Origin: Hyphomicrobium nitrativorans NL23
Lineage (GTDB): Bacteria > Pseudomonadota > Alphaproteobacteria > Rhizobiales > Hyphomicrobiaceae
Assembly (NCBI RefSeq): GCF_000503895.1
Contig: NC_022997.1
Location: 1,012,501-1,076,500, forward strand
Direction: 5' to 3'
DNA length: 64,000 nt
The notes under the pieces are model-generated. The model was given only the letters and a program-made list of their open reading frames with translations, was not told the DNA's origin and did not search any database. The position numbers and the translations under genes are program-made. Numbering within the stretch: position 1 is the first letter of the stretch; every line of letters begins with the position of its first letter. Below, piece by piece: positions 1 through 64,000 of the stretch.

Positions 1-57
1 GACGGGTGTGGACTGGGAAAACTCGTAGTCCAGTTCGTAGCCAACACGTAGCTTCAT
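1..57 (-). CDS. Transglutaminase-like protein, N-terminal fragment cut by window edge
   Basis: Only the first 19 codons are visible on the minus strand, starting MKLRVGYELDYEFSQSTP. This resembles the N-terminus of bacterial transglutaminase-like proteins, which often begin with a MxLRVGYEL stretch followed by a PQPTP-like segment; here the residues are SQSTP. The next gene upstream (152-1042) is another transglutaminase-like protein on the same strand, and such genes often occur in tandem. The family call rests on a short stretch, so confidence is moderate. Confidence 0.5.
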   Translation of the reverse strand, partial: MKLRVGYELDYEFSQSTPV

Positions 58-151
58 GGAAGGTCGTCCTCGCTCTCGCCGCTCGACAACCTGCCGCGAC
101 GGGACACCGTAGACCTTTTCTGCCTTTCGTCGAGCGCAATCGCGCCAACTA

Positions 152-1042
152 TTAGGCCAGAGCCGTTTCGGCTTCCGCGCCGATTACGGAGACAGACACA
201 CTCATGCCCAGAAATGCGGACGACGTGCCGACGAAGCTGCCTGATAACGGTACTGCTTGTCGGTGGTCGCGCGCGACGGCGATGCGAATAAGGTCGCGAT
301 TACCGAATATTCCGTTGGTGGGATCCATCTCCACCCAGCCACATCCTGGCAGGTAAACCTGCAGCCAGGCATGGGTCGCGCCACCACCCTGGTGGTTGGT
401 GCTCCGAGGCGTGTAGATATATCCCGTCACAAATCGGGCGGCGAAACCCAAAGACCGAAGTGCTTCGATCATGAGCAATGCGAAGTCGCGGCAACTCCCG
501 GTGCCAAGCGCGAGCGTTTGCGCGGGCTCCTGCGTTCCGGCCTTCGGACGGCTCAGGTACACGAAATCGCGATGGATGGTTTCCATCATGTCTACAAGGA
601 CGGATAGCGTTCCGCCATCGCTCGATCTTGCTACGTTGACCGCCCACTCGGCGAGCTGGCCATCTGGATCCGGGCGGTGGACTCTCATGACTGACTGCAA
701 GTCCGGTACTTCGTCGGCATCGTAGGCGAACGGAAAACGCTGAGCGGAGTCGAGTAGGAGATCGGTTGGCTGGGCCGCCTCATAGTGAAGGATGTCGATC
801 TCGCTCACAAACCGCAGGCATATGGCGCGTTCGTCGCCGAACTCAGCGTAGGACACGGAGTTACCGAAGGCGTCGTACATCCATCTGATGCTCGCGGGCG
901 CCGGCGTGATCGAAAGCTCCGTATTCAACAGCCACAGGCTGTGGCTGTCGCGTGGCCGAAACATCATGCGATGGCGGCCAAAGGAAACCGGTTCGGCATA
1001 GTGATATTCGGTCGTGTGGCGCACGATGAGATGACGCCGCAT
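152..1042 (-). CDS. Transglutaminase-like cysteine protease family protein
   Basis: A protein of about 296 residues with the two-part layout of bacterial transglutaminase-like enzymes: an N-terminal beta-rich domain (HTTEYHY, then PRDSHSLWLL) and a papain-like core. The core shows the catalytic Cys in GTGSCRDFALLM, the His in THAWLQVYLPG and the Asp in VEMDPTNG. The ATG at 1042 is preferred over an upstream one at 1075, because an AAAGGGAAG ribosome binding site precedes it and the paralogue at 28558 starts at the matching residue. The substrate is unknown; family members may act as proteases or amidases. Confidence 0.85.
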   Translation of the reverse strand: MRRHLIVRHTTEYHYAEPVSFGRHRMMFRPRDSHSLWLLNTELSITPAPASIRWMYDAFGNSVSYAEFGDERAICLRFVSEIDILHYEAAQPTDLLLDSAQRFPFAYDADEVPDLQSVMRVHRPDPDGQLAEWAVNVARSSDGGTLSVLVDMMETIHRDFVYLSRPKAGTQEPAQTLALGTGSCRDFALLMIEALRSLGFAARFVTGYIYTPRSTNHQGGGATHAWLQVYLPGCGWVEMDPTNGIFGNRDLIRIAVARDHRQAVPLSGSFVGTSSAFLGMSVSVSVIGAEAETALA

Positions 1043-1287
1043 GAGGTCTTCCCTTTGATCCAGATCGGCCGCCAAACCGCTACTGTACCGTGAATGGCCG
1101 CACCACGGGCGGTTTAGTGATCAAGGGACAATCGTGCCAGGCCAACGCCATTGGCAAGCGTCCTCGGCGTAGGACGTGTACGCACATAAAAATGAGAGCA
1201 AGCCTCGACGCGAGCTAATGACGTTGCGAGGATGGCGAGAAACGGCACGCGGACAGCGCAATTGGCTCGGCCCTCGATTTGACGCTC

Positions 1288-1473
1288 TTACAGTTTCCTT
1301 TCGGGATCGAGTTTTAGCCCCCGGTTGGCAATGACCTTAGAGAAGACCTCCTCCAGGCCGGCCTGCGTCAAGCCAGGAAACTTTCGCTGTATTGCTGTCA
1401 ACAGGCTGGCGTCCTGATGGCCAAGCGTGATCAAGCGATCGAGCTCGCGTGCAACCTCTATAAATTCTGTCAT
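1288..1473 (-). CDS. Small hypothetical protein (61 aa)
   Basis: The product starts MTEFIEVARELDRLITLGHQ and looks helical and soluble, with no signal peptide or membrane segment. I do not recognise the family. It lies in a set of minus-strand small genes (1288-2484) typical of accessory stress regions. The 245 bases between it and the start of the transglutaminase-like gene hold nothing I can identify. Confidence 0.5.
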   Translation of the reverse strand: MTEFIEVARELDRLITLGHQDASLLTAIQRKFPGLTQAGLEEVFSKVIANRGLKLDPERKL

Positions 1474-1541
1474 TCCGCGTGATCACCCCAGAACTGCCTG
1501 CATCCGCGCGCACCGCCCCGGCCCAGCCGCCCTGTATGCCT

Positions 1542-1793
1542 CTACGAAACGAGATTTGGATAGGCCACCGCGCGGGGCTTCGACGGCTGGAACGCACGAC
1601 GAAGATGCAAATCGCAGTAAGGATGCCCGTCGACCTTGCGGCTCCCGCAGAAATGGAAGCCGGACACTTGCGGATCTCCGATCGGCCAACGGCAGTCGTC
1701 CGCCATCAGCGTCTCCATCGTTTTTCTTTGGCCAACGGGAATGACGGGATCTTGTAGCGGTGTCGGGTCAGTCGACGTCTTGTTTGGAAACAT
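1542..1793 (-). CDS. Minimal GcrA-like protein (C-terminal Cys motif only)
   Basis: The last half of this 83-residue product contains CRWPIGDP, then FHFCG, then GHPYCDLHLRRAFQP. This C-x-W-P-I-G-D-P...FC-G...YC-x-x-H pattern is the hallmark of the C-terminal end of GcrA, the alphaproteobacterial cell-cycle regulator that works with sigma-70 at methylated promoters. GcrA proteins are about 160-180 residues and begin with a DNA-binding helix-turn-helix domain, which is absent here. The start at 1793 (MFPNKTSTD) is chosen by composition; the frame stays open to 1868. It may be a stand-alone modulator or a remnant. Confidence 0.6.
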   Translation of the reverse strand: MFPNKTSTDPTPLQDPVIPVGQRKTMETLMADDCRWPIGDPQVSGFHFCGSRKVDGHPYCDLHLRRAFQPSKPRAVAYPNLVS

Positions 1794-1868
1794 GGAAGGT
1801 TCTCGCTGAGAAATATGCCGCACGATTGCCGGCACCGCCAAGCTAGGACGGGACGAACTTATGAACAC

Positions 1869-2090
1869 TTAGTGCGGGTTTTCGATGCCGGCCGCAAGGT
1901 CGGCAGCCAATTTCCGATCCAGATCCTCGATATGCTCCGTGATCTCTGCTTTTGTCATGCCACGTATGTCGAACCACTGGTCCATATGCTGGACGACGAC
2001 CCATTCACTGGATGAAGCGGTCCCGTGAGCGATGATGTACCGGGCCTCGGCTTCTGTGATGAGCTTCGCCTTTTTATAGAGCGTCCTCAT
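1869..2090 (-). CDS. Small hypothetical protein (73 aa)
   Basis: The product begins MRTLYKKAKLITEAEARYII and contains WVVVQHMDQWFDIRGMTKAEI, followed by a charged helical end. There is no signal peptide or membrane span, and I do not recognise a family. It sits directly upstream of the GcrA-like gene on the same strand, so the two may be cotranscribed. Codon use looks like that of a real gene. Confidence 0.55.
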   Translation of the reverse strand: MRTLYKKAKLITEAEARYIIAHGTASSSEWVVVQHMDQWFDIRGMTKAEITEHIEDLDRKLAADLAAGIENPH

Positions 2091-2148
2091 CCCTTCGGTC
2101 CCCTAGCACGCACGTCGTAAGTTCGCTTACCAGCTATCACCCGTCAGC

Positions 2149-2484
2149 TCAGTCGTCGGTTTGAACGCGCTTGCACACTGTCCTCCACCGCTTCTTGGTC
2201 ATGTGCGTCGCAGGTTCCCACAGAGCCATGCAGGAAGCCAATTTCTCCGCTTTTGTCGCTCGCCTGTAGTTGCCGAGCCCGAGGGTGGACTCTTGCGCAT
2301 GCGGGGCCGGAGCAGATGCCGTTCCCTGACCGCTTGCCGGAACCGAAGCTAAGATTATTGCGCAGACGGCGAAAGCGAGTGCGGCAACGAAACTGTGATT
2401 ATGAGATGTGAACAGAGCAATATTCCTTTCGTTATGTGCGTCACGACAAACACGGATGGTACAAACCAACCTTAGCGCCAGCAT
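2149..2484 (-). CDS. Small exported protein of unknown function
   Basis: The C-terminal half reads KAEKLASCMALWEPATHMTK followed by a basic Cys-containing tail. This resembles small exported proteins of Hyphomicrobiales (my recognition, not searched). A hydrophobic signal segment (FVAALAFAVCAIILASVPASG) sits unusually far from the ATG at 2484, and that ATG lies only 12 bases from regulatory motif 1. A ribosome-binding-like AAAGGA near 2427 precedes a CTG at about 2418 that would give a normal signal peptide. The true start is therefore doubtful, while the frame itself is likely real. Confidence 0.5.
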   Translation of the reverse strand: MLALRLVCTIRVCRDAHNERNIALFTSHNHSFVAALAFAVCAIILASVPASGQGTASAPAPHAQESTLGLGNYRRATKAEKLASCMALWEPATHMTKKRWRTVCKRVQTDD

Positions 2485-2496
2485 GAATGCGGCATC

Positions 2497-2514
2497 AGAC
2501 TCGGATACTACTCA
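2497..2514 (-). promoter_or_regulatory. Conserved 18-bp motif, copy 1
   Basis: The minus-strand sequence is TGAGTAGTATCCGAGTCT. It matches the nine-copy consensus TRRGTANNWTCCGASYCT and lies upstream of the exported protein gene ending at 2149. It overlaps the end of the neighbouring 90-residue-type gene. Confidence 0.55.
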
Positions 2515-2771
2515 GTTCCGATATCACGCTCTTGGGCCATGGCAAGATCGAGTGGATCGATAGCGACGACCTGTCTCTTGAGACTGACAGAGCCGATTGC
2601 GGGAAGCTCGATGGTGGTTTCCACTCGGCGAAAGGCCACGAAGGACAAACTTTCGATCAGCTCTTCCTCGGACTCGATCCTATAGCTGCCTGCGGGCAAC
2701 TCCCCGTCGATGCCACCGAGAGTAAAAGCGCTATTGAACACTGCAACCGATCGGGTGGTGCGCGTCGTCAT
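2508..2771 (-). CDS. Conserved small protein, intact copy of a duplicated pair
   Basis: The 87-residue soluble protein contains GGIDGELPAGSYRIESEEEL and a closing segment with SLKRQVVAIDPLDLAMAQ. I cannot assign a domain, but the fold looks beta-rich. The ATG at 2771 overlaps the stop of the upstream exported-protein gene by four bases (ATGA), which argues for translational coupling. A second copy at 19332-19695 is broken by a frameshift. Both copies lie at the distal end of the duplicated signalling block. Confidence 0.7.
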   Translation of the reverse strand: MTTRTTRSVAVFNSAFTLGGIDGELPAGSYRIESEEELIESLSFVAFRRVETTIELPAIGSVSLKRQVVAIDPLDLAMAQERDIGTE

Positions 2772-2974
2772 CGTTTCCACTTTTCCAAAGAGTGGCTGAG
2801 GATGGCGGCGTGGACAAACCGCACATCCGAGGTCGGCGCCACGTCAGTCACCGTGTTGGCGAAGACATCTCCGTTCCATGGGGGCATCTCTGGCTTGGGG
2901 GCCTGCTGCTGGCCGGAAACGGGTGAGGCCATGACCATCGCCACCAGCGTAAAGGGCAATATGGCTGATTTCAT
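2768..2974 (-). CDS. Small exported protein (68 aa)
   Basis: Translation from ATG 2974 gives MKSAILPFTLVAMVMASP, a clear signal peptide with a likely cleavage site after VSG. A mature region of about 45 residues follows, containing PWNGDVFANTVTD. The gene overlaps the next one by ATGA. It is present in block A only; no counterpart is seen at the equivalent place in block B (19696-19825). Function unknown. Confidence 0.65.
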   Translation of the reverse strand: MKSAILPFTLVAMVMASPVSGQQQAPKPEMPPWNGDVFANTVTDVAPTSDVRFVHAAILSHSLEKWKR

Positions 2975-3078
2975 ACCAGCAACTCCGTTTGCCGAACGAA
3001 CGAAGAGCGAGCCAGTGCACATGGTGCACTGGCTCGGCGCTGCGACTGGCCGTTTTGAGACGTCGGTCGCGCGCTGAT

Positions 3079-3258
3079 CTAGATCTTCTGCGGTGCGGGC
3101 GCCGCCGGCTTTTGCTCCGACTTGACGGCCGGATTGGCAACCGTTTCCGGCTCGCCGACGGTCGGCGGACTTCCGGCTGGCACCTTGGATGGCGCAGTCG
3201 GCGTATCAGGTGCCGCGGTAATCGGAGTGTCAGATGCCTTTGTGGCGTTGTCGATCAT
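3079..3258 (-). CDS. Pro/Ala-rich small protein, block A copy
   Basis: A 59-residue low-complexity protein beginning MIDNATKASDTPITAAPDTP and ending in KPAAPAPQKI. Its paralogue at 19826-20002 has the same plan, including a central VGxPExV motif and the terminal APAPxKI. That conservation across a decayed duplication indicates a real coding gene. It lacks a membrane span or signal peptide and is probably disordered. An alternative GTG start lies at 3267. Motif copy 2 lies 63 bp upstream of the ATG. Confidence 0.6.
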   Translation of the reverse strand: MIDNATKASDTPITAAPDTPTAPSKVPAGSPPTVGEPETVANPAVKSEQKPAAPAPQKI

Positions 3259-3320
3259 GAATGTCACCGGTTTGATGGTTTAGTTCATGCCGACAGTGCA
3301 CCTCTACCCGGACAAAGCTT

Positions 3321-3338
3321 AGACTCGGAATGTACCTA
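3321..3338 (-). promoter_or_regulatory. Conserved 18-bp motif, copy 2
   Basis: The minus-strand sequence is TAGGTACATTCCGAGTCT. It lies between the Pro/Ala-rich gene and the broken HWE kinase, pointing at the former. The corresponding position of block B carries copy 6. Confidence 0.6.
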
Positions 3339-4066
3339 TGGCGCGGCGGAAGCGCTGTCGTCCGCCTTTGAGGCCAGGACTGCGGCGGCTAGCACTTCGA
3401 GCGTCCAGACCACGCCGCTGGGGTAAAACTCGTGTTCCACAAGTCCGCCTAGCGTCACGCCGGTCATGCGCTGCAGGACGACTTGACCGAAGCCGCTATG
3501 CTGAGGCGCCTTTACCTCAGGACCGTTTCGCTCACGCCAGGTCAGGTGAAAGCATGCGGATCCCAGAGCACCCGGCCTGATCTGCCACGCGACTTCGATG
3601 GTGTCCTCCTGCACGGACAATGCCCCGTATTTCACGGCGTTAGTCGCGAGTTCATGCAGTGCGAGCCCAATGTTCTGAGTGGCGTTCTGGTTCAACATAA
3701 GACCCGGTCCTGTCGCGGAAATGCGCACACCGTCGATCTTGCCAAAAGGCTCAAGCTGACAGCATACCACGTCTGACACGGCGGCGCCGCACTTGCCATC
3801 CTCGACGAGAAGATCCAGGGAACGAGAAAGTCCGTTCAGTCGTTGACTGAATACGGTTTGGAACGATTTCGAGATCGTGGCTTACATATCCGGTTTGGCG
3901 TGCGATCGCCTGTACGACGGAGAGTATGTTTTTTGGTACGGTGGCGCAGCTCGTTTATGACAAGCTGCAGGCCTTCCTGCCTAACCAGGAGGCGGGCTAT
4001 TGTCTCGGTACGAGAGAACGTCCTTCGATGTCCGCCGGCGTTCTTGGTCGATTGAATTTTCAGCAT
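3336..4066 (-). pseudogene. HWE histidine kinase, block A copy, two frameshifts
   Basis: This is the paralogue of the intact kinase at 20232-20975. The N-terminus MLKIQSTKNAGG follows a strong AGGAGGAG ribosome binding site. The phosphoacceptor box NELRHRTK is then followed by a frameshift in a six-A run (five A would restore frame), and about 75 bases later by a second shift, after which LSRSLDLLVEDGKC resumes. The C-terminal ATPase part is in one frame: LHELATNAVKYGALS and the WRERNGP tryptophan motif. No full-length product can form unless the indels are sequencing errors. The ATG overlaps that of the divergent gene at 4065. Confidence 0.8.
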
Positions 4067-5390
4067 GGCCGCTCCTCCTAGTAAGGGGATCATTCGTATC
4101 GAGGTGCTCGACACGGGCATCGGCCTCCCCATGGATCAGGCCCGGAAGATATTCGAGGAGTTCCACCAGCTCGCAAATCCAGCTCGCGACAGCAGTTTGG
4201 GTCTTGGGCTCGGCCTTTCGATCGTCAAGCGGATAGGAGATCTGCTTGGGCATTCTATCGACGTCCGCTCGATCCCCGGCTACGGGTCGGCATTTGCGGT
4301 GGAGGTACAGATCGGCGACGCAGGCGAAGTCGACGAGACGCAGCCTATACGCGCAGCCCAGGAGAACTCGGCACCCGTTGCCGGCACATTCCTGATCATC
4401 GACGATGATCCAATCGTGCGGAATATGGTCAAGATGCTTCTCGATCAGGAGGGACATCGTACGATGGTCGCAGGCGATGTCGCTACAGCACTCGATATCG
4501 CCGGAACAAACGCTGCGGAACTGGATCTCGTAATCGCGGACTATAACCTGTCTTGCGGGGCGAGCGGCCTCGATGCCATTGCGAGCCTGCGGCAGCAGCT
4601 CGGCCGAGATATTCCCGCCATCGTCCTGACGGGTGACATCGCGACCATCACGTTGCGCGCTGTTGCGGACCAGGGGCACATTCAGCTCAACAAGCCGGTG
4701 AAATCGCAGCAACTCATAAGCCTGATCCAGCACCTTCTGGTCAAGGCGGGGAAAAACGCACCCGATACCGCGGTCGACGTGCCATCATCCGCGGATCCTT
4801 CCGCGATACAGAGGGTATTCGTTGTTGACGATGACGCCGTTGTCCTCGAGGCAATGCGGGATCTGCTCCAAGAGCATGGCTATGGAGTAAAAATCTATGC
4901 AAATGGCGAGGAGTTCCTGCGCGCCGAGCGATCCGATGGCTGTCTGCTGATCGACGCCCGATTGCCCGGCATGACCGGTCTCGAACTGATCGAGCGCCTC
5001 AGAGCGGAGAACTGTACACTGCCCACAGTCATGATAACTGGCGACGGAGACATTGCTTTAGCCGTCGAGGCGATGAAAGCGGGTGCCTCCGACTTTATTC
5101 AAAAGCCGGTCGGTCACGTGGAGCTGCTTGCGAGCATTGCGCGCGCGTTCGAGCTCGATGGAGGCAGACCCTCTGCTGCGCGAGAGCTGGCTCTCTCTCT
5201 TGTCGCGGGGCTGACGGCGCGCCAACGCCAGATCATGGACCTCGTCATGGCCGGACATCCGAGCAAGAACATTGCCGCCGACCTTGGAATCAGTCAGCGC
5301 ACCGTGGATAACCATCGGGCGGCTATTATGAGGAAGACCGGCTCCAAGTCGCTTCCGGCCTTGATCCGGATCGCGATCGCGGCGGCTTGA
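4065..5390 (+). CDS. Truncated hybrid kinase: HATPase fragment, two receiver domains, LuxR HTH
   Basis: The 441-residue frame matches the last third of the giant protein at 21242-25960. Residues 7-85 are the second half of a HATPase domain (VLDTGIGLPMDQARKIFEEF, GLGLGLSIVKR). Residues about 105-225 form a receiver domain (acceptor Asp in VIADYNLS). Residues 245-365 form a FixJ-like receiver (LIDARLPGMTG, MITGDGDIALAVEAMKAGA). The end is a LuxR-type HTH (LTARQRQIMDLVMAGHPSKN). CheB, CheR, PAS and the HisKA histidine are missing. No ribosome binding site precedes the ATG, so this is probably a deletion remnant. Confidence 0.8.
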   Translation: MAAPPSKGIIRIEVLDTGIGLPMDQARKIFEEFHQLANPARDSSLGLGLGLSIVKRIGDLLGHSIDVRSIPGYGSAFAVEVQIGDAGEVDETQPIRAAQENSAPVAGTFLIIDDDPIVRNMVKMLLDQEGHRTMVAGDVATALDIAGTNAAELDLVIADYNLSCGASGLDAIASLRQQLGRDIPAIVLTGDIATITLRAVADQGHIQLNKPVKSQQLISLIQHLLVKAGKNAPDTAVDVPSSADPSAIQRVFVVDDDAVVLEAMRDLLQEHGYGVKIYANGEEFLRAERSDGCLLIDARLPGMTGLELIERLRAENCTLPTVMITGDGDIALAVEAMKAGASDFIQKPVGHVELLASIARAFELDGGRPSAARELALSLVAGLTARQRQIMDLVMAGHPSKNIAADLGISQRTVDNHRAAIMRKTGSKSLPALIRIAIAAA

Positions 5391-5403
5391 GCGGCCCGCA
5401 CGA

Positions 5404-5667
5404 TCAGAAGTCTGATGCCTGCAGTGTGTAGGCATCTCTGCGGCGGCCGGAATATAGTCTTGCCGCGACGTCGAGGATTTGATCCCGATGGCGGTCGAAC
5501 GCAATCAGAATTCCGGTCTCGTCCATCTTCGGATTTGGGCTCATGCGGGAGAAGGCGCGCTGATCAAGGAAGAAGCTGATTTCGAGCGCACCGTCATAAC
5601 CCCAAAAGCGCACGCGGCGTCCGCGTGCGTCGTAGCTGCGGCTCCGATTGGGAAAACTGAGTGTCAC
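5404..5667 (-). CDS. DUF1488 family protein, intact copy
   Basis: The 87-residue protein starts at a GTG preceded by GGAG and reads VTLSFPNRSRSYD, GRRVRFWGYDGALEISFFLD, then a helical end closing in TLQASDF. This is the DUF1488 pattern (SFPN...YD...VRFWG.D). Function is unknown; the family is small, soluble and common in alphaproteobacteria. It is convergent with the truncated hybrid kinase, ending 14 bases from its stop. The block B equivalent (25974-26236) has lost one base. Confidence 0.75.
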   Translation of the reverse strand: MTLSFPNRSRSYDARGRRVRFWGYDGALEISFFLDQRAFSRMSPNPKMDETGILIAFDRHRDQILDVAARLYSGRRRDAYTLQASDF

Positions 5668-5758
5668 CGCGCGTCTCCTTTTTAGCGTTGGAGCGCCCAT
5701 GCGATCTCGCTTCTGAGGAGAGAGCGAGGCTGGCCCTGCGGGGAGTGCGCTCGAGATG

Positions 5759-5860
5759 TTATTGGAACCGGACGCGATAGCCAATCAACATGAACTCCAT
5801 CGCGACGCCATAGATGACGCCCGGCAAGCAGGGGATCAAGCTTCGCCACATCGAGCGACA
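5759..5860 (-). pseudogene. Stub of the duplicated membrane protein
   Basis: The minus strand ends with LPGVIYGVAMEFMLIGYRVR and a stop. This aligns with LAGVLASVAMELLMIGYRAR, the C-terminus of the intact 135-residue membrane protein at 26282-26689. Nothing upstream matches the rest of that protein, so about 100 residues are lost. The position between DUF1488 and the small membrane protein matches block B exactly. Confidence 0.65.
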
Positions 5861-5878
5861 CAGCCAGGCCGCACTGCT

Positions 5879-6016
5879 CTAGCTGGCAGCTTGGAAGATG
5901 ACGTACGCGACGAGCACCAGTGCAAGCACGATTGGAACAAGCAAAGACGGGATCCATGGCGCAAGCGTCCGCCAACTTGTCTTCTCGGCAACTACGTAGG
6001 CAGCCGGGTCATTCAT
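5879..6016 (-). CDS. Single-span small membrane protein (45 aa), block A copy
   Basis: Translation from ATG 6016 (preceded by TAGGAGA) gives MNDPAAYVVAEKTSWRTLAP, then a hydrophobic span (LLVPIVLALVLVAYVIF) and a short tail. The plan matches the 43-residue protein at 26737-26868: short polar N-terminus, Trp, LLVPIV membrane span, YVI near the end. The 5' leader also shares a stretch (GATCTGAGCAT) with block B. Function unknown; probably an inner-membrane peptide. Confidence 0.65.
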   Translation of the reverse strand: MNDPAAYVVAEKTSWRTLAPWIPSLLVPIVLALVLVAYVIFQAAS

Positions 6017-6138
6017 AGGAGAAAATCCTTGTTTCTCGCGCACAGTCTCGCGTCGCGAAAGCCGACAGGTGCCCATGCATGCTCAGATCAGGAAGCACAT
6101 GTCAAACCAGACGATAGGATGGAAGGGTATCGGCCGTT

Positions 6139-6156
6139 AGAGTCGGAATCTACTCA
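6139..6156 (-). promoter_or_regulatory. Conserved 18-bp motif, copy 3
   Basis: The minus-strand sequence is TGAGTAGATTCCGACTCT. It lies about 123 bp before the start of the small membrane protein at 6016 and is identical to copy 8 at the same place in block B. From here to the cold-shock gene at 6432 I see no gene; one short hairpin (CTCAGC/GCTGAG, near 6325) is the only structure noticed. Confidence 0.65.
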
Positions 6157-6431
6157 GAACGTCGGGACAGAACATCGCCTGCTCACGAGCGGGAGCGTTG
6201 GCGTCGGGCGGCTGCAAAACCGCCGACCATCGGCACGATTGACGGTCGCAATGAGCCCTTGCAATTAAGCGATGCTGTTCTTATTTCCACTGATCGAGTT
6301 TGGCCGGAATGCGGGCCGCTGTGCTCAGCGCTGCTGAGCGTATGTTCATAGACCCCAAAAATTCGAGAAATAGAGCTGGCGTGCGCCTCGCGGCGCGCGT
6401 CGGTTCGTTAGCATCAATGATTGGAGTGATC

Positions 6432-6641
6432 ATGAACACGGGAACGGTCAAATTTTACAATGGACAAAAAGGCTACGGGTTCATCGCGCCGGACAATGGA
6501 GGAAGCGATGTCTTTGTGCACGCGAGTGCACTCGAACGTGCAGGGCTGACGAGCCTTTCGGAAGGACAGAAGGTCTCTTTCGACACCGAGCAGGATCGGC
6601 GTTCCGGTAAGACTGCCGTCGCGAATATTCAAGTAAGCTAG
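6432..6641 (+). CDS. Cold-shock protein, CspA family
   Basis: A 69-residue single cold-shock domain starting [20 protein letters not shown]. The two RNA-binding motifs KGYGFI and DVFVHASAL are intact. The start at 6432 is preceded by TTGGAGTG and matches the usual length. Proteins of this kind bind single-stranded RNA and DNA and act as RNA chaperones in the cytoplasm. A divergent-strand paralogue lies at 7277-7486; the two differ at many positions, so this is not a recent duplication. Confidence 0.93.
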
Positions 6642-6766
6642 TCGCTGTCGCGCGTCGTCAAGCGCTTTGGCGCAAATTCCGGCGCTTGGGATCTTACCCG
6701 ATAGGTTTTGAGCGCCGGCAAGTCGGGCTCCGCACACTTAGACATCATGCCTAGCAGGAGAATATC

Positions 6767-6985
6767 GTGAGCGGGAAGTGCCCAAAATGTGATGCGGAGT
6801 CTCATGTTATCATCGAGTACTTTCGTGCACGCGATGAGGGATCGAAGCGAACTGTGCCTGCAGTCCAATTCCTGTGCGAACAGTGCCGAACGATTCTTGG
6901 TATCGCGCTCGATCCAGAATGGCAGGCTCAAGTCGTTGCTGGACAGCTCCGGACTGTAGGAGCTGCTGAACAAACCAGCCACTGA
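6767..6985 (+). CDS. Small zinc-ribbon-like protein
   Basis: The 72-residue product begins at GTG and has CPKCDAESH near the N-terminus and CEQCRTILGI in the middle, two CxxC pairs expected to bind one zinc. No other domain is visible and the target is unknown. An AGCAGGAGAAT ribosome binding site precedes the GTG. It is located between two cold-shock genes. Confidence 0.65.
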   Translation: MSGKCPKCDAESHVIIEYFRARDEGSKRTVPAVQFLCEQCRTILGIALDPEWQAQVVAGQLRTVGAAEQTSH

Positions 6986-7050
6986 TGCCTAGGGTTAACG
7001 TCCGGCCTAGATGAAGGTAGTCATAAAATCCGAAGGCGATCTAGGCTTAC

Positions 7051-7170
7051 CTATTCGCCGGCCATGATGTGCCCGATGTATCCGGCAGCAACAACTAAGG
7101 CGACAAATGCGACGAACAGGATCAGCGCTGAGGTCGCCGAACAATCGCTCGGCCGGGGATCGAGTGCCAC
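7051..7170 (-). CDS. Single-span small membrane protein (39 aa)
   Basis: A GTG start preceded by the strong CAGGAGGATACTT site gives VALDPRPSDCSATSALILFV, continuing through a hydrophobic span to IGHIMAGE. The plan resembles the small membrane proteins of blocks A and B (polar head, one span, Gly-Tyr-Ile near the end), but identity is low. Its good ribosome binding site and composition support a real gene. Confidence 0.5.
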   Translation of the reverse strand: MALDPRPSDCSATSALILFVAFVALVVAAGYIGHIMAGE

Positions 7171-7276
7171 AAGTATCCTCCTGAGAACCGCGCTCTCTTC
7201 GAACCATTTCTGATGCGCCGGAGAACGCCAAATCTGCTACGGCGAATGCCGCGAGCCTACCAACACCTGAGCACAC

Positions 7277-7486
7277 TCAGTCGGTGCGAATGTTCGAGAC
7301 AGAAATTTTTCCGGACCGACGATCCTCCTGGATATTGAAGGTCACTTTTTGCCCTTCACTGAGGATGTGCGTACCGGCTCGCTCGAGGGCTGTCGCGTGG
7401 ATGAACACGTCCTTGCCGCCGTCATCTGGCTGGATGAAGCCAAAGCCTCTTTCAGAATTGTAGAACTTTACGGTTCCAAGTTGCAT
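7277..7486 (-). CDS. Cold-shock protein, CspA family
   Basis: A 69-residue cold-shock domain beginning MQLGTVKFYNSERGFGFIQP. RNP-like motifs GFGFI and DVFIHATAL are present, and an AGGAAC ribosome binding site precedes the ATG. The gene is on the strand opposite to the paralogue at 6432. Proposed role is single-strand nucleic acid binding under stress. Confidence 0.93.
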   Translation of the reverse strand: MQLGTVKFYNSERGFGFIQPDDGGKDVFIHATALERAGTHILSEGQKVTFNIQEDRRSGKISVSNIRTD

Positions 7487-7570
7487 GATTGTTCCTAATT
7501 GATGGTCAAGGTGTTTTTTGCACGCACGCGCACTGAGCGACGATCGAGTTTTGTGCGCGCGCGGATAGGA

Positions 7571-7876
7571 TTATTTGGGCAGCAGATCGTGGGCGCCACG
7601 CGCAGTCCGGCCGCTAGCCTTCCACGATGCGGTGAGACGCTTTTCGAGCGATCGCAACGCACTGCGCTCGTCGGTGAACCGTGCGTCCCCTGTTTCCCAG
7701 ATCTGCCCTAGTAGAACGTCAGCTTCGAATATGCGGACGTTGGAGGAGCTGGTTAGATAAATCTCTGCGGTCGTGTCAACGATGCGGCCCACGAGTGTGT
7801 CATCCAAATAGACGTCTCTCGCTAGGCAAGAGGATTGTGGGTCAATAGGGTTCCAGCCAGCAGCCAGCCTGAACAA
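7571..7876 (-). CDS. Hypothetical protein (101 aa)
   Basis: The product begins MFRLAAGWNPIDPQSSCLAR and includes VYLDDTLVGRIVDTTAEIYL. It is soluble, beta-rich in the first half and basic at the end (SWKASGRTARGAHDLLPK). I do not recognise a family. It may be cotranscribed with the minus-strand small genes at 7891-8797. Confidence 0.5.
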   Translation of the reverse strand: MFRLAAGWNPIDPQSSCLARDVYLDDTLVGRIVDTTAEIYLTSSSNVRIFEADVLLGQIWETGDARFTDERSALRSLEKRLTASWKASGRTARGAHDLLPK

Positions 7877-7890
7877 TCTCAGCTCCCGTC

Positions 7891-8109
7891 CTAGAGCCTG
7901 CTCGCGTAGGTAAGGTCGCGCCCGGAGTAGTTCGCGCTCTGCTCGCCGTGGCGGTGAACGATCAACGAGACGCTCGCACGATGCGCAAGAGCCTTACCAA
8001 AGGCTTCGGCTACGCCTTGGCGCCGCGAAGCAAGTAAGGGAACACCTATCTGGCTCAACACGATCCAATTATCATTGGTGCCTTGAAAGATCTGAAAATC
8101 GCGTTTCAC
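7891..8109 (-). CDS. DUF2188-like small protein (72 aa)
   Basis: The product starts MKRDFQIFQGTNDNWIVLSQ and later has ASVSLIVHRHGEQSANYSGR. This beta-strand, helix, then IVHxxxGQ plan resembles DUF2188 proteins, which are small and of unknown function. The start overlaps the stop of the upstream gene (8106-8378) by four bases, suggesting a coupled operon of three small genes. Confidence 0.5.
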   Translation of the reverse strand: MKRDFQIFQGTNDNWIVLSQIGVPLLASRRQGVAEAFGKALAHRASVSLIVHRHGEQSANYSGRDLTYASRL

Positions 8110-8378
8110 ACGGAGCTCCCTTCTTGATTGGTGTTGAGCCGTGGCAACGGGTACCCGTCGCTTGCGTAGAGATTGCGGATCGCGACGTCGTCATAGCGAT
8201 CCTCATCTATCTCGAGAACGGCTCCGACCAGTTTATCGGGTTCCAGCTCTTCGATGGCGTAGCGTATGGCGACGGCCGCAGACTCAAAGCGACGATATGA
8301 AACCATTTTACGCCGAAAGCCCGTGCCCTTGGACGGGAACAGCTCTGCTGGAGCGCAGTAATCGAATGTGTCTGTCAT
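8106..8378 (-). CDS. Conserved small hypothetical protein (90 aa)
   Basis: The frame starts MTDTFDYCAPAELFPSKGTG and has a helical centre (FESAAVAIRYAIEELEPDKL) followed by a DDVAIRNLY segment. No domain is assigned. The start codon overlaps the preceding stop (TGATG), and its own stop overlaps the next start, so the three genes from 8797 down to 7891 probably form one translationally coupled unit. Confidence 0.6.
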   Translation of the reverse strand: MTDTFDYCAPAELFPSKGTGFRRKMVSYRRFESAAVAIRYAIEELEPDKLVGAVLEIDEDRYDDVAIRNLYASDGYPLPRLNTNQEGSSV

Positions 8379-8797
8379 CAGGCATTCTCCTCCTGGAGGC
8401 TCGCAAGCTCGCGTTCCTTGGCCACGCGCTCGAAACCTTCTTCGGTCGCCTTGATCCTGTACGTGAGATCCTGGCCTTCGATCGGCAGCAGACGAAGAAC
8501 AGTAACTACGGATGGACCAACGGATCTCCGCGGAGAATGAAAGATCACGCGTTGGCCGACTTTGAACCTGTGCGCTGCCATGTGTTTCGCCAAATCCTTT
8601 CTTATGCCACGACGTTCGCCAGACTGGAGTCGCTCTAGGCGATCCACTTTGCCCCATAACGTTGCGCAAAGATTCGCGTCGGCGCCGCTCTGAGACGCAC
8701 CAATGGCAACGCGTTCCATCCAAACCCTCGTCATTGCAATGTCGAGGAGTCGAAGCGCGTCGCGACTAAAGCCGGGAGGATTCTGCGGGAAGGGCAT
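8378..8797 (-). CDS. Conserved hypothetical protein (139 aa)
   Basis: The start at 8797 (MPFPQNPPGFSRDALRLLD) follows GGAGCACCATC. The N-terminal half is helical (DIAMTRVWMERVAIG). The C-terminal half, RFKVGQRVIFHSPRR, then TVLRLLPIEGQDLTYRIKAT, resembles small stand-alone proteins in related bacteria that have the FKVGQxV...VxRLLP...YRIK pattern. It looks like a fusion of two small modules. Function unknown. Confidence 0.6.
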   Translation of the reverse strand: MPFPQNPPGFSRDALRLLDIAMTRVWMERVAIGASQSGADANLCATLWGKVDRLERLQSGERRGIRKDLAKHMAAHRFKVGQRVIFHSPRRSVGPSVVTVLRLLPIEGQDLTYRIKATEEGFERVAKERELASLQEENA

Positions 8798-8952
8798 GAT
8801 GGTGCTCCAATCTGGCGGGAGCACTCGCATCTCTCAGCCGCTGGAGCCTGTTCGTGCCAGCGATAAAATCAATATGGGGTGCGGCAGGGCGGAAGTCCAC
8901 CCATTAAAGTCGCGCAGTCCAATCTAAATTTCTATTTGCTCAACGCAAGCAG

Positions 8953-9327
8953 CTAGATCGCGAGCCGATACTCGATATCGGTTAGGAGGTGCCTTAACTT
9001 AGCCGGGTCGTAGGGCTTTGCGAGTCTGTTGGCTCCCTCGGGAAGGAGACAGGATGCGAGGTCGACCTTGCCCGAAGCGACCACTATGATTGTTGGTGGC
9101 CAGCGTTCCCGGACGTACCGAGCGAGCTCAATCCCATCCATATTGCCAGGCATCTGCACATCCGTGAACACCACGCGGATTTCTGGATGCTCCTCCAGAA
9201 GCGCAATTGCCTCCATTGCCGAAGACGCCTCTAGGCAACGGTAACCAACATCTTCCAAGGTCTGAACAAGATCCATCCGCACGAGGGGCTCGTCTTCGAC
9301 GACCAGAACAACACGGCAGGTGTTCAT
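8953..9327 (-). CDS. Single-domain response regulator
   Basis: A stand-alone receiver domain of 124 residues starting MNTCRVVLVVEDEPLVRMDL. Acidic pocket residues E and D are in VVEDEP, the acceptor Asp is in VVFTDVQMPGNMDG, and the conserved Lys is in RLAKPYDP. There is no output domain, so it probably acts by phosphotransfer or protein binding. A GGGGAG site precedes ATG 9327, and an EcfG-like promoter lies just upstream. It diverges from the HWE kinase at 9479, a natural phosphorelay partner. Confidence 0.9.
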   Translation of the reverse strand: MNTCRVVLVVEDEPLVRMDLVQTLEDVGYRCLEASSAMEAIALLEEHPEIRVVFTDVQMPGNMDGIELARYVRERWPPTIIVVASGKVDLASCLLPEGANRLAKPYDPAKLRHLLTDIEYRLAI

Positions 9328-9352
9328 TGCTCCCCACAATCCATCGGGCAAC

Positions 9353-9377
9353 AACCTCTCCGGATGGTTAGGGTTCC
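9353..9377 (-). promoter_or_regulatory. EcfG-like general stress promoter
   Basis: On the minus strand GGAAC is followed by a 16-base spacer and GGTT. The alphaproteobacterial general-stress sigma factor EcfG recognises GGAAC-N16/17-CGTT, so this has one mismatch. It would place the transcript start shortly before the response regulator ATG at 9327, which also argues against the upstream start at 9354. Confidence 0.5.
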
Positions 9378-9478
9378 AAATAAAATTCGGTGCAAAAACT
9401 TATTTTCAGCTGCAGGTTTGCGTGCCTCCCTAACGAGACGGCCTCCTGATAGGGTGGGTTGTCAAAGGAGTTGCGAGC

Positions 9479-10651
9479 TTGGCCCTTAGGATTCCTCGCG
9501 CGATCTCTACAGCGGACGTGGACATCTCGGATCGGTTGGCGAGCAGACCAACGCCTCAACCGGATTATCAAGGTGAAAAACTCGCCATCCAGGACTTGAC
9601 CAGTCGGATGGCGAACCGGCCGGGAGAAGTCTTACCACGGCTCACAGCCCTGGCATTGGAGTTATGCGACGCAGATTCGGCCGGCGTCAGCGTTCTGACG
9701 CGTGACGAATTCAAGTGGCTTGCCCTGATTGGCAAGCTTTCTGTTTTTGAGGGCACGACGACGCCATTGAACAACAGTCCATGTGGCGTTTGCCTCGAAA
9801 AGCTAACTCCGACCCTCATGGAGCGTCCTGAGAGGGCCTATTCTTGGATTGCAGATGCCGGGATAAGCGTACCCGAGGTTTTGCTGCTTCCGCTCCTTGT
9901 TAACAACGGAGAACCGATCGGAACAGTTTGGGTCGTGGCAAGGGAAGGACATGCGTTCCACGCCGGCCATGCGCGATTGATGAAGGATCTGGCGGTCTTC
10001 ACGGGCATTGCGCTGCAAATGATTGAAGCGGAAGCGGCTTTGAAGGCAACCTTGAAAAAACATGAGTTATTTGCAAGCGAGATGAGCCACCGCGTGAAGA
10101 ACTTTTTTGCAGTCACGGAGAGCTTGGTTCGGATGACTGCCCGGCACAGCGAAACGAAGGAGGAAATGGTCGACAACCTTCTGCGTCGTGTCGTTGCTCT
10201 GTCGGATGCACACACTCTCGCTCAAGACCATCATGCCGAGAACGATCAAGAGCCCGTACCGTTGCGAACGGTTATTGAGACTGTGCTTCGACCTTATCGC
10301 GGCCCAGTTTTGACCGGGCCGCCAATTCTGCTAGCGGCGAGCGCCACGAGCAACCTCACTCTTGTATTGCACGAACTGGCCACCAATGCTGCCAAACATG
10401 GTGCGCTCAGTACATCGAACGGTAACGTACGAATAGAATGGCACGCCGACAGCAGTGGTTTGGAGATGACCTGGAAGGAAAATGGCGGGCCGACGGTCAA
10501 CGGGCCGCCCACCAGGATCGGATTTGGAACAAAGCTTATTCGAAACACCCTCGCCAGCGTCAATGGAGCAGTCGAGAAGCAGTGGGCAAGAGACGGGTTA
10601 CATGTCCGGATTTCTTTGCCGCGAGATGTCCTGATCGGATACCCAGGTTGA
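9479..10651 (+). CDS. GAF-domain HWE histidine kinase
   Basis: A 390-residue cytoplasmic kinase with no membrane span. A GAF sensor covers about residues 35-185 (ALELCDADSAGVSVL, NNSPCGVCLE). The HWE kinase core follows: phosphoacceptor His in SEMSHRVKNFFAV, ATP-binding LVLHELATNAAKHGALS and the WxE motif in MTWKENGGP. The TTG start is chosen because AAAGGAG lies eight bases upstream. HWE kinases include those that act through PhyR in the general stress response. The divergent single-domain regulator with an EcfG-like promoter fits such a role but does not prove it. Confidence 0.9.
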   Translation: MALRIPRAISTADVDISDRLASRPTPQPDYQGEKLAIQDLTSRMANRPGEVLPRLTALALELCDADSAGVSVLTRDEFKWLALIGKLSVFEGTTTPLNNSPCGVCLEKLTPTLMERPERAYSWIADAGISVPEVLLLPLLVNNGEPIGTVWVVAREGHAFHAGHARLMKDLAVFTGIALQMIEAEAALKATLKKHELFASEMSHRVKNFFAVTESLVRMTARHSETKEEMVDNLLRRVVALSDAHTLAQDHHAENDQEPVPLRTVIETVLRPYRGPVLTGPPILLAASATSNLTLVLHELATNAAKHGALSTSNGNVRIEWHADSSGLEMTWKENGGPTVNGPPTRIGFGTKLIRNTLASVNGAVEKQWARDGLHVRISLPRDVLIGYPG

Positions 10652-10720
10652 GCAGCTTCGCAAGAATTTGAACCCGAGTCCGGTCGGGATATTCGCTCCT
10701 CGACTCGTGTGGGCGCATGC

Positions 10721-10751
10721 TGGTCTGTCTCTCGAACAAGGAGACAGACCA
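10721..10751 (+). repeat. Perfect hairpin over a recombinase ribosome binding site (copy 1)
   Basis: TGGTCTGTCTC and GAGACAGACCA form an 11-bp perfect inverted repeat with a nine-base loop. The right arm contains the GGAG of the ribosome binding site and ends on the A of the ATG at 10751. The same structure, with one G-U pair, occurs at 29604-29634. Confidence 0.75.
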
Positions 10752-11060
10752 TGGACAACGATCACGAAACTAAGAATCTGAAGCCTGTCCACAACGAGCC
10801 TTGGAACAAGGGAAAGCTTATCGGGGCGAAGCCGCCACTGCGGCCGAGCCACGTCTGGTCGATTAGAACCAAGCTCCAGATGGCAGAAGTTCGGAGCGCA
10901 CTCGTTGCGACGTACGAAGGCGGTGTTTATCTACCGGCGCACGGGTAATCTTCGCGGGGTCCAGCTCTTGCTTGGGCATTCGAAAATCGAGAGCACCGTT
11001 CGCTACCTCGAGATCGAGGTCGACGACACGATCCAGATCGCAGAGAAGATCGATATCTGA
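10751..11060 (+). pseudogene. Tyrosine recombinase with internal deletion
   Basis: The first 44 codons (MDNDHETKNLKPVHNEPWNK...) are nearly identical to the intact recombinase at 29634-30269. At about 10884 the sequence jumps roughly 330 bp ahead to the segment before the HSLRR box, out of frame. The 3' part, ending in EKIDI, is then nearly identical again. The catalytic Arg and Lys are lost. The roughly 220 bases to the IS630 element hold nothing recognisable. Confidence 0.85.
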
Positions 11061-11276
11061 CGCGTGCCGAGTTTGCGGACATGGTCCGATAACCGCTCGC
11101 GGCGCTAAGGCACGGTCGAAAAATGTCTGATAGCGGACGACATCCGATCAATCGGTCAAATACAGGAGGGTCCTCGGCATCCAAGGCAGATTTCGCGGGC
11201 CTGTTTGAGGCAGTCCATTACAGTCTGCGCCAGCACTTCTTGCGGTCGATTCTTGGAGGGTTTCGATATCGGACCT

Positions 11277-12326
11277 CTAGTGTCTTTCAGGTTTAGGTGG
11301 AAGCATAACTGGCGTTTCGGATGTAGCTGGCGCATTCGTCCTGCGAGATGGCTGTGACGAGGCTGGCGATGTTGTCGTGGATGGCTTCGATGGCGCGGGC
11401 CTGCGCCATGCGCATCCAGTGTTTGACCTTGGCGAAGACCTGCTCGATCGGGTTGAGATCCGGCGAGTAGGGCGGCAGGAACGCGAGCTTGGCGCCCGCG
11501 GCGCGGATCGCCGCGCGGACAGCCTGGGAGCGATGGCTGCCCAGATTGTCAAGGATCACGACGTCACCTGGCTTGAGTGTGGGGAGCAGGAACTGCTCGA
11601 TATAGGCGCGGAAGATGCCCCCATTGATCGGCCTGTCGATGACGCAGGGCGCCGTCAGGGCCTCGGTCCTGAGCGCGGCCAGGAACGTGAGCGTGCGCCA
11701 GCGCCCATCGGGTGCGAAGCCGAGAAGGCGCTCTCCCTTCCGTCCCCAGCCGCGGATCGGCGCCATATTGGTCTTGATCCAGGTTTCGTCGATGAAGACC
11801 AGGCGCGCCGCATCCAGGTGACGGCTCGCGCGCAGCCATCGGCCGCGTCTCCTCACGACATCGGGACGCAGTTGCTCAGATGCGAAGAGCGTTTTTTTTG
11901 AACGAGCAGCCCTCGCGTTTGAGGAAGCGCCAGACGGTATCGTGCGAGACCACGACCCCCGCGTTCTGCCAGGAGATCCTTCAGGCGATGCAGCGTCAGA
12001 TGCGGCACCTCCTCGATCTGCGCCAGAACGAAGGCGCGATGTGGCACGAGGCTCGAGGTCTTATGGCCGCCGAACTTGGCGGGCGTGGGACTGCCCGTCT
12101 CGCGGATCCGCTTGGACCACTTCACGACCGTTGAAGGCGCGACATTGAAGCGCTCGGCGATCGAACGGCAACTCTCGCCACCGGCGAGGGCAGCGGCGAT
12201 GCGCAGACGCAGATCATCGGAATAAGGCTTCGCCATGCATGCTGGCCTCCCGCCCAGCATGCATCTTGAATCACAGCACGCCTGATTTGGGAATCCTCCG
12301 ATTCCGCCTAATGCTGAAAGGCTCTA
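11277..12326 (-). mobile_element. IS630-family insertion sequence
   Basis: The element is bounded by imperfect terminal inverted repeats of about 27 bp: CTAGTGTCTTTCAGGTTTAG at the left and, inverted, CTAGAGCCTTTCAGCATTAG at the right. Both ends begin with CTAG, consistent with the TA target of IS630. It encodes one transposase region (11293-12236). The insertion separates the recombinase remnant from the KefB-like gene. Confidence 0.85.
11293..12236 (-). pseudogene. IS630 transposase, two one-base frameshifts
   Basis: The N-terminal part (MAKPYSDDLRLRIAAALAGG) carries the helix-turn-helix FNVAPSTVVKWSKR. The C-terminal part carries the DDE catalytic centre: LVFIDETWIKT, VVILDNLGSH and YSPDLNPIEQVF. 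Between them the frame breaks twice: in a run of five G (four would restore SHDTVWRFLKREG) and in a run of eight A (seven would give FKKTLFASEQ). Restoring both gives a transposase of about 315 residues, a normal size. Both breaks are in homopolymers, so sequencing error is possible. Confidence 0.85.
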
Positions 12327-12373
12327 GGAAGCAATGACACGCGCCTCGTGCACAGCGGCTCGAGCTCCGAGGT

Positions 12374-12624
12374 TCATTCCTCCCGATGTTCTCTCAATTC
12401 AGGGGGTGCTTCGGGTAGCTCGATATCCGTCTCGCGCTCAAACGCCCCGCCTTCACCCGCCATACGGGCGGACTGGACAATAGCTTGGGCCCGGTCGTCC
12501 GGCAGCCCAAGGCTGGATAAGGCGTAGCGCAACAGCCCGAATGCCGTTTCCCTCTCCCCCATGATGGCGATTCCGATCCCCTGGTCCTTGAGATAAGCGA
12601 GTTCCGATGCGCGGTGGGTTCGCA
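12374..12624 (-). pseudogene. KefB-like antiporter, C-terminal piece
   Basis: This segment reads VRTHRASELAYLKDQGIGIA, then MGERETAFGLLRYALSSLG. It is the end of a TrkA-N/KefB protein after its Rossmann fold. In an intact gene it would follow directly after the segment now inverted at 12635-13114. The last codons (TDIELPEAPPELREHREE) form the native C-terminus. Confidence 0.8.
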
Positions 12625-13124
12625 CGGCGGCGTCACGTTTGGCCTGGTGCCGCCTGAGGGCCGCGACCTGATCCTGGCCGGTGCCATCCTCTCGATCATG
12701 CTCAATCCGCTGGTGTTTGCTTGCATCGATCCGCTGCTTGCCTGGTTCCGGGCGCGGCCGCGTTTGACGGCGTTTTTGGAACGACCGGGCGATGGCTTTT
12801 CGACCCCGGTCGATAGGAGTGAAGAGACTGGACTAAGGGATCACGCCATTATCGTCGGCTATGGCCGCGTCGGCGAGATCATCGGTGACGCGCTCAGGGC
12901 TCAGAAGCTTGCTTTCGTGGTGATCGACGAAAACCGGCGGCTTGTGGAAAAGCTGCGCAAGCAGGGATTGACGGCCATCTACGGCGATGCCACCGCGGCA
13001 GGCGTCTTGGAGGACGCGGGCGTCACCAGCGCCCGACTGCTTATCGTCGCGATTCCACAGGGCTTCCTCAAACGGCGCATCATCGAGCTGGCCCGCGGGG
13101 CCAATCCGCAGATCGACACCGCCG
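12625..13124. repeat. Short inverted repeats bounding the KefB inversion
   Basis: CGGCGGCGTC at 12625-12634 and GACACCGCCG at 13115-13124 are inverted copies differing at one base. They sit exactly at the two breakpoints where KefB coding sense switches strand. Inversion between them explains the present arrangement. Confidence 0.75.
12635..13114 (+). pseudogene. KefB-like antiporter, inverted middle segment (last span and TrkA-N domain)
   Basis: Read on the plus strand this 480-bp piece gives VTFGLVPPEGRDLILAGAIL, a membrane span, a linker, then HAIIVGYGRVGEIIGDALRA and FVVIDENRRLVEKLRKQG. That is the GxGxxG NAD-binding fold of TrkA-N domains. Its two ends join perfectly, after flipping, to the minus-strand pieces on each side. 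It has no start codon context of its own. The flip removes the regulatory domain from the transporter as sequenced. Confidence 0.85.
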
Positions 13125-14203
13125 AGACCCGCGAGGATGAATGAGAACTCGCCAATCTGGGCGAGGCTGGCCGAGACGACGAGCGCAGTCGCCACCGGAT
13201 AGCCGCGTAGGAGCACGATGGCGAAGGCAGCTATCGATTTGCCGAACACGATAAGGAGCAGCACGGCCGCAACCGCCAGCGGCTGGCGCAGAAGGATGCC
13301 GGGGTCGAACAACATTCCGACCGAGACGAAGAAGAGCACGGCGAAGGCATCCTGCAGGGGCAACGAATCTGCCGCCGCCTGATGGCTGAAGTCGGATTCG
13401 CTCAGCACGACACCGGCGAAGAACGCACCGAGTGCGAACGAGACGCCAAACAACTCAGCCGAGCCGTAGGCAATCCCAAGAGCGAGCGCCAATACCGACA
13501 GCGTGAACAGCTCGCGCGAACCCGTCCGCGCAACCGTCAGCAGGAGCCAAGGCACGACCCGCGTCCCCACCAGAATAACCAGGCCCACGAACACGGCGAC
13601 CTTGGCCATCGTAAAAAGCAACGCTGTCACCAGGCTCCCGCCAGTGAACTGGGCAGCGACGCCGCGCGCATCCCCTCCGAGTGCGCCTGCCAGGGCCGGC
13701 AGCAGAACGAGAGCGAGCACCATCGCCAGGTCCTCGACGACGAGCCAGCCGACCGCGATGCGACCGTTGGCCGAGTCGAGCGTGTTGCGCTGCTCCAGAG
13801 CACGGAGCAGGACAACCGTACTCGCCACCGACAGGGCCAGCCCGAGAACGAGCCCTGCGCCGATGCCCCAGCCCCACAGCAGCGCAAGCGCAAGACCGCT
13901 ACCCGTAGCGACGGCGATCTGCGCGATAGCGCCTGGTATTGCGATCGCGCGCACCTCCATCAGGTCCTTGATGGAGAAGTGCAGACCGACGCCGAACATC
14001 AGCAGAATGATACCGATCTCGGCAAGCTGGCTTGCGACATCGGCGTTCCCGACAATCCCGGGCGTGAATGGCCCAAGTGCCACTCCGGCAAGGAGGTATC
14101 CCACCAGCGGCGGCAAGCGCAGCTTGCTGGCGAGCAAGCCACCCAGTAACGCGAGAACGAACCCCATCGTGATCGTGGCAATGAGCGATATGTCGTGCGG
14201 CAT
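13125..14203 (-). pseudogene. KefB-like cation/proton antiporter, membrane domain
   Basis: From ATG 14203 (MPHDISLIATITMGFVLALL) the frame gives a Na+/H+ exchanger-type membrane domain with about eleven spans, including the family segments PLVGYLLAGVALGPFTPG and LSVASTVVLLRALE. It runs through SLAQIGEFSFILAGLGG and then enters antisense sequence, because the next 480 bp are inverted. The intact gene would run 14203 to 12374, about 609 residues, normal for KefB-type glutathione-gated K+ efflux or related antiporters. Activity as sequenced is doubtful. Confidence 0.85.
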
Positions 14204-14347
14204 TGGCTCTCCGGGCGACAGCGCAGCAGTTTTGCGAACAGGCAGTTGTCGTCGATTACAGATTAGGCGTGCGTCGAGGCGTTGACGTCGAATACTCATC
14301 GCAATTAAGTCGCACTCAACCTATCACTGGCGAATGACGTGGACCGA

Positions 14348-16537
14348 TCAGGTAACGACCATGGCGCGCGCATCACCGTCACGCTTCAGGACGTTCACCG
14401 ATACATCGGTGCCGTGACGGGCAACGCGGACATCAAGTCTTGAGTTTCCGACCACGATCCTGCGCACGACGACCTCGTTTAGGAAGCTCGGCAGGGTCGG
14501 CTTGATGAAGCGAACTTGCTCTGCCGCATGGACGATCGAAACGCCGAGACAGGCGCCGAGGAATGCGAACGGCGAAACGGCCGCCCACGCTTGCGGCGAG
14601 CACGCCACGGGGTAGGCGATGGGCCCGCGTCCGGATTTGCGCGTGAACCCGCAGAACAGCTCCGGCAGGCGCCGGTCCTGCTGATAGCCGACCGCCGCAA
14701 ACAGGCCCTCGAAGAGGGCGGCAGCCTCGGCCTTGAAGCCGTACCGATCGAAGCCGAGGGCGATGAGCGCGTTGTCGTGTGGCCAGACGGATCCGTTGTG
14801 GTAGGACATTGGATTGTGCCGCTGCTCGCTGTGCGCAACCGTGCGGATGCCCCAGCCGCTGAATGACGTTCGGCGCATCAGGGATGCAACGACTTTCTGC
14901 GCCGAGGCGGGCGTCGCGATGCCGGTGAAAAGCGCGTGCCCCGCATTGGAGGTCAGGACCTTGCAGGGTTTCTTGTCGCCATCCAACGCCAAGGCATAGG
15001 TGCCGATATCCTCGCACCAGAAGGCGCTTTGAAAGCGAACCTGCAGGTCGTCTGCGGCTTGGCTCAAGCGCGCCGCCAGCGCGGTCTCGCCGCAATGCTG
15101 GGCGAGCTTGGCGGCCTGGCACTTCGCACCGAAGACGTACGCCTGCACCTCGACGAGGGCGATCGGCCCCGTGGCTAGCGCGCCGTCGGCGTGAAAAACC
15201 GAATCGTGGCTGTCTTTCCAACCCTGGTTGGCAAGGCCGTTCGGGGTCTCCCGAAGGTACTCCACGAAACCGTCGCCATCGGCGTCGCCGAACGTATCGC
15301 ACCACGCGAGTGCGGCCTTGACGTTGGGCCAGATCTTTTCCAGTGTCGCCACATCGCCGGTGCGCTCGAAATAGAGCCCGGCCAGCATGACGAACAGCGG
15401 CGTGGCGTCGACCGTGCCGTAATAGCGCCGGAACGGGATCTCGCCGAGCTGCGCCATCTCACAACTGCGCCGCTCGTGCAGGATCTTTCCCGGCTGCGCG
15501 TCCGATCCCGGATCGTGGTGGGTAGCCTGTGTTTCGGCCAGATGCAGAAGCACGCCGCGCGCAATCGCCGGATCGACCCAGACCATCATCATCGCCGTGA
15601 TGATTCCATCGCGTCCGAACACCGTATTGTACCAGGGGATCCCGGCGTAGGGGTACAGCTCTTCGCCGGCGCGTGTTGATAACGTATAGATATCGGCGGT
15701 CGAACGGCACATAAGCTCGTCGAACAGCGGGTTGGAGCTCTCGATCGTTGCAATGTTTTCCGTATCGGAGCGCGATGCCCTGCGCTTGGCGCGGTAGGCG
15801 GAATGGAAGGAGATGGGTTGGAGCGGCTCGTCGCTCTCGTTGAAGGCGGCCGTGACCAGGATCGTCCAGCGCTCGCCCGCATCGAGCACGCGCTCGAAGA
15901 CCGCTCGATGCAGGTCCAGCCGCTTTGGCATGGGCGTAAAGGTCAACGTGGTACGCCGCTGGACGCCGTCGAGCCCATCATAAACATACTGGATCGCGTC
16001 TGTGGCCGTTCTCTTGATGCTGATCTGACCTCGCCTTGCCCGGGGCATCCCGCGCACCTCGAAAAGGTCGACGAAATCGGCATCGAACAGCAGCTCGATC
16101 GAGACCAATCGCTCCACCGTATCGTAGTTCCTAAGCGCGATGCGTTCATAGGATGCCGCGTTCCAGAGGAACTTGGTGCGCGAGATCGCGATGGTATCGC
16201 GTGCGATGGGGTGCCGGCTGGGAGGCTCGATATCGGCATTCGTGAGGTCGATCGACAGAGCGGAGTTGTCGTCGTGAATGACGGACGAGAGCAACAGGGG
16301 GCGGTGTCCGGAACACATCAGCTTCAGCCGCGACAGAAAGCGCATGTCGCGAAAGTAAATGCCCTCCGGTGTACCCAATTCGACACCCAGATCGCCATAG
16401 GCATCGAGAACGGCGAACGCGTCTCCATGCTTCAGCGTCCGTAGCGTCCGCTCGGTCAGCGACGTGCTGGCCTCGATATGATAGTCGGAATCGTCGTGCT
16501 CGTGATCCGCTAGGCCGGTCGGATTGGCGATGGTCAT
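14348..16537 (-). CDS. Glycogen debranching-type amylo-alpha-1,6-glucosidase
   Basis: A 729-residue cytoplasmic protein. The N-terminal region is the beta-rich debranching N-domain (LGTPEGIYFRDMRFLSRLKL). The C-terminal two-thirds form the (alpha/alpha)6 barrel of amylo-alpha-1,6-glucosidase-like enzymes, with PWYNTVFGRDGIITAMMMVW and the later NPMSYHNGSVWPHDN. Members hydrolyse alpha-1,6 branches or related glucosides. The glycosyltransferase gene immediately upstream suggests joint action in glycogen or compatible-solute glucan metabolism under stress; that link is inferred. Confidence 0.88.
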   Translation of the reverse strand: MTIANPTGLADHEHDDSDYHIEASTSLTERTLRTLKHGDAFAVLDAYGDLGVELGTPEGIYFRDMRFLSRLKLMCSGHRPLLLSSVIHDDNSALSIDLTNADIEPPSRHPIARDTIAISRTKFLWNAASYERIALRNYDTVERLVSIELLFDADFVDLFEVRGMPRARRGQISIKRTATDAIQYVYDGLDGVQRRTTLTFTPMPKRLDLHRAVFERVLDAGERWTILVTAAFNESDEPLQPISFHSAYRAKRRASRSDTENIATIESSNPLFDELMCRSTADIYTLSTRAGEELYPYAGIPWYNTVFGRDGIITAMMMVWVDPAIARGVLLHLAETQATHHDPGSDAQPGKILHERRSCEMAQLGEIPFRRYYGTVDATPLFVMLAGLYFERTGDVATLEKIWPNVKAALAWCDTFGDADGDGFVEYLRETPNGLANQGWKDSHDSVFHADGALATGPIALVEVQAYVFGAKCQAAKLAQHCGETALAARLSQAADDLQVRFQSAFWCEDIGTYALALDGDKKPCKVLTSNAGHALFTGIATPASAQKVVASLMRRTSFSGWGIRTVAHSEQRHNPMSYHNGSVWPHDNALIALGFDRYGFKAEAAALFEGLFAAVGYQQDRRLPELFCGFTRKSGRGPIAYPVACSPQAWAAVSPFAFLGACLGVSIVHAAEQVRFIKPTLPSFLNEVVVRRIVVGNSRLDVRVARHGTDVSVNVLKRDGDARAMVVT

Positions 16538-16646
16538 GTGGCCCCATTCAAGTCAACGGGTTGCAGCTCAGATTACGCCAAGACAGTAGATTGGAATACG
16601 CCCTCGCACGGCGCAGTCCGCACGCTGCGAATGCGGCGCCATGTGA

Positions 16647-17720
16647 CTAGATGGCGGCAAGCGCTCCGACCCGCTGCGGCAGGCTCGCATCGCTGGTGAG
16701 AGCCAATTGACGCGTGTAGGCCGAGACGTAGGCGTTGGTCATCTTCTCGACAGTGAACCGCTGCTCGAACGCCTGCCTTACGAGGGCGCGATCGAGTGTC
16801 AGGCTCTTTTCCACGGCTGCGACACCTTCGTCGATCGAAGAGACCATGAAACCGGAAACGCCTTCGGTAATAATCTCCGGAACCGACCCGGCCCGCCATG
16901 CGATGACGGGTGTCCCAACCGACATCGCCTCGATCATCACCAGTCCGAACGGCTCAGGCCAGTCGATCGGGAACAGTAGCGCGCGAGCGTTTCCGAGAAA
17001 CGCACCTTTCTGCTGATCGTCGATCTCACCGATGAACTCGATCAACGGGTGGTCGAGCATCGGCCTGATGACCTGCTCGAAATAGTCGGTGTCGGCCGGA
17101 TCGACTTTGGCGGCGATCTTCAAGGGAATTCCTGTGCGCTTGGCGATCTCTATGGCGCGATCTGGTCGCTTGTCCCGGCAGATGCGACCCAGGAATGCGA
17201 GATAGTCGCCGCCGTGTGGATTGAACCGGCACAGAGATTCCGGGAGACCGTGCGGAATGGTGTCCACCCAATTGATGAAAGCCGGCATAGGAAGCCGCTG
17301 ATGGTTCGAGATCGAAACCAGCGGCATCCTGGGGAAGGCTTTGTAGATCGGCATGTTGTCCGGGAGGTCGAGCCGCCCGTGCATCGTCGTGATGGTCTTG
17401 TGACGGATGCGATTAAAAAGAGGGTGTTGAAGGAGGTCGACATGAAAATGGATGATGTCGAAATCCGCCGACGCTCTCATCACCTTGGAAAGCATTACGA
17501 GATGCGTTGCCAAGTGATCGCGAACTCCCGCCAACCGCAGCCCGCGCGGACAGCAGGGGACGAGCGTTGCAGATGTTTCAGAGTCGCCCGAGGCGAAGAG
17601 CGTTACCTCGTGGCCCTGACGAACCAGCTCCTCGGTCAGCCACGAGACGACTCGCTCTGTGCCGCCGTAGAATTTCGGCGGCACGGATTCGGCAAGTGGT
17701 GCGACTTGCGCAATTCGCAT
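16647..17720 (-). CDS. Family 4 (GT-B) glycosyltransferase
   Basis: From ATG 17720 the product begins MRIAQVAPLAESVPPKFYGG, the usual GT4 N-terminus. It contains GTERVVSWLTEELVRQGHEV, and the C-terminal nucleotide-sugar site AIEIAKRTGIPLKIAAKVDP, then PEPFGLVMIEAMSVGTPVIA with the EX7E-type glutamates. It is about 357 residues long. The upstream ATG at 17771 would add an unlikely extension; starting at 17720 puts regulatory motif 4 at 135 bp, like most other copies. Sugar donor and acceptor are unknown. The debranching enzyme follows about 110 bases downstream. Confidence 0.88.
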   Translation of the reverse strand: MRIAQVAPLAESVPPKFYGGTERVVSWLTEELVRQGHEVTLFASGDSETSATLVPCCPRGLRLAGVRDHLATHLVMLSKVMRASADFDIIHFHVDLLQHPLFNRIRHKTITTMHGRLDLPDNMPIYKAFPRMPLVSISNHQRLPMPAFINWVDTIPHGLPESLCRFNPHGGDYLAFLGRICRDKRPDRAIEIAKRTGIPLKIAAKVDPADTDYFEQVIRPMLDHPLIEFIGEIDDQQKGAFLGNARALLFPIDWPEPFGLVMIEAMSVGTPVIAWRAGSVPEIITEGVSGFMVSSIDEGVAAVEKSLTLDRALVRQAFEQRFTVEKMTNAYVSAYTRQLALTSDASLPQRVGALAAI

Positions 17721-17854
17721 CTTGGTGCGACCTTTCGGTAATTCACATAAGGACGTTCTTAGTGAAGACATTATAGAAATCCGAAACTTGCAGCTCCGTC
17801 GCTGCCGCCCGAAAAAGCGGTTCCCAACCCTATTGCAACGGGAAACGAGACATC

Positions 17855-17872
17855 AGGCTCGGAAAGTACTCA
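17855..17872 (-). promoter_or_regulatory. Conserved 18-bp motif, copy 4
   Basis: The minus-strand sequence is TGAGTACTTTCCGAGCCT, 135 bp before the glycosyltransferase ATG. It lies in the divergent region between that gene and the orphan pqqA. This copy is outside the duplicated blocks, so its conservation is not explained by block duplication. Confidence 0.65.
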
Positions 17873-18003
17873 CACTTGGAGTGCCGCTTAACGCCGAACG
17901 GCGCCGAAAATAAACGCGAACGTGATTGGCGCTTTGGCCGCGGGATCACCATCTACTCTATAGAGATCGGCGCAAAGGCGCTTGTCCGAGATAAGGAGAC
18001 ACC

Positions 18004-18093
18004 ATGAAAATCTGGAATGCACCGCAGGTGCGCGAGCAGGCCGTCGGCCTTGAGGTCACGAGTTATCTGCCCGCCGAGATCGACATCATCTAG
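18004..18093 (+). CDS. pqqA: PQQ precursor peptide PqqA (orphan copy 1)
   Basis: The 29-residue peptide begins MKIWNAPQVREQ and ends in VTSYLPAEIDII. It holds the GLEVTSY core, in which Glu17 and Tyr21 are the two residues that PqqE crosslinks and that become pyrroloquinoline quinone. GATAAGGAGACACC precedes the ATG. It is close in length to known PqqA (22-29 residues). No pqqB, C, D or E gene is nearby, so it must use enzymes encoded elsewhere. It differs from the copy at 54466 by five residues and many silent bases. Confidence 0.9.
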   Translation: MKIWNAPQVREQAVGLEVTSYLPAEIDII

Positions 18094-18177
18094 CGATGTC
18101 ATCTCTACGATAGGGCCGTGGGTGTATCCGGTTGTTCGCCGGCATGCTCACGGCCTTTCCGTTCCAATGGGAACGCC

Positions 18178-18498
18178 ATGATGGACGTCAGCCGGGACAT
18201 TGCCGATTTCACACGGCGCGCCGAGGTCGCGTATGGGGCCATGTGTAGGGCCAAAGGTCAGATCGCCAAGTTCTGCCGCGACGATGCGCGTTTCTATCTT
18301 GAGCGCGCAATCGAGATAGCCAAGGCGTCCGGCAATAAAGACATGGTCGCGCAACTGCAATTGCGCCGCGGGCAGATCATGAGCGCGTTCCACAAGCAGA
18401 ATGACCGCTCCCCGTCTCAGCAGCAGCACACCGGCATCGAACGCTGGGAGAACGAAGGTGGCTCGATCGGCGCATGCCCCCGCCACAGCCATCGCTGA
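18178..18498 (+). CDS. Hypothetical helical protein (106 aa)
   Basis: From ATG 18178 the product reads MMDVSRDIADFTRRAEVAYG and continues as long helices (FYLERAIEIAKASGNKDMVA). The tail after about residue 80 is Gln/Ser-rich and probably disordered. I recognise no domain. It starts 84 bases after the pqqA stop on the same strand and may share its transcript, but there is no sign that it takes part in PQQ synthesis. Confidence 0.5.
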   Translation: MMDVSRDIADFTRRAEVAYGAMCRAKGQIAKFCRDDARFYLERAIEIAKASGNKDMVAQLQLRRGQIMSAFHKQNDRSPSQQQHTGIERWENEGGSIGACPRHSHR

Positions 18499-18565
18499 AG
18501 GCCCGCTCAGCTTGCGAGCCCCGCCCCACGCACAGGCTCAAGCAACCCGACACAGCAAAGCAGAC

Positions 18566-18597
18566 ACAAAAAATGGGCCGCAACGTGCGCGACCCAT
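18566..18597 (-). terminator. Rho-independent terminator
   Basis: On the minus strand ATGGGTCGC pairs with GCGGCCCAT (one G-U) and is followed by a run of T. It lies about 50 bases past the stop of the exported protein at 18645-18974. Confidence 0.65.
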
Positions 18598-18644
18598 CCT
18601 CTTGGCATTCCCAACGCAATCGATAGGGCGGGAACGTATCGCCA

Positions 18645-18974
18645 TCACCCGCTGCGGCAATCGTGATAGCGCGAGCGCCAATACCGGCTGCCGGTTGCCT
18701 GCCACTTGCGGTACTCATAGGAGCAGCCCCGAGCCCCTTCACCGAAGATGATCACGCTACGCAGAGCGCGCCCGACCGAACGGTCATGATTGCGGCCGCG
18801 ATAGCTTTTACCGCGATGATCGGCGTGCTTCTTTCCGACTCGATCCCCACCGCCATAGTGCTTTTGCACACCGCTGCGCTGGCTGTCCTTGGCTTCCGCC
18901 GTGCTGACCATCCCCGTGATAGCGAGGATCGCCGCGGCGCCCGTGATCAATATCGTTTTCGTGATCGCTGTCAT
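18645..18974 (-). CDS. Small exported basic protein (109 aa)
   Basis: A signal peptide (ILITGAAAILAITGMVSTAEA) is followed by a His/Lys/Gly-rich middle. The C-terminus is CSYEYRKWQATGSRYWRSRY with two Cys. This ending is found in small secreted proteins of Hyphomicrobiales; function is unknown. Regulatory motif 5 lies 127 bp upstream, and a terminator follows the gene. Confidence 0.65.
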   Translation of the reverse strand: MTAITKTILITGAAAILAITGMVSTAEAKDSQRSGVQKHYGGGDRVGKKHADHRGKSYRGRNHDRSVGRALRSVIIFGEGARGCSYEYRKWQATGSRYWRSRYHDCRSG

Positions 18975-19100
18975 GACTCTGTTTCCATTTTTTCTGATGA
19001 ACGGCCCGCCGACGTCAGCCTCGATGGATGGCTGGCGGTCGAGATGCTCGGATGAGCCTTAGCGATGATCTGACACTAGAGGTCAACCACGGGCAGCGTG

Positions 19101-19118
19101 AGACTCGGAAAGTACCCA
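19101..19118 (-). promoter_or_regulatory. Conserved 18-bp motif, copy 5
   Basis: The minus-strand sequence is TGGGTACTTTCCGAGTCT, 127 bp before the exported protein ATG at 18974. Confidence 0.65.
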
Positions 19119-19168
19119 ACCTCAACGCGAGAAGGATCCTGCGCCGCACGCGGCGACACCGTACTGCG

Positions 19169-19366
19169 CTAGGTCGCGGCGGCGCGAACCGCGTCCGGCT
19201 TGACCGCGATCAGTCTCTCGATCGCCTTCACCTTGCGGTTCACGAACAGAACGTTCGGGATCTGAATCGTCTCCTCGTTGGAACCGCCGATTTTGAGCGT
19301 CAGATCGCCGGCGCCCCATACCAAGATGATGTCATGAAAAAGATCCTGGCCTCGCCTCTCGAACAC
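19169..19366 (-). CDS. Hypothetical protein (65 aa)
   Basis: The product starts MFERRGQDLFHDIILVWGAG and contains LTLKIGGSNEETIQIPNVLF, a beta-rich small protein. No family is recognised. Its start overlaps the out-of-frame tail of the broken gene upstream. Existence is plausible but not certain. Confidence 0.4.
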   Translation of the reverse strand: MFERRGQDLFHDIILVWGAGDLTLKIGGSNEETIQIPNVLFVNRKVKAIERLIAVKPDAVRAAAT

Positions 19367-19695
19367 CAGGCCATTGGTGCCTGCTATTTACGAGATTGCG
19401 CACACATCGACCACGTAGGAGCGGACTTTCACTTGCAGGCGCCACGTGTTGACTAGCGTCGCGGCTTTGAGCAGCGGCGAGGTCTTCCGGGTCGATCGTT
19501 ACGATCTGCTTGCGGAGGCTTATGGTTCCAACGGCCGGCAGCGTGATTGTGGTCGCAAGCCTGCGATAGGCCTCGTTTGTCAAAGTATCTAGCTGCTCTT
19601 CCTCGGTTTCGATGACATAGCATCCGGCGGGTAGCTCGCCATCGACACCGTCGAGGAAGAAGGCGATTGAACGCCACCACCGTTCGCGTCGTCAT
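19332..19695 (-). pseudogene. Frameshifted copy of the 2508-2771 gene
   Basis: The ATG at 19695 gives MTTRTVVAFN, then the frame is lost. In the next frame FLDGVDGELPAGCYVIETEE continues through ATTITLPAVGTISLRKQIVT, closely matching the intact copy at 2508-2771. A loss of two bases after the Asn codon explains the break. Past the homologous end the frame runs on without a stop into unrelated residues. Confidence 0.75.
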
Positions 19696-19825
19696 GTTTC
19701 TTTTCTCGAATTGATCACGATTGCACCTGGAAACATTCCTTGCCGAACGGGGAGCGAGCCGGAGCGACGTGGGCACCGGCTCGCCATCCCGCCTGGTCAT
19801 GGCGAATGATAGACCATCGATGCCC

Positions 19826-20002
19826 TCAGATCTTCACCGGGGCCGGCGCAACGCGCGGCTTCTCGGAAAGAATACGGGTGTTGACGACTTCCGGGTCTCC
19901 GACAGGAAGGGGGCGCTCATCACTCGGCTCCGTCCGAGGCGGCGGTGCGACGGGCTGCGCGGTTGCGATTGCATCGGAGGCCGTCTTGGGTGTGTCGGTC
20001 AT
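19826..20002 (-). CDS. Pro/Ala-rich small protein, block B copy
   Basis: A 58-residue frame begins MTDTPKTASDAIATAQPVAP, has the central VGDPEVV and ends RVAPAPVKI. It matches the protein at 3079-3258 in plan and at conserved spots, though most of the sequence has diverged. It lies between the broken small gene and the HWE kinase, as in block A. Motif 6 lies about 130 bp upstream. Likely disordered; function unknown. Confidence 0.6.
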   Translation of the reverse strand: MTDTPKTASDAIATAQPVAPPPRTEPSDERPLPVGDPEVVNTRILSEKPRVAPAPVKI

Positions 20003-20131
20003 GATGTCCTCACCGGATTGGTGTTTGTGGTTTTTAATTTTAGGCGCTCTCGGTCGAAACGAAGGACGATCATTATGTGTGCGCCCTTCAGGTCTCCCGG
20101 TGGATAGTGATGCAAGCCGTCTGGAACGCTT

Positions 20132-20149
20132 AGAGTCGGAATCTACCTA
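20132..20149 (-). promoter_or_regulatory. Conserved 18-bp motif, copy 6
   Basis: The minus-strand sequence is TAGGTAGATTCCGACTCT, about 130 bp before the Pro/Ala-rich protein ATG and at the position equivalent to copy 2 in block A. Confidence 0.65.
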
Positions 20150-20231
20150 GTTGCCTCCCCCGCTTCTTGCAGGAAGCCCGTGTAGGCGTGTTGGAGCATT
20201 TAGGCGGCGTAGCAAGTGACCCCTCCCGACG

Positions 20232-20975
20232 CTATCGGTCTCTCGCGCCAGAAACGGTCTTTGATTTCACCATGAGGATGGCCGCTGTGGGAACCTCGAG
20301 CGTCCACCTCACGCCGCCGCCGTCGAAGTCATGCCGCGCGTTTCCGCCTAGTGTCGCGGCCGCGATGCGTTGCAGGATCATGGAGCCGAAACCTTGATGT
20401 TCCGGAGGCGTGACCGCAGGACCGCTCTGCTCGCACCAGATCAAGCGAAAACGTTCAGGCCCGGAGCCACCCGGAACAAGCTCCCAGTGCACGGAGATCG
20501 TACCTTCCGGCACGGAGAGCGCCCCATACTTCGTGGCGTTGGTCGCCAGCTCGTTCAGTGCCAGCCCGAGAGTCTGCGTCGCCTCCCGGTTCAAGAGCGC
20601 GTCGGGACCCGCCATGACGATGCACGGTCCATCGATCTCGGCAAAGGGCTCAAGCTGTCTTTGCACCAACTCCGCGACGCTAACGCCTCGCTCACCCTCA
20701 TGAATGAGAAGATCCAGGGAACGAGAGAGCGCGCCGATGCGTTGAGAGAACTCGGAGCGGAACGCGTTGAGGTCGCTGCTGCGTTGTGCTGTCTGAGTGG
20801 CAATAGCCTGCACGACGGCGAGCAAATTCTTTGTCCGATGGCCCAGCTCGTTCACGACAAGCCGCAGGCGCTTCTCCCGCGTCAGATAGCGGCTGATCCT
20901 GTCTATTCGGGAGAACGTCGTGCGGTCCTTGCTTTGGGGCTCCCTATCGGGGACTACGGGCTGTATCTGCGGCAT
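20232..20975 (-). CDS. HWE-family histidine kinase, block B copy
   Basis: From ATG 20975 the product is 247 residues with no membrane span and no recognisable sensor domain. The His box is NELGHRTKNLLAVVQAIATQ, the ATP-binding N box is LALNELATNATKYGALS, and the WxE motif is LIWCEQSGPAV. The start is set by alignment with block A and by GGGAG upstream; an upstream ATG at 21041 is possible. It diverges from the giant hybrid kinase at 21242, suggesting the two act in one pathway. Motif 7 lies 125 bp upstream. Confidence 0.88.
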   Translation of the reverse strand: MPQIQPVVPDREPQSKDRTTFSRIDRISRYLTREKRLRLVVNELGHRTKNLLAVVQAIATQTAQRSSDLNAFRSEFSQRIGALSRSLDLLIHEGERGVSVAELVQRQLEPFAEIDGPCIVMAGPDALLNREATQTLGLALNELATNATKYGALSVPEGTISVHWELVPGGSGPERFRLIWCEQSGPAVTPPEHQGFGSMILQRIAAATLGGNARHDFDGGGVRWTLEVPTAAILMVKSKTVSGARDR

Positions 20976-21099
20976 GCCAACATACTCCCACACGGAAAAA
21001 CGCCGACTGGTTCTGGGCGGAGTTAGTGTTATGCGATCCATTAACCCGCTTCTCGCCTTGACTGGACGGAACCCTAGCTGTCGGCAGCAATGCGCCGGA

Positions 21100-21117
21100 A
21101 GGCTCGGATTTTACCTA
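21100..21117 (-). promoter_or_regulatory. Conserved 18-bp motif, copy 7
   Basis: The minus-strand sequence is TAGGTAAAATCCGAGCCT, 125 bp before the HWE kinase ATG. It lies in the 266-bp divergent region shared with the giant hybrid kinase. Confidence 0.6.
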
Positions 21118-21241
21118 CGCCCCAAAATGAGATTCCTCCGTAGGGAGCGATCCCGCCCGCAATGCAGCAATACGTGCTATGGTTCTCCGATCCCAGTGCT
21201 CTTCCTAGCGTGGAAGGCGGGAATGTAGAGAAGGCGTCACA

Positions 21242-24200
21242 ATGGCTGGACTTCGTCCAGGCGCACCGGATGCTGCGCAGGAGCCCCGCGAACAGCGCGA
21301 GCCGAAAAGCACCGACCCTTGCCGGTCGCTGCCCTTCGCCGTTGTTGGCCTTGGCGCATCGGCGGGCGGCCTCGACGCCTTCCAGCGATTCTTGGATGCC
21401 GTTTCTCCAGACAGCGGCATGGCGTTCGTGCTGATCCAGCATCTGGACCCGACCCACGTCAGCATGATGAGCGAATTGCTGGCGCGCCACACGAAAATGC
21501 CTGTCGTGGAAGCCGCCAATGGCATGCCGGTTGAAGTCGATCACGTGTATCTCATTCCACCGGGCGCCTATCTAGCCTTGCGTAATGGATCGCTGTGGTT
21601 GTCGAAGCCGCATGACCGTCACGGCGCCCGGATGCCGCTCGATTTCTTCCTGTGTTCAATCGCACACGAGTGCGGCGAGCGCGCGCTCTGTGCGATCCTG
21701 TCCGGAACCGGCACCGACGGAAGTCTCGGCCTGAAAGCCGTGCACGAGCAGGGCGGGCTCGTTGTCGTTCAGGATCCCCACGAGGCCCAGCACGACGGGA
21801 TGCCCCGCAGCGCCATCGACACGGGGTGCACCGATTTCATTCTTCCGATCGCAAAAGTTCCCCAGGCGCTGATAAGCTTTAGCCGCCAAGCGTATGTCAG
21901 CGGCCGCAAGGCTCCTGGCGATGAAATGGAATCCGAGAGCGGGCCGACCGAGATCATCGCTCTTCTGACCGAGATGACTTCCCACGACTTCTCTCTTTAC
22001 AAGCCAGGAACGCTGACCCGGCGCATTGAGCGGCGTATGGCGCTGGCGGCGATCGAGAATCGGGAGCGTTACCTAGAAATTCTGCGCGAGGATATCGGAG
22101 AGCGCGAGCGTCTGGCCAGGGATCTCCTGATCAATGTCACGCAATTCTTCCGAGATCGACTTGCTTTCGACATGCTCGGCCAGTCGGTCGTGCCGGAGCT
22201 GGTTCAAGAGCAGCCGCCGGGCCAGGCCATCCGCGTCTGGGTGCCGGCCTGCAGCTCCGGGGAGGAAGCCTACTCGATCGCTATCCTGTTTCTCGAGGCC
22301 ATCGCGGCCAGCAGGAGCAACATCAAGCTGCAAGTCTTCGCCTCCGACATCGAGCCCGGCTGCGTGGCCTTCGCCCGCAACGGGTCCTATCCGGAGCATA
22401 TCCACAACGATGTGACGCCGGAACGGCTCTCCCGTTATTTTATCAAGGAAGACGGCGGCTATCGTGTCGTGCGCGAGTTGCGGGAGGCCGTGGTGTTCAC
22501 GACCCAAAACCTGCTGGCCGATCCGCCCTTCTCGCGCCTCGACCTCATCTCGTGCCGCAACGTGCTGATCTATCTTTCTCCTGAGGCCCAGGAGCGGACG
22601 CTTTCGCTTTTCCATTTCGCGCTTCGCGAGCGCGGCGTTCTGGTCTTGGGCGCCTCGGAAACCGTCGGCAAACATGTCGACCATTTCGCGCCGATCAGCA
22701 AAACGCATCGTCTCTACCGCCACATCGGCCGCAGCCGCCCGGGTGAGACTGCGTTCCCGATCCCCAGCGGAGAGCTTGGATTTCGCTCGCGGTCCCTATC
22801 GCCCAAAGAGCGGGCCAATCCGGCTCCCACTCTGGGAGATCTGGCCAAGCGCACCCTGATGGACGCTTATGTGCCGGCAGCGGTTCTCATCAACGACAAG
22901 CGTGAGGCGCTGCACTATTTCGGCGCGATCGATATCTTCCTCAAGATCGCCCCCGGCGAAGCAAGCCGGGACATTCTCGTCATGGCTCGCGAGGGACTGC
23001 GCGGCAAGCTTCGCCACGCGCTTCAACATACGCCGTCGGATCGGGGCAACAGCTTCGTGACGGGCGGACGAGTAACCCATGATGGTCGTCCTATGGACGT
23101 CACGATCGGCGTCTTTGAGATCTCCAGCGATGGACAGAAATACCGCATCGTGAGCTTCGCCGAGGACGCCGGGAGTTCCGCTGCGGCGCAAGGAGGGGAA
23201 ACGGAGCCACGTCCAAACATCAATCAGGAGCAGGAGATCGCCCTGCTCCGCGAAGAGCTTAACAGCACAATTCTCGAGCTCGAGGTTGCCAACGAGGAGC
23301 ACAAGGCGATCAACGAAGAGGCCATGTCGGTCAACGAGGAGTTCCAGTCGATCAATGAGGAGCTCGAGACCTCGAAGGAGGAACTGCAGTCCCTGAACGA
23401 GGAACTCAACGCGCTGAACAGCCAGCTTCAGGAGACGGTGGAACGGCAGCGGGCGACCGCGGACGATCTCAACAACATCCTCAACAGCTCCGACGTCGCT
23501 ACGTTGTTCCTCGACCGGGCGCTGAGAATCCGCTTTTTCACGCCGGCGACCAAAACGCTCTTCAATATTATTACGACCGACATCGGCCGGCCACTCGGAG
23601 ATCTCACGCATCGATTCCGGGACGACGACATGCTGCGCGATGCCACTTCGGTTCTCAAGACGTCGGCTCCGAAGCGGCGCGAGATCGAGGCCGACGACGG
23701 CTCCTGGTACATTCGCAGCATCCTGCCGTATCGCAGCGACGCCTCGCATGTCGACGGCGTGGTCGTGACATTTACCGGCATTTCCGAAATCAAGGCCGCC
23801 CAGGCCGAGATCCAGTCCGCACGGTCTTACTCGGACAGCATCATCGCAACCATCGGGCAGCCGCTTGTCGTGCTGGATGCCGACCTCCGTGTGATCTCCG
23901 CCTCGACGTCCTTCTATCGCGTCTTCGCCGTGGGGCCCGCGGAAACCGTCGGCCGTCCTTTGCACGAGGTCGGCTCCTGCCTCGATGTGCCGGCGCTGCG
24001 TCAGTTTCTTGCCACACTTCGCAAGGGAGATGCGGGGCTGGACGATGCCGAGATCACTATTACTCTGCCGGCGCTTGGAATCCGCTCGTTCAAGGTGAGC
24101 GCCCGCACTATCGGCGATGAGCCGGCGGCCAGACGAAAGATCCTGTTGTCGATCATCGACGTCACTGACACGAAGCGCGAGAGCGAGGCGTTGGCGGCCG

Positions 24201-25960
24201 CCAAGGCGGCGGCGGAACGCGCCAATATCGGCAAGTCCCGTTTCCTAGCGGCCGCCAGTCACGATCTGCGCCAACCTCTGCAGACCATTAATCTGCTGCA
24301 AGGCATCCTGATGAAACGCGCCACAGACGAAGGCACGCGTAAGCTGCTGGGGCGCCTCGATGACACCACGGGCGCCATGTCGACCATGCTCGACAAGCTG
24401 CTCGACATCAACCAGCTCGAAGCCGGGATCGTGCGTCCCGAGATCGTTGATTTCCCCATCAACAGCCTACTCAGCCGCATGAAGGCCGACTTCTCGTTTC
24501 TCGCCGCTGAAAAGAGCCTGCGGTGGAGCGTCATCCCATGCAGTCTCTTCGGAAGAAGCGACCCGCGTCTCCTCGATCAAATGATCCGCAATCTGGTCTC
24601 TAACGCCTTCAAGTACACGAGCAGCGGGAAACTGCTGCTTGGATGCCGGCGGCGGCCTGGAATCATCCGCATCGAGGTGCTCGACACCGGCATCGGCCTT
24701 CCCATGGACCAGGCCCGGAAGATTTTCGAGGAGTTTCATCAGCTCGACAATCCGGCCCGCGACAGCAGCCTGGGCCTTGGGCTGGGTCTCTCCATCGTCA
24801 AACGGCTGGGTGATCTGCTCGGGCACTCGATCGACGTCCGCTCGATTCCCGGCTATGGATCGGCCTTCGCCATTGAGATCCCGCTCGCAGCCTCCGGCGG
24901 GACACGCGAAGCGCGCTCGGTCGAGCCTGCTCGGGACAATCATTCGCCCGTGTACGGCGCGGTCCTGGTGATTGAAGACGATCCATCCGTACGGGAGATG
25001 CTCAAGCTGCTGCTCGATCAGGAAGGGTATCGCACGACAGCTGCCGCCGACGTCGCGACGGCGCTTGAGCTCGCCGGGAAAGCTACGACGCGACCGGACC
25101 TAATAGTTGCCGACTACAACCTGGCCCGTGGCGTCAGCGGCCTCGATGCCATCGCGAGCCTGCGTCAGCGGCTCCAACGCGATATCCCGGCCATCGTTGT
25201 CACGGGCGACATTTCAGCAGGCACGCTCCGCGCCATTGCTGACCATGGGTACACGCAGCTCAACAAGCCAGTGAAGGCACCCCAGCTCGTCCGTCTTATC
25301 CAGGATCTCCTACAGCCATCGCCGACCGAGAGAACGGTCTCGTTGCCGCAAAACCCCCAAGGATCGAATGCGCCAACCGTCTATGTGGTGGACGACGACG
25401 CCGCTCTTCGCGAGGCGTCGCGCGACCTTCTCCAGGCGCATGGCTATGCCGTGGAGGCCTTTGCCGATGGGGAGGAGTTCTTGCGATGCGGCGGCGCTAA
25501 AGGCTGCCTGCTTCTCGATGCCCGGTTGCCGGGTATGACCGGCCTTGAGCTGATCGAGCGCTTGAAGACCGCGGGCCGTTCCCTGGCCACCATCATGATC
25601 ACGGGCGATGGCGACGTTCCGCTCGCCGTCGAGGCCATGAAGGCGGGTGCCGTGGATTTCATCGAGAAGCCGATCGGCCACGTGGAACTGCTGGCCAGCA
25701 TCGAGCGCGCGCTTGACGGGAACAGCGACGAGATCGAATCGACCGTCGTACGGAGCAAGGCCGTCTCCCTTGTTGCTAGCCTGACCGCGCGTCAGCGCCA
25801 GATCCTGGAGCTAGTCATGGCAGGCCACCCGAGCAAGAACATTGCCGCAGATCTCGGCATCAGCCAGCGCACGGTGGACAACCACCGCGCGGCCATCATG
25901 AAGAAGACCGGGTCGAAATCAATGCCGGCGTTGATCCGGATTGCAATTGCCGCCGGGTAA
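21242..25960 (+). CDS. Giant CheB-CheR-PAS-histidine kinase-REC-REC-LuxR protein
   Basis: A 1572-residue soluble protein. Order: CheB-type methylesterase (about 30-205; GLGASAGGLDAF, GTGTDGSLG); CheR-type methyltransferase (about 240-500; WVPACSSGEEAYSIAI); a long coiled coil (660-740; SVNEEFQSINEELETSKEEL); two PAS domains (745-975); HisKA (His near 1007 in SHDLRQP); HATPase (VLDTGIGLPMDQ); receiver 1 (Asp near 1289 in VADYNL); a FixJ-like receiver 2 (Asp near 1423, LLDARLPGMTG); and a LuxR-type HTH (ARQRQILELVMAGHPSKNIA). CheB-CheR-PAS kinases are common, but the added FixJ-type output makes sensing, phosphorelay and DNA binding one polypeptide. Start supported by GAAGGCG. Confidence 0.93.
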   Translation: MAGLRPGAPDAAQEPREQREPKSTDPCRSLPFAVVGLGASAGGLDAFQRFLDAVSPDSGMAFVLIQHLDPTHVSMMSELLARHTKMPVVEAANGMPVEVDHVYLIPPGAYLALRNGSLWLSKPHDRHGARMPLDFFLCSIAHECGERALCAILSGTGTDGSLGLKAVHEQGGLVVVQDPHEAQHDGMPRSAIDTGCTDFILPIAKVPQALISFSRQAYVSGRKAPGDEMESESGPTEIIALLTEMTSHDFSLYKPGTLTRRIERRMALAAIENRERYLEILREDIGERERLARDLLINVTQFFRDRLAFDMLGQSVVPELVQEQPPGQAIRVWVPACSSGEEAYSIAILFLEAIAASRSNIKLQVFASDIEPGCVAFARNGSYPEHIHNDVTPERLSRYFIKEDGGYRVVRELREAVVFTTQNLLADPPFSRLDLISCRNVLIYLSPEAQERTLSLFHFALRERGVLVLGASETVGKHVDHFAPISKTHRLYRHIGRSRPGETAFPIPSGELGFRSRSLSPKERANPAPTLGDLAKRTLMDAYVPAAVLINDKREALHYFGAIDIFLKIAPGEASRDILVMAREGLRGKLRHALQHTPSDRGNSFVTGGRVTHDGRPMDVTIGVFEISSDGQKYRIVSFAEDAGSSAAAQGGETEPRPNINQEQEIALLREELNSTILELEVANEEHKAINEEAMSVNEEFQSINEELETSKEELQSLNEELNALNSQLQETVERQRATADDLNNILNSSDVATLFLDRALRIRFFTPATKTLFNIITTDIGRPLGDLTHRFRDDDMLRDATSVLKTSAPKRREIEADDGSWYIRSILPYRSDASHVDGVVVTFTGISEIKAAQAEIQSARSYSDSIIATIGQPLVVLDADLRVISASTSFYRVFAVGPAETVGRPLHEVGSCLDVPALRQFLATLRKGDAGLDDAEITITLPALGIRSFKVSARTIGDEPAARRKILLSIIDVTDTKRESEALAAAKAAAERANIGKSRFLAAASHDLRQPLQTINLLQGILMKRATDEGTRKLLGRLDDTTGAMSTMLDKLLDINQLEAGIVRPEIVDFPINSLLSRMKADFSFLAAEKSLRWSVIPCSLFGRSDPRLLDQMIRNLVSNAFKYTSSGKLLLGCRRRPGIIRIEVLDTGIGLPMDQARKIFEEFHQLDNPARDSSLGLGLGLSIVKRLGDLLGHSIDVRSIPGYGSAFAIEIPLAASGGTREARSVEPARDNHSPVYGAVLVIEDDPSVREMLKLLLDQEGYRTTAAADVATALELAGKATTRPDLIVADYNLARGVSGLDAIASLRQRLQRDIPAIVVTGDISAGTLRAIADHGYTQLNKPVKAPQLVRLIQDLLQPSPTERTVSLPQNPQGSNAPTVYVVDDDAALREASRDLLQAHGYAVEAFADGEEFLRCGGAKGCLLLDARLPGMTGLELIERLKTAGRSLATIMITGDGDVPLAVEAMKAGAVDFIEKPIGHVELLASIERALDGNSDEIESTVVRSKAVSLVASLTARQRQILELVMAGHPSKNIAADLGISQRTVDNHRAAIMKKTGSKSMPALIRIAIAAG

Positions 25961-25973
25961 AATGCGTGATGGC

Positions 25974-26236
25974 TCAGAAGTCGTTCGCGCGCAAGATGTA
26001 GGCCTCCATCCGGCGACTGGCGTAAACCTTCGCGGCCACCTGCAGAATGCGATCGCGATAGCGGTCGAACGCCCTCAAAAATCCGGCTTCATCCAGCATT
26101 GCATCGGGACTTATGCGAGTGAAGGCACGCTGCTCCACGAAGAAGCTGTCTCGAACGCACCATCGTAGCCCCAGAAACGCACGCGCCGGCCACGCTCATC
26201 ATAGCTTCGGCTTCGATTCGGGAAACTTAACGCCAC
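25974..26236 (-). pseudogene. DUF1488 gene, one-base deletion, block B copy
   Basis: A GTG preceded by AAGGAG begins VALSFPNRSRSYDERGRRVR, then FWGYDGAFE. One base is then missing, and SFFVEQRAFTRI resumes in another frame through to the C-terminal ANDF. The intact paralogue is at 5404-5667. As sequenced, translation would stop after about 41 residues. Sequencing error cannot be excluded. Confidence 0.75.
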
Positions 26237-26281
26237 TGGCGGATTCTCCTTCCGGCGATGAGGTACCCGCCGGGGTTTTCT

Positions 26282-26689
26282 CTACGGAGATCTGGCACGG
26301 TAGCCGATCATCAAGAGCTCCATGGCGACACTCGCCAAGACGCCCGCCAGACAGCCGATCCAGGCCGAAGGTGGCGGATTGAGGACGCTCAGGCTCACAA
26401 AGTACCCGATAAGCCCTCCGCCGATCGCGGCAATCGTTGCATTGACCAGAACGACACCCGGGATGATCAACCGTCCGGGGCCAGGGCCCGCTCCGCGGAT
26501 GGATGCAAAGATGGTGAAGTGCCGAACGACTGTGCCCGCCAGCACAGCCAGAAATCCAGCCACGATAGCCAAGACGGGCTGGTTGGCGACGAAACCGTCA
26601 AGAGACAACCCACTCAACGCGCCCACGACGCCTCCGGTGATGACGGTCAGGGTGATGCCCGCCGATATGAGCTGTTGGTATCGTGACAT
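26282..26689 (-). CDS. Four-span membrane protein of the signalling block
   Basis: The 135-residue product begins MSRYQQLISAGITLTVITGG and has about four hydrophobic segments, ending LAGVLASVAMELLMIGYRARSP. No known domain is recognised. It sits between DUF1488 and the single-span peptide; only its last 22 or so residues survive in block A. It may be the membrane anchor or signal input for the soluble kinases, but that is speculation. Confidence 0.65.
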   Translation of the reverse strand: MSRYQQLISAGITLTVITGGVVGALSGLSLDGFVANQPVLAIVAGFLAVLAGTVVRHFTIFASIRGAGPGPGRLIIPGVVLVNATIAAIGGGLIGYFVSLSVLNPPPSAWIGCLAGVLASVAMELLMIGYRARSP

Positions 26690-26736
26690 ACGCTCTCCGA
26701 TGCTCTCTTGAGAAATTTATGCGTGAGCGCGCAGCG

Positions 26737-26868
26737 CTAGTTGGCAACCTCGACAATCACGTATCCGCTGAACACAGCTGCCATAACGATGGGCACGAGG
26801 AGCAACCAAGAAGAAATTGAGGCCCAGCTCCCGGGAACTGCTACGAGTCTGTCGTTTGGATCGACCAT
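26737..26868 (-). CDS. Single-span small membrane protein (43 aa), block B copy
   Basis: From ATG 26868 (preceded by GAGGACATGAC) the product reads MVDPNDRLVAVPGSWASISS, then the span WLLLVPIVMAAVFSGYVIV. It matches the 45-residue peptide at 5879-6016 in plan and in the LLVPIV core. Motif 8 lies 114 bp upstream. Function unknown. Confidence 0.65.
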   Translation of the reverse strand: MVDPNDRLVAVPGSWASISSWLLLVPIVMAAVFSGYVIVEVAN

Positions 26869-26982
26869 GTCATGTCCTCGCTGCCATCAATGCGGGCGTC
26901 TAAAGGAGACATGCGCGCATGGATGCTCAGATCCGGACCCGCATATCATGAAGGACCGTAGAGAAAGACGTATGGACAGCGT

Positions 26983-27000
26983 AGAGTCGGAATCTACTCA
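26983..27000 (-). promoter_or_regulatory. Conserved 18-bp motif, copy 8
   Basis: The minus-strand sequence is TGAGTAGATTCCGACTCT, identical to copy 3. The leader between it and the gene shares GATCTGAGCATCCATGCGC-like sequence with block A. Confidence 0.65.
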
Positions 27001-27066
27001 GAGACGCGGGAGGCGGGCTGACCTTTAAAGGTCCGGTGCTCCCCCCTCGAGGGCCATTGCGAGCGT

Positions 27067-27306
27067 TTACGTCTTGAGCGGCGCGTCCACTGCCGCCCGC
27101 AAAATGCGTGGCCCTTGCACACTGAACCATCCGTTCGCAATGCCAAACTCGACGCCGCTGTTCAAAGCCTCGCCATAGACGTCTTCATTCGCAAGGCGCG
27201 CTGCAATCGCGCCGAACATGTCGTGCTCGCCTGGCTTGGTGTGCCGTTGATCAAGCAGGTCGAGGATCCGACGCGCTATCTGTTCCGGTGTCGACGTCAT
27301 GTGCAC
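27067..27306 (-). CDS. Hypothetical protein (79 aa)
   Basis: The GTG at 27306 follows AAGGAG by five bases; an in-frame ATG lies at 27300. The product contains TPEQIARRILDLLDQRHTKP and ends GPRILRAAVDAPLKT. It is soluble and mostly helical, with no family recognised. It is transcribed away from the EF-hand protein gene at 27655. Confidence 0.5.
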   Translation of the reverse strand: MHMTSTPEQIARRILDLLDQRHTKPGEHDMFGAIAARLANEDVYGEALNSGVEFGIANGWFSVQGPRILRAAVDAPLKT

Positions 27307-27513
27307 ATCGTCTCCTTACGAGATATTGAGAGACAGCTAGCTCTCGACGGAGACGAGAAAATCGCCGTCTAGGAAGTCGCCGTCTCGGGATGCCTCTGAT
27401 GTTTTGCCACTTGCGGTAAATAGGGGGAATTCTAGCGCGCTCAATGGAGAGGATTGAAATTTGCCCATCGCGCTGTTCACCTATTGGTTTGAACTCGGCA
27501 GTGCAACTCAGCT

Positions 27514-27531
27514 TGAGTAGTTTCCGATCCT
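27514..27531 (+). promoter_or_regulatory. Conserved 18-bp motif, copy 9 (plus strand)
   Basis: TGAGTAGTTTCCGATCCT on the plus strand lies 124 bp before the EF-hand protein ATG at 27655. It is the only copy facing right, and it faces the only plus-strand gene associated with the motif. It differs from the consensus at one position. The rest of 27307-27654 holds no gene I can support. Confidence 0.6.
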
Positions 27532-27654
27532 ATCGGCGCCGACCGATCTTGAATATTTCTCTGCAACGAGCGCACCGCGTGGCAACCCAGCGAACCGAAT
27601 GGCGATCTGATCGGAAGCAACGCGGGCGCACTCCACTCAACAACAAGGAAAACA

Positions 27655-28104
27655 ATGATGATCAGAACTGCAATGAAAGCGTTGCCCGTATGCGCGGCGA
27701 CTCTCCTCATCGGGTCCTCAGCGGTCTCCGCGCAGACACCCGACGACATGAAAATGACCCAAGCTCAATGCGGCACGCTTTGGACGCAGGCGCTTGCGGG
27801 TTCTTCCGGCAACCTCTCCAAGGAAAAGGCCAAGCCCTACGTGAATGATTTCAAGAAGGCAGACAAGGACGGCGACAATCACCTCTCAGGGGCAGAATGG
27901 ACCGACGCCTGCGAGCAGGGCGGGATCCAAAGTTCATCGGACGGCGCCGGTGACGGGATGAGCGGCTCAGACAAAACATCGGATCGGACGCCAGGCGATC
28001 AATCACCAAGCCGCACCCCGGGCGCGACCAGTACCGGTGCGGCGGGAACAGAAGCAGGTCAGACGGCTAACGGCACATCTGATCGAACGCCGACAAACCA
28101 CTAA
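27655..28104 (+). CDS. Exported EF-hand-like protein
   Basis: A signal peptide (MKALPVCAATLLIGSSAVSA) is followed by a domain with two Cys and one EF-hand loop, DKDGDNHLSGAEW, in which the calcium ligands D, D, D, S and E are in place. The last 60 residues are a Ser/Thr/Gly/Pro-rich, low-complexity tail. AAGGAAAACA precedes the ATG. A role in periplasmic calcium binding is likely but untested. Motif 9 lies upstream. Confidence 0.75.
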   Translation: MMIRTAMKALPVCAATLLIGSSAVSAQTPDDMKMTQAQCGTLWTQALAGSSGNLSKEKAKPYVNDFKKADKDGDNHLSGAEWTDACEQGGIQSSSDGAGDGMSGSDKTSDRTPGDQSPSRTPGATSTGAAGTEAGQTANGTSDRTPTNH

Positions 28105-28281
28105 CGGCCTCGAACGGCCTCGCGACCGCGAACTTGGGGCGGAGTAGCGAACCGCCCTGGTTTCGCTGTCACCGAGGAACCGGGGTATTCAGCATACAGA
28201 ATGAGTCCGGGGAGACATTGACACCGAAATCAATCGACTTTCCTTCGACGTTCATTCAGTTGTTGCAACGGAAGGTAGATC

Positions 28282-28446
28282 ATGTCACTCGGAACCATCC
28301 TTGTTGTTCTCCTCATCATTTTCCTGCTCGGTGGCTTTAGTGGCCGCTTTGGTGGGTACGGGTACGGTTTTGGACACGGCGGAGTTGGTGTCGCCGGGGT
28401 TCTGCTAATAGTTGTTGTTGTCCTGCTTCTAACGGGTCGCATTTGA
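28282..28446 (+). CDS. DUF3309-type small membrane protein
   Basis: A 54-residue protein starting MSLGTILVVLLIIFLLGGFS, then a Gly/Tyr-rich turn, then a second span ending VVVLLLTGRI. This two-span plan with the MSLGTIL start and LLxGRI end is the DUF3309 pattern, abundant in alphaproteobacteria and of unknown function. GGAAGGTAGATC precedes the ATG. Confidence 0.75.
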   Translation: MSLGTILVVLLIIFLLGGFSGRFGGYGYGFGHGGVGVAGVLLIVVVVLLLTGRI

Positions 28447-28557
28447 TCTGACCGGACGCCCCCTTGTGTTGGTCACTGACCAGCTCCCGCAGCAGGTCAA
28501 ACCGAAGATGATATCTCAAATTGTAACGGGGCAGCCTGCGATGAAGCGAGCCCGGTG

Positions 28558-29424
28558 ATGCGCCTCAAAATCCACCATCGGACAATTTATCGCTATCGCC
28601 AGCCGGTGAGCCTTGGATCGCACCGGTTGATGTTGCGCCCTCGCGAGAGCCGGGATCTTCGCCTGATTTCGAATGACGTGGTGGTGACACCCGGCGCGGT
28701 GGTGAAATGGGCGCATGACGTCTACGGCAATGCCGTGGCGACGGCTACATTTCAGACCATGACCGACACCCTCGTGATCGAAAGCGCGGCCGAAATTCAA
28801 CTCCACACCACCGCATGGCCCATCTTCGATATTGCCGCCTCCGCTATCTACTACCCGTTCCGATACTCCGACGATGACTGGATCGATCTTGGCGCTCTGG
28901 CGATCCAGCAGTATCAAGACCCCGCCGGGCGGTTGCGGGAATGGGCACGTGCGTTCGTGGCAGGCAATCCGACGGACACGCTTTGTCTGCTCAAAGATCT
29001 GAGCGCCGGCATCTCAGAAGGGATCCGCTATCAAAGCCGGGACGATGAAGGCACGCAGTCGCCGATCCAGACTCTTGATCGTGGTTGGGGATCGTGTCGT
29101 GATTTCGCCGTCCTCTTCGGCGAAGCGGCTCGCAGCCTCGGATTCGGGGCGAGGATTGTCTCCGGCTATCTCTACAATCCGGATCATAACATTATAGGGT
29201 CCGGCGGTGCGGGAACGACCCATGCCTGGGCCGAAGTCTATGTCCCCGGCGCGGGCTGGATCACCTTCGATCCGACGAACCGGAGTATCGGCGGCTTCAA
29301 TCTGATCCCAGTTGCCGTCGTGCGTGACATACGGCAAGCGATCCCGGTGGCAGGCAGTTTCGTTGGAATGAGCGACGCATTTCAGGGGATGTCGGTGGAA
29401 GTCCTCGTAACGTCCTTGATGTAG
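28558..29424 (+). CDS. Transglutaminase-like cysteine protease family protein
   Basis: The 288-residue product begins MRLKIHHRTIYRYRQPVSLG. The catalytic triad is visible as Cys in GWGSCRDFAVLF, His in THAWAEVYVPG and Asp in ITFDPTNR. It is a paralogue of the gene at 152-1042, with which it shares both domains. An in-frame GTG lies directly before the ATG. It stands alone between a DUF3309 gene and the recombinase. Confidence 0.87.
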   Translation: MRLKIHHRTIYRYRQPVSLGSHRLMLRPRESRDLRLISNDVVVTPGAVVKWAHDVYGNAVATATFQTMTDTLVIESAAEIQLHTTAWPIFDIAASAIYYPFRYSDDDWIDLGALAIQQYQDPAGRLREWARAFVAGNPTDTLCLLKDLSAGISEGIRYQSRDDEGTQSPIQTLDRGWGSCRDFAVLFGEAARSLGFGARIVSGYLYNPDHNIIGSGGAGTTHAWAEVYVPGAGWITFDPTNRSIGGFNLIPVAVVRDIRQAIPVAGSFVGMSDAFQGMSVEVLVTSLM

Positions 29425-29603
29425 CCTTACAACCGGCATGAGAGACGGTGCTTGGTCAGTCGCTACACTGTTCAATCGGGGCCCGTGTAAGCCCGCGCAG
29501 GATATCCGCAGAGGGTCAAAATCGACGGTTGGTAACCACTCGAAGGAAGAATTGGCCCGAGACCGGTCGCAAAATCCCTCATTGGGTCGTTGCAGGCGCA
29601 TGC

Positions 29604-29634
29604 TGGTTTGTCTCTCGAACAAGGAGACAGACCA
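29604..29634 (+). repeat. Hairpin over the recombinase ribosome binding site (copy 2)
   Basis: TGGTTTGTCTC and GAGACAGACCA can pair over 11 bp with one G-U pair and a nine-base loop. The structure sequesters the AAGGAG site and reaches the A of the start codon at 29634, as in copy 1. Confidence 0.7.
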
Positions 29635-30269
29635 TGGACAACAATCACGAAACTAAGAATCTGAAGCCTGTCCGCAACGAGCCTTGGAACAAGGGAAAGC
29701 TTATCGGGGCGAAGCCGCCACTGCGGCCAAGCCACGTCTGGTCGATTAGAACCAAGCTCCAGATGGCGGATCGGAAGCGCGACCTGGCACTGTTCAACTT
29801 GGCCATCGACAGCAAGTTGCGCGGCTGTGACGTGGTCGCGCTCCGTGTTGATGACGTTGCACCGAGCGGCTATGCGATGGACCGCGCAGCTATCCGGCAG
29901 AAGAAGACGGGCAGGCCGGTACGGTTCGAGCTGACGGACCAAACTCGCTCGGCTGTCGACGACTATCTAAGGATGACCGGGCGGAAACGCGGGCAATTCT
30001 TGTTTGCCGGTCGAGGCGATGGTCACGGACTGACGACGAGGCAGTACGCTCGGCTTGTCCACGAGTGGGTTGCCAGTATCGGACTTGATCCGACGAAGTT
30101 CGGAACGCACTCGCTGCGACGTACGAAGGCGGTGTTGATCTACCGGCGCACGGGTAATCTTCGCGCGGTCCAGCTCTTGCTTGGGCATTCGAAAATCGAG
30201 AGCACCGTTCGCTACCTCGGGATCGAGGTCGACGACGCGATCGAGATCGCAGAGAAGATCGATATCTGA
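29634..30269 (+). CDS. Compact tyrosine recombinase (intact copy)
   Basis: A 211-residue site-specific recombinase/integrase. After a basic N-terminus (GAKPPLRPSHVWSIRTKLQM) it has the catalytic Arg (SKLRGCDVVALRVDD), Lys (KKTGRPVRFELT), HxxR (GTHSLRRTKAVLIY), His (LLGHSKIESTVR) and the nucleophile Tyr just after (RYLGIEV). The usual N-terminal SAM-like core-binding domain is missing, so it is shorter than phage integrases. Two related damaged copies lie at 10751 and 49690. Start codon access may be limited by the hairpin. Confidence 0.85.
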   Translation: MDNNHETKNLKPVRNEPWNKGKLIGAKPPLRPSHVWSIRTKLQMADRKRDLALFNLAIDSKLRGCDVVALRVDDVAPSGYAMDRAAIRQKKTGRPVRFELTDQTRSAVDDYLRMTGRKRGQFLFAGRGDGHGLTTRQYARLVHEWVASIGLDPTKFGTHSLRRTKAVLIYRRTGNLRAVQLLLGHSKIESTVRYLGIEVDDAIEIAEKIDI

Positions 30270-30297
30270 CGGCCGCTCGACCTCTATGAGCGGACTT

Positions 30298-30324
30298 GGT
30301 CGGCGAGTTTACGGGGGCGCCGAC
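30298..30324. repeat. Recombinase tail repeat, copy 1
   Basis: GGTCGGCGAGT, then GGGGGCGCCGAC, lie 29 bases past the recombinase stop. Related sequence occurs at 49829-49855 after the recombinase remnant, and alone at 34173-34200. Confidence 0.55.
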
Positions 30325-30509
30325 TACGCGTGTGGCGATGACTGCTTCTGGACGCTGCCGTTACGTCGTCGCTGTCGTTTGCGACGCTGAGTTTGCAGGT
30401 ATTGCGTGAGCCAAAGAAAAGGGCAGAGTGCAAACTGCTGTCCGTCGTCAGGGTCGTCGGGACAGCTGAGCGTGTGATCTAAGAGAGAGTCTGGCTCATC
30501 TGGTTGAAG

Positions 30510-30749
30510 CTCATGCTGCTGCGTTGATGTGCTGTCGGCGGCGCTGCTCGATTGTGCGTCGCTTGACGTCGCGTTGCCGCTCGATGATGCGCGCGGTTCG
30601 CCCAAATGTAGACGTCAGCTGGGGTGAGGTTGTCCAGGCTCTCGTGATAGCGGCGATGATTGTAGAGGTGTCGATGCCACGTTGTGCTACCTCGCGTTCG
30701 GCGGCAACGTAGGCGCGGGCGAGCTGAAAAGGTCGCAGAAGGGGCCAAA
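30510..30749 (-). pseudogene. Remnant of an IS3-type transposase C-terminus
   Basis: On the minus strand, in two frames, LYNHRRYHESLDNLTPADVY is followed by an out-of-frame stretch resembling ARIIERQRDVKRRTIEQRRR. This is the ending of OrfB-type rve integrases of the IS3 family (YNxxRYHESL..LTPADVY). The D,D and most of the E-containing core are gone. It is dead DNA. Confidence 0.65.
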
Positions 30750-30771
30750 ACCTTGCCTTTTTAGGCAAGGT
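30750..30771. terminator. Perfect 9-bp hairpin with T-rich loop
   Basis: ACCTTGCCT and AGGCAAGGT pair perfectly around TTTT. It lies at the edge of the IS3 remnant and may have been part of its end or an old terminator. From here to the dps start at 31022 I find no gene. Confidence 0.35.
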
Positions 30772-31021
30772 GATATAGATTGATGCCATGAGCATTCTGA
30801 TCCACATGCAGCAGCGGGCACTCTTGCTCGCACGCTAATCGCTCCCAGCCATTCCTTTTAGGACACTGGCTCGGGAGAATTGCTCGTTTCACAATATTTC
30901 GTTCGGGTCCGCATACGTGCCAACGCTTCGCACGGCGTGCTGTCCCTTTTTGCGGACGCTCGCGGCGTTGCCATGCGGGTGGCGCGCCGCGCGCGGTCGC
31001 GCATATCGACGTGGAGGTGTC

Positions 31022-31507
31022 ATGAAGAGGGTTATCGAACATACCGAACGCAACGCAAACGCGGAGAATGCTTGCGTGTCGCTGCTGAATGCTCGGTTGG
31101 CTGAAGCGATTGACCTGAGCTTGATGGCGAAGCAAGCGCATTGGAACCTGAAGGGGTCGAATTTTTTCGGTTTGCACCGGATGTTCGATGACATCCGCAA
31201 GCAGATGGACAGCCACGTCGACACCTTGGCTGAGCGTGCGGTGCAACTGGGAGGTGAAGCCCTCGGTACGTCTCAGGTTGTTGCCGCGGCTACGTCGCTG
31301 ACCGCGTATCCAACGGCCATACGCAGCGAGCGCGAGCATATTGCAGCGTTTGGCGAGAGGCTCGCGGCGGCGAGCGACAAGGCCCGGTCCTCGATCGAGG
31401 AGGTGGAGGAAGCCGGCGATGCCGGTACGGTGGATATCCTCACCGGATATTCGCTGATGCTTGAGAAGTCTCTGTGGCTTGTCACCTCACATACTGGCGA
31501 CCATTGA
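31022..31507 (+). CDS. dps: Dps-family DNA-binding ferritin
   Basis: From ATG 31022 (TGGAGGTGTC upstream) the protein has 161 residues. The ferroxidase segment KQAHWNLKGSNFFGLHRMFD, followed by DSHVDTLAER, holds the intersubunit His, Asp and Glu ligands. Dps forms 12-mers that oxidise and store iron and protect DNA from peroxide. The N-terminus (MKRVIEHTERNANAENACVS) is short. MscS follows 46 bases downstream on the same strand, so both may be on one stress transcript. Confidence 0.92.
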   Translation: MKRVIEHTERNANAENACVSLLNARLAEAIDLSLMAKQAHWNLKGSNFFGLHRMFDDIRKQMDSHVDTLAERAVQLGGEALGTSQVVAAATSLTAYPTAIRSEREHIAAFGERLAAASDKARSSIEEVEEAGDAGTVDILTGYSLMLEKSLWLVTSHTGDH

Positions 31508-31553
31508 CTGGAATTGCCGTCCCGCGGCCACGAACAGAGGGGCCTCGAAGGCG

Positions 31554-32519
31554 ATGAAACGTGAGTTTGTCCTGCGGGTTGCTTGGCCGGCAACCATTCT
31601 CGTCGCATTGAGCGTCGCGTATGTCTTTCGTGATGCCTATGTGCCGACATGGTTCGCGGAGTCAGACCGCCATCTGCTTAGAAACCTGCTCATGGCGGGC
31701 GGCTGGTATTCTGCCGCCCTCCTCCTCGCCCGGATGATTGGGGCCGCACTCCAGCACAGGAACAATGGGAAGCGTCGGGCTCCGAAGCTGCTTGGTGAGC
31801 TCATCGTCGCTGCATGTTTCCTGGCGGCGACGATGGGAACCGTTGCCATGTGGCTGGGCCAATCGGCGGGCAGTGCGCTGGCAAGTTCGGGCTTGATCAT
31901 TGCCATCGTTGGTTTCGCGATCCGCAATATTCTCGCCGACGTGTTTGGCGGGATCGCGCTTGGACTGGAAGCGCCGTTCCGCATCGGAGACTGGGTGGAA
32001 ATTGACGGCGAGGTCCGAGGGCGGGTGATTGAAATCGGTTGGCGCACGACCCGCATTCAAACCCGGAACGACATCTACATGATCCTGCCGAACAGCGACA
32101 TTGCGAGAAAGCGCATGACGAACTACAGCGCGCCGAGAAAGCACTACCGCGCGAGCCTCGAGATCGTTCTTGGTCAGGAAATTCCTGTTCGGATCGCCAA
32201 GAGTTTGCTGGAAGAGGCAGCGAGCACGAACGCGATCATGCTGCGGGACAAGAAACCCGACGTGCGCGCGATCTCCTACGATGCCGAAGGCGTGAAATAT
32301 GTTGTGAGGTATTGGGTGCCGAGTTTCATCGATGAGACGGATTGCCGGGATGTCATGATTGCTGCGATCGACAGGGCCATTCGTGGCAGCGACCTGCCGT
32401 CGCCCTATCCCTATAGCCGCATGAAGATAGCAGACGGCGGGGAGAAGCGTGACGGCGCACAGACGCTCTCTCTCGCGCATAGTTTCCGACCGTCCGCAAC
32501 GAGCCTTGGAGGTGCCTAG
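31554..32519 (+). CDS. MscS-family mechanosensitive channel
   Basis: A 321-residue membrane protein starting MKREFVLRVAWPATILVALS with about four spans. The pore-lining helix and beta domain are seen as IVGFAIRNILADVFGGIALG, GDWVEIDGEVRGRVIEIGWR and IYMILPNS. MscS channels open under membrane tension and release solutes on osmotic downshock. The C-terminal tail is short. A strong hairpin follows at 32574; a 17-codon frame at 32521 lies in between and is probably not significant. Confidence 0.9.
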   Translation: MKREFVLRVAWPATILVALSVAYVFRDAYVPTWFAESDRHLLRNLLMAGGWYSAALLLARMIGAALQHRNNGKRRAPKLLGELIVAACFLAATMGTVAMWLGQSAGSALASSGLIIAIVGFAIRNILADVFGGIALGLEAPFRIGDWVEIDGEVRGRVIEIGWRTTRIQTRNDIYMILPNSDIARKRMTNYSAPRKHYRASLEIVLGQEIPVRIAKSLLEEAASTNAIMLRDKKPDVRAISYDAEGVKYVVRYWVPSFIDETDCRDVMIAAIDRAIRGSDLPSPYPYSRMKIADGGEKRDGAQTLSLAHSFRPSATSLGGA

Positions 32520-32573
32520 AATGGCTGTCGATCGTCGTCTCTTTCTGGCGCGGCTGAAGAAAACAGCCGTCTA

Positions 32574-32608
32574 GCCCGGCCGAGGCCACCTGGTTGCCTC
32601 GGCCGGGC
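32574..32608 (+). terminator. Terminator hairpin after mscS
   Basis: GCCCGGCCGAGGC pairs perfectly with GCCTCGGCCGGGC over 13 bp around a nine-base loop. A T run (CTTTTTC) follows about 12 bases later. Confidence 0.7.
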
Positions 32609-32728
32609 GGCGTCCTGACTTTTTCACACACCCTTCGATGGACCACCGGTGCATGCCGCGTGCAGAGGCGCGCGCGGACGGTGTCGCTTGGCCATCGTAG
32701 GCCTCAATCGAACGACATGGAGAGCGGA

Positions 32729-32926
32729 ATGAACGGCGTGACGCGAGTGCTAAATCGAACCATTTATCAGTCCCGGCGCAGGACGGACAGGTACATACGA
32801 ATGTTTCATCGCGCCGCTGCGGACGAAATCAAACAGCATTGGTTTGACCTGGCAGTTGAGCATGACCGGAAGGCGGCTCATGCGGCCCGTCGGCTGGCGG
32901 AAGAAATCAATCGAAGCAGAACCTGA
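32729..32926 (+). CDS. Small basic hypothetical protein (65 aa)
   Basis: The start at 32729 (MNGVTRVLNRTIYQSRRRTD) follows GGAGAGCGGA. The product is helical and charged (EHDRKAAHAARRLAEEINRS). No family recognised. It ends 28 bases before the tandem-Usp gene and is likely in the same operon. Confidence 0.5.
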   Translation: MNGVTRVLNRTIYQSRRRTDRYIRMFHRAAADEIKQHWFDLAVEHDRKAAHAARRLAEEINRSRT

Positions 32927-32954
32927 CAAGGGCCCCTTGTTGGAGGACAGAGTG

Positions 32955-33884
32955 ATGATGGAGGCGCGTGTGAAACGTATTCTCGTTGCTACTGATCTCT
33001 CAGCCCGATCCCACCGGGCGTTGAGGCGGGCCGGATGGCTTGCTGAGGAGGCAGGCTCGGAGCTCGTGCTGCTGCACGTTGTCGACGACAGGCAAGCGCA
33101 GCGTCTGATTGACATTGATGTCGCGGAAAGCCGCAAGATTGTCGACACTTGGATCACTTCGCGGGCAGTCCCTCAAGCGGTTCGTTGCCGTTCCGTGATC
33201 TCGGCCGGCAAACCGCACATGGGTATTATCGAGGCTGCCAAGGGCATTGACGCGGATTTGATCGTAATGGGTTCCCATCGAAAGCGCTTTCGCGACCTGT
33301 TTCTCGGAACGACTGTAGAGAGGGTCATCCGCGAAGCTAGCGTTCCGGTTCTGATGGTGAATACGGATGAGCCCTATGAGACCATCATGATCGCTGCCGA
33401 CCTTTCGGCGGCGTCGGCAGAAGCCGTGACCTCGGCGGCTCGCCTTGGTTTCTTGAGCATGGGGCAGGTTGCGGTGGTACATGCGTTCGACGCCGTGGCA
33501 AAGTCGAAGCTTGCGTTAGCGCAAGCGCCAAAAGACAGGGTCTCTATGTATGTAAAGGAAGAACAGCAAAAGGCGCTTGCGAAATTGAAGGATTTCATGC
33601 GGTCGGTGCCCCAGGCACCTACGGGATGGACGCCTTATGTCGAGGAGGGAGAGGCCCCATACGTTATTGGGACCGCTGTGGAACGGATGAGTCCGGGGCT
33701 GCTGATCCTGGGGACCAAGGGAAGAACGGGTGCCGCCAAATTTCTGCTGGGCAGTGTCACGGAAGAACTCCTGGGATCCACCACAGTCGACGTCCTCGCG
33801 GTTCCTCGGAGAAGCCAGCAACGCCGCGATACGGTCACTAGGCTCCCCAAACCGATTTGGGGGACTAGTGATGTTTCAATTTAA
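32955..33884 (+). CDS. Tandem universal stress protein (UspA x2)
   Basis: A 309-residue protein with two Usp domains. Domain 1 starts VKRILVATDLSARSHRALRR and has the ATP-binding signature GSHRKRFRDLFLGTTVERVI. Domain 2 has the matching GTKGRTGAAKFLLGSVTEEL. Usp proteins are cytoplasmic nucleotide-binding stress factors. The start at 32955 is preceded by TTGGAGGAC; an upstream frame extension is unlikely. A terminator follows at 33953. Confidence 0.9.
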   Translation: MMEARVKRILVATDLSARSHRALRRAGWLAEEAGSELVLLHVVDDRQAQRLIDIDVAESRKIVDTWITSRAVPQAVRCRSVISAGKPHMGIIEAAKGIDADLIVMGSHRKRFRDLFLGTTVERVIREASVPVLMVNTDEPYETIMIAADLSAASAEAVTSAARLGFLSMGQVAVVHAFDAVAKSKLALAQAPKDRVSMYVKEEQQKALAKLKDFMRSVPQAPTGWTPYVEEGEAPYVIGTAVERMSPGLLILGTKGRTGAAKFLLGSVTEELLGSTTVDVLAVPRRSQQRRDTVTRLPKPIWGTSDVSI

Positions 33885-33952
33885 GCGGTGATGCGGCGCG
33901 GTGTGGCAAGTCCCTTCAGCACGTAGAAGGGGCCATGCCGACGAATATCCGG

Positions 33953-33982
33953 GAGGGGCGGGGTTTACCGCCCCTCTTTTTT
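33953..33982 (+). terminator. Rho-independent terminator
   Basis: GAGGGGCGG pairs with CCGCCCCTC around GGTTTA and is followed by six T. It closes the tandem-Usp transcript. The rest of 33885-34311 contains no gene, only the solo tail repeat at 34173-34200. Confidence 0.9.
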
Positions 33983-34172
33983 ATGACGTTGTACTGGGGT
34001 CTTTTGTGAGCGGCGGAGGGTGTCCCTGACGACTGCGCGCTGAAATGCTGTGCGGGGGTAACCATGCATGACCGCGGCGGCTCAGCTGCAATGTCGTCGC
34101 CTTACGCGAATAGGACGTGGCGCGGGTAGATCGACGTTTTATGTCATCACCACCACATTCAGCAATGGACGT

Positions 34173-34200
34173 GGTCGGCGAGTGGACAGGGGGCGCCGAC
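34173..34200. repeat. Recombinase tail repeat, solo copy
   Basis: GGTCGGCGAGT, then GGGGGCGCCGAC, then further similarity (AATGACCG, TATTGGGACAA) to the sequence after the recombinase remnant at 49829. No recombinase sequence precedes it here. Confidence 0.5.
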
Positions 34201-34311
34201 TTGGAATGCGACAATGACCGTTATTGGGACAACCCGTCTAAACAGCAAGGTCTGCGACGGGCCAAGAGTTGACATGTGCTTTGGAGCACGTGGCATTCTA
34301 TCCACCGTCGC

Positions 34312-34953
34312 CTAACCCTCGCCTTTCTCGACCTTGTCGTTGTACTCCTCCAGCGTGAGGAAGCCTTCGCTGCGCGCGGCCGCTTGATCTTGTGGTGTCA
34401 GGACGTCGTGGACGACCTCGAGACGCTTCCATTCGGCGAGGGGGGCCGTGCCATCTTCCTTAGGCACGTATCTCGATGTCTCTACGCGCTGGTATTTGTG
34501 AACGTAGCGCGGGCAATTCACGAAAATCTGCTCCGGTCGAACTTGAACCAGAAATTGCGCACCCGGCACGGAGTTGGGCCCCTCGACGAGGCTTGCGACA
34601 CCCTGCACGCGCAGGCGGCGCGGGCGCTCGAAGTCGATGAAGAGCAGGCCGACTTTGGGATTGTGGCTGATATTGCCCATCGATAGAAACATGCCGTTGC
34701 CATCGAAGGATGGAAACACGAGGGTATTGCTCTCGACTCTAACGAAGCCAGGGTCACCGCCCTTATAGGATACCGTCGGGCTCCCATTGGGGTCGACGGT
34801 GGACAGGAAGAAGAAGTCGCGTTCGGAAATGAACGCGATGTCCTGTTCCGTGAACTCGGCGTGAACAATCGCCTGGACAGTGCGATCAGCCAGTGCGCGA
34901 GCCTCGTACCGTTCCTGAAGTTCGCGATGGCAGTCTGAGAAGATATTCGTCAT
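34312..34953 (-). CDS. Pyridoxamine 5'-phosphate oxidase-family flavoprotein
   Basis: A 213-residue protein starting MTNIFSDCHRELQERYEARA. The FMN-binding split barrel shows as FFFLSTVDPNGSPTVSYKGG, then LSMGNISHNPKVGLLFIDFE, then RRLRVQGVASL. Members bind FMN or F420 and reduce or bind small molecules; the substrate is not predictable. It lies 29 bases downstream of the SSS symporter gene on the same strand and may be cotranscribed with it. Confidence 0.85.
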   Translation of the reverse strand: MTNIFSDCHRELQERYEARALADRTVQAIVHAEFTEQDIAFISERDFFFLSTVDPNGSPTVSYKGGDPGFVRVESNTLVFPSFDGNGMFLSMGNISHNPKVGLLFIDFERPRRLRVQGVASLVEGPNSVPGAQFLVQVRPEQIFVNCPRYVHKYQRVETSRYVPKEDGTAPLAEWKRLEVVHDVLTPQDQAAARSEGFLTLEEYNDKVEKGEG

Positions 34954-34982
34954 GGACGCCTCCGTGATGGCGTTGAGCGAAT

Positions 34983-36494
34983 TCAAGCTGGCGCCGGCTG
35001 TGGCACGATCTCTTCGGGTTCGATCCGGCGTCGCTCGCGTACCATATCGAACAGGCCGTCCACCCGCTCGCGTTCTGCTGCCGGCTGCGGGACAAGGTAG
35101 GCCAGGGTCACGTAGATAGCCAGATTGACGACGAGGGCTACTGCACCTGACGTCAATCCGTAAGCCCATGGCAGATAGCCGGGAAACACGAGTTCCAAGG
35201 CGACGGCGGTGATGAACCCGGTGGTCATGCCTGCGATCGCGCCGTATTTGTTCCCCCGCCTCCAGAAGATGCCGAGGAACTGTGGCACCGCGAGCTGAAT
35301 GATACCCTGATAGGCGAGCACCGCGAGTGAGAACAGGGCCGGAAGCTCCAGGCACGCCAACCACGACGCGAGAAGCGTCAGCCACAACATGCCGAACTTG
35401 GCGAAGACAATGAGTTGCCTTTCGCTCAGCTTCCAGTAGTTGCCGATCAGATCGTTGGCAATCTGTGCGCCCGTCGCCTGAATATTGCCGTCCGTGTGCC
35501 CCATCGAAGCGGCAAGGACGATCACGCCCGCGAGGCCGAGCAGCCAAAGCCCCCCAGCTTCTCTGCTCACGATGAACCACACGTCGCTTGGTGCAGCAGA
35601 AACGCCCGGAATTTTTGAGGCGAGCATACCGAAGACGAGCAACGCGGCGCAGAACAGCAAGGAAAGCGGCACGGCAATGGCTGCCGACTGCTTCAGGCTC
35701 TTCACGCCGTTCGCGGTGAACAACCGTACGAAAATGTATGGCCAGCACCATCCGCCGATCGCGCCCGTCAGTATGAGACTGAAGACGTAGAGGGGGCCTT
35801 CCTTCGAGCCGATGCTGGGGATTGCGAACATGTTCGCATCCAGTGATGCGAAGCCGATGCCGCGCTCCCAGACCATCCAGAGGATGAGGCCGACGAGCAC
35901 AGCGCTACCCACGATGTAGGCGACGATGCCCTGCGCCATGTCAGAGATGACGACGCCGCGCATCCCCATTCTCACGGTCCAGATCTGGCGCAGTGCGATG
36001 ACCGCCACGCCGACCATCACGGCCTGCGAGAACGACAATGTTCCAAGCGACATGTGATGGAAAAGGGTGCCGAGCGCCTGCATTCCCAGAACGAGCCAAG
36101 GTATGCCCGAGACGATGCCCACCACTGCCGCGATCGTCTTGATGTGATGGGAATTGAAACGCAGCGCGAGAAGATCGGGCTGGGTCCGCAATTCGAAGGT
36201 CTTGCCCCAGATCCACACGGGTCGCGCCATGATATACATCAGCACGACCGTCAGTAGACTGTAGGACAACACGTAGAACGAAATCACACCCGCACTCGCG
36301 GCCATGCCGCCGAACGCGGTGAACATCGCACCGGGATACCATGTGTTCAGGAACGACATGGCCTGATAGTTAGGCCCGAATGAGCGGCCGCCGACTGCAT
36401 ATTCGGTGAAGTCTCGGTCCTTGATTCCACTCAGCTGCAGAATGAGGACGATGACGCCGAAGAAAACGGCGATGGCACCGAAGGTGATGATCAT
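34983..36494 (-). CDS. Sodium:solute symporter (SSS family)
   Basis: A 503-residue membrane protein with about 13 spans, starting MIITFGAIAVFFGVIVLILQ. SSS signatures include DFTEYAVGGRSFGPNYQAMS, GGWCWPYIFVRLF and AASMGHTDGNIQATG. Members couple solute uptake, often of organic acids, to Na+. The start overlaps the stop of the DUF3311 gene by four bases (ATGA), typical of this two-gene pair. The substrate cannot be told from sequence. Confidence 0.9.
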   Translation of the reverse strand: MIITFGAIAVFFGVIVLILQLSGIKDRDFTEYAVGGRSFGPNYQAMSFLNTWYPGAMFTAFGGMAASAGVISFYVLSYSLLTVVLMYIMARPVWIWGKTFELRTQPDLLALRFNSHHIKTIAAVVGIVSGIPWLVLGMQALGTLFHHMSLGTLSFSQAVMVGVAVIALRQIWTVRMGMRGVVISDMAQGIVAYIVGSAVLVGLILWMVWERGIGFASLDANMFAIPSIGSKEGPLYVFSLILTGAIGGWCWPYIFVRLFTANGVKSLKQSAAIAVPLSLLFCAALLVFGMLASKIPGVSAAPSDVWFIVSREAGGLWLLGLAGVIVLAASMGHTDGNIQATGAQIANDLIGNYWKLSERQLIVFAKFGMLWLTLLASWLACLELPALFSLAVLAYQGIIQLAVPQFLGIFWRRGNKYGAIAGMTTGFITAVALELVFPGYLPWAYGLTSGAVALVVNLAIYVTLAYLVPQPAAERERVDGLFDMVRERRRIEPEEIVPQPAPA

Positions 36495-36727
36495 CAGCCG
36501 AGATCTCCCGCACGCGCCTCGGCGAGGTAGGCCGCGACGATGCTTGCCGTAATGCAAGTGGCCACGGCTACGAAATAGAAGACGGACGCAGGCAATCCGA
36601 GGATGGGTGTCTGCTTGCCGTCGAAGGACCAATAGAGAGGTGGTGCCAAGGCAACGACTGCATCCAGGAAAAACCACGCAGCGATCCATGGCACGCGCTT
36701 GCGCGGCGCCGTCCGGTCAGCAGACAT
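36494..36727 (-). CDS. DUF3311-type small membrane partner of the SSS symporter
   Basis: A 77-residue protein with two spans (WIAAWFFLDAVVALAPPLYW and FYFVAVATCITASIVAAYLA). Genes of this type (DUF3311) precede SSS symporters and are thought to be a small subunit or assembly factor. The ATGA overlap with the symporter supports coupled synthesis. Confidence 0.8.
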   Translation of the reverse strand: MSADRTAPRKRVPWIAAWFFLDAVVALAPPLYWSFDGKQTPILGLPASVFYFVAVATCITASIVAAYLAEARAGDLG

Positions 36728-36754
36728 CGTCTCTCCTCCCCCGAAGCTCTTCTT

Positions 36755-37228
36755 TTATTTTCGTTTTGGCTGCACCGGCAGTGCCAGCACGGTGGTGAGT
36801 TTCTCGAAGCAGCTTGGCCAGTCGCCTTCGTATGCTGCTCCCGCCTCGCGGGAGGCGAACTGGCTTTGTGTGAAAGTCATCGTCGTGCGTGTGTCGCTAT
36901 CGCGATGAAGCGAAATCTCGATCAGCGTTTCCATGCCGGAGATCAGCGCGAATGGGCCGGTGTAGGTCCATGTCATAACGATGCGCCGCCCAGGCACTAG
37001 ATCACGGTAGACACCGTTTATGGTATGGAGGGCTCCATCCGGCGCCTGCGAGCGGATGAGCAAGGCACCACCAATTCTAGGTTCCGTTTCGATATGAACA
37101 ACGACGTTCGGACCGGGAGCGAGCCAATGGCGCATGATGTGAGGCGTAATCCAAGCCTCGTACACCTCGGCAGCGGATGCCGAGAACTGGCGCGAGAGGG
37201 TGATGCAACAGTCCACGCGCTCCGTCAT
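36755..37228 (-). CDS. SRPBCC/AHSA1-family protein
   Basis: A 157-residue protein beginning MTERVDCCITLSRQFSASAA. The AHSA1-like START fold is seen in VYEAWITPHIMRHWLAPGPN, then GRRIVMTWTYTGP and EISLHRDSDTRTTMTFTQSQ. Members bind hydrophobic ligands or act as cochaperone-like proteins. It overlaps the ArsR-type gene by four bases; this ArsR-AHSA1 gene pair is common, and the regulator usually controls the pair. Confidence 0.87.
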   Translation of the reverse strand: MTERVDCCITLSRQFSASAAEVYEAWITPHIMRHWLAPGPNVVVHIETEPRIGGALLIRSQAPDGALHTINGVYRDLVPGRRIVMTWTYTGPFALISGMETLIEISLHRDSDTRTTMTFTQSQFASREAGAAYEGDWPSCFEKLTTVLALPVQPKRK

Positions 37229-37578
37229 GGGGATATCTTGCGCCGCGTCTTGCGGCGGCTTTCGAACAGCTCTTCCAGTGTGTCGAAGCGTTCGCTCCAG
37301 AACCGTTCGTAGAACTCAACCCAGCTCCGTATCGCAGCCAGCGGCTTTGCGTTCAGCGTACAGGTGTGCGTACGCCAGGATACGTGGCGGTCGAGAAGGC
37401 CGGAGTCCTCGAGCACCTTGATATGTCGCGACGCTGCAGCAAGCGACATGGGCAGCGGCTCCGCCAGCTCTCCAACGGTGAGCGGCCCGTCGGCCAACCG
37501 TTTGAGCATCGCGCGCCGGGATGGATCGGACAGCGCGTGGAAGACACGGTCAAGCGCCTGATCCTGTCGTTCAATCAT
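37225..37578 (-). CDS. ArsR-family transcriptional regulator paired with AHSA1 gene
   Basis: A 117-residue winged-helix protein. The HTH is HALSDPSRRAMLKRLADGPL, then LAEPLPMSLAAASRHIKVLE and SGLLDRHVSWRTHTCTLN. There is no Cys-rich metal site, so it belongs to the non-metal ArsR group found with SRPBCC proteins. A 114-base region upstream probably holds its promoter and operator. Confidence 0.9.
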   Translation of the reverse strand: MIERQDQALDRVFHALSDPSRRAMLKRLADGPLTVGELAEPLPMSLAAASRHIKVLEDSGLLDRHVSWRTHTCTLNAKPLAAIRSWVEFYERFWSERFDTLEELFESRRKTRRKISP

Positions 37579-37692
37579 ATTGTTGAATTAAGAACACCAC
37601 CATCCGGAAGTCAAGCGGCACATTCCACGCTCCCGCACGGCCCTGGCGCTACCGCACATATGTCAGAGTGGGTCAAAATCGACAAATGATGG

Positions 37693-37920
37693 TCAGGCCC
37701 CGCGTGTCTGCTCCACTTTCAGGTTTGAACGAACTCGCACAGCCTTCCAATCGACACGAAGGGCCACGAGCCGACATGCAGCCGCCACCGACGGAAACAG
37801 TCCCGTGAACTCATCGCCAGGAGTCCAATCTCCCTCGGGGAACGAGAACAGCTCGTCTTTGGCGATCTGCCTAGACGGATTGAAGTTGGGATACCGGATA
37901 TGGATCGTGATATTTGACAT
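37693..37920 (-). CDS. Hypothetical protein (75 aa), divergent from an Xre regulator
   Basis: The product begins MSNITIHIRYPNFNPSRQIA and contains LFSFPEGDWTPGDEF. No family recognised. It diverges from the HTH gene at 37969, with an inverted repeat in the shared region. The layout resembles a regulator-target or toxin-antitoxin-like pair, but neither protein proves that. Confidence 0.5.
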   Translation of the reverse strand: MSNITIHIRYPNFNPSRQIAKDELFSFPEGDWTPGDEFTGLFPSVAAACRLVALRVDWKAVRVRSNLKVEQTRGA

Positions 37921-37951
37921 ATCATATCTGCGGCGATAAATAGCATATGTC
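37916..37951. promoter_or_regulatory. Putative operator for the Xre-type regulator
   Basis: GACATAT (37916-37922) and ATATGTC (37945-37951) form a perfect 7-bp inverted repeat spaced by 22 bases. It lies between the two divergent genes and overlaps the start of the left one. Confidence 0.45.
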
Positions 37952-37968
37952 GTGTTCAGGATATGCCC

Positions 37969-38229
37969 ATGATCACCGCCGCCCAGATGCGTGCCGCACG
38001 TGCCCTTCTCGGCATCGACCAGAAGACTTTGGCCGAGTTGTCCGGCCTCTCCATCCCAACGATCCAACGCATGGAATCCAGCAATGGCGACGTTCGCGGT
38101 GTGATCAACAGCCTGACCAGGGTGGTCGCGGCACTTGAACTTGCGGGCATCGAACTGATCGGTGACGGCGCTGCCAGTCCCTCAGGTGGACGCGGCGTTC
38201 GATTGAAGTCCTCATCCTCGAAATCCTGA
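37969..38229 (+). CDS. Xre-family helix-turn-helix regulator
   Basis: An 86-residue protein. Residues 4-60 form an HTH_3 domain: QMRAARALLGIDQKTLAELS, then GLSIPTIQRMESSNGDVRG. The tail is Ser/Gly-rich. AGGAT lies nine bases before ATG 37969; another in-frame ATG is at 37963. It probably controls itself and the divergent gene through the inverted repeat at 37916. Confidence 0.8.
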   Translation: MITAAQMRAARALLGIDQKTLAELSGLSIPTIQRMESSNGDVRGVINSLTRVVAALELAGIELIGDGAASPSGGRGVRLKSSSSKS

Positions 38230-38287
38230 ACCTCAATCCGCGACGGCGACCGCCGACGATAAGCCGACGATCCCGCCGCCTCTAAAT

Positions 38288-40027
38288 GTGCGGCAACACG
38301 TGAAAGTATTGATAGCCAGACCGAGCGAAGCGCCGACCTTCGCCGAACTTTACATTCCAAAAATTCTGACGGTCCTGCGCGAAGGCTATGGGTTGGCTCA
38401 CCTGCGCGCCGACGCAATTGCAGGGCTTACCGTTGCCATCGTGGCGCTGCCGCTTTCCATGGCGATCGCCATCGCCTCGGGCGCAACGCCGGCGCAGGGG
38501 CTCTATACCGCAATCGTAGGCGGCTTCATCGTCTCACTGCTCGGCGGATCGCGTTTCCAGATTGGCGGTCCGGCCGGCGCCTTTATCGTGCTGGTCGCGG
38601 CAACGGTCGCTCAACATGGCATGGACGGGCTGATCCTGGCCACCTTCCTGTCGGGCCTGATGCTGATAGCCGTCGGGCTCTTGCGGTTCGGCACATTCAT
38701 CAAGTTCATTCCGTTCCCGGTAACGGTGGGCTTCACTGCAGGAATTGCGGTGATCATCTTTACCAGCCAGATCAAGGACCTTTTCGGCCTGACACTGGAC
38801 CACGAACCTGGTGACCTCCTCGAGAAGATGCCGGTCCTTTGGGGAGCGAAGGACAGCGTTTCGCTTGCCGCAGTCGCAATCTCTATTGCAACCGTTACAA
38901 TCATCCTCGGTTTGCGCCGTGTGCGACCGCGTTGGCCGGGAATGCTGATCGCTGTTGCTCTGACCGCAGCCGCCACGGCGCTGCTTGCCTTACCTGTTGC
39001 GACTATTGGCACGAAGTTCGGCGGCATTCCCTCGTCGCTCCCGTCCCCGTACCTGCCCAATCTGTCGATGGACAGGATCATTGCGGTTTTGCCCGCAGCG
39101 ATGTCCTTCACTCTGCTTGGCGCCATAGAATCATTGCTCTCGGCAGTCGTCGCGGATGGCATGACCGGACGGCGGCACCGTTCCAACTGCGAACTCGTCG
39201 CACAAGGTGCGGCAAATATCGGTGCATCGCTCTTCGGCGGCTTTTGCGTGACCGGCACGATTGCCCGCACGGCGACCAATCTGCGCGCGGGGGCGCACGG
39301 GCCTATCGCGGGCATGCTTCATTCCGTATTTCTTCTCCTTTTCATGCTGATCGCTGCTCCCCTCGCAGCCTACATCCCGCTCGCGGCGCTGGCAGGTGTG
39401 CTTGCAGTGGTAGCTTGGAACATGATCGAGAGACCCGCCATCGCGATTTTGCTGCGTTCGGGCTGGGGTGAAACGACGGTTCTCGGAGCAACCTTTCTCC
39501 TGACAGTATTCCGAGACCTCACCGAGGCTATCATCGTCGGCTTCGCGCTTGGTTCAGTACTCTTTATCCAGCGGATGAGTCGGACAACCGCAGTTGCCTC
39601 CCAGAAACCGTTTGTTGGGCGTGACGAAGCTGACACCGCCCATCCGCGCGAAGCTTACAATGAGTCTGCGGCTGCGAATCCCGATGTCGTCGTCTACCGG
39701 ATCACAGGTGTCCTCTTCTTCGGGGCAACAGCATCCATCGGCTCAGTTCTCGACCGCATTCAGGACAACCACAAGGCACTGATCGTCGATTTCTCCGCAG
39801 TGCCCTTCCTGGATTCGACCGGCGCAAACATGATCGAAAGCCTGGCGCACAAGGCCCGTAGACATGACGTGACACTCTGGCTCACCGGTACCAGCCGCGA
39901 CATCCGGCGCGTCTTGATCACCCATGGCTTGAAGAGACCGCTTGTGCGTTATGCGTCGACGGCGGAAGCCGCCCTGTCGGCTGTTCAGCGAGACCTTGCC
40001 ATTGCCAAGCTCGGCCGGCGTTGCTAA
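38288..40027 (+). CDS. SulP-family anion transporter with STAS domain
   Basis: A 579-residue membrane protein. The SulP core is seen in LRADAIAGLTVAIVALPLSM, ATPAQGLYTAIVGGFIVSLL and RFQIGGPAGAFIVLVA. The C-terminal STAS domain has DFSAVPFLDSTGANMIESLA. Members carry sulfate, bicarbonate or other anions. The GTG start lacks a clear ribosome binding site. An ArsR-type gene begins nine bases after its stop. Confidence 0.9.
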   Translation: MRQHVKVLIARPSEAPTFAELYIPKILTVLREGYGLAHLRADAIAGLTVAIVALPLSMAIAIASGATPAQGLYTAIVGGFIVSLLGGSRFQIGGPAGAFIVLVAATVAQHGMDGLILATFLSGLMLIAVGLLRFGTFIKFIPFPVTVGFTAGIAVIIFTSQIKDLFGLTLDHEPGDLLEKMPVLWGAKDSVSLAAVAISIATVTIILGLRRVRPRWPGMLIAVALTAAATALLALPVATIGTKFGGIPSSLPSPYLPNLSMDRIIAVLPAAMSFTLLGAIESLLSAVVADGMTGRRHRSNCELVAQGAANIGASLFGGFCVTGTIARTATNLRAGAHGPIAGMLHSVFLLLFMLIAAPLAAYIPLAALAGVLAVVAWNMIERPAIAILLRSGWGETTVLGATFLLTVFRDLTEAIIVGFALGSVLFIQRMSRTTAVASQKPFVGRDEADTAHPREAYNESAAANPDVVVYRITGVLFFGATASIGSVLDRIQDNHKALIVDFSAVPFLDSTGANMIESLAHKARRHDVTLWLTGTSRDIRRVLITHGLKRPLVRYASTAEAALSAVQRDLAIAKLGRRC

Positions 40028-40036
40028 TGTTCGTAC

Positions 40037-40429
40037 ATGAATACGAATATCGTAACTCGCGCTTCAGGCGCGAAATCGGATGACGCTCTCTGCGAAATTC
40101 CGTGTTTCAATGCAAAGTTGGTCCAGAAGCTAAAGGCGAAAATGCCTGCCGAGGAATCGCTTGATGAGGCCCGGAGACTCTTCGCTGCTCTAAGTGACCG
40201 AACGCGCATTAAGCTCCTGCTCGCTTTAGGGCCGGACCGAGAGCTCTGCGTTTGCGACTTGGCTCATGTGGCTGGGACCACATTCTCGACCGCTTCCCAT
40301 CATCTCCGAAAACTTCGTGATCTTCGCCTTCTGACGCATCGAACCGATGGCCGGATGTCATTCTATGCGCTGCGCGATCCGCGCTTGGCACAGCTCGTGG
40401 CTCTCGCGCTTGGCCACAGAAATGAGTGA
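40037..40429 (+). CDS. ArsR/SmtB-family metal-sensing repressor
   Basis: A 130-residue winged-helix protein. The recognition region has ALSDRTRIKLLLALGPDREL followed by CVCDLAHVAGTTFSTASHHL. The CVC in helix alpha3 is the metal site of ArsR/CadC sensors, and the N-terminal CEIPC could add ligands. It precedes the porin and the metal ATPase, so it is a good candidate to control that cluster in response to a soft metal or metalloid. Confidence 0.9.
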   Translation: MNTNIVTRASGAKSDDALCEIPCFNAKLVQKLKAKMPAEESLDEARRLFAALSDRTRIKLLLALGPDRELCVCDLAHVAGTTFSTASHHLRKLRDLRLLTHRTDGRMSFYALRDPRLAQLVALALGHRNE

Positions 40430-40474
40430 AGCCGGGATAGACTAGCCATCAAGACCGATCACGCGGGGGCCTGC

Positions 40475-41818
40475 ATGAAGTTGGGAGGAAGCGTGTTTGC
40501 GCATGTACTGGCCGGCTGCATCCTGTTCCGCTGCGAAGCGGCGACGGCCGCAGACCTCGCGGGCTGCTGCGCGGACATCGAGGAGCGCATTGCGGAGCTG
40601 GAGACCGCGACAGGCGGCAAGGGCGGTCGCAACGTCGATCTGACGGTCTATGGCCAGATCAACCAGGCGATCATGGGTTGGGACGACGGGTATAAGCGGA
40701 ACGCCTACCTGGTCACGAATGACGCCTCGCGTACGCGGTTCGGCTTTCGTGGGCAGTCGAAGCTCGATAGCGATCTATCGGCCAGCTTCCTGATCGAAAT
40801 TGGCGTGCGCTCGCTCAACTCCAAGCGCAGCGACCAGCTCACAACCCGCTCCGGGCTCGACATTCGCCGAGCGTGGTGGGGTGTGACGAGTAAGACTCTG
40901 GGTACGATCCAGTTCGGACGCGCCATCACGGCTCTCGAAGAGATCACGGAAGCCAATCTTGCCGGCACGAACCGGGCCGGGAAATACTCGGACGTGGAGG
41001 ACAGCGGCCTTGGCTTGCTGCTGCGCTCGAAGTCCACCTCATCGCTCAGCGGGGTCGCGTGGCGGCGTCTGCTCAAGCATACAGGCAATCAGCCCGGCGA
41101 AGGCGATGTCCAGTCCGGCATCCGGTATATAACGCCGACGTTCGCCGGCTTTTTCATGAGCATCGCCTGGGGCGCCGACGACTTGTGGGATGCAAGCCTC
41201 GAGTACGAAGGGCAAGTGTCTGACTTCAAGGTGGCGGCGAGAGTCGGCTATGGAGCCTCCACGGATGGCGGAGAGGATGCAAGTTTCGAGTGCGTGGCCA
41301 CGAACCTGCCAGCGGCTCCGAACGATGCCGACTGTGCGACGCTCGGCGGATCACTCAGCGTCCTGCATGAGCCGAGCGGCCTTTACGCCAATATGGCGGG
41401 TGGCTGGTTCAAGGACCGCAACGTGAAATACGCGCCCTCCTTTGCAGACGTCAGTCCTACCACCACGAGCACATTCTGGGCCTTCGAAACCGGCATCCAG
41501 AGGAACTGGCTCGACCTCGGCGCGACGACGATCTTCGGCCAGCTTTACCGCATGGAGGGCGGTGCTAATGCCCGTCTGACGGTCGAAGCGGACGATGCGA
41601 TAAACCTGATCGGCGCTGACGCCGGATTCTATGCGAGCAAGGTGGAGATGTGGGGCATCGGGCTCACACAAGACATCTCAGGCGCCGAGACGAAGCTTTA
41701 TGCCCTCTATCGCCACTATGATGCGAGCGTCACGCTCGCGGGGTCAGGCCAGATCGAGGCCTCGGAGCCGCTTGAGGACTTGCATATCGTCATGGGAGGC
41801 GCCCTCATCAGGTTCTGA
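40475..41818 (+). CDS. Outer-membrane porin
   Basis: A 447-residue protein with a signal peptide (VFAHVLAGCILFRCEAATA). The mature part begins with a short coiled coil (DIEERIAELETA) and continues as amphipathic beta strands (LTVYGQINQAIMGWDDGYKR, GRAITALEEITEAN). It ends in a terminal Phe (GGALIRF), the usual porin signature for BamA. It resembles alphaproteobacterial porins, and lies between the metal sensor and the metal ATPase. Confidence 0.87.
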   Translation: MKLGGSVFAHVLAGCILFRCEAATAADLAGCCADIEERIAELETATGGKGGRNVDLTVYGQINQAIMGWDDGYKRNAYLVTNDASRTRFGFRGQSKLDSDLSASFLIEIGVRSLNSKRSDQLTTRSGLDIRRAWWGVTSKTLGTIQFGRAITALEEITEANLAGTNRAGKYSDVEDSGLGLLLRSKSTSSLSGVAWRRLLKHTGNQPGEGDVQSGIRYITPTFAGFFMSIAWGADDLWDASLEYEGQVSDFKVAARVGYGASTDGGEDASFECVATNLPAAPNDADCATLGGSLSVLHEPSGLYANMAGGWFKDRNVKYAPSFADVSPTTTSTFWAFETGIQRNWLDLGATTIFGQLYRMEGGANARLTVEADDAINLIGADAGFYASKVEMWGIGLTQDISGAETKLYALYRHYDASVTLAGSGQIEASEPLEDLHIVMGGALIRF

Positions 41819-41950
41819 TTGATCTCCTCATGAGGGCATCGACGCGATAGGCCCACGCGGCGAGCCACGCCTCCGCAAAGGCAGAATGCGCTATCCTCGC
41901 CGTTCATGGGGTGATCAACCGGCTTTAGGCCGAATTTCGGAGAGCTGTCC

Positions 41951-44239
41951 ATGGTTGAGGAGCGTTTCGTCAGGCGTTCCCTGCTACTCGCTGTTCTGCT
42001 CGGCCTTTTGGCGGGGGCGATGGCATTTGCATTCGATCATGACCGGCTAGCGGACTGGCTCTGGATCGGGGCGACGGTCCCGGTCGTCATCGTTCTTGCC
42101 ATCTCCATTGTTCGCGATCTCCTGGCTCGACGCCTGGGCGTCGATGCGATCGCGCTCTTGGCCATGGCGGGAGCCATCGCGCTGAACCAGTCGCTTGCCG
42201 CAATCGTCGTCGCCATCATGTACACCGGCGGCACGGTGCTCGAGGACTACGCGGTCGCGCGCGCCGAGCGCAATCTCAAGTCACTCATAGACCGCGCTCC
42301 GACAATCGCACTCCGCCGCAATGGCGAAGTAATCGAGGAGACCTCGATCGCATCGATTGCCATCGGCGATATGATCGTGGTCCGTGCAGGGGAGATCCTG
42401 CCTGTGGACGGGCTCATCCGGTCGCCGATTGCGATCCTGGATGAATCGGCCCTGACAGGCGAGCCTATCCCCGTCACACGGGCTCTCGGCGAGAGCGCGC
42501 GCAGTGGTACCCTCAATGCCGGCGACACCTTCGAGATCACGGCCGTTGCTACGGCCGAGGACAGCACATATGCCGGCATCGTGCGTCTCGTAACGTCAGC
42601 TCAGACGGCCAAGGCGCCCTTCATCCGCTTGGCTGATCGCTATGCCCTGCTGCTTCTGCCGGTCACCCTTCTCGTTGCCGGGCTGGCTTGGGTCATATCG
42701 GGCGAGGCCGTGCGCGCGCTGGCCGTGCTGGTCGTCGCCACCCCCTGTCCGTTGATCCTGGCCGCGCCGGTCGCGTTCATCGCTGGTGTCTCGCAGGCGG
42801 CACGCCGTGGCATCATCATCAAGGGTGGGGCTCCGTTGGATGCCCTGGCGCGGACACACACCGTGCTCTTCGACAAGACCGGAACACTGACAGTGGGCGG
42901 CGCGCGCCTGGTTGCGATAGAGACCGGGCCAGGAGAAAGCGCCGATGAAGTGCTTCGCCTCGTCGCCTCCCTGGAGCAGGCATCCCAACATGTCGTTGCC
43001 AGAGCGATCGTCGCTGCCGCCATGGTCAGGGGGCTTGTCCTGCAGATGCCCTCGCAGGTGCACGAGGTCATGGGGTCGGGCCTGGAGGGCATCGTCGAGG
43101 GAAAATGCGTTCGCGCGGGCTCCCACCAGATGATCTTCGGGTCGCATCGGCCCGACGATTGGGCTCTACGTGCTTTGCGCCGGGCATCCTGGCGGTCTGC
43201 GCTCAGCGTCTTTGTGTCCATCGACGGCCGCATCGCCGGTGCGTTGCTCCTGGGCGATGAACTGCGTAAGGAGACCCCTCGCGCGGTTCAGTCGCTCCGC
43301 GCCGCCGGGATCGCACGCATCGTAATGGTGACAGGAGATCGGGCGGATGCGGCCGAGACCATCGCCGCAGCACTCGACATCGATGCTGTCCTCTCGGATC
43401 GGGATCCGTCCGACAAGGTGGATGCCGTGGCAATGGAGAGTCGTCTCCACCCGACCCTCATGGTCGGTGACGGTATCAACGACGCTCCGGCGCTTGCTGC
43501 CGCAGACGTCGGAGTGGCATTGGGGGCCCGGGGTGCCAGTGCCTCGTCCGAGGCGGCCGACGTGGTTATCGTCGTCGACCGTCTTGACCGCGTCTCCGAA
43601 GCGGTGTCGATCGCGCGGCGCTCCCGCCGCATTGCCGTTCAGAGCATTGTCGTCGGCATGGGATTGTCCGGCATTGCCATGGCTGCCGCAGCAGTCGGAT
43701 GGCTTGCGCCTGTCGCGGGCGCGATCACGCAGGAGGCCATTGATGTTGCAGTCATTCTCAATGCGTTGCGCGCCCTTCGACCTGCCCGCCGGGCGACGCA
43801 ACGCGGCGTGCCCGGGACAATGGCACGGGATCTCGGCGCGCAGCACCGCCTTCTGGAGCAGGAATTGGATAAGCTGCTCCAAATCTCGGATGCGCTCGAC
43901 GATGCGGGGGGTCAGGAGGCCGTTGACCTGATCCTCAAAGCCCATCGCATTGTCGAGGAGAGCGTCGTCATTCACGAGCGGGAGGACGAGACGATCATCT
44001 ATCCACGCCTCACCAAATACCTGGCTGACGGGCACGGACTGTCGGCGATGAGTCGCGCTCACCGTGAGATTCTGCATCAGGCAAGGCTTTTGTCCCGGAT
44101 CGCTAGAAATTTGCGCGCAGAGGACGCCGATAAATATCTGGTGCGCGACGCACAGCGCGTGCTCGGATCTATCGAGGCGCTCGTTCGCATCCACAATGCT
44201 CAGGAGGATGACATTTATGAACACGTCGTCCAGGAATAG
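41951..44239 (+). CDS. P-type metal ATPase fused to a hemerythrin-like domain
   Basis: A 762-residue protein. Residues 1-620 are a P-type ATPase with about eight spans, TGEPIPVTR actuator motif, a membrane TPCPLILA motif where P1B pumps have CPC or a variant, the phosphorylation site FDKTGTLTVGG and the hinge MVGDGINDAPALAAADVG. No N-terminal metal-binding domain is present. Residues about 625-762 are a hemerythrin-like bundle: AHRIVEESVVIHEREDETII, then HREILHQ and IHNAQEDDIYEH. Hemerythrins bind a di-iron centre and O2 or sense iron and redox state. The cargo is unknown. The last 23 bases overlap the next gene. Confidence 0.88.
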   Translation: MVEERFVRRSLLLAVLLGLLAGAMAFAFDHDRLADWLWIGATVPVVIVLAISIVRDLLARRLGVDAIALLAMAGAIALNQSLAAIVVAIMYTGGTVLEDYAVARAERNLKSLIDRAPTIALRRNGEVIEETSIASIAIGDMIVVRAGEILPVDGLIRSPIAILDESALTGEPIPVTRALGESARSGTLNAGDTFEITAVATAEDSTYAGIVRLVTSAQTAKAPFIRLADRYALLLLPVTLLVAGLAWVISGEAVRALAVLVVATPCPLILAAPVAFIAGVSQAARRGIIIKGGAPLDALARTHTVLFDKTGTLTVGGARLVAIETGPGESADEVLRLVASLEQASQHVVARAIVAAAMVRGLVLQMPSQVHEVMGSGLEGIVEGKCVRAGSHQMIFGSHRPDDWALRALRRASWRSALSVFVSIDGRIAGALLLGDELRKETPRAVQSLRAAGIARIVMVTGDRADAAETIAAALDIDAVLSDRDPSDKVDAVAMESRLHPTLMVGDGINDAPALAAADVGVALGARGASASSEAADVVIVVDRLDRVSEAVSIARRSRRIAVQSIVVGMGLSGIAMAAAAVGWLAPVAGAITQEAIDVAVILNALRALRPARRATQRGVPGTMARDLGAQHRLLEQELDKLLQISDALDDAGGQEAVDLILKAHRIVEESVVIHEREDETIIYPRLTKYLADGHGLSAMSRAHREILHQARLLSRIARNLRAEDADKYLVRDAQRVLGSIEALVRIHNAQEDDIYEHVVQE

Positions 44240-45695
44240 GGATCAAAACAAAGCATCGCGAGGGATTCCTGCACGGCAATCGGGCCTGCACGGCACAGTC
44301 GTTGCGGTTCTCTTCGTCGTGGCAGCCCTGCTGCCGCTTGTCGCTGCGCTCGGCACCGGAATAGCGCCGGCGAACACGTCCGCCGAGTTTGCGACGGCGC
44401 TCGGGCTTACTGCGACGGCCCTCGTATTCCTGCAGTTCTGGAGCTCAGGCCGCTACGAGCGCATTTCCGGCCGCGTCGGCATCGATCGGACCATGGGGTT
44501 TCATCGCATCGCGGCCTATGCGCTGCTCGCCTTCGCGTTGCTCCATCCCTTGAGCTACCTGGCAAATACCCTGTTCGCTGATCCCGTCGCGGCGTGGAAC
44601 CGGCTTACGTCCATGATGGCAAGTCCGCGCCTGCGCAGCGGTGTGCTCGCGCTCGCGGGATTGATTATCATTGTTTCCCTCGCCACGGTGCGCACGCGCC
44701 CGTTCATCCGCTACGAACTCTGGCGCTTCGGTCATGGACCGCTGGCGGTTCTCGTGGCGGGACTCGTCCTCCATCATGCCGCGACGACCGGAACCTACAG
44801 CGCCGAGACGCCGTTGCGCCATGTCTGGATCCTATTCGCCGGCGGCGCCGTTGCCGCAATCCTTTTGGTGTATGTGGTGAGACCCTGGCGCATGTGGCGC
44901 GAGGACTGGCGCGTCGAGCGGGTGCGGCGGGTTGGCGCGCGCACCGTTGAAATGATTTTGCACGGTCCAGCAACGACGCAGCTTCGCTTTCGCGCTGGTC
45001 AGTTCATCTGGATGACGCTCGCGCCCCATCGGCCGCCCTTCCACGATCATCCCTTTTCGATCGCCTCGGCCCCGGCCGATCTGCCCCGCCTGCGTCTTGT
45101 GATCAACGAAGTGGGCGATTGCACCCGCACTTTTGAACGCATCTCCCAGGGCACCCGCGTCGCCATCGACGGCCCGCATGGAAGCTTCATCGTACCGCCG
45201 GATAAAACACCGGTCTTGTTGATCGCCGGCGGTGTCGGCATTGCGCCGCTTCTTGGAATGATTGAGGAGGCTGCGGCAAACGGAGATCTCAGGCCATATC
45301 GCCTGCTCTTCGCAGCACGACGGCAGAGCGACCTGGTTTGCCTCGACCGGTTGCGCAACCTGCAGTCGAGACTTGATCTTTCCATTCTCTGTCTTGTCGA
45401 CGATGGCCCGCGCGACGATCAGGTGGGGACGGGGCCGCTGCAGCCGAGCCATGTCCGTGACTTCGTCTCGGACGCCGATCCGCAAGGAGCGGTAGCGCTC
45501 GTTTGCGGTCCGCCTCGGATGATGGAGGTGGCAACTGACATGCTCTTAGAAGCGGGCGTTCCCGAGAACTCGATCCTCTATGAGCGGTTTGACTTCGGCG
45601 CTGGCAAGGGTCGGCTCGACAAACAGCGTCGAAACCAGGCATTGCTCGTGTTTCTCGTGATCGTCGCAGCGATGGCAGCCTTCAGCATGCGCTAA
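44217..45695 (+). CDS. Ferric-reductase-like membrane flavoprotein with FNR domain
   Basis: A 492-residue protein starting MNTSSRNRDQNKASRGIPAR, inside the end of the ATPase gene. About six spans contain the His pairs that bind haem (GFHRIAAYALLAFALLHP, GHGPLAVLVAGLVLHHAAT). The C-terminal half is a ferredoxin-NADP reductase module: RAGQFIWMTL, DHPFSIASAP (FAD), GGVGIAPLLGMI (NAD) and CGPPRMMEVATDML. It would pass electrons from NAD(P)H through FAD and haem across the membrane. The overlap suggests strict co-expression with the ATPase. Confidence 0.9.
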   Translation: MNTSSRNRDQNKASRGIPARQSGLHGTVVAVLFVVAALLPLVAALGTGIAPANTSAEFATALGLTATALVFLQFWSSGRYERISGRVGIDRTMGFHRIAAYALLAFALLHPLSYLANTLFADPVAAWNRLTSMMASPRLRSGVLALAGLIIIVSLATVRTRPFIRYELWRFGHGPLAVLVAGLVLHHAATTGTYSAETPLRHVWILFAGGAVAAILLVYVVRPWRMWREDWRVERVRRVGARTVEMILHGPATTQLRFRAGQFIWMTLAPHRPPFHDHPFSIASAPADLPRLRLVINEVGDCTRTFERISQGTRVAIDGPHGSFIVPPDKTPVLLIAGGVGIAPLLGMIEEAAANGDLRPYRLLFAARRQSDLVCLDRLRNLQSRLDLSILCLVDDGPRDDQVGTGPLQPSHVRDFVSDADPQGAVALVCGPPRMMEVATDMLLEAGVPENSILYERFDFGAGKGRLDKQRRNQALLVFLVIVAAMAAFSMR

Positions 45696-45697
45696 TT

Positions 45698-45853
45698 CTA
45701 AGGCGCCGTCTGCTCAACCAAGTATCCGACGATTGCGGCGCGAGTAACGGGATCGTCGACATGGTGGCCATCCTGCGCCGCCCCAATCTGATACTTCGAC
45801 CTAAGGTTGACATGCCTTCCCGGCAGCAGAATATGGGCGCCTGCTGCCGTCAT
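45698..45853 (-). CDS. Possible small protein or gene remnant (51 aa)
   Basis: The minus strand reads MTAAGAHILLPGRHVNLRSK, then a segment ending ITxxxAIVGYLVEQTAP-like residues. The end resembles the last helix of small c-type cytochromes, but no haem motif is present. It may be the tail of a lost gene. Nothing else is found between the reductase and mgtE. Confidence 0.3.
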   Translation of the reverse strand: MTAAGAHILLPGRHVNLRSKYQIGAAQDGHHVDDPVTRAAIVGYLVEQTAP

Positions 45854-46040
45854 GGCAGCGTAATCTCAACGAGTGAAATCATGGACGACAGTTCCAGTCG
45901 GCGCTTCGTCGGAAGTGCTTCACGTAGACCAGCAAATGCTATGCCTACGGCCATCCATGCGGGCCGGGCGGGACATCACGGCCTGAACTAGCCGGCGTCC
46001 TTCCCGGCCCGGGCGGACGCCCGAACCGGGGAATGGACCG

Positions 46041-47450
46041 ATGACGAACGACACCCTCGCTTCCCGCGCCGGTCTGGAGACGCTTCGTCTCCAGCCGGAG
46101 AACCTCGTTCTTGCCGAGGCCGTTCGCGCATGGCTCGACAGCGGAGACGCAGGCTCCCTGCGGAGCGTCTTTCAGGACCATCATGAGGCCGATGTCGCGC
46201 AGGTCCTGGCCGCGTTGCGGCCGCAGGACACGCTCGAAGCCCTCAGGTTGCTGGAGATCGACGTCCGCGCCACGCTCTTCGGATACCTGCCGCCGAAGAT
46301 CCAGACGGCCGTCGCGCGCCATATGAGCAGGCGTGAGCTGGCCGACATCGTCTCGGCCATGTCGCACGACGAGCGCGCGGACCTGTTCAAGAAGCTTGAC
46401 GAGAAGGAGAGGAAGACCCTGCTGCCCGCGCTTGCGCAGGCCGAGCGCGAGGATTTGCGCAAGCTCGCTTCCTATCCGGAAGGCACCGCCGGCTCGGTGA
46501 TGACGTCGGATTATGCCGCGCTCACGCCCGACCTCGAGGTCAGCAAGGCGCTGTCGGAACTGCGCATCCAGGCGCCAGACAGCGAGACCATCTATCAGGT
46601 CTTTGTCGTGGACGGGGAGCGCCGCCTTCTCGGCGCGGTGAGCCTGCGCGATCTGTTGCTTGCACGCCCGGGCGAGCGCGTCGGCGACCTGATGACGACC
46701 ACCGTGCCGCGGATCGCAGCGGATCAGCCGCGCGAGGAGGCCGCGCGGCTGATCGCCCGCTATGACCTGATGGCGCTGCCCGTCACGGACGATGCCGGAA
46801 AGCTGGTCGGCATCGTCACGCACGACGACGCCATGGACGTGCAGGCCGAGGAGGCGACGGAGGACTTCCATCGGGTCGGCACGGTGCGGAACCTGGACGC
46901 GAGCGTGAGCGAGGCGAGCATCTTCATGCTCTACCGGGCCCGCATCGCATGGCTCGTGCTGCTTGTTTTCGGCAACGTCTTCTCTGGCCTCGGCATCGCC
47001 TATTTCGAAGACACCATCGCCGCTCATGTCGTGCTGGTCTTCTTCTTGCCGCTGCTGATCGGCTCGGGCGGCAACGCCGGATCGCAATCGGCGACGCTGA
47101 TGGTGCGCGCGCTGGCGACCGGCGACGTGCGTTTCTCGGACTGGGGCTTCGTGATCGGACGCGAGGTCCTCGTCGCCGGCCTGCTCGGCTTCACCATGGC
47201 GCTTGCCGTCTCGCCGCTCGGCCTGCTCAGGGGCGGCGTGGATGTGGCCCTCGTCGTGGCCGCCGCCATGGTCCTGATCGTGTTGATGGGCGGCCTGATC
47301 GGTATCTCGCTGCCGTTCATCCTGGCGCGCTTCGGGCTCGATTCGGCGACGGCGTCCGGGCCGCTCGTCACCTCAATCGCGGACGCCGCTGGCGTTGTGA
47401 TCTATTTTTCCATCGCGACCGCTGTCCTGCCGTTTGCGGTGACGAGCTGA
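46041..47450 (+). CDS. mgtE: Magnesium transporter MgtE
   Basis: A 469-residue protein. The N-terminal superhelical domain (DVAQVLAALRPQDTLEALRL) is followed by two CBS domains (DYAALTPDLEVSKALSELRI, VGDLMTTTVPRIAADQP, VTHDDAMDVQAEEATEDF). A five-span membrane domain follows, with the family segment PLLIGSGGNAGSQSATLMVR. MgtE is a gated Mg2+ channel closed by cytoplasmic Mg2+ binding to the CBS domains. The convergent gene downstream is a tandem Usp. Confidence 0.93.
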   Translation: MTNDTLASRAGLETLRLQPENLVLAEAVRAWLDSGDAGSLRSVFQDHHEADVAQVLAALRPQDTLEALRLLEIDVRATLFGYLPPKIQTAVARHMSRRELADIVSAMSHDERADLFKKLDEKERKTLLPALAQAEREDLRKLASYPEGTAGSVMTSDYAALTPDLEVSKALSELRIQAPDSETIYQVFVVDGERRLLGAVSLRDLLLARPGERVGDLMTTTVPRIAADQPREEAARLIARYDLMALPVTDDAGKLVGIVTHDDAMDVQAEEATEDFHRVGTVRNLDASVSEASIFMLYRARIAWLVLLVFGNVFSGLGIAYFEDTIAAHVVLVFFLPLLIGSGGNAGSQSATLMVRALATGDVRFSDWGFVIGREVLVAGLLGFTMALAVSPLGLLRGGVDVALVVAAAMVLIVLMGGLIGISLPFILARFGLDSATASGPLVTSIADAAGVVIYFSIATAVLPFAVTS

Positions 47451-47511
47451 GAGCAGCCGTCGCAGCGACCAGACAGGGCGAAATGACCGTGCCCCGCTCC
47501 GGCTGCCGCAC

Positions 47512-48405
47512 TCAGCCCGGCATCGTCGCAACAAGGACGTCGCAGGCCGCCTCCCTGAGCACGCGCTGCGTGACGCTGCCGAGAAGGGCCTGAAGGACAA
47601 CACCGCGACCATTGGGACCCAACGCCAGAAGATCGATGTCGCGGCTCTTGGCGAGGCGGACAAGGGCCGGGCCAGGCTCGCCGTCAAGGAAGTGCGTCGC
47701 GACCTTCCCGGTACCTATGACATCACGCACGAACAGGGAAAGGTCGTGGCGGGCCCTATCCTCCTTTGCCGAGCGATACGCTCCTATATCGGCTTGCGAG
47801 GTACCGGCGCGCAGCATGGCCTGCTCGAAGGTGAGCGGGATGTAGAGAGCATGAACCAAGTCCATGCGTGCCGCGGGAGCCAGCTTCCGGGCGTCTTTCG
47901 CAGCCGCTGCGGACTGAGGCGAGAAATCGACGGCGACCGCTACCCGCCGATAAGGTCCGGCCGACGGGTTTCTTACTACGAGAACGGGTGCAGGCGACGC
48001 CCTCACCACCCTGTCTGCCGTGGAGCCCAGCACCTTCTCGCTGAGCGAGTGGCCTCGACCCGGCCCAATCACCACGAAATCCGCGCCGCGCTCGCCTGCC
48101 ACGCCCGTAATGACGGTGTGCGCCGATCCGAAGGCGACCTCCACATCGGCGGACGGGCTTCCCCCTTGGGCCAGGAGATTCGAGATCGCCGCACGAGCCT
48201 GTCGGTTCAGGTGATCCCTCAGGGCGCTCTCGCTCAAGTCCGACGCAGACGCAGATGCGGCCTGTGACAGCGACGGCGTCTCGATGACGTGCACCACGAC
48301 AAGCCGAGCCTCATGCTCCGTCGCCAATTGAATGGCCCGCCCCAACACGGCCTCGCTAACGTCCTCCATATCGAGGCCAGCGACAATCGTCTTGACGTCC
48401 CCCAT
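47512..48405 (-). CDS. Tandem universal stress protein (UspA x2)
   Basis: From ATG 48405 (MGDVKTIVAGLDMEDVSEAV) the 297-residue protein has two Usp domains with ATP signatures VIGPGRGHSLSEKVLGSTAD and LGPNGRGVVLQALLGSVTQR. It is only distantly similar to the tandem Usp at 32955. It lies downstream of the baeRF-like gene on the same strand, separated by about 90 bases. Confidence 0.9.
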   Translation of the reverse strand: MGDVKTIVAGLDMEDVSEAVLGRAIQLATEHEARLVVVHVIETPSLSQAASASASDLSESALRDHLNRQARAAISNLLAQGGSPSADVEVAFGSAHTVITGVAGERGADFVVIGPGRGHSLSEKVLGSTADRVVRASPAPVLVVRNPSAGPYRRVAVAVDFSPQSAAAAKDARKLAPAARMDLVHALYIPLTFEQAMLRAGTSQADIGAYRSAKEDRARHDLSLFVRDVIGTGKVATHFLDGEPGPALVRLAKSRDIDLLALGPNGRGVVLQALLGSVTQRVLREAACDVLVATMPG

Positions 48406-48495
48406 ACTGCCCTCATTCATTCAAGGATTGTCCAGAATGGACAACGATCTTGGGTGAAACAGGTGAACCTCGCATTGAGCCGGGGCGCGCGCTGT

Positions 48496-49608
48496 TCAGA
48501 TCGGATAGCGCAGAGTTGCCGCCAGCGGAGCGTTGCCAGGGATATCCTCCCGGCGGACGCCCAGAAACCGCGCGCCCGTCAGGATTGCTCGTCCGGCAAT
48601 CTCGTCGACGACATCGTACGTGCTGGCGTCTTTGGCGAAAGTCACAGTGCCGTCGATGTCGCTGACGCTGCCCGGCACGGTATGGTCGATATCGACCATG
48701 AGAAATTCGATCGCACCATTCGTGGCCGCCCGTGCGGCCTCTCCGAGATCGGTGGTGGCCCGGCGGACGCTGGAGCGGGCCTCATAGAGCGCATTGGCGT
48801 CTTTGATCTGCGCCTTGTAGTACCCATCGAGTACGGGACGGGCAGCGCTCGCAAGCTCTGCATCCGTCATGCGATCCGGGCTTTCTGAAATGCCCCCGCT
48901 CAGGAGCGCGGGATAGCTGTTCAAGTTCCGGAAGATCGGCCCCAAAGGTTCCGTAGCTGCCAGGATCAGCGGTGTGTCCCGACCGGCAAGCACCCGCAGT
49001 GCCGCGTCCACCTTCCGTGCATACTGGCGCAGCAGGACGGTCTGCCCTTCGGCGTTGGCGATGCGCGTGTTTTGCGTGAGGTTGTTTACGGAAGCCCGAC
49101 CGACCGCATCGGATGCGTCTTTAGGAAAATCCTGAACCCGGACGCGAGAAGGCGGCAGTTCCGGAAAGATTTCTATCAGACGCACCGCATTCTCCGACAA
49201 CGCGAGGACAAGCGCCGTCTGAGGGAACGCGATCGCTCGTAGCAGCGGTTTCAGGTAAAAGCGGTCGGACACCTGCACCATGTCGGTCAAAGCGGTGGCG
49301 AGTCTGAATGTGCGCACACTATCGGGGGTGGCGAGAACAGCCACGCTGTGAGCCTGCAGCCGCCAGAAGTCCTCGTCATCGCCCAACGCGGCAAGCTCGG
49401 CTTCGAGCAGAGCGCGGCGGCGTTTATCGAGCCCGGCCTTCGTAAGCTGTTCCGAAGCCGACTTGGCCATGTTGCCGAAGGCAATGCAGCTGGCAGATAC
49501 ATGCTGGGTTTGCGGAGTCGTGGAGACGTAGATCGACACGCAGGCATCTGCGCGCGTTGAAATCAGCGCCTTTAGTTCTGGGAGCGTCGGTATGTCTACG
49601 TAAAGCAT
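48496..49608 (-). CDS. baeRF-like protein (bacterial eRF1-related)
   Basis: The 370-residue soluble protein begins MLYVDIPTLPELKALISTRA and contains CVSIYVSTTPQTQHVSASCI. The centre includes LVLALSENAVRLIEIFPELP, and the C-terminal third EFLMVDIDHTVPGSVSDIDG and YDVVDEIAGRAILTGARFLG. This order matches baeRF proteins, bacterial relatives of archaeal/eukaryotic release factor 1, proposed to act on ribosomes under stress. The pairing with a Usp gene fits a stress role. The family call is by pattern and not verified. Confidence 0.65.
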   Translation of the reverse strand: MLYVDIPTLPELKALISTRADACVSIYVSTTPQTQHVSASCIAFGNMAKSASEQLTKAGLDKRRRALLEAELAALGDDEDFWRLQAHSVAVLATPDSVRTFRLATALTDMVQVSDRFYLKPLLRAIAFPQTALVLALSENAVRLIEIFPELPPSRVRVQDFPKDASDAVGRASVNNLTQNTRIANAEGQTVLLRQYARKVDAALRVLAGRDTPLILAATEPLGPIFRNLNSYPALLSGGISESPDRMTDAELASAARPVLDGYYKAQIKDANALYEARSSVRRATTDLGEAARAATNGAIEFLMVDIDHTVPGSVSDIDGTVTFAKDASTYDVVDEIAGRAILTGARFLGVRREDIPGNAPLAATLRYPI

Positions 49609-49689
49609 CAGCGCTTCGCTCCTGTTGTCTGATGTGGAGAATGAAGATCAGTTGGGCAGCAAATTATCAAGAGCGTCAACCCTCGCGCC

Positions 49690-49800
49690 CACACTGCCGT
49701 CCAACTCCTGCTTGGACATTCGAAGCTCGAGAGCACTGTTCGCCACCTCGGAATTGAAGGCGACGATGCGATCGAGATCGTTGAGAAGATCGATATCTGA
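49690..49800 (+). pseudogene. 3' remnant of the compact tyrosine recombinase
   Basis: The sequence reads AVQLLLGHSKLESTVRHLGI and ends in EKIDI and a stop, matching the last 37 residues of the intact copy at 29634. The nucleophile Tyr has become His here (VRHLGI). The tail repeat follows, as in the intact copy. Confidence 0.85.
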
Positions 49801-49828
49801 TGGCAGCTCGGCCGCTATGAGCAGACTT

Positions 49829-49855
49829 GCTCGGCGAGTGTGCGGGGGCGCCGAT
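49829..49855. repeat. Recombinase tail repeat, copy 3
   Basis: GCTCGGCGAGT, then GGGGGCGCCGAT, 29 bases past the remnant's stop and matching the copies at 30298 and 34173. Confidence 0.55.
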
Positions 49856-49908
49856 CACGGCCGCGGCAATGACCGCTACTGGGACAAACTTGCCCAAAGG
49901 TGATTTCC

Positions 49909-50037
49909 CTACGAGGGCTTTGAGAGCTCTTCCATGTCAGCCAACAACTCGGCGAGCTTGCCCTTCAGCGTCTCGCACGTGTCTGCAGCTTTCTGCTGAT
50001 CCACGTCTGTTTCCCCCGGCAAATTTCCGGAAGCCAT
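49909..50037 (-). CDS. Small helical protein (42 aa)
   Basis: From ATG 50037 the product reads MASGNLPGETDVDQQKAADT, then CETLKGKLAELLADMEELSK and a stop. The even hydrophobic spacing indicates one amphipathic helix or a coiled coil. It lies next to the integrase remnant and may be cargo or a remnant. No family recognised. Confidence 0.4.
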   Translation of the reverse strand: MASGNLPGETDVDQQKAADTCETLKGKLAELLADMEELSKPS

Positions 50038-50088
50038 TGCCTTTGCTAGGGCCGTTCCTGTGATCTCAGCCAGATGGCTCAGGGGTCG

Positions 50089-50702
50089 TTAGAGAGGTGG
50101 GCGTATCTTGCCGTCGTGATTGGTGTTGTGTCCGAGCAGCTTGCCGATCACGGGGAGCGTCCCGCCGCTCATGACGGCGAAGCTGGCGAATGAATGGCGC
50201 AAATAGTGGATCCGCACGTCGTTAGTCCCAGCAGCGCGCCGCACTTTTTCCCAGGCCGGCTGCAGTGATTTGAGATGCTCTCCCTATTGAACATCTTCGA
50301 TAGCTGACCGAGCGTTCTGTTGGCAGCGCCTGGCCCACCTCTGACATCGAGCCCACCCGTGCCGCCTTCGCGCCTGCGTCTAGTGCGCTTTGACGTGATG
50401 CCATCGCGGATGTTGCGCTTGAAATCTTCGATGTCCGTGCGGGTGATCGCTGCAACAGTACGGCCACCCAAAAGGGGGATGATGTGGTTGCGATTGCTGC
50501 GCTCGTAGCCGAGCCCGGTTGCGGGCTTGTTGTGTCGACGGGAGTGCTCCTCAAGAAAGCGCTCGCAGAGTTCCTCGATGGTCGGCTGATTGCGTTTTGC
50601 TTCGCGCACCGCGACGATGTTGACGCCCGAATGAATTTGCCCCCACAGAGGCCTGCAACGGCCGCGTCTCGGACGACGATCCAACTTCTGCTTACTCGGC
50701 AT
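50089..50702 (-). pseudogene. Broken phage-type integrase next to tRNA-Gln
   Basis: The N-terminal part contains TIEELCERFLEEHSRRHNKP, then NHIIPLLGGRTVAAITRTDI, a SAM-like core-binding domain of phage integrases. After about residue 140 most of the catalytic domain is missing, and a different frame gives VRIHYLRHSFASFAVMSGG and VIGKLLGHNTN, the HxxR and His boxes. The Arg, Lys and Tyr parts are lost. It faces the 3' end of the tRNA-Gln gene, the classic position for an integrase at its attachment site. Confidence 0.85.
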
Positions 50703-50778
50703 GACGTAAATGCATTCCGAGCCAACTAACATCACACACGGGACGTTCCTCTCGCCGCCTGGTCCAAACGGGAACCGT

Positions 50779-50960
50779 CATATCCTCTTGAAACGGATCT
50801 TGGGGTTCGACCTCTCAAGGCTCATGGATTGAGGAATCACACGCCCCGTTTCATCGAAAAGCTTAAGAGCACGACTGTTGGACACATGCGTCTTGTCCGC
50901 GAAACTTCGGGACAGTGCGAGCACATCGATCTTCGGGATCCTCGCTAAGGGCCGATTCCT
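50779..50960 (-). pseudogene. Possible remnant of a regulator-like gene
   Basis: An open stretch without a start reads RIPKIDVLALSRSFADKTHV, then SNSRALKLFDETGRVIPQ, ending PKIRFKRI. The first part has an HTH-like rhythm but does not match a family I can name. An upstream piece in another frame (PGVPFGRSIEALRDP) may belong to it. The rest of 50703-51068 has no other recognisable content. Confidence 0.3.
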
Positions 50961-51068
50961 AAAATCGCGGGATCACGCAAAGCTTCAATCGATCGCCCGA
51001 ACGGTACGCCCGGGGTACGCCGGACGATGTCGCGATATTTTTGAGATCCGTTAAGTGTTTGATTTTAT

Positions 51069-51142
51069 TGGCTGGGGGACTAGGATTCGAACCTAGACAG
51101 GCAGAGTCAGAGTCTGCAGTCCTACCATTAGACGATCCCCCA
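51069..51142 (-). tRNA. tRNA-Gln (CTG anticodon)
   Basis: The minus strand begins TGGGGGA and ends with the complementary TCCCCCA-type stem, discriminator G and encoded CCA. The D arm is GTCTAATGGTAGGAC, the anticodon stem GCAGA/TCTGC encloses CTCTGAC, giving anticodon CTG, and the T arm is CTAGGTTCGAATCCTAG. Its 3' end points at the broken integrase, consistent with use as an integration target. Confidence 0.95.
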
Positions 51143-51234
51143 AAGCCGGGACCGCGGCTGGCACGAGCCAGCCGAGTGGGGCCGTATAACAGCTCGCTCG
51201 CGGGCGTGCAACATCGGGGCGGCCTCTGCGGCCG

Positions 51235-52104
51235 TCATTTTTCCGGGGGGGTGGATGGGGTTGCGTCCGCCGTTGCGTCGAGGGGGGCAAGAGGCGGAAG
51301 CAACTCGGGGCGATACTCGAAATGCATGGTGTCGTAGTGATACCAGCGCCCGCCCCAGATGAATCCGTGACGCTCGAAAATGTGGACGATCTCAAGCGGA
51401 ATGCGGTTGCGGTAGGCGATGGGACCGGGCGTTTTCGCCGCCCATTTCCAGTAGTCGCTCTGGCTCACCGCGAGGTCGATTGCGATCCCGTAGCCATGGG
51501 CCGATACGCGATCCGTGCCGGCGATGGTGCGGCAATTGTACGTTCCGGCCGACGGGAACAGGTACGTGTCGAATGAAGCGGGGAGCGCGTCGAGTTCCTT
51601 GGAGACGGCGTCCAGGCGGTCGGCGACGCCATTGACTGTCGTGACGGAGAGGCGCTGCCCCGCTTTGGTCGGGAGCCAGACGACCTGCCGGAGTTTGCCG
51701 CGCACCTCGCCCTGTCTGCAGTCGCCATACATCTTGTCGAAGAATGCGCTATTGCGCGCGCGGCCGGGGTCGCTCTCTGGCGCCGGCTCGATCGGGCCGG
51801 CCCCGGCGGGGTAGGGCAGGGCCAACGTATCTTCGATGTCGGGTGCGGCGAGCCAGGCGGCGAACGGTTTGGGGTCGCTGCCGTCGTCCAGTGCCGTGCG
51901 GGTTCCGTCAAGCCATATCAGCCAGTTGCCCTCGATCCGTTCGAGCGCGTCCGGATAGGCGGCAATGAGCCGGTCGACGGGTGCAGCGGGCGTGGCGATA
52001 GTTTTCCCGCCTGCCGTTTCGGCTGGTTCAGCGTGGGCGAAAACGGCTTGCGCGCTCGCGGCGATGAGCGTGAGGGCTGTGCGTAAGCTCGGGAACCGCG
52101 TCAT
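51235..52104 (-). CDS. Exported M15-family peptidase-like protein
   Basis: From ATG 52104 a signal peptide (LRTALTLIAASAQAVFAHA) leads into a 265-residue domain. The zinc-peptidase M15 (D-Ala-D-Ala carboxypeptidase/VanY-like) motifs are SAHGYGIAIDLAVS (His and Asp) and WYHYDTMHFEYRPE (His). It probably trims cell wall peptides in the periplasm. An ATG at 52116 is an alternative start. It marks the first chromosomal-type gene beyond the tRNA. Confidence 0.85.
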   Translation of the reverse strand: MTRFPSLRTALTLIAASAQAVFAHAEPAETAGGKTIATPAAPVDRLIAAYPDALERIEGNWLIWLDGTRTALDDGSDPKPFAAWLAAPDIEDTLALPYPAGAGPIEPAPESDPGRARNSAFFDKMYGDCRQGEVRGKLRQVVWLPTKAGQRLSVTTVNGVADRLDAVSKELDALPASFDTYLFPSAGTYNCRTIAGTDRVSAHGYGIAIDLAVSQSDYWKWAAKTPGPIAYRNRIPLEIVHIFERHGFIWGGRWYHYDTMHFEYRPELLPPLAPLDATADATPSTPPEK

Positions 52105-52347
52105 GAATTGAACCATGTGTGGATCGATCGAAGTCGCTGCAAACGTAGATGATTTTCCGGCGGTTCCGTCGTGTTGCCGCGTGCCGCCGGGCCGTCCGTT
52201 GTACACCAAAAGCGCTCGCTTTTTCTTTACCCTCCGGTCCTGCCTGCTACACTGTAACCAGATGCAGCCAGAGACTCGCCTGACGAGAGGTGGCCCGGCG
52301 GTTCGTTCCGCAGGCCTTCCGGACCAGGCGCTGGGGATGACGAGACC

Positions 52348-53586
52348 GTGCCAGAGCTTACGGACGACGAGTGCCCAAGCGCTCCCCCCCGCGAAGCCAA
52401 ACCCTTTCCAGGCAAGGCGAGGGATTGGAATTCCGACCGTCCGACGGCGATGAATGGCCGTCCGGAGCCGCGCAAAGAGCTACAGCCGGGGAAGAAGGCG
52501 TTACCGCCGGGGAAGACTGGCGGCCGGCGAATTCACCCCAATGACCGTGGCCCGATTTACGGCGCGCTCGATCTCGGGACCAACAACTGCCGCCTTCTGC
52601 TCGCGCGCCCTTCGCGGCGCGGGTTCCGCGTGGTCGATGCGTTCTCGCGGATCATCCGATTGGGCGAAGGCGTGTCGCAGACTGGGCGTCTTTCGGATGC
52701 CGCGATGCGGCGCACGATCGATGCGCTCCGGGTCTGTGCGGCCAAGCTCGGGCGCAATGGTGTGGAACGGGCGCGCTGTGTCGCGACGGAAGCCTGCCGC
52801 GTGGCGAGCAACGGGCGCGAATTTCTTCACCGCGTCGAGCGGGAAGTGGGCCTCAAGCTCGAAGTGCTCGACAGGGAGACCGAGGCGGCGCTCGCGGTTT
52901 CGGGCTGTGCGTCGCTGATCGATGCGCGGGCGGATTATGTGCTGGTGTTCGACATCGGCGGTGGATCCTCCGAACTTATCTGGCTCGATGCTTCGAGTGC
53001 GCGGATCTCGGCTGCGTCGCAGGACGGCGCGCGTCGAAACGGAGCGAAACCCGACATCAAGGCGTGGACCTCGTTGCCCGTTGGCGTGGTGACGCTTGCC
53101 GAGCGTTTCGGTGGCCATCACGTCACGCCAGAGAGTTTCGAGGAGATGGTTGCGCACGTGCTGTCGCTCATTCATCCGTTCGAAGCGTTGCACGGGTTCA
53201 ACGCCATGGCGAACGGCGGCACCGTGCATCTGCTCGGGACGTCGGGTACGGTGACGACGGTTGCGGGCATTCACCTCGGCCTCAAACGCTACGACCGGCA
53301 GCGGGTGGACGGATGCTGGCTCGACATCGATGAAATTCAATCTGTCGTCTACGGCTTGCTGTCGCGCACCTACGAGCAACGGGTCGCGGAGCCGTGCATC
53401 GGCCACGAGCGTGCCGATCTCGTGCTGGCCGGGTGCGCGATCCTCGAAGCGATCCTGAGGACGTGGTCGGCCGAGCGGCTCAGGGTTGCGGACCGCGGTC
53501 TGCGGGAAGGTATCCTCGCCACGCTCATGAGCGAGGATGGGGTTTACCGGGCAGGCCGCCGCCGGCGCCGGCAGCGGCCGGAGTAG
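52348..53586 (+). CDS. Ppx/GppA-family exopolyphosphatase or pppGpp hydrolase
   Basis: The frame gives 412 residues. Residues from about 70 are the ASKHA phosphatase fold: [20 protein letters not shown], then [16 protein letters not shown] and [18 protein letters not shown]. Such enzymes cleave polyphosphate or pppGpp. The first 65 residues are Pro/Lys-rich and disordered, so the true start may lie within them. It is followed five bases later by rlmE, a common neighbour in alphaproteobacteria. Confidence 0.9.
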
Positions 53587-53590
53587 CGCC

Positions 53591-54343
53591 ATGCGTATGA
53601 AAGGAAAATCCGGCCGCGGCGGCGCCAAAGGAAGGGGCAAAGCCGCGGGAAGCGCGATCGAGGGTGCGGGCGGTCAGCGCCAGCTCAACGTTCGCTTGAA
53701 GAATGCGAGAAGCCGCACGGCGTCGTCTCAGCGCTGGCTGGAGCGTCAGCTCAACGACCCTTACGTGGCGGCCTCGAAGCGGGAGGGGTATCGCTCGCGC
53801 GCGGCGTTCAAGCTGATCGAGATCGACGACAAGTACCGCTTCCTGAAGCCGGGGCAGCGGATCGTGGACCTCGGCGCAGCGCCCGGCGGTTGGAGCCAGA
53901 TCGCGGCCGAGCGTGTGGGCTCGATCGGCGGCAAGGGACAGGTGGTCGCCATCGACTATCTGGAGATGGAGCCGCTGGCCGGCGTCGAACACGCGATGAT
54001 CGACTTTACCGATCCTGAAGCGGAGCCCTGGATCAGGGGGAAGCTCCGGGACGGCGCGGCGGATGCCGTGCTCTCGGACATGGCGGCGCCGACGGTCGGA
54101 CATTCCCGCACGGACCACCTCAGGATCATGGGGCTCGCGGAAGCCGCCGCGCATTTTGCGGGCGATGTGCTGGCGCCGGGCGGCACGTTTCTCTGCAAGG
54201 TCTTTCAAGGGGGGACGGAGCGGGACCTGCTCGATTTTCTGAAGCAGCGCTTTCAGACCGTTCGGCACGTGAAGCCGCCCGCCAGCCGTGCCGACAGTGC
54301 CGAACTCTATGTGCTGGCGACGGGTTTCAAAGGGCGCGGCTGA
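53591..54343 (+). CDS. rlmE: 23S rRNA 2'-O-ribose methyltransferase RlmE (FtsJ)
   Basis: A 250-residue protein from ATG 53591. A Gly/Lys-rich N-terminus of about 40 residues precedes the FtsJ fold: [20 protein letters not shown], the SAM site [29 protein letters not shown] and [12 protein letters not shown]. The K-D-K-E tetrad lies in these motifs. It methylates the U2552 position of 23S rRNA in the 50S subunit. It is likely cotranscribed with ppx. Confidence 0.93.
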
Positions 54344-54465
54344 GCGCTGGGTTTTCCGGACATCCGTCGGGTGCACGAGGCTCCCTGAAAACAGCAACGG
54401 CGGCCGCTTGCTCGACCGCCGTGCCTTAAGGCCCGCCAGTGCGCGGGCCCAATCTTCATCACCAG

Positions 54466-54555
54466 TTAGATGATGTCGATCTCCGCCGGGAGGTACGAGG
54501 TGACCTCAAGGCCAACTTCCTGCTCGCGAACGGCGGGCTTCATCCAAACCTTCAT
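54466..54555 (-). CDS. pqqA: PQQ precursor peptide PqqA (orphan copy 2)
   Basis: The 29-residue peptide begins MKVWMKPAVREQ and ends in VTSYLPAEIDII, with Glu17 and Tyr21 in GLEVTSY. TAAGGAGGAAACACA precedes the ATG, a very strong ribosome binding site. It lies antisense between rlmE and guaB, with no pqqB-E in the window. It shares 24 of 29 residues with copy 1 at 18004 but has many silent changes, so the two have been separate for a long time. Confidence 0.9.
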   Translation of the reverse strand: MKVWMKPAVREQEVGLEVTSYLPAEIDII

Positions 54556-54780
54556 TGTGTTTCCTCCTTATTGTGCCCTGGAGCACTTTCAACGGGTCTT
54601 CCTAACGCGATAAATGTCGCAGGTCTAATCGAATTTTGCGGGTTGCCTTATCAGTCGATCTAATGTGCGGCTGCGAAAAGGGCGAGGGCGGACGATTGCT
54701 CCGGTCCCTCGATAAGGCCGAGGGCAGGCTGCTCGGCCGCAGGCGCGGTCTCTTCCCCTCCCTTGCGCCCGGTGGTATAG

Positions 54781-56349
<1,569 letters not shown>

Positions 56350-56382
56350 CGCCAATCGCTTCAGCCAAAGGACGGATCGGAC

Positions 56383-56826
56383 ATGACGCAGATTTCCATT
56401 CTCTATCCCGTATTCGTCCAAGTCGCGCTTACGCTCTTTCTCCAAGGCTGGATGCGCAAGGAGCGGATCGGCTCCATCCGGCGCGGCGAGGTGAAGATCG
56501 AAAGCATCTCGCTCAGAGAGCCAAACTGGACGCCGCGCGCGACGCAGATTGCAAACGCGTTTCACAACCAGCTCGAAACGCCGATGTTGTTTTACGTCCT
56601 TGTGGCGTTCCTGATGATCACCACTCAAGTGAACGTCTTCTTCGTCGTGCTGGCCTGGCTCTTCGTCGCGGCTCGCGTTTACCACGCCTACATCCATACG
56701 ACGTCGAACAAGCAGCCCAACCGCTTCTACGGCTATGCCGTGGGTTCCGCTATTCTGGCCGTGATGTGGATCCTGTTTGCGATCCGCATCCTGTTTTTCA
56801 CTCTTGGCGGCGACCGCGCCATCTGA
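56383..56826 (+). CDS. MAPEG-family membrane protein
   Basis: A 147-residue protein with about four spans. It begins MTQISILYPVFVQVALTLFL and has the MAPEG-type NAFHNQLETPMLFYVLVAFL and FVAARVYHAYIHTTSNKQPN segment with the conserved Asn-Gln and Arg-Tyr. The family includes eicosanoid and glutathione-metabolising membrane enzymes in eukaryotes; bacterial roles are unclear. It lies between guaB and rsmB. Confidence 0.85.
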   Translation: MTQISILYPVFVQVALTLFLQGWMRKERIGSIRRGEVKIESISLREPNWTPRATQIANAFHNQLETPMLFYVLVAFLMITTQVNVFFVVLAWLFVAARVYHAYIHTTSNKQPNRFYGYAVGSAILAVMWILFAIRILFFTLGGDRAI

Positions 56827-56847
56827 TTTCCGTGAAGGATTAAGACC

Positions 56848-58158
56848 GTGAGACCGGGTGGGCGCATTCAAGCCGCAGCCGAGGTGCTGGACGATATTCT
56901 CGTGCGCCATCAGCCCGCTGCCACGGCGCTTTCCGACTGGGGAAAGCGGCACCGCTTCGCGGGCTCCGGCGATCGTGCGGCCATCGGCACACTCGTCTAT
57001 GACGCCTTGCGGCGGCGTCTCTCTCTGGCGGCGCAGATGGGGAGCGATGGGCCCCGTGCGCTCGCGCTTGCGGCGGCTCCACGTGCGCTCGGGCTTTCGG
57101 TGGATGACGTCGTGGCGCTGGCGGACGGAAGCCCGCATGCGCCCGCGCCGCTTTCGGACGACGAGCGGCGTCGTCTTGCGGCCGGTGTTCCGGACGATGC
57201 GTTGCCGCATGTCGCCGCCGACCGTTACCCGAATGGCTAGTATCGCCGTTCGTTTGCGCGCGCGGTTCGGGGGCGTGCGATTGCCGAGGCTCAGGCCATG
57301 GCCGAACGGGCGCCGGTGGATCTGCGGGCCAACGCGCTTAAGGCGCCACGCGACAAGGTGCTTGCGGCGCTCGCCTCGCACGGTGCGGTCGCGACCGCTT
57401 TATCGCCCGTGGGCGTGCGGATTGCGCCTCCGGCCGGGCCCGCGCGCAGTCCTCACGTCGAGGCTGAAGCGGCGCACGGTAAAGGCTGGTTCGAGGTCCA
57501 GGATCAGGGCAGCCAGATCGCGGCGCTGCTCGCCGGTGCGGCGCCGAAGAAACAGGTTCTCGACCTCTGCGCGGGCGCGGGCGGCAAGACGCTTGCGATG
57601 GCGGCTGCGATGCAGAACAGCGGACAGATCTACGCTTACGACCGCGATAAGGGACAGCTTCGGCCGATTTTCGACCGTTTGAAGCGGGCAGGCGTGCGCA
57701 ATGCGCAGGTGCTCGATGCGGGCGACCGCGTGGCGCTCGAAGCGTTGGGGCCGCGGTTCGACGTGGTGCTCGTCGATGCGCCCTGCTCGGGCTCGGGGAC
57801 GTGGCGGCGCAAGCCGGATGCGAAGTGGCGGCTCAAGCCCGAGGCACTCGCCATCCGGAGGGAGGAGCAGCGCGAGGTGCTGGCGCTGGCGGCCGGTCTC
57901 GTGAAGCCGGGCGGGCGGCTTTGCTACGTCACGTGCTCGGTGCTGCCCGAGGAGAATGTCGATCAGGCCGCGTGGTTCAAGGAAACCTATTCCGGCTTCA
58001 TGCCGTTGCCCTACGGCGAGGTCTGGCGGGAAACCGTCGCCGGTGAGCCACCGGCTTCGGCCGACGGTTCGGTCGAGACGCTTCTTCTCACGCCTGCCTC
58101 GCACGGCACGGACGGGTTCTTCGTCGCGCTCTTTTCGAAGGCGGCTGACGGCGGATAG
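56848..58158 (+). pseudogene. RsmB-type rRNA m5C methyltransferase with an internal stop
   Basis: The frame starts MRPGGRIQAAAEVLDDILVR and stops at a TAG at 57238. The same frame resumes directly and continues from MAERAPVDLRANALKAPRDK (57298) to 58158. The core has LDLCAGAGGKTLAMAAAM for SAM, and the two catalytic Cys in DAPCSGSGTW and YVTCSVLPEENVD. The residues at the break (RYPNG, stop, YRRSF) should probably be PEWLYRSF-like; one missing G and one extra base nearby would explain it. As sequenced, only two separate polypeptides can be made. Confidence 0.85.
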
Positions 58159-58176
58159 AGGTCGTGGAGAGCATTG

Positions 58177-58632
58177 ATGTCGGCGTCGTCGTGGGTTTCG
58201 CTGGTCGTTTTCCTCGCCCTGGTCGCTGCGACTTCGGTCACGGGCGCTTCGTTCCGGCCGGGCGTCTGGTACGCCTCGCTCGCAAAGCCCTCCTGGACGC
58301 CGCCCAACTGGGCGTTTCCCGTCGTCTGGACGATACTTTACGTGATGATCGGGGTTGCCGGCTGGCTCGTCTATGAGCGCGAGGGCTTCGGTGCCGCGCT
58401 TGCCGTTTGGATCGTGGCGCTGATCCTGAACGGGCTCTGGTCGTATCTGATGTTCGGACAGCGGCAGATCGGGCTCGCTGCGGCCGACCTCGCCGCGCTG
58501 TGGATCGCCGTGCTCGCGTTCATCCTGCTTGCCTGGCCGGCGGATAGAATGGCGAGCCTTCTGTTCGTGCCCTATCTCGCGTGGATCAGCTACGCAGGGG
58601 CGCTCAATCTCGCCATCCTGCGCATGAATTGA
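58177..58632 (+). CDS. TspO/MBR-family membrane protein
   Basis: A 151-residue protein with five spans, starting MSASSWVSLVVFLALVAATS. TspO signatures are WYASLAKPSWTPPNWAFPVV, then LNGLWSYLMFGQRQIGLAA and PYLAWISYAGALN. TspO binds porphyrins and in bacteria modulates tetrapyrrole-dependent regulation and stress. It begins 18 bases after the rsmB stop. Confidence 0.93.
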   Translation: MSASSWVSLVVFLALVAATSVTGASFRPGVWYASLAKPSWTPPNWAFPVVWTILYVMIGVAGWLVYEREGFGAALAVWIVALILNGLWSYLMFGQRQIGLAAADLAALWIAVLAFILLAWPADRMASLLFVPYLAWISYAGALNLAILRMN

Positions 58633-58654
58633 TCCGATACGCCCGTCGCGGCCG

Positions 58655-59620
58655 CTAGGCCGCAACGTCGTCCTTGGCGGGGGCGGGCTGCCACGACGCC
58701 ACGGTGGCCATGTCGGCTTCGACGCTCCAGCGCCCGGTTTTGGCGGTGATCTTCGCTTCGGCAGCCTGGTTGTCGAGGAGGGCGTCGAATTCTGCACGCG
58801 GGATGGCGCGGAAGCCCATGGCGTCGATGGTGGGCGTGAAGTCCTTGCCGTCGTTGGCGAGGAAGCCCCATTTCGTGAGGTGATAGTTCAGGACGGCGAA
58901 GCCCATCTTCGACGTGTTGGGCGCCAGGCTGAACTGGGATTCGGTCATGAACACGGGCCCGGCTGCGAGCCCGTAGCCGCCGCCGACGAGCTTGCCGTCC
59001 GCATCCCAGACCTCGAACGAGTGCGCGTGGCCCTGGTCGAAGAGCTCCGTATAGAGCGCCATGATCTTGGGTGTGATCCATGTCAACGCATGGCGATTGT
59101 AGCTGCGCTGGCCGGCACACGCCGCGATGACATCCTCGAATGCCTGATCGAAGGTGACCCGATAGGGGGCCTTCTTCATGTCGCGGCGAAGACGCTTGGC
59201 GATGTGGTACTCGTTGAAAAAGAGCACCATCCGCTTCTCGCGCGTCCACCACTTGAGCGGACCGCAGTGGCACCACGGGAAGAAGCCCGCACGTGCCGCA
59301 GCGAGAACGGTTTCCGGCGAGATGGACCGGCAGACGCCGCCGAAGGTTTCGGGACGCGGCCATGTCCGCCCGCGCTCGGGAACGCGCGTGCCGCCGCTGA
59401 GGAGATCGACCGCGACGCGATAGAGAAGGTGCGGCGTGTCGCGAATGTTGTCGGGCTTCAGCGCGTAAGCGGAGCCCAGAACCCAACGTTGAGCCCAGCC
59501 GTTCCAGCTTTCGCGGAACTGGGCGGTGCGGCGGTCGGCCAGCGTCTCTGGCGTCCGGGGAGCGGATGCCTCGATAGCCTGATGGGTTGCGGGCGAGGAG
59601 GCGGCGTCGTGAGACAGCAT
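58655..59620 (-). CDS. aat: Leucyl/phenylalanyl-tRNA-protein transferase-like Aat
   Basis: From ATG 59620 the protein has 321 residues. It contains the Aat-type TVLAAARAGFFPWCHCGPLK, then WWTREKRMVLFFNEYHIAKR, and SYNRHALTWITPKIMALYTE, then VGGGYGLAAGPVFMTESQFS. Aat adds Leu or Phe to proteins with N-terminal Lys or Arg for ClpS-ClpAP degradation. It is longer at both ends than the usual 230-residue Aat, so a divergent paralogue is possible. It is convergent with tspO. Confidence 0.8.
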   Translation of the reverse strand: MLSHDAASSPATHQAIEASAPRTPETLADRRTAQFRESWNGWAQRWVLGSAYALKPDNIRDTPHLLYRVAVDLLSGGTRVPERGRTWPRPETFGGVCRSISPETVLAAARAGFFPWCHCGPLKWWTREKRMVLFFNEYHIAKRLRRDMKKAPYRVTFDQAFEDVIAACAGQRSYNRHALTWITPKIMALYTELFDQGHAHSFEVWDADGKLVGGGYGLAAGPVFMTESQFSLAPNTSKMGFAVLNYHLTKWGFLANDGKDFTPTIDAMGFRAIPRAEFDALLDNQAAEAKITAKTGRWSVEADMATVASWQPAPAKDDVAA

Positions 59621-59889
59621 CTGGAAATCCTGGGGGTCGGGTGAAACAAGCTCATCGTCCGAGGTAGCAAGTATCTCTCCAAAGACCGTCACCGAGATCG
59701 GGGGGCGGCGAAAGACTTCAAGAACGTGGTTAGAAATGTCTAAATGGGCCGCCGCTGGCGGACGGAGACGCATGGGCCCTGCGGCCAGGGCTCTGCTTGA
59801 CGGTCAGGCCGGGCGGTGGTCTACCCCGCTGATCCAGTCCAGGACGCCTGTTCCGTTCCCCACACCCTCATAGGAGCGATCCGCCTCCG

Positions 59890-61437
59890 ATGTCCGCCTC
59901 CGTTCTGATCATCGATTTCGGCAGCCAGGTCACGCAGCTCATTGCCAGGCGCGTGCGCGAGACCGGCGTCTACTGCGAGATCCATCCGTATCAGACCGGG
60001 GCAGAGGCGTTTGCCAAGCTGAAGCCGCAGGCTGTCATTCTCTCTGGCGGCCCGGCTTCGGTACCGGAGGCCGGGAGCCCGCGCGCGCCCGACGAGGTGT
60101 TTGCGGCCGGCATCCCGGTCCTCGGCATCTGCTATGGGCAGCAGACGATGTCCCAACAGCTCGGCGGCAATGTCGAGAGCGGTCATCACCGCGAATTCGG
60201 CCGCGCCGTTCTTCAGGTCGAGCGGGCGAGCCCCCTGTTCGAGGGTGTGTGGACGCCGGGCGAGCGCCATCAGGTGTGGATGAGCCACGGCGACCGCGTC
60301 ACGCGTTTGCCGGACGGGTTCGAGGTGATCGCGACGAGCGAGAACGCGCCGTTTGCGGCGGTGGCCGACGAGGCGCGGCGCTTCTATGCCGTGCAGTTCC
60401 ACCCGGAAGTCGTGCACACACCCGACGGCGCGAAGCTGATCGCCAACTTCGTGCATCGCATCGCGGGGCTTTCGTCCGACTGGACGATGGCCGCCTATCG
60501 CCGAGAGATGATCGGGCGCATTCAGCAGCAGGTCGGCTCGGGACGGGTGATCTGCGGGCTTTCGGGCGGCGTCGACAGCGCGGTTGCGGCGGTGCTCATT
60601 CACGAGGCTATCGGCGACCAGCTCACGTGCGTGTTCGTCGATCACGGCCTGATGCGGCTCGGCGAGGCGGAGCAGGTCGTCGGGCTGTTCCGTGATCACT
60701 ACAACATTCCGCTCGTGCACGTGGATGCCTCGAAGCAATTCCTCGATGCGCTCGCGGGCGTCTCCGATCCGGAGCAGAAGCGCAAGACCATCGGCAAGCA
60801 CTTCATCGACGTGTTCGAGGCGGAGGCCGCCAAGATCGGCGGGGCGGAGTTTTTAGCGCAAGGCACGCTTTATCCAGATGTGATCGAGAGTGTGTCGTTC
60901 TCCGGCGGCCCCTCGGTGACGATCAAGTCGCATCACAATGTGGGCGGCTTGCCCGAGCGCATGAACATGAAGCTCGTGGAGCCGCTGCGGGAGCTCTTCA
61001 AGGATGAGGTGCGCGCGTTAGGCCGCGAGCTTGGTCTCCCGGATGCGTTCGTCGGGCGTCATCCGTTTCCGGGGCCGGGTCTTGCGATCCGCGTTCCGGG
61101 CGAGATCACGCCGGAGAAGCTCGACATCCTGCGCAAGGCGGACGCGATCTACCTCGAAGAGATCCGCAACGCGGGGCTTTACGACGCGATCTGGCAGGCG
61201 TTCGCGGTGCTGTTGCCGGTGCGTACCGTTGGTGTCATGGGCGATGGGCGCACGTACGATCACGTTTTGGCGCTGCGCGCAGTCACGAGCGTGGACGGCA
61301 TGACGGCCGACTTCTTCCCGTTCGACATGGGTTTCCTCGGCCGTGCGGCGACGCGCATCATCAACGAGGTGCGCGGCATCAACCGCGTCGTCTACGACGT
61401 GACCTCGAAGCCGCCCGGGACCATTGAGTGGGAGTGA
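59890..61437 (+). CDS. guaA: GMP synthase (glutamine-hydrolysing) GuaA
   Basis: A 515-residue enzyme converting XMP, ATP and glutamine to GMP. The glutaminase domain has the nucleophile Cys in [16 protein letters not shown] and the His/Glu in [11 protein letters not shown]. The ATP-pyrophosphatase domain has the P-loop [20 protein letters not shown]. The C-terminal dimer domain ends [15 protein letters not shown]. It completes the pathway begun by guaB. Confidence 0.97.
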
Positions 61438-61462
61438 CGCGCCTCCGGCACGAATGACCTCC

Positions 61463-61792
61463 TCACGCCTCTTTCGTTGGCAAGATTGCGCGCGTCAGCA
61501 GAAACAGAGCGATGCCGGTGAGCGCGAACGACGTGCGTTGCGTGCGCGGATTGCGGTCGAGGACCGTGACGAAGTTGCGTTCTTCCGCGAGTGTCGTCAC
61601 CTCCCGCAGAACAAGCGCGTGGGAGATCTCGAATAGTCGCGAGAATGTGCGGCTGTCGTGACAGATGCCGAAATGCAGTGCGAGCAGGATGCTCGCGCCC
61701 ATCGGCGTCAGGGACGGTTCGGCCGTGCACACCTCCGCGACATGACCGAGGAAGCGTTCTTCCGAAAAATCCTCGGCTTCTGCGTCGCTCAT
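61463..61792 (-). CDS. Hypothetical protein linked to the Fdh-like oxidoreductase
   Basis: The 109-residue product begins MSDAEAEDFSEERFLGHVAE and contains GASILLALHFGICHDSRTFS and RLFEISHALVLREVTTLAEE. It looks like a winged-helix-type helical protein but no family can be named. Its start overlaps the stop of the upstream oxidoreductase by four bases, so the two are made together. Confidence 0.6.
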   Translation of the reverse strand: MSDAEAEDFSEERFLGHVAEVCTAEPSLTPMGASILLALHFGICHDSRTFSRLFEISHALVLREVTTLAEERNFVTVLDRNPRTQRTSFALTGIALFLLTRAILPTKEA

Positions 61793-64000
61793 GCGGCTTT
61801 CCGCTGTTCCGCCGGGCGGAATGAGACGAGCACGGACTTCGACGTCGGCGTATCGCTTTGCTCGCCAGCCGTCGAGAGGGGTACGAGAACGTTCAGCTCC
61901 GGATAGTAGCCTGCCACCGAACCGCGGGGCAGATCGTACGGCACGACGCGGAAGTTGTCCGCGACACGCGTAATGCCGTCCTCGTGACGGCCGACGATGT
62001 CGACACGCTCGCCGCCTTCGATGCCGATCTCGGCCAGGTCGTCAGGATTGACGAATACGACGCGGCGCTCGCCGTAGATGCCGCGATAGCGGTCGTCGAG
62101 GCCGTAGACGGTGGTATTGTACTGGTCGTGCGAGCGGAAGGTCTGCAGCACGAACAGGCCGGTTTCGCCCAATGCGCGCTGATGTTCCGTCTCGCCGGGG
62201 AGGCGGTCGGACGAGAAGTTGGCGCGCTCTGTCGGCGTGTTCCAAACGCGATGATCGACGGCATTGTAGAGGCGGAAGCCGCGCGGCTTGCGGACGCGGG
62301 TGTTGTAATCCTGGAAGCCTGGGATCGTGCGTGCGATCAGGTCGCGGATGCCATCGTAGTCATGCGCGAGCGCGCCCCAGTTTACGACGTCCGAACCGAC
62401 GGTCGCGGCTGCGATGCCGGCAATGATGCCGACTTCCGAGCGCAGCTCCGGTGAAGCCGGTTTGTTGATGCCGCCGGAGCCGTGCACCATGCACATCGAA
62501 TCTTCCACCGTAACGATCTGGGCTGCGCCCTTCGCGTTGCGGTCGATCTCGGTGCGGCCGAGGCAGGGCAGCACGTAGCTCACCTCTCCCGGCAGCAGGT
62601 GCGAGTGGTTGAGCTTGGTCGCGATGTTGACGGTGAGCTTCTGATTGCGCAACGCCTTTTCGATCAGGCTGCTGTCGGGCGTTGCGCGCGCGAAGTTGCC
62701 GCCGAGCCCGATGAACGCCTGGGCCGATCCGTCGAGCATGGCGCCGATGGCGGCGAGGACGTTGTGGCCGTTTCGGCGCGGCATCGAGACGCCCAATTCC
62801 CTTTCGAGCGCGTCGAGGAATGCGGCCGGCGGCTTCTCGTTGATGCCGACCGTGCGGTCGCCCTGGACGTTCGAATGGCCGCGAACCGGACAGAGGCCCG
62901 TGCCGGGGCGGCCGACGTTGCCGCGCAGGAACATCAGGTTCGAGATCTCGCGGATCGTCGCGACGGAGTGGCGGTGCTGCGTCACGCCCATGGCCCAGGT
63001 GCAGATCGTGCGGTCGGATTCGACGTAGATCTGCGCGAGGTGTTCGAGCGCGACGCGTGCGAGGCCCGATTGATGCTCGATCTCGTCCCAGCTCGTTGCA
63101 TCCACGGTGGCGCGATAGGCGGAGAAGGCGGACGTGTGCTGACGCAGGAAGCCGTGATCGAGGACGGAGGGCCGACCTTCGGCAAGAGCGGTGTCGTCGG
63201 CTGCGAAGACGGCTTTGGCGATGCCGCGCACGGCCGCCATGTCTCCGCCGACCCGCACCTGATAATACTCGTTTGCGATCGGCTTCGAGCCGCCGGTCAG
63301 CATTTCGAGCTTGTCCTGCGGATCGGAGAAGCGTTCGAGACCCTTCTCGCGGACCGGATTGAAGACGGCCACGCGGGCGCCTCGCATCGCCGCGCGGCGC
63401 AGGTCGCCCAGCATGCGCGGATGGTTCGTGCCAGGGTTCTGGCCGATGACGAAGATCGCGTCGGCCTTCTCGAAGTCTTCGAGCGTGACGGTGCCTTTGC
63501 CGATGCCGACGGCCTGTTCGAGGGCAATGCCGCTCGCCTCATGGCACATGTTCGAGCAGTCGGGAAAATTGTTGGTTCCGTAGAGCCTGACAAAGAGCTG
63601 GTAGAGATAGGCGGCCTCGTTCGACGCGCGGCCGGAGGTGTAGAACTCGGCGCGGTGCGGGCTGTCGAGGCCCTTCAGAATGCCGCCGATCTCCGTGAAG
63701 GCGTGCTCCCAGCTCACCGGGAGATAGGTGTCGCTCGCCGCGTCATAGCGCAGGGGATGCGTGAGGCGGCCTTGGCGCTCAAGCTCGTAGTCGGTCCATG
63801 TGCGCAATTCGCTTACAGTATGGCGCGCGAAGAAGCTCGGCCCGACGCGCTTGTCGGTGGCTTCCCAGGCGACGGCCTTGACGCCGTTTTCGCAGAATTC
63901 GAACGACGAGCCGTGCTCGGGGTCGCCCCATGCACAGCCTGGGCAATCGAAGCCATCCGGCTGGTTGGCCTTCAGCATCGTCGCCGCGCCCGACAGCGGC
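61789..64000 (-). CDS. Formate-dehydrogenase-alpha-like molybdopterin oxidoreductase, partial
   Basis: The frame is open to the window end; the ATG at 63978 is probably internal. It begins NQPDGFDCPGCAWGDPEHGS, has the molybdopterin segments FVIGQNPGTNHPRMLGDLRR and GNVGRPGTGLCPVRGHSNVQ, and ends near VLVSFRP. This matches the FdhF-like alpha subunit group that includes YdeP, of about 760 residues. CPGC can hold an iron-sulfur cluster, but not the full four-Cys motif of true formate dehydrogenases. Substrate unknown. Confidence 0.88.
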   Translation of the reverse strand, partial: PLSGAATMLKANQPDGFDCPGCAWGDPEHGSSFEFCENGVKAVAWEATDKRVGPSFFARHTVSELRTWTDYELERQGRLTHPLRYDAASDTYLPVSWEHAFTEIGGILKGLDSPHRAEFYTSGRASNEAAYLYQLFVRLYGTNNFPDCSNMCHEASGIALEQAVGIGKGTVTLEDFEKADAIFVIGQNPGTNHPRMLGDLRRAAMRGARVAVFNPVREKGLERFSDPQDKLEMLTGGSKPIANEYYQVRVGGDMAAVRGIAKAVFAADDTALAEGRPSVLDHGFLRQHTSAFSAYRATVDATSWDEIEHQSGLARVALEHLAQIYVESDRTICTWAMGVTQHRHSVATIREISNLMFLRGNVGRPGTGLCPVRGHSNVQGDRTVGINEKPPAAFLDALERELGVSMPRRNGHNVLAAIGAMLDGSAQAFIGLGGNFARATPDSSLIEKALRNQKLTVNIATKLNHSHLLPGEVSYVLPCLGRTEIDRNAKGAAQIVTVEDSMCMVHGSGGINKPASPELRSEVGIIAGIAAATVGSDVVNWGALAHDYDGIRDLIARTIPGFQDYNTRVRKPRGFRLYNAVDHRVWNTPTERANFSSDRLPGETEHQRALGETGLFVLQTFRSHDQYNTTVYGLDDRYRGIYGERRVVFVNPDDLAEIGIEGGERVDIVGRHEDGITRVADNFRVVPYDLPRGSVAGYYPELNVLVPLSTAGEQSDTPTSKSVLVSFRPAEQRKAA

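Follow-up and report, generated by a model that had tools for sequence, protein, structure and literature searches.

An 18-bp motif in Hyphomicrobium nitrativorans as a putative operator of FixJ-like hybrid kinases

In the stretch of Hyphomicrobium nitrativorans NL23 DNA analyzed here (64,000 nucleotides, referred to as the window), an 18-bp motif recurs before a series of mostly small genes, and an initial annotation proposed that it may define an undescribed regulon. This raises the questions of which protein would act at the motif, how its copies are placed relative to promoters, and whether motif and regulator belong together in other genomes as well.

Motif copies in the window and in the genome

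All nine annotated copies were confirmed in position and strand. Eight match the annotated consensus exactly, and the copy at 27514 has one mismatch; dinucleotide shuffles of the window gave 0.31 matches on average and three at most when up to two mismatches were allowed. On the minus strand, putative operator copy 1 (2497-2514) lies before a small exported protein (2149-2421), copy 2 (3321-3338) before a 59-aa protein (3079-3258), copy 3 (6139-6156) before a 45-aa membrane protein (5879-6016), copy 4 (17855-17872) before a GT4 gene (16647-17771), copy 5 (19101-19118) before an exported 109-aa protein (18645-18974), copy 6 (20132-20149) before a 58-aa protein (19826-20002), copy 7 (21100-21117) between a divergently oriented HWE kinase and hybrid regulator, and copy 8 (26983-27000) before a 43-aa membrane protein (26737-26868). 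Copy 9 (27514-27531), on the plus strand, precedes an exported EF-hand-like protein (27655-28104). Each copy thus faces an open frame downstream (9/9), as had been claimed, and the distance of 114-135 bp to the start codon given for seven of them is closely reproduced, with a plausible start 114-134 bp past the motif end in 7/9 cases. For copies 17855 and 21100, nearer in-frame ATGs are also present, at 83 and 58 bp, respectively. The start lies 62 bp past the motif end for copy 3321 and about 75-81 bp past it, apparently as a non-ATG codon, for copy 2497. The exported protein 2149-2421 (minus strand) behind this copy seems to use a non-ATG start because the in-frame ATG at 2484 would precede the predicted transcript start.

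The initial annotation had also proposed to look for the motif genome-wide. A scan of the single 3.65-Mb contig with the pattern TRRGTANNWTCCGANYCT gave ten exact matches, nine of which fall in the window cluster, so that exact matches are concentrated rather than scattered. With up to two mismatches, 25 matches were found compared with 22 for the reversed-pattern control, and the remainder looks like noise: a TANNNT hexamer at +39 to +41 from the motif start accompanies 0/16 of the off-cluster matches and 6/9 of those in the window. A regulon reaching past the cluster in this genome is therefore unsupported, as the off-cluster matches are at the level of the control and have no such hexamer.

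A FixJ-like regulator and its association with the motif

The best candidate for a protein that binds the motif is the 1572-aa hybrid regulator encoded at 21242-25960 (plus strand), in which Pfam recognizes CheB, CheR, PAS_10, PAS_4, HisKA and HATPase_c domains, two receivers and a GerE/LuxR-type helix-turn-helix (HTH). FixJ is the nearest solved relative of its output part, which consists of a receiver and the HTH and can be assigned to the FixJ family: the last 193 residues (receiver-HTH part, 25379-25957) have FixJ (5xso) as top PDB match (E 4.3e-42), followed by the response regulator 1yio (E 1.6e-39), and the best PDB match of the HTH alone is again FixJ (1x3u, E 6.2e-15). A second output module of 441 aa is encoded at 4065-5390 (plus strand). 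It comprises a partial ATPase, two receivers and a GerE HTH and is 73% identical to the hybrid regulator in the receiver-HTH part; its relatives in genomes G007 and G004 have frames of 900 and 924 codons. The genome thus contains two such output domains, either of which is a candidate actor at each site. In some other relatives, the HTH sits on short proteins with a truncated receiver and the motif close by (locus L083, 7141-7716), and at two further loci (L084, 10710-11618; L073, 9399-10244) the same HTH follows a receiver that, by eye, departs from the usual acidic residues, again with the motif near.

As in FixL/FixJ, a histidine kinase would feed a regulator with receiver and LuxR-type HTH, whereas here kinase and regulator are joined in one protein that also contains CheB and CheR, a pair of PAS domains and one additional receiver. 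No sign of an oxygen or nitrogen-fixation function was seen in this system; fixK and nifA are absent from the nine window targets, and no such regulator is among the 25 most frequent Pfam families (of 75) to which predicted targets elsewhere belong.

The motif itself resembles FixJ operators. SELEX yielded the FixJ sites GTAGTTTCCC and GTAMGTAG, and the site in the fixK promoter of Sinorhizobium meliloti is TAAGTAATTTCCCTTA (PMC4999443). With the FixJ sites given in the available part of that report, the motif has the core GTA-N-N-W-TCC in common, present here as GTA...TTTCC, and its first 12 positions accept TAAGTAATTTCC (PMC4999443). Its majority consensus, which contains GTAGTTTCCG, agrees with GTAGTTTCCC in nine of ten letters. 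The 3' half differs, reading GANYCT in the motif and CTTA in fixK, and the full fixK site as given there is not matched. In 80 related loci (described below), GTA...TCCG is enriched (330 occurrences compared with 181 for the reversed pattern), and GTA...TCCC, with the C of FixJ's own site, is not (42 compared with 67). Covariation indicative of a dyad was not detected within the motif (positions 2/15, p 0.87; 1/15, p 0.11). On this comparison with the published sites, the motif is very probably a FixJ-type operator with an altered 3' half.

We then compared the occurrence of motif and regulator across genomes. In a sample of 100 relatives, the own genome included, the exact motif was present in 15 genomes with 49 matches, and the control matched in one genome. 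An output domain scoring above 170 bits, a cut picked after the relatives' list had been seen, was found in ten genomes; nine of these contain the motif, compared with 6 of the 90 others (p 2.5e-8). Five relatives (G012, G016, G033, G059 and G090) contain the motif, and no HTH match at E <= 1e-9 was found in them. For a sample of 385 genomes drawn from Alphaproteobacteria, the regulator cut was fixed beforehand (E <= 1e-50). Here, the motif occurs in 25 genomes, the regulator in 20 and both in 15, so that 15/20 regulator genomes contain the motif compared with 10/365 others (p 1.3e-16; 1.5e-15 without the own genome); the exact motif is absent from 5/20 regulator genomes. The ten regulator-free motif genomes hold 11 matches, which may be chance occurrences, since the control has a similar frequency (10 matches in 10/385 genomes). 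In the other 14 genomes with both, a match lies within 30 kb of the regulator in at least 11, and among the 36 of 48 matches listed, 15 are on the regulator contig, many contigs being short. Of 20 named genomes picked by hand, 18 contain the motif, with 90 matches in all and none for the control; the motif had already been seen in the locus of 17 of them, and this count is hence not independent. The matches are often packed together, for example in Bradyrhizobium sp. dw_411, where a stretch of about 45 kb holds 10/10, and in Rhodopila globiformis, with 9/10 on one contig. Carriers include Rhodopila globiformis DSM 161, Methylocella silvestris TVC and Rhizomicrobium electricum DSM 21034.

The same association is seen from the side of the regulator. 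An alignment of 13 output-domain rows was used to fetch 487 relatives, and the loci of the best 80 (1.32 Mb) were searched for the motif. The motif was ignored in their choice, but all query rows save one (12/13) come from genomes known to hold it, so the loci lean to the motif-linked kind of regulator, and a few (e.g. L098, L100, L101, L132) come from genomes already seen. These best 80 of 487 contain 132 exact motifs in 62 loci, and the reversed pattern is absent. When up to two mismatches were allowed and a -10-like hexamer demanded, 165 sites in 65 loci stood against no reversed ones, and with three mismatches 169 against one. Such density at loci fetched by output domain is in line with the original suggestion that the LuxR-type output domain may bind the motif. 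Eighteen of the 80 loci have no exact motif and 15 have no site at up to three mismatches with a -10, among them some loci of 20 kb and that of Caballeronia arationis. A regulator frame was recognized in 77/80 loci, and the sites are arranged around it in a characteristic way. Near the 5' end of long frames (between 700 bp upstream and 100 bp downstream of the start), 25/25 sites point away from the regulator; near the 3' end, 23/24 point onward; and only 4/121 lie inside the stop-to-stop frame, all in its first 740 bp, though this frame makes up 23% of the DNA. From these samples, the regulator-site pair very probably recurs in many Alphaproteobacteria.

Other FixJ-like regulators (39-48% identical) were considered as binders and set aside, as no motif was found in 17 short loci of this kind (59.5 kb in all), compared with eight motifs in 13 loci of the close-kind regulator (46.5 kb). 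It is also conceivable that a different DNA-binding protein of the islands is the real binder and that the hybrid kinase merely accompanies it. Linkage by itself is unable to name the binder, and five motif genomes among the relatives have no close regulator; against this, both the site core and the output domain of the regulator are FixJ-like, and regulator frames near the motif range from 192 to 1671 codons while their HTH is nearly constant, which makes a different binder improbable.

Promoter anatomy

Downstream of each window copy lies a hexamer that resembles a -10 element, beginning at +40 or +41 from the motif start. It has the form TANNNT in 6/9 copies (TAAGGT, TATCGT, TAGGGT, TAGTGT, TAGGGT and TACGGT for copies 1, 3, 4, 5, 7 and 8), CANNNT in those at 3321 (CACTGT) and 20132 (CACTAT), and reads TATTTC at 27514; the distance from the motif is 22 bp, or 23 bp for copy 7. 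An alignment of 48 sites from the window and stretches of relatives revealed no strong conservation in the flanks save for this hexamer at about +40 to +45, with TANNNT beginning at +40 or +41 in 27/48 sites (background 0.15 per offset, maximum 1). Among 190 sites from all loci collected by then, partly from common genomes and with identical sites counted once, TANNNT is found at +39 to +41 in 124. The gap from the motif end to the -10-like TANNNT is thus fixed at 22-23 bp, and the random distances that would have spoken against the regulon proposed in the initial annotation were not observed. If the T of TANNNT is set at -12, the motif would span about -52 to -35 with its center at about -43 to -44, a predicted position that is that of an activator site overlapping the -35 region and not that of a -35 element; transcription would begin about 34 bp past the motif.

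The constant distance from the -10-like hexamer would also be expected of a motif that is itself recognized by an alternative sigma factor as part of the promoter. However, the spacing between -35 and -10 elements is about 17 bp, which the 22-23 bp observed here exceed, at 18 bp the motif would make a long -35 element, and motif density tracks one kind of FixJ-like regulator. EcfG promoters carry GGAAC at -35; direct reading of the motif found no GGAAC, and its spacing is unlike that of a -35. Neither does the motif fit the sigma-54 consensus TGGCACG-N4-TTGCW (as given in the available part of PMC4999443). We consider a sigma-factor element highly improbable and reject it on the grounds of spacing. 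The annotated statement that the motif matches no known EcfG, sigma-54 or sigma-32 site accordingly holds for EcfG and sigma-54; the motif is not unlike everything known, since its first 12 positions fit the published FixJ sites considered here. The spacing agrees instead with an activator site: FixJ protection of -69 to -44 and -57 to -31 has been reported (PMC4999443, same part), and the latter footprint, at fixK, approximates the span predicted for the motif.

Target genes and the proposed regulon

The window targets named in the initial annotation, small exported or membrane proteins, an HWE kinase and a GT4 enzyme, were borne out by inspection of the targets and by Pfam. The HWE histidine kinase behind copy 7 (20232-21041, minus strand) matches HWE_HK with E 2.2e-22, and the GT4-type glycosyltransferase behind copy 4 (16647-17771, minus strand) is recognized by Pfam as well. 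Judging from gene spacing, the latter gene probably heads an operon with a glycogen-debranching-like gene (14348-16537) and a member of a Na/H exchanger family (12833-14299). The label EF-hand for the target of copy 9 (27655-28104, plus strand) stands in part: a DKDGDNHLSGAEW loop is visible by eye, and Pfam gave no match at E <= 0.001.

The window contains two related modules (repeats D1-D4), and similar genes stand behind copies 2 and 6 and behind copies 3 and 8. Although this fits the idea that the copies are alike merely through gene duplication and have no function, copies 4, 5 and 9 precede unrelated genes, in agreement with the repeat map of the window and with the annotated view that they are outside the duplicated genes, and across many genera the motif is found ahead of genes for dissimilar proteins, with flanks unconserved save for the -10, so that duplication alone is contradicted by the cross-genome data and is almost certainly not the explanation.

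Between the two regulator modules lie a cold-shock protein (6300-6641, plus strand; Pfam CSD), a second one alike by eye (7277-7486, minus strand), a stand-alone receiver (8953-9354, minus strand) and a GAF-HWE kinase (9479-10651, plus strand). Adjoining the short regulator copy 4065-5390 is a decayed-looking relative of the HWE kinase 20232-21041, which by eye seems broken into two frames (3836-4132 and 3336-3779; 3336-4132 in all, minus strand) and in which Pfam recognizes only HATPase_c_2 (3339-3779). A 176-bp repeat occurs at 10712-10887 and 29595-29770 with 97% identity. The latter copy sits within a tyrosine integrase gene (29448-30269), and the former is remnant-like and near transposase frames (DDE_3 and HTH, 11293-12260). 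Repeat, integrase and transposase frames hint at a mobile island. On the 450-kb plasmid p_2 of Phyllobacterium sp. 628 (L126), the regulator occurs together with three exact putative operators, which is in line with horizontal transfer.

For the related loci, 136 of 187 predicted targets were analyzed with Pfam. The automatic choice of target frames was rough, being clearly wrong for window copies 2 and 8 and giving eight window entries, with none for copy 1. Of 150 available targets, 14 were removed manually, namely the two misassigned window frames, four frames that were short or cut at an end, and eight entries, including an HWE kinase, that came from close relatives or twin loci. Among the 25 commonest of 75 families are receivers (11), CsbD (6), OmpA (6), DUF3309 (5), LTXXQ (5), ferritin/Dps (4), PRC-barrel (4), MCRA (3), HWE kinase (3), SPFH (2) and Ysc84 (2), and single cases include BON, KaiC, LpxR and Nramp. 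The recurring families mostly have stress and envelope functions, and many targets belong to no recurring family. Much as here, the general stress response that EcfG/PhyR governs in Alphaproteobacteria includes CsbD, Dps and envelope proteins among its targets, with HWE kinases for partners. The two differ in that the present genes have a FixJ-type putative activator site and not an EcfG promoter, and in that EcfG/PhyR sites are spread over the genome, whereas the sites described here are packed around the regulator.

Taken together, the motif very likely serves as operator for FixJ-like output domains, those of the hybrid kinase 21242-25960 and of the shorter copy 4065-5390, which would activate the neighboring genes. 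The suggestion of an undescribed regulon gains support from the clustering of the copies, their fixed spacing and the motif density at output-domain loci, and the regulon is very probably real. In the open literature searched, whose coverage leaves most subscription papers outside, we found no description of this regulator-operator system. We infer that a signal reaches the N-terminal CheB/CheR/PAS part, upon which the kinase would autophosphorylate, phosphate would move to the receivers, and the LuxR-type HTH would dimerize on the motif. This would recruit a sigma-70-type RNA polymerase to a promoter with a recognizable -10 and little -35, since the putative operator covers about -52 to -35, in a class II activation like that of fixK by FixJ. 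The regulated genes would be those standing around the regulator, in which stress and envelope families recur, and the stand-alone receivers and HWE kinases among them may feed back on the system.

A broader reading, for and against which we see the chances as evenly balanced, is that these loci are self-contained stress-regulon cassettes of Alphaproteobacteria. Each would combine a giant hybrid kinase of FixJ-like output with an operator of its own and with nearby genes for stress and envelope functions whose set can change. The whole would move and be duplicated as one island and form a second stress response beside EcfG, in which stand-alone receivers and HWE kinases provide feedback. Very large hybrid kinases of the CheB-CheR-PAS type are widespread, and no description of them was found in the open literature searched; the findings tie this class to a putative operator and target set, which makes its function directly testable. 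With operator plus -10 as a search pattern, numerous small genes whose function is unknown would be placed in a single regulon.
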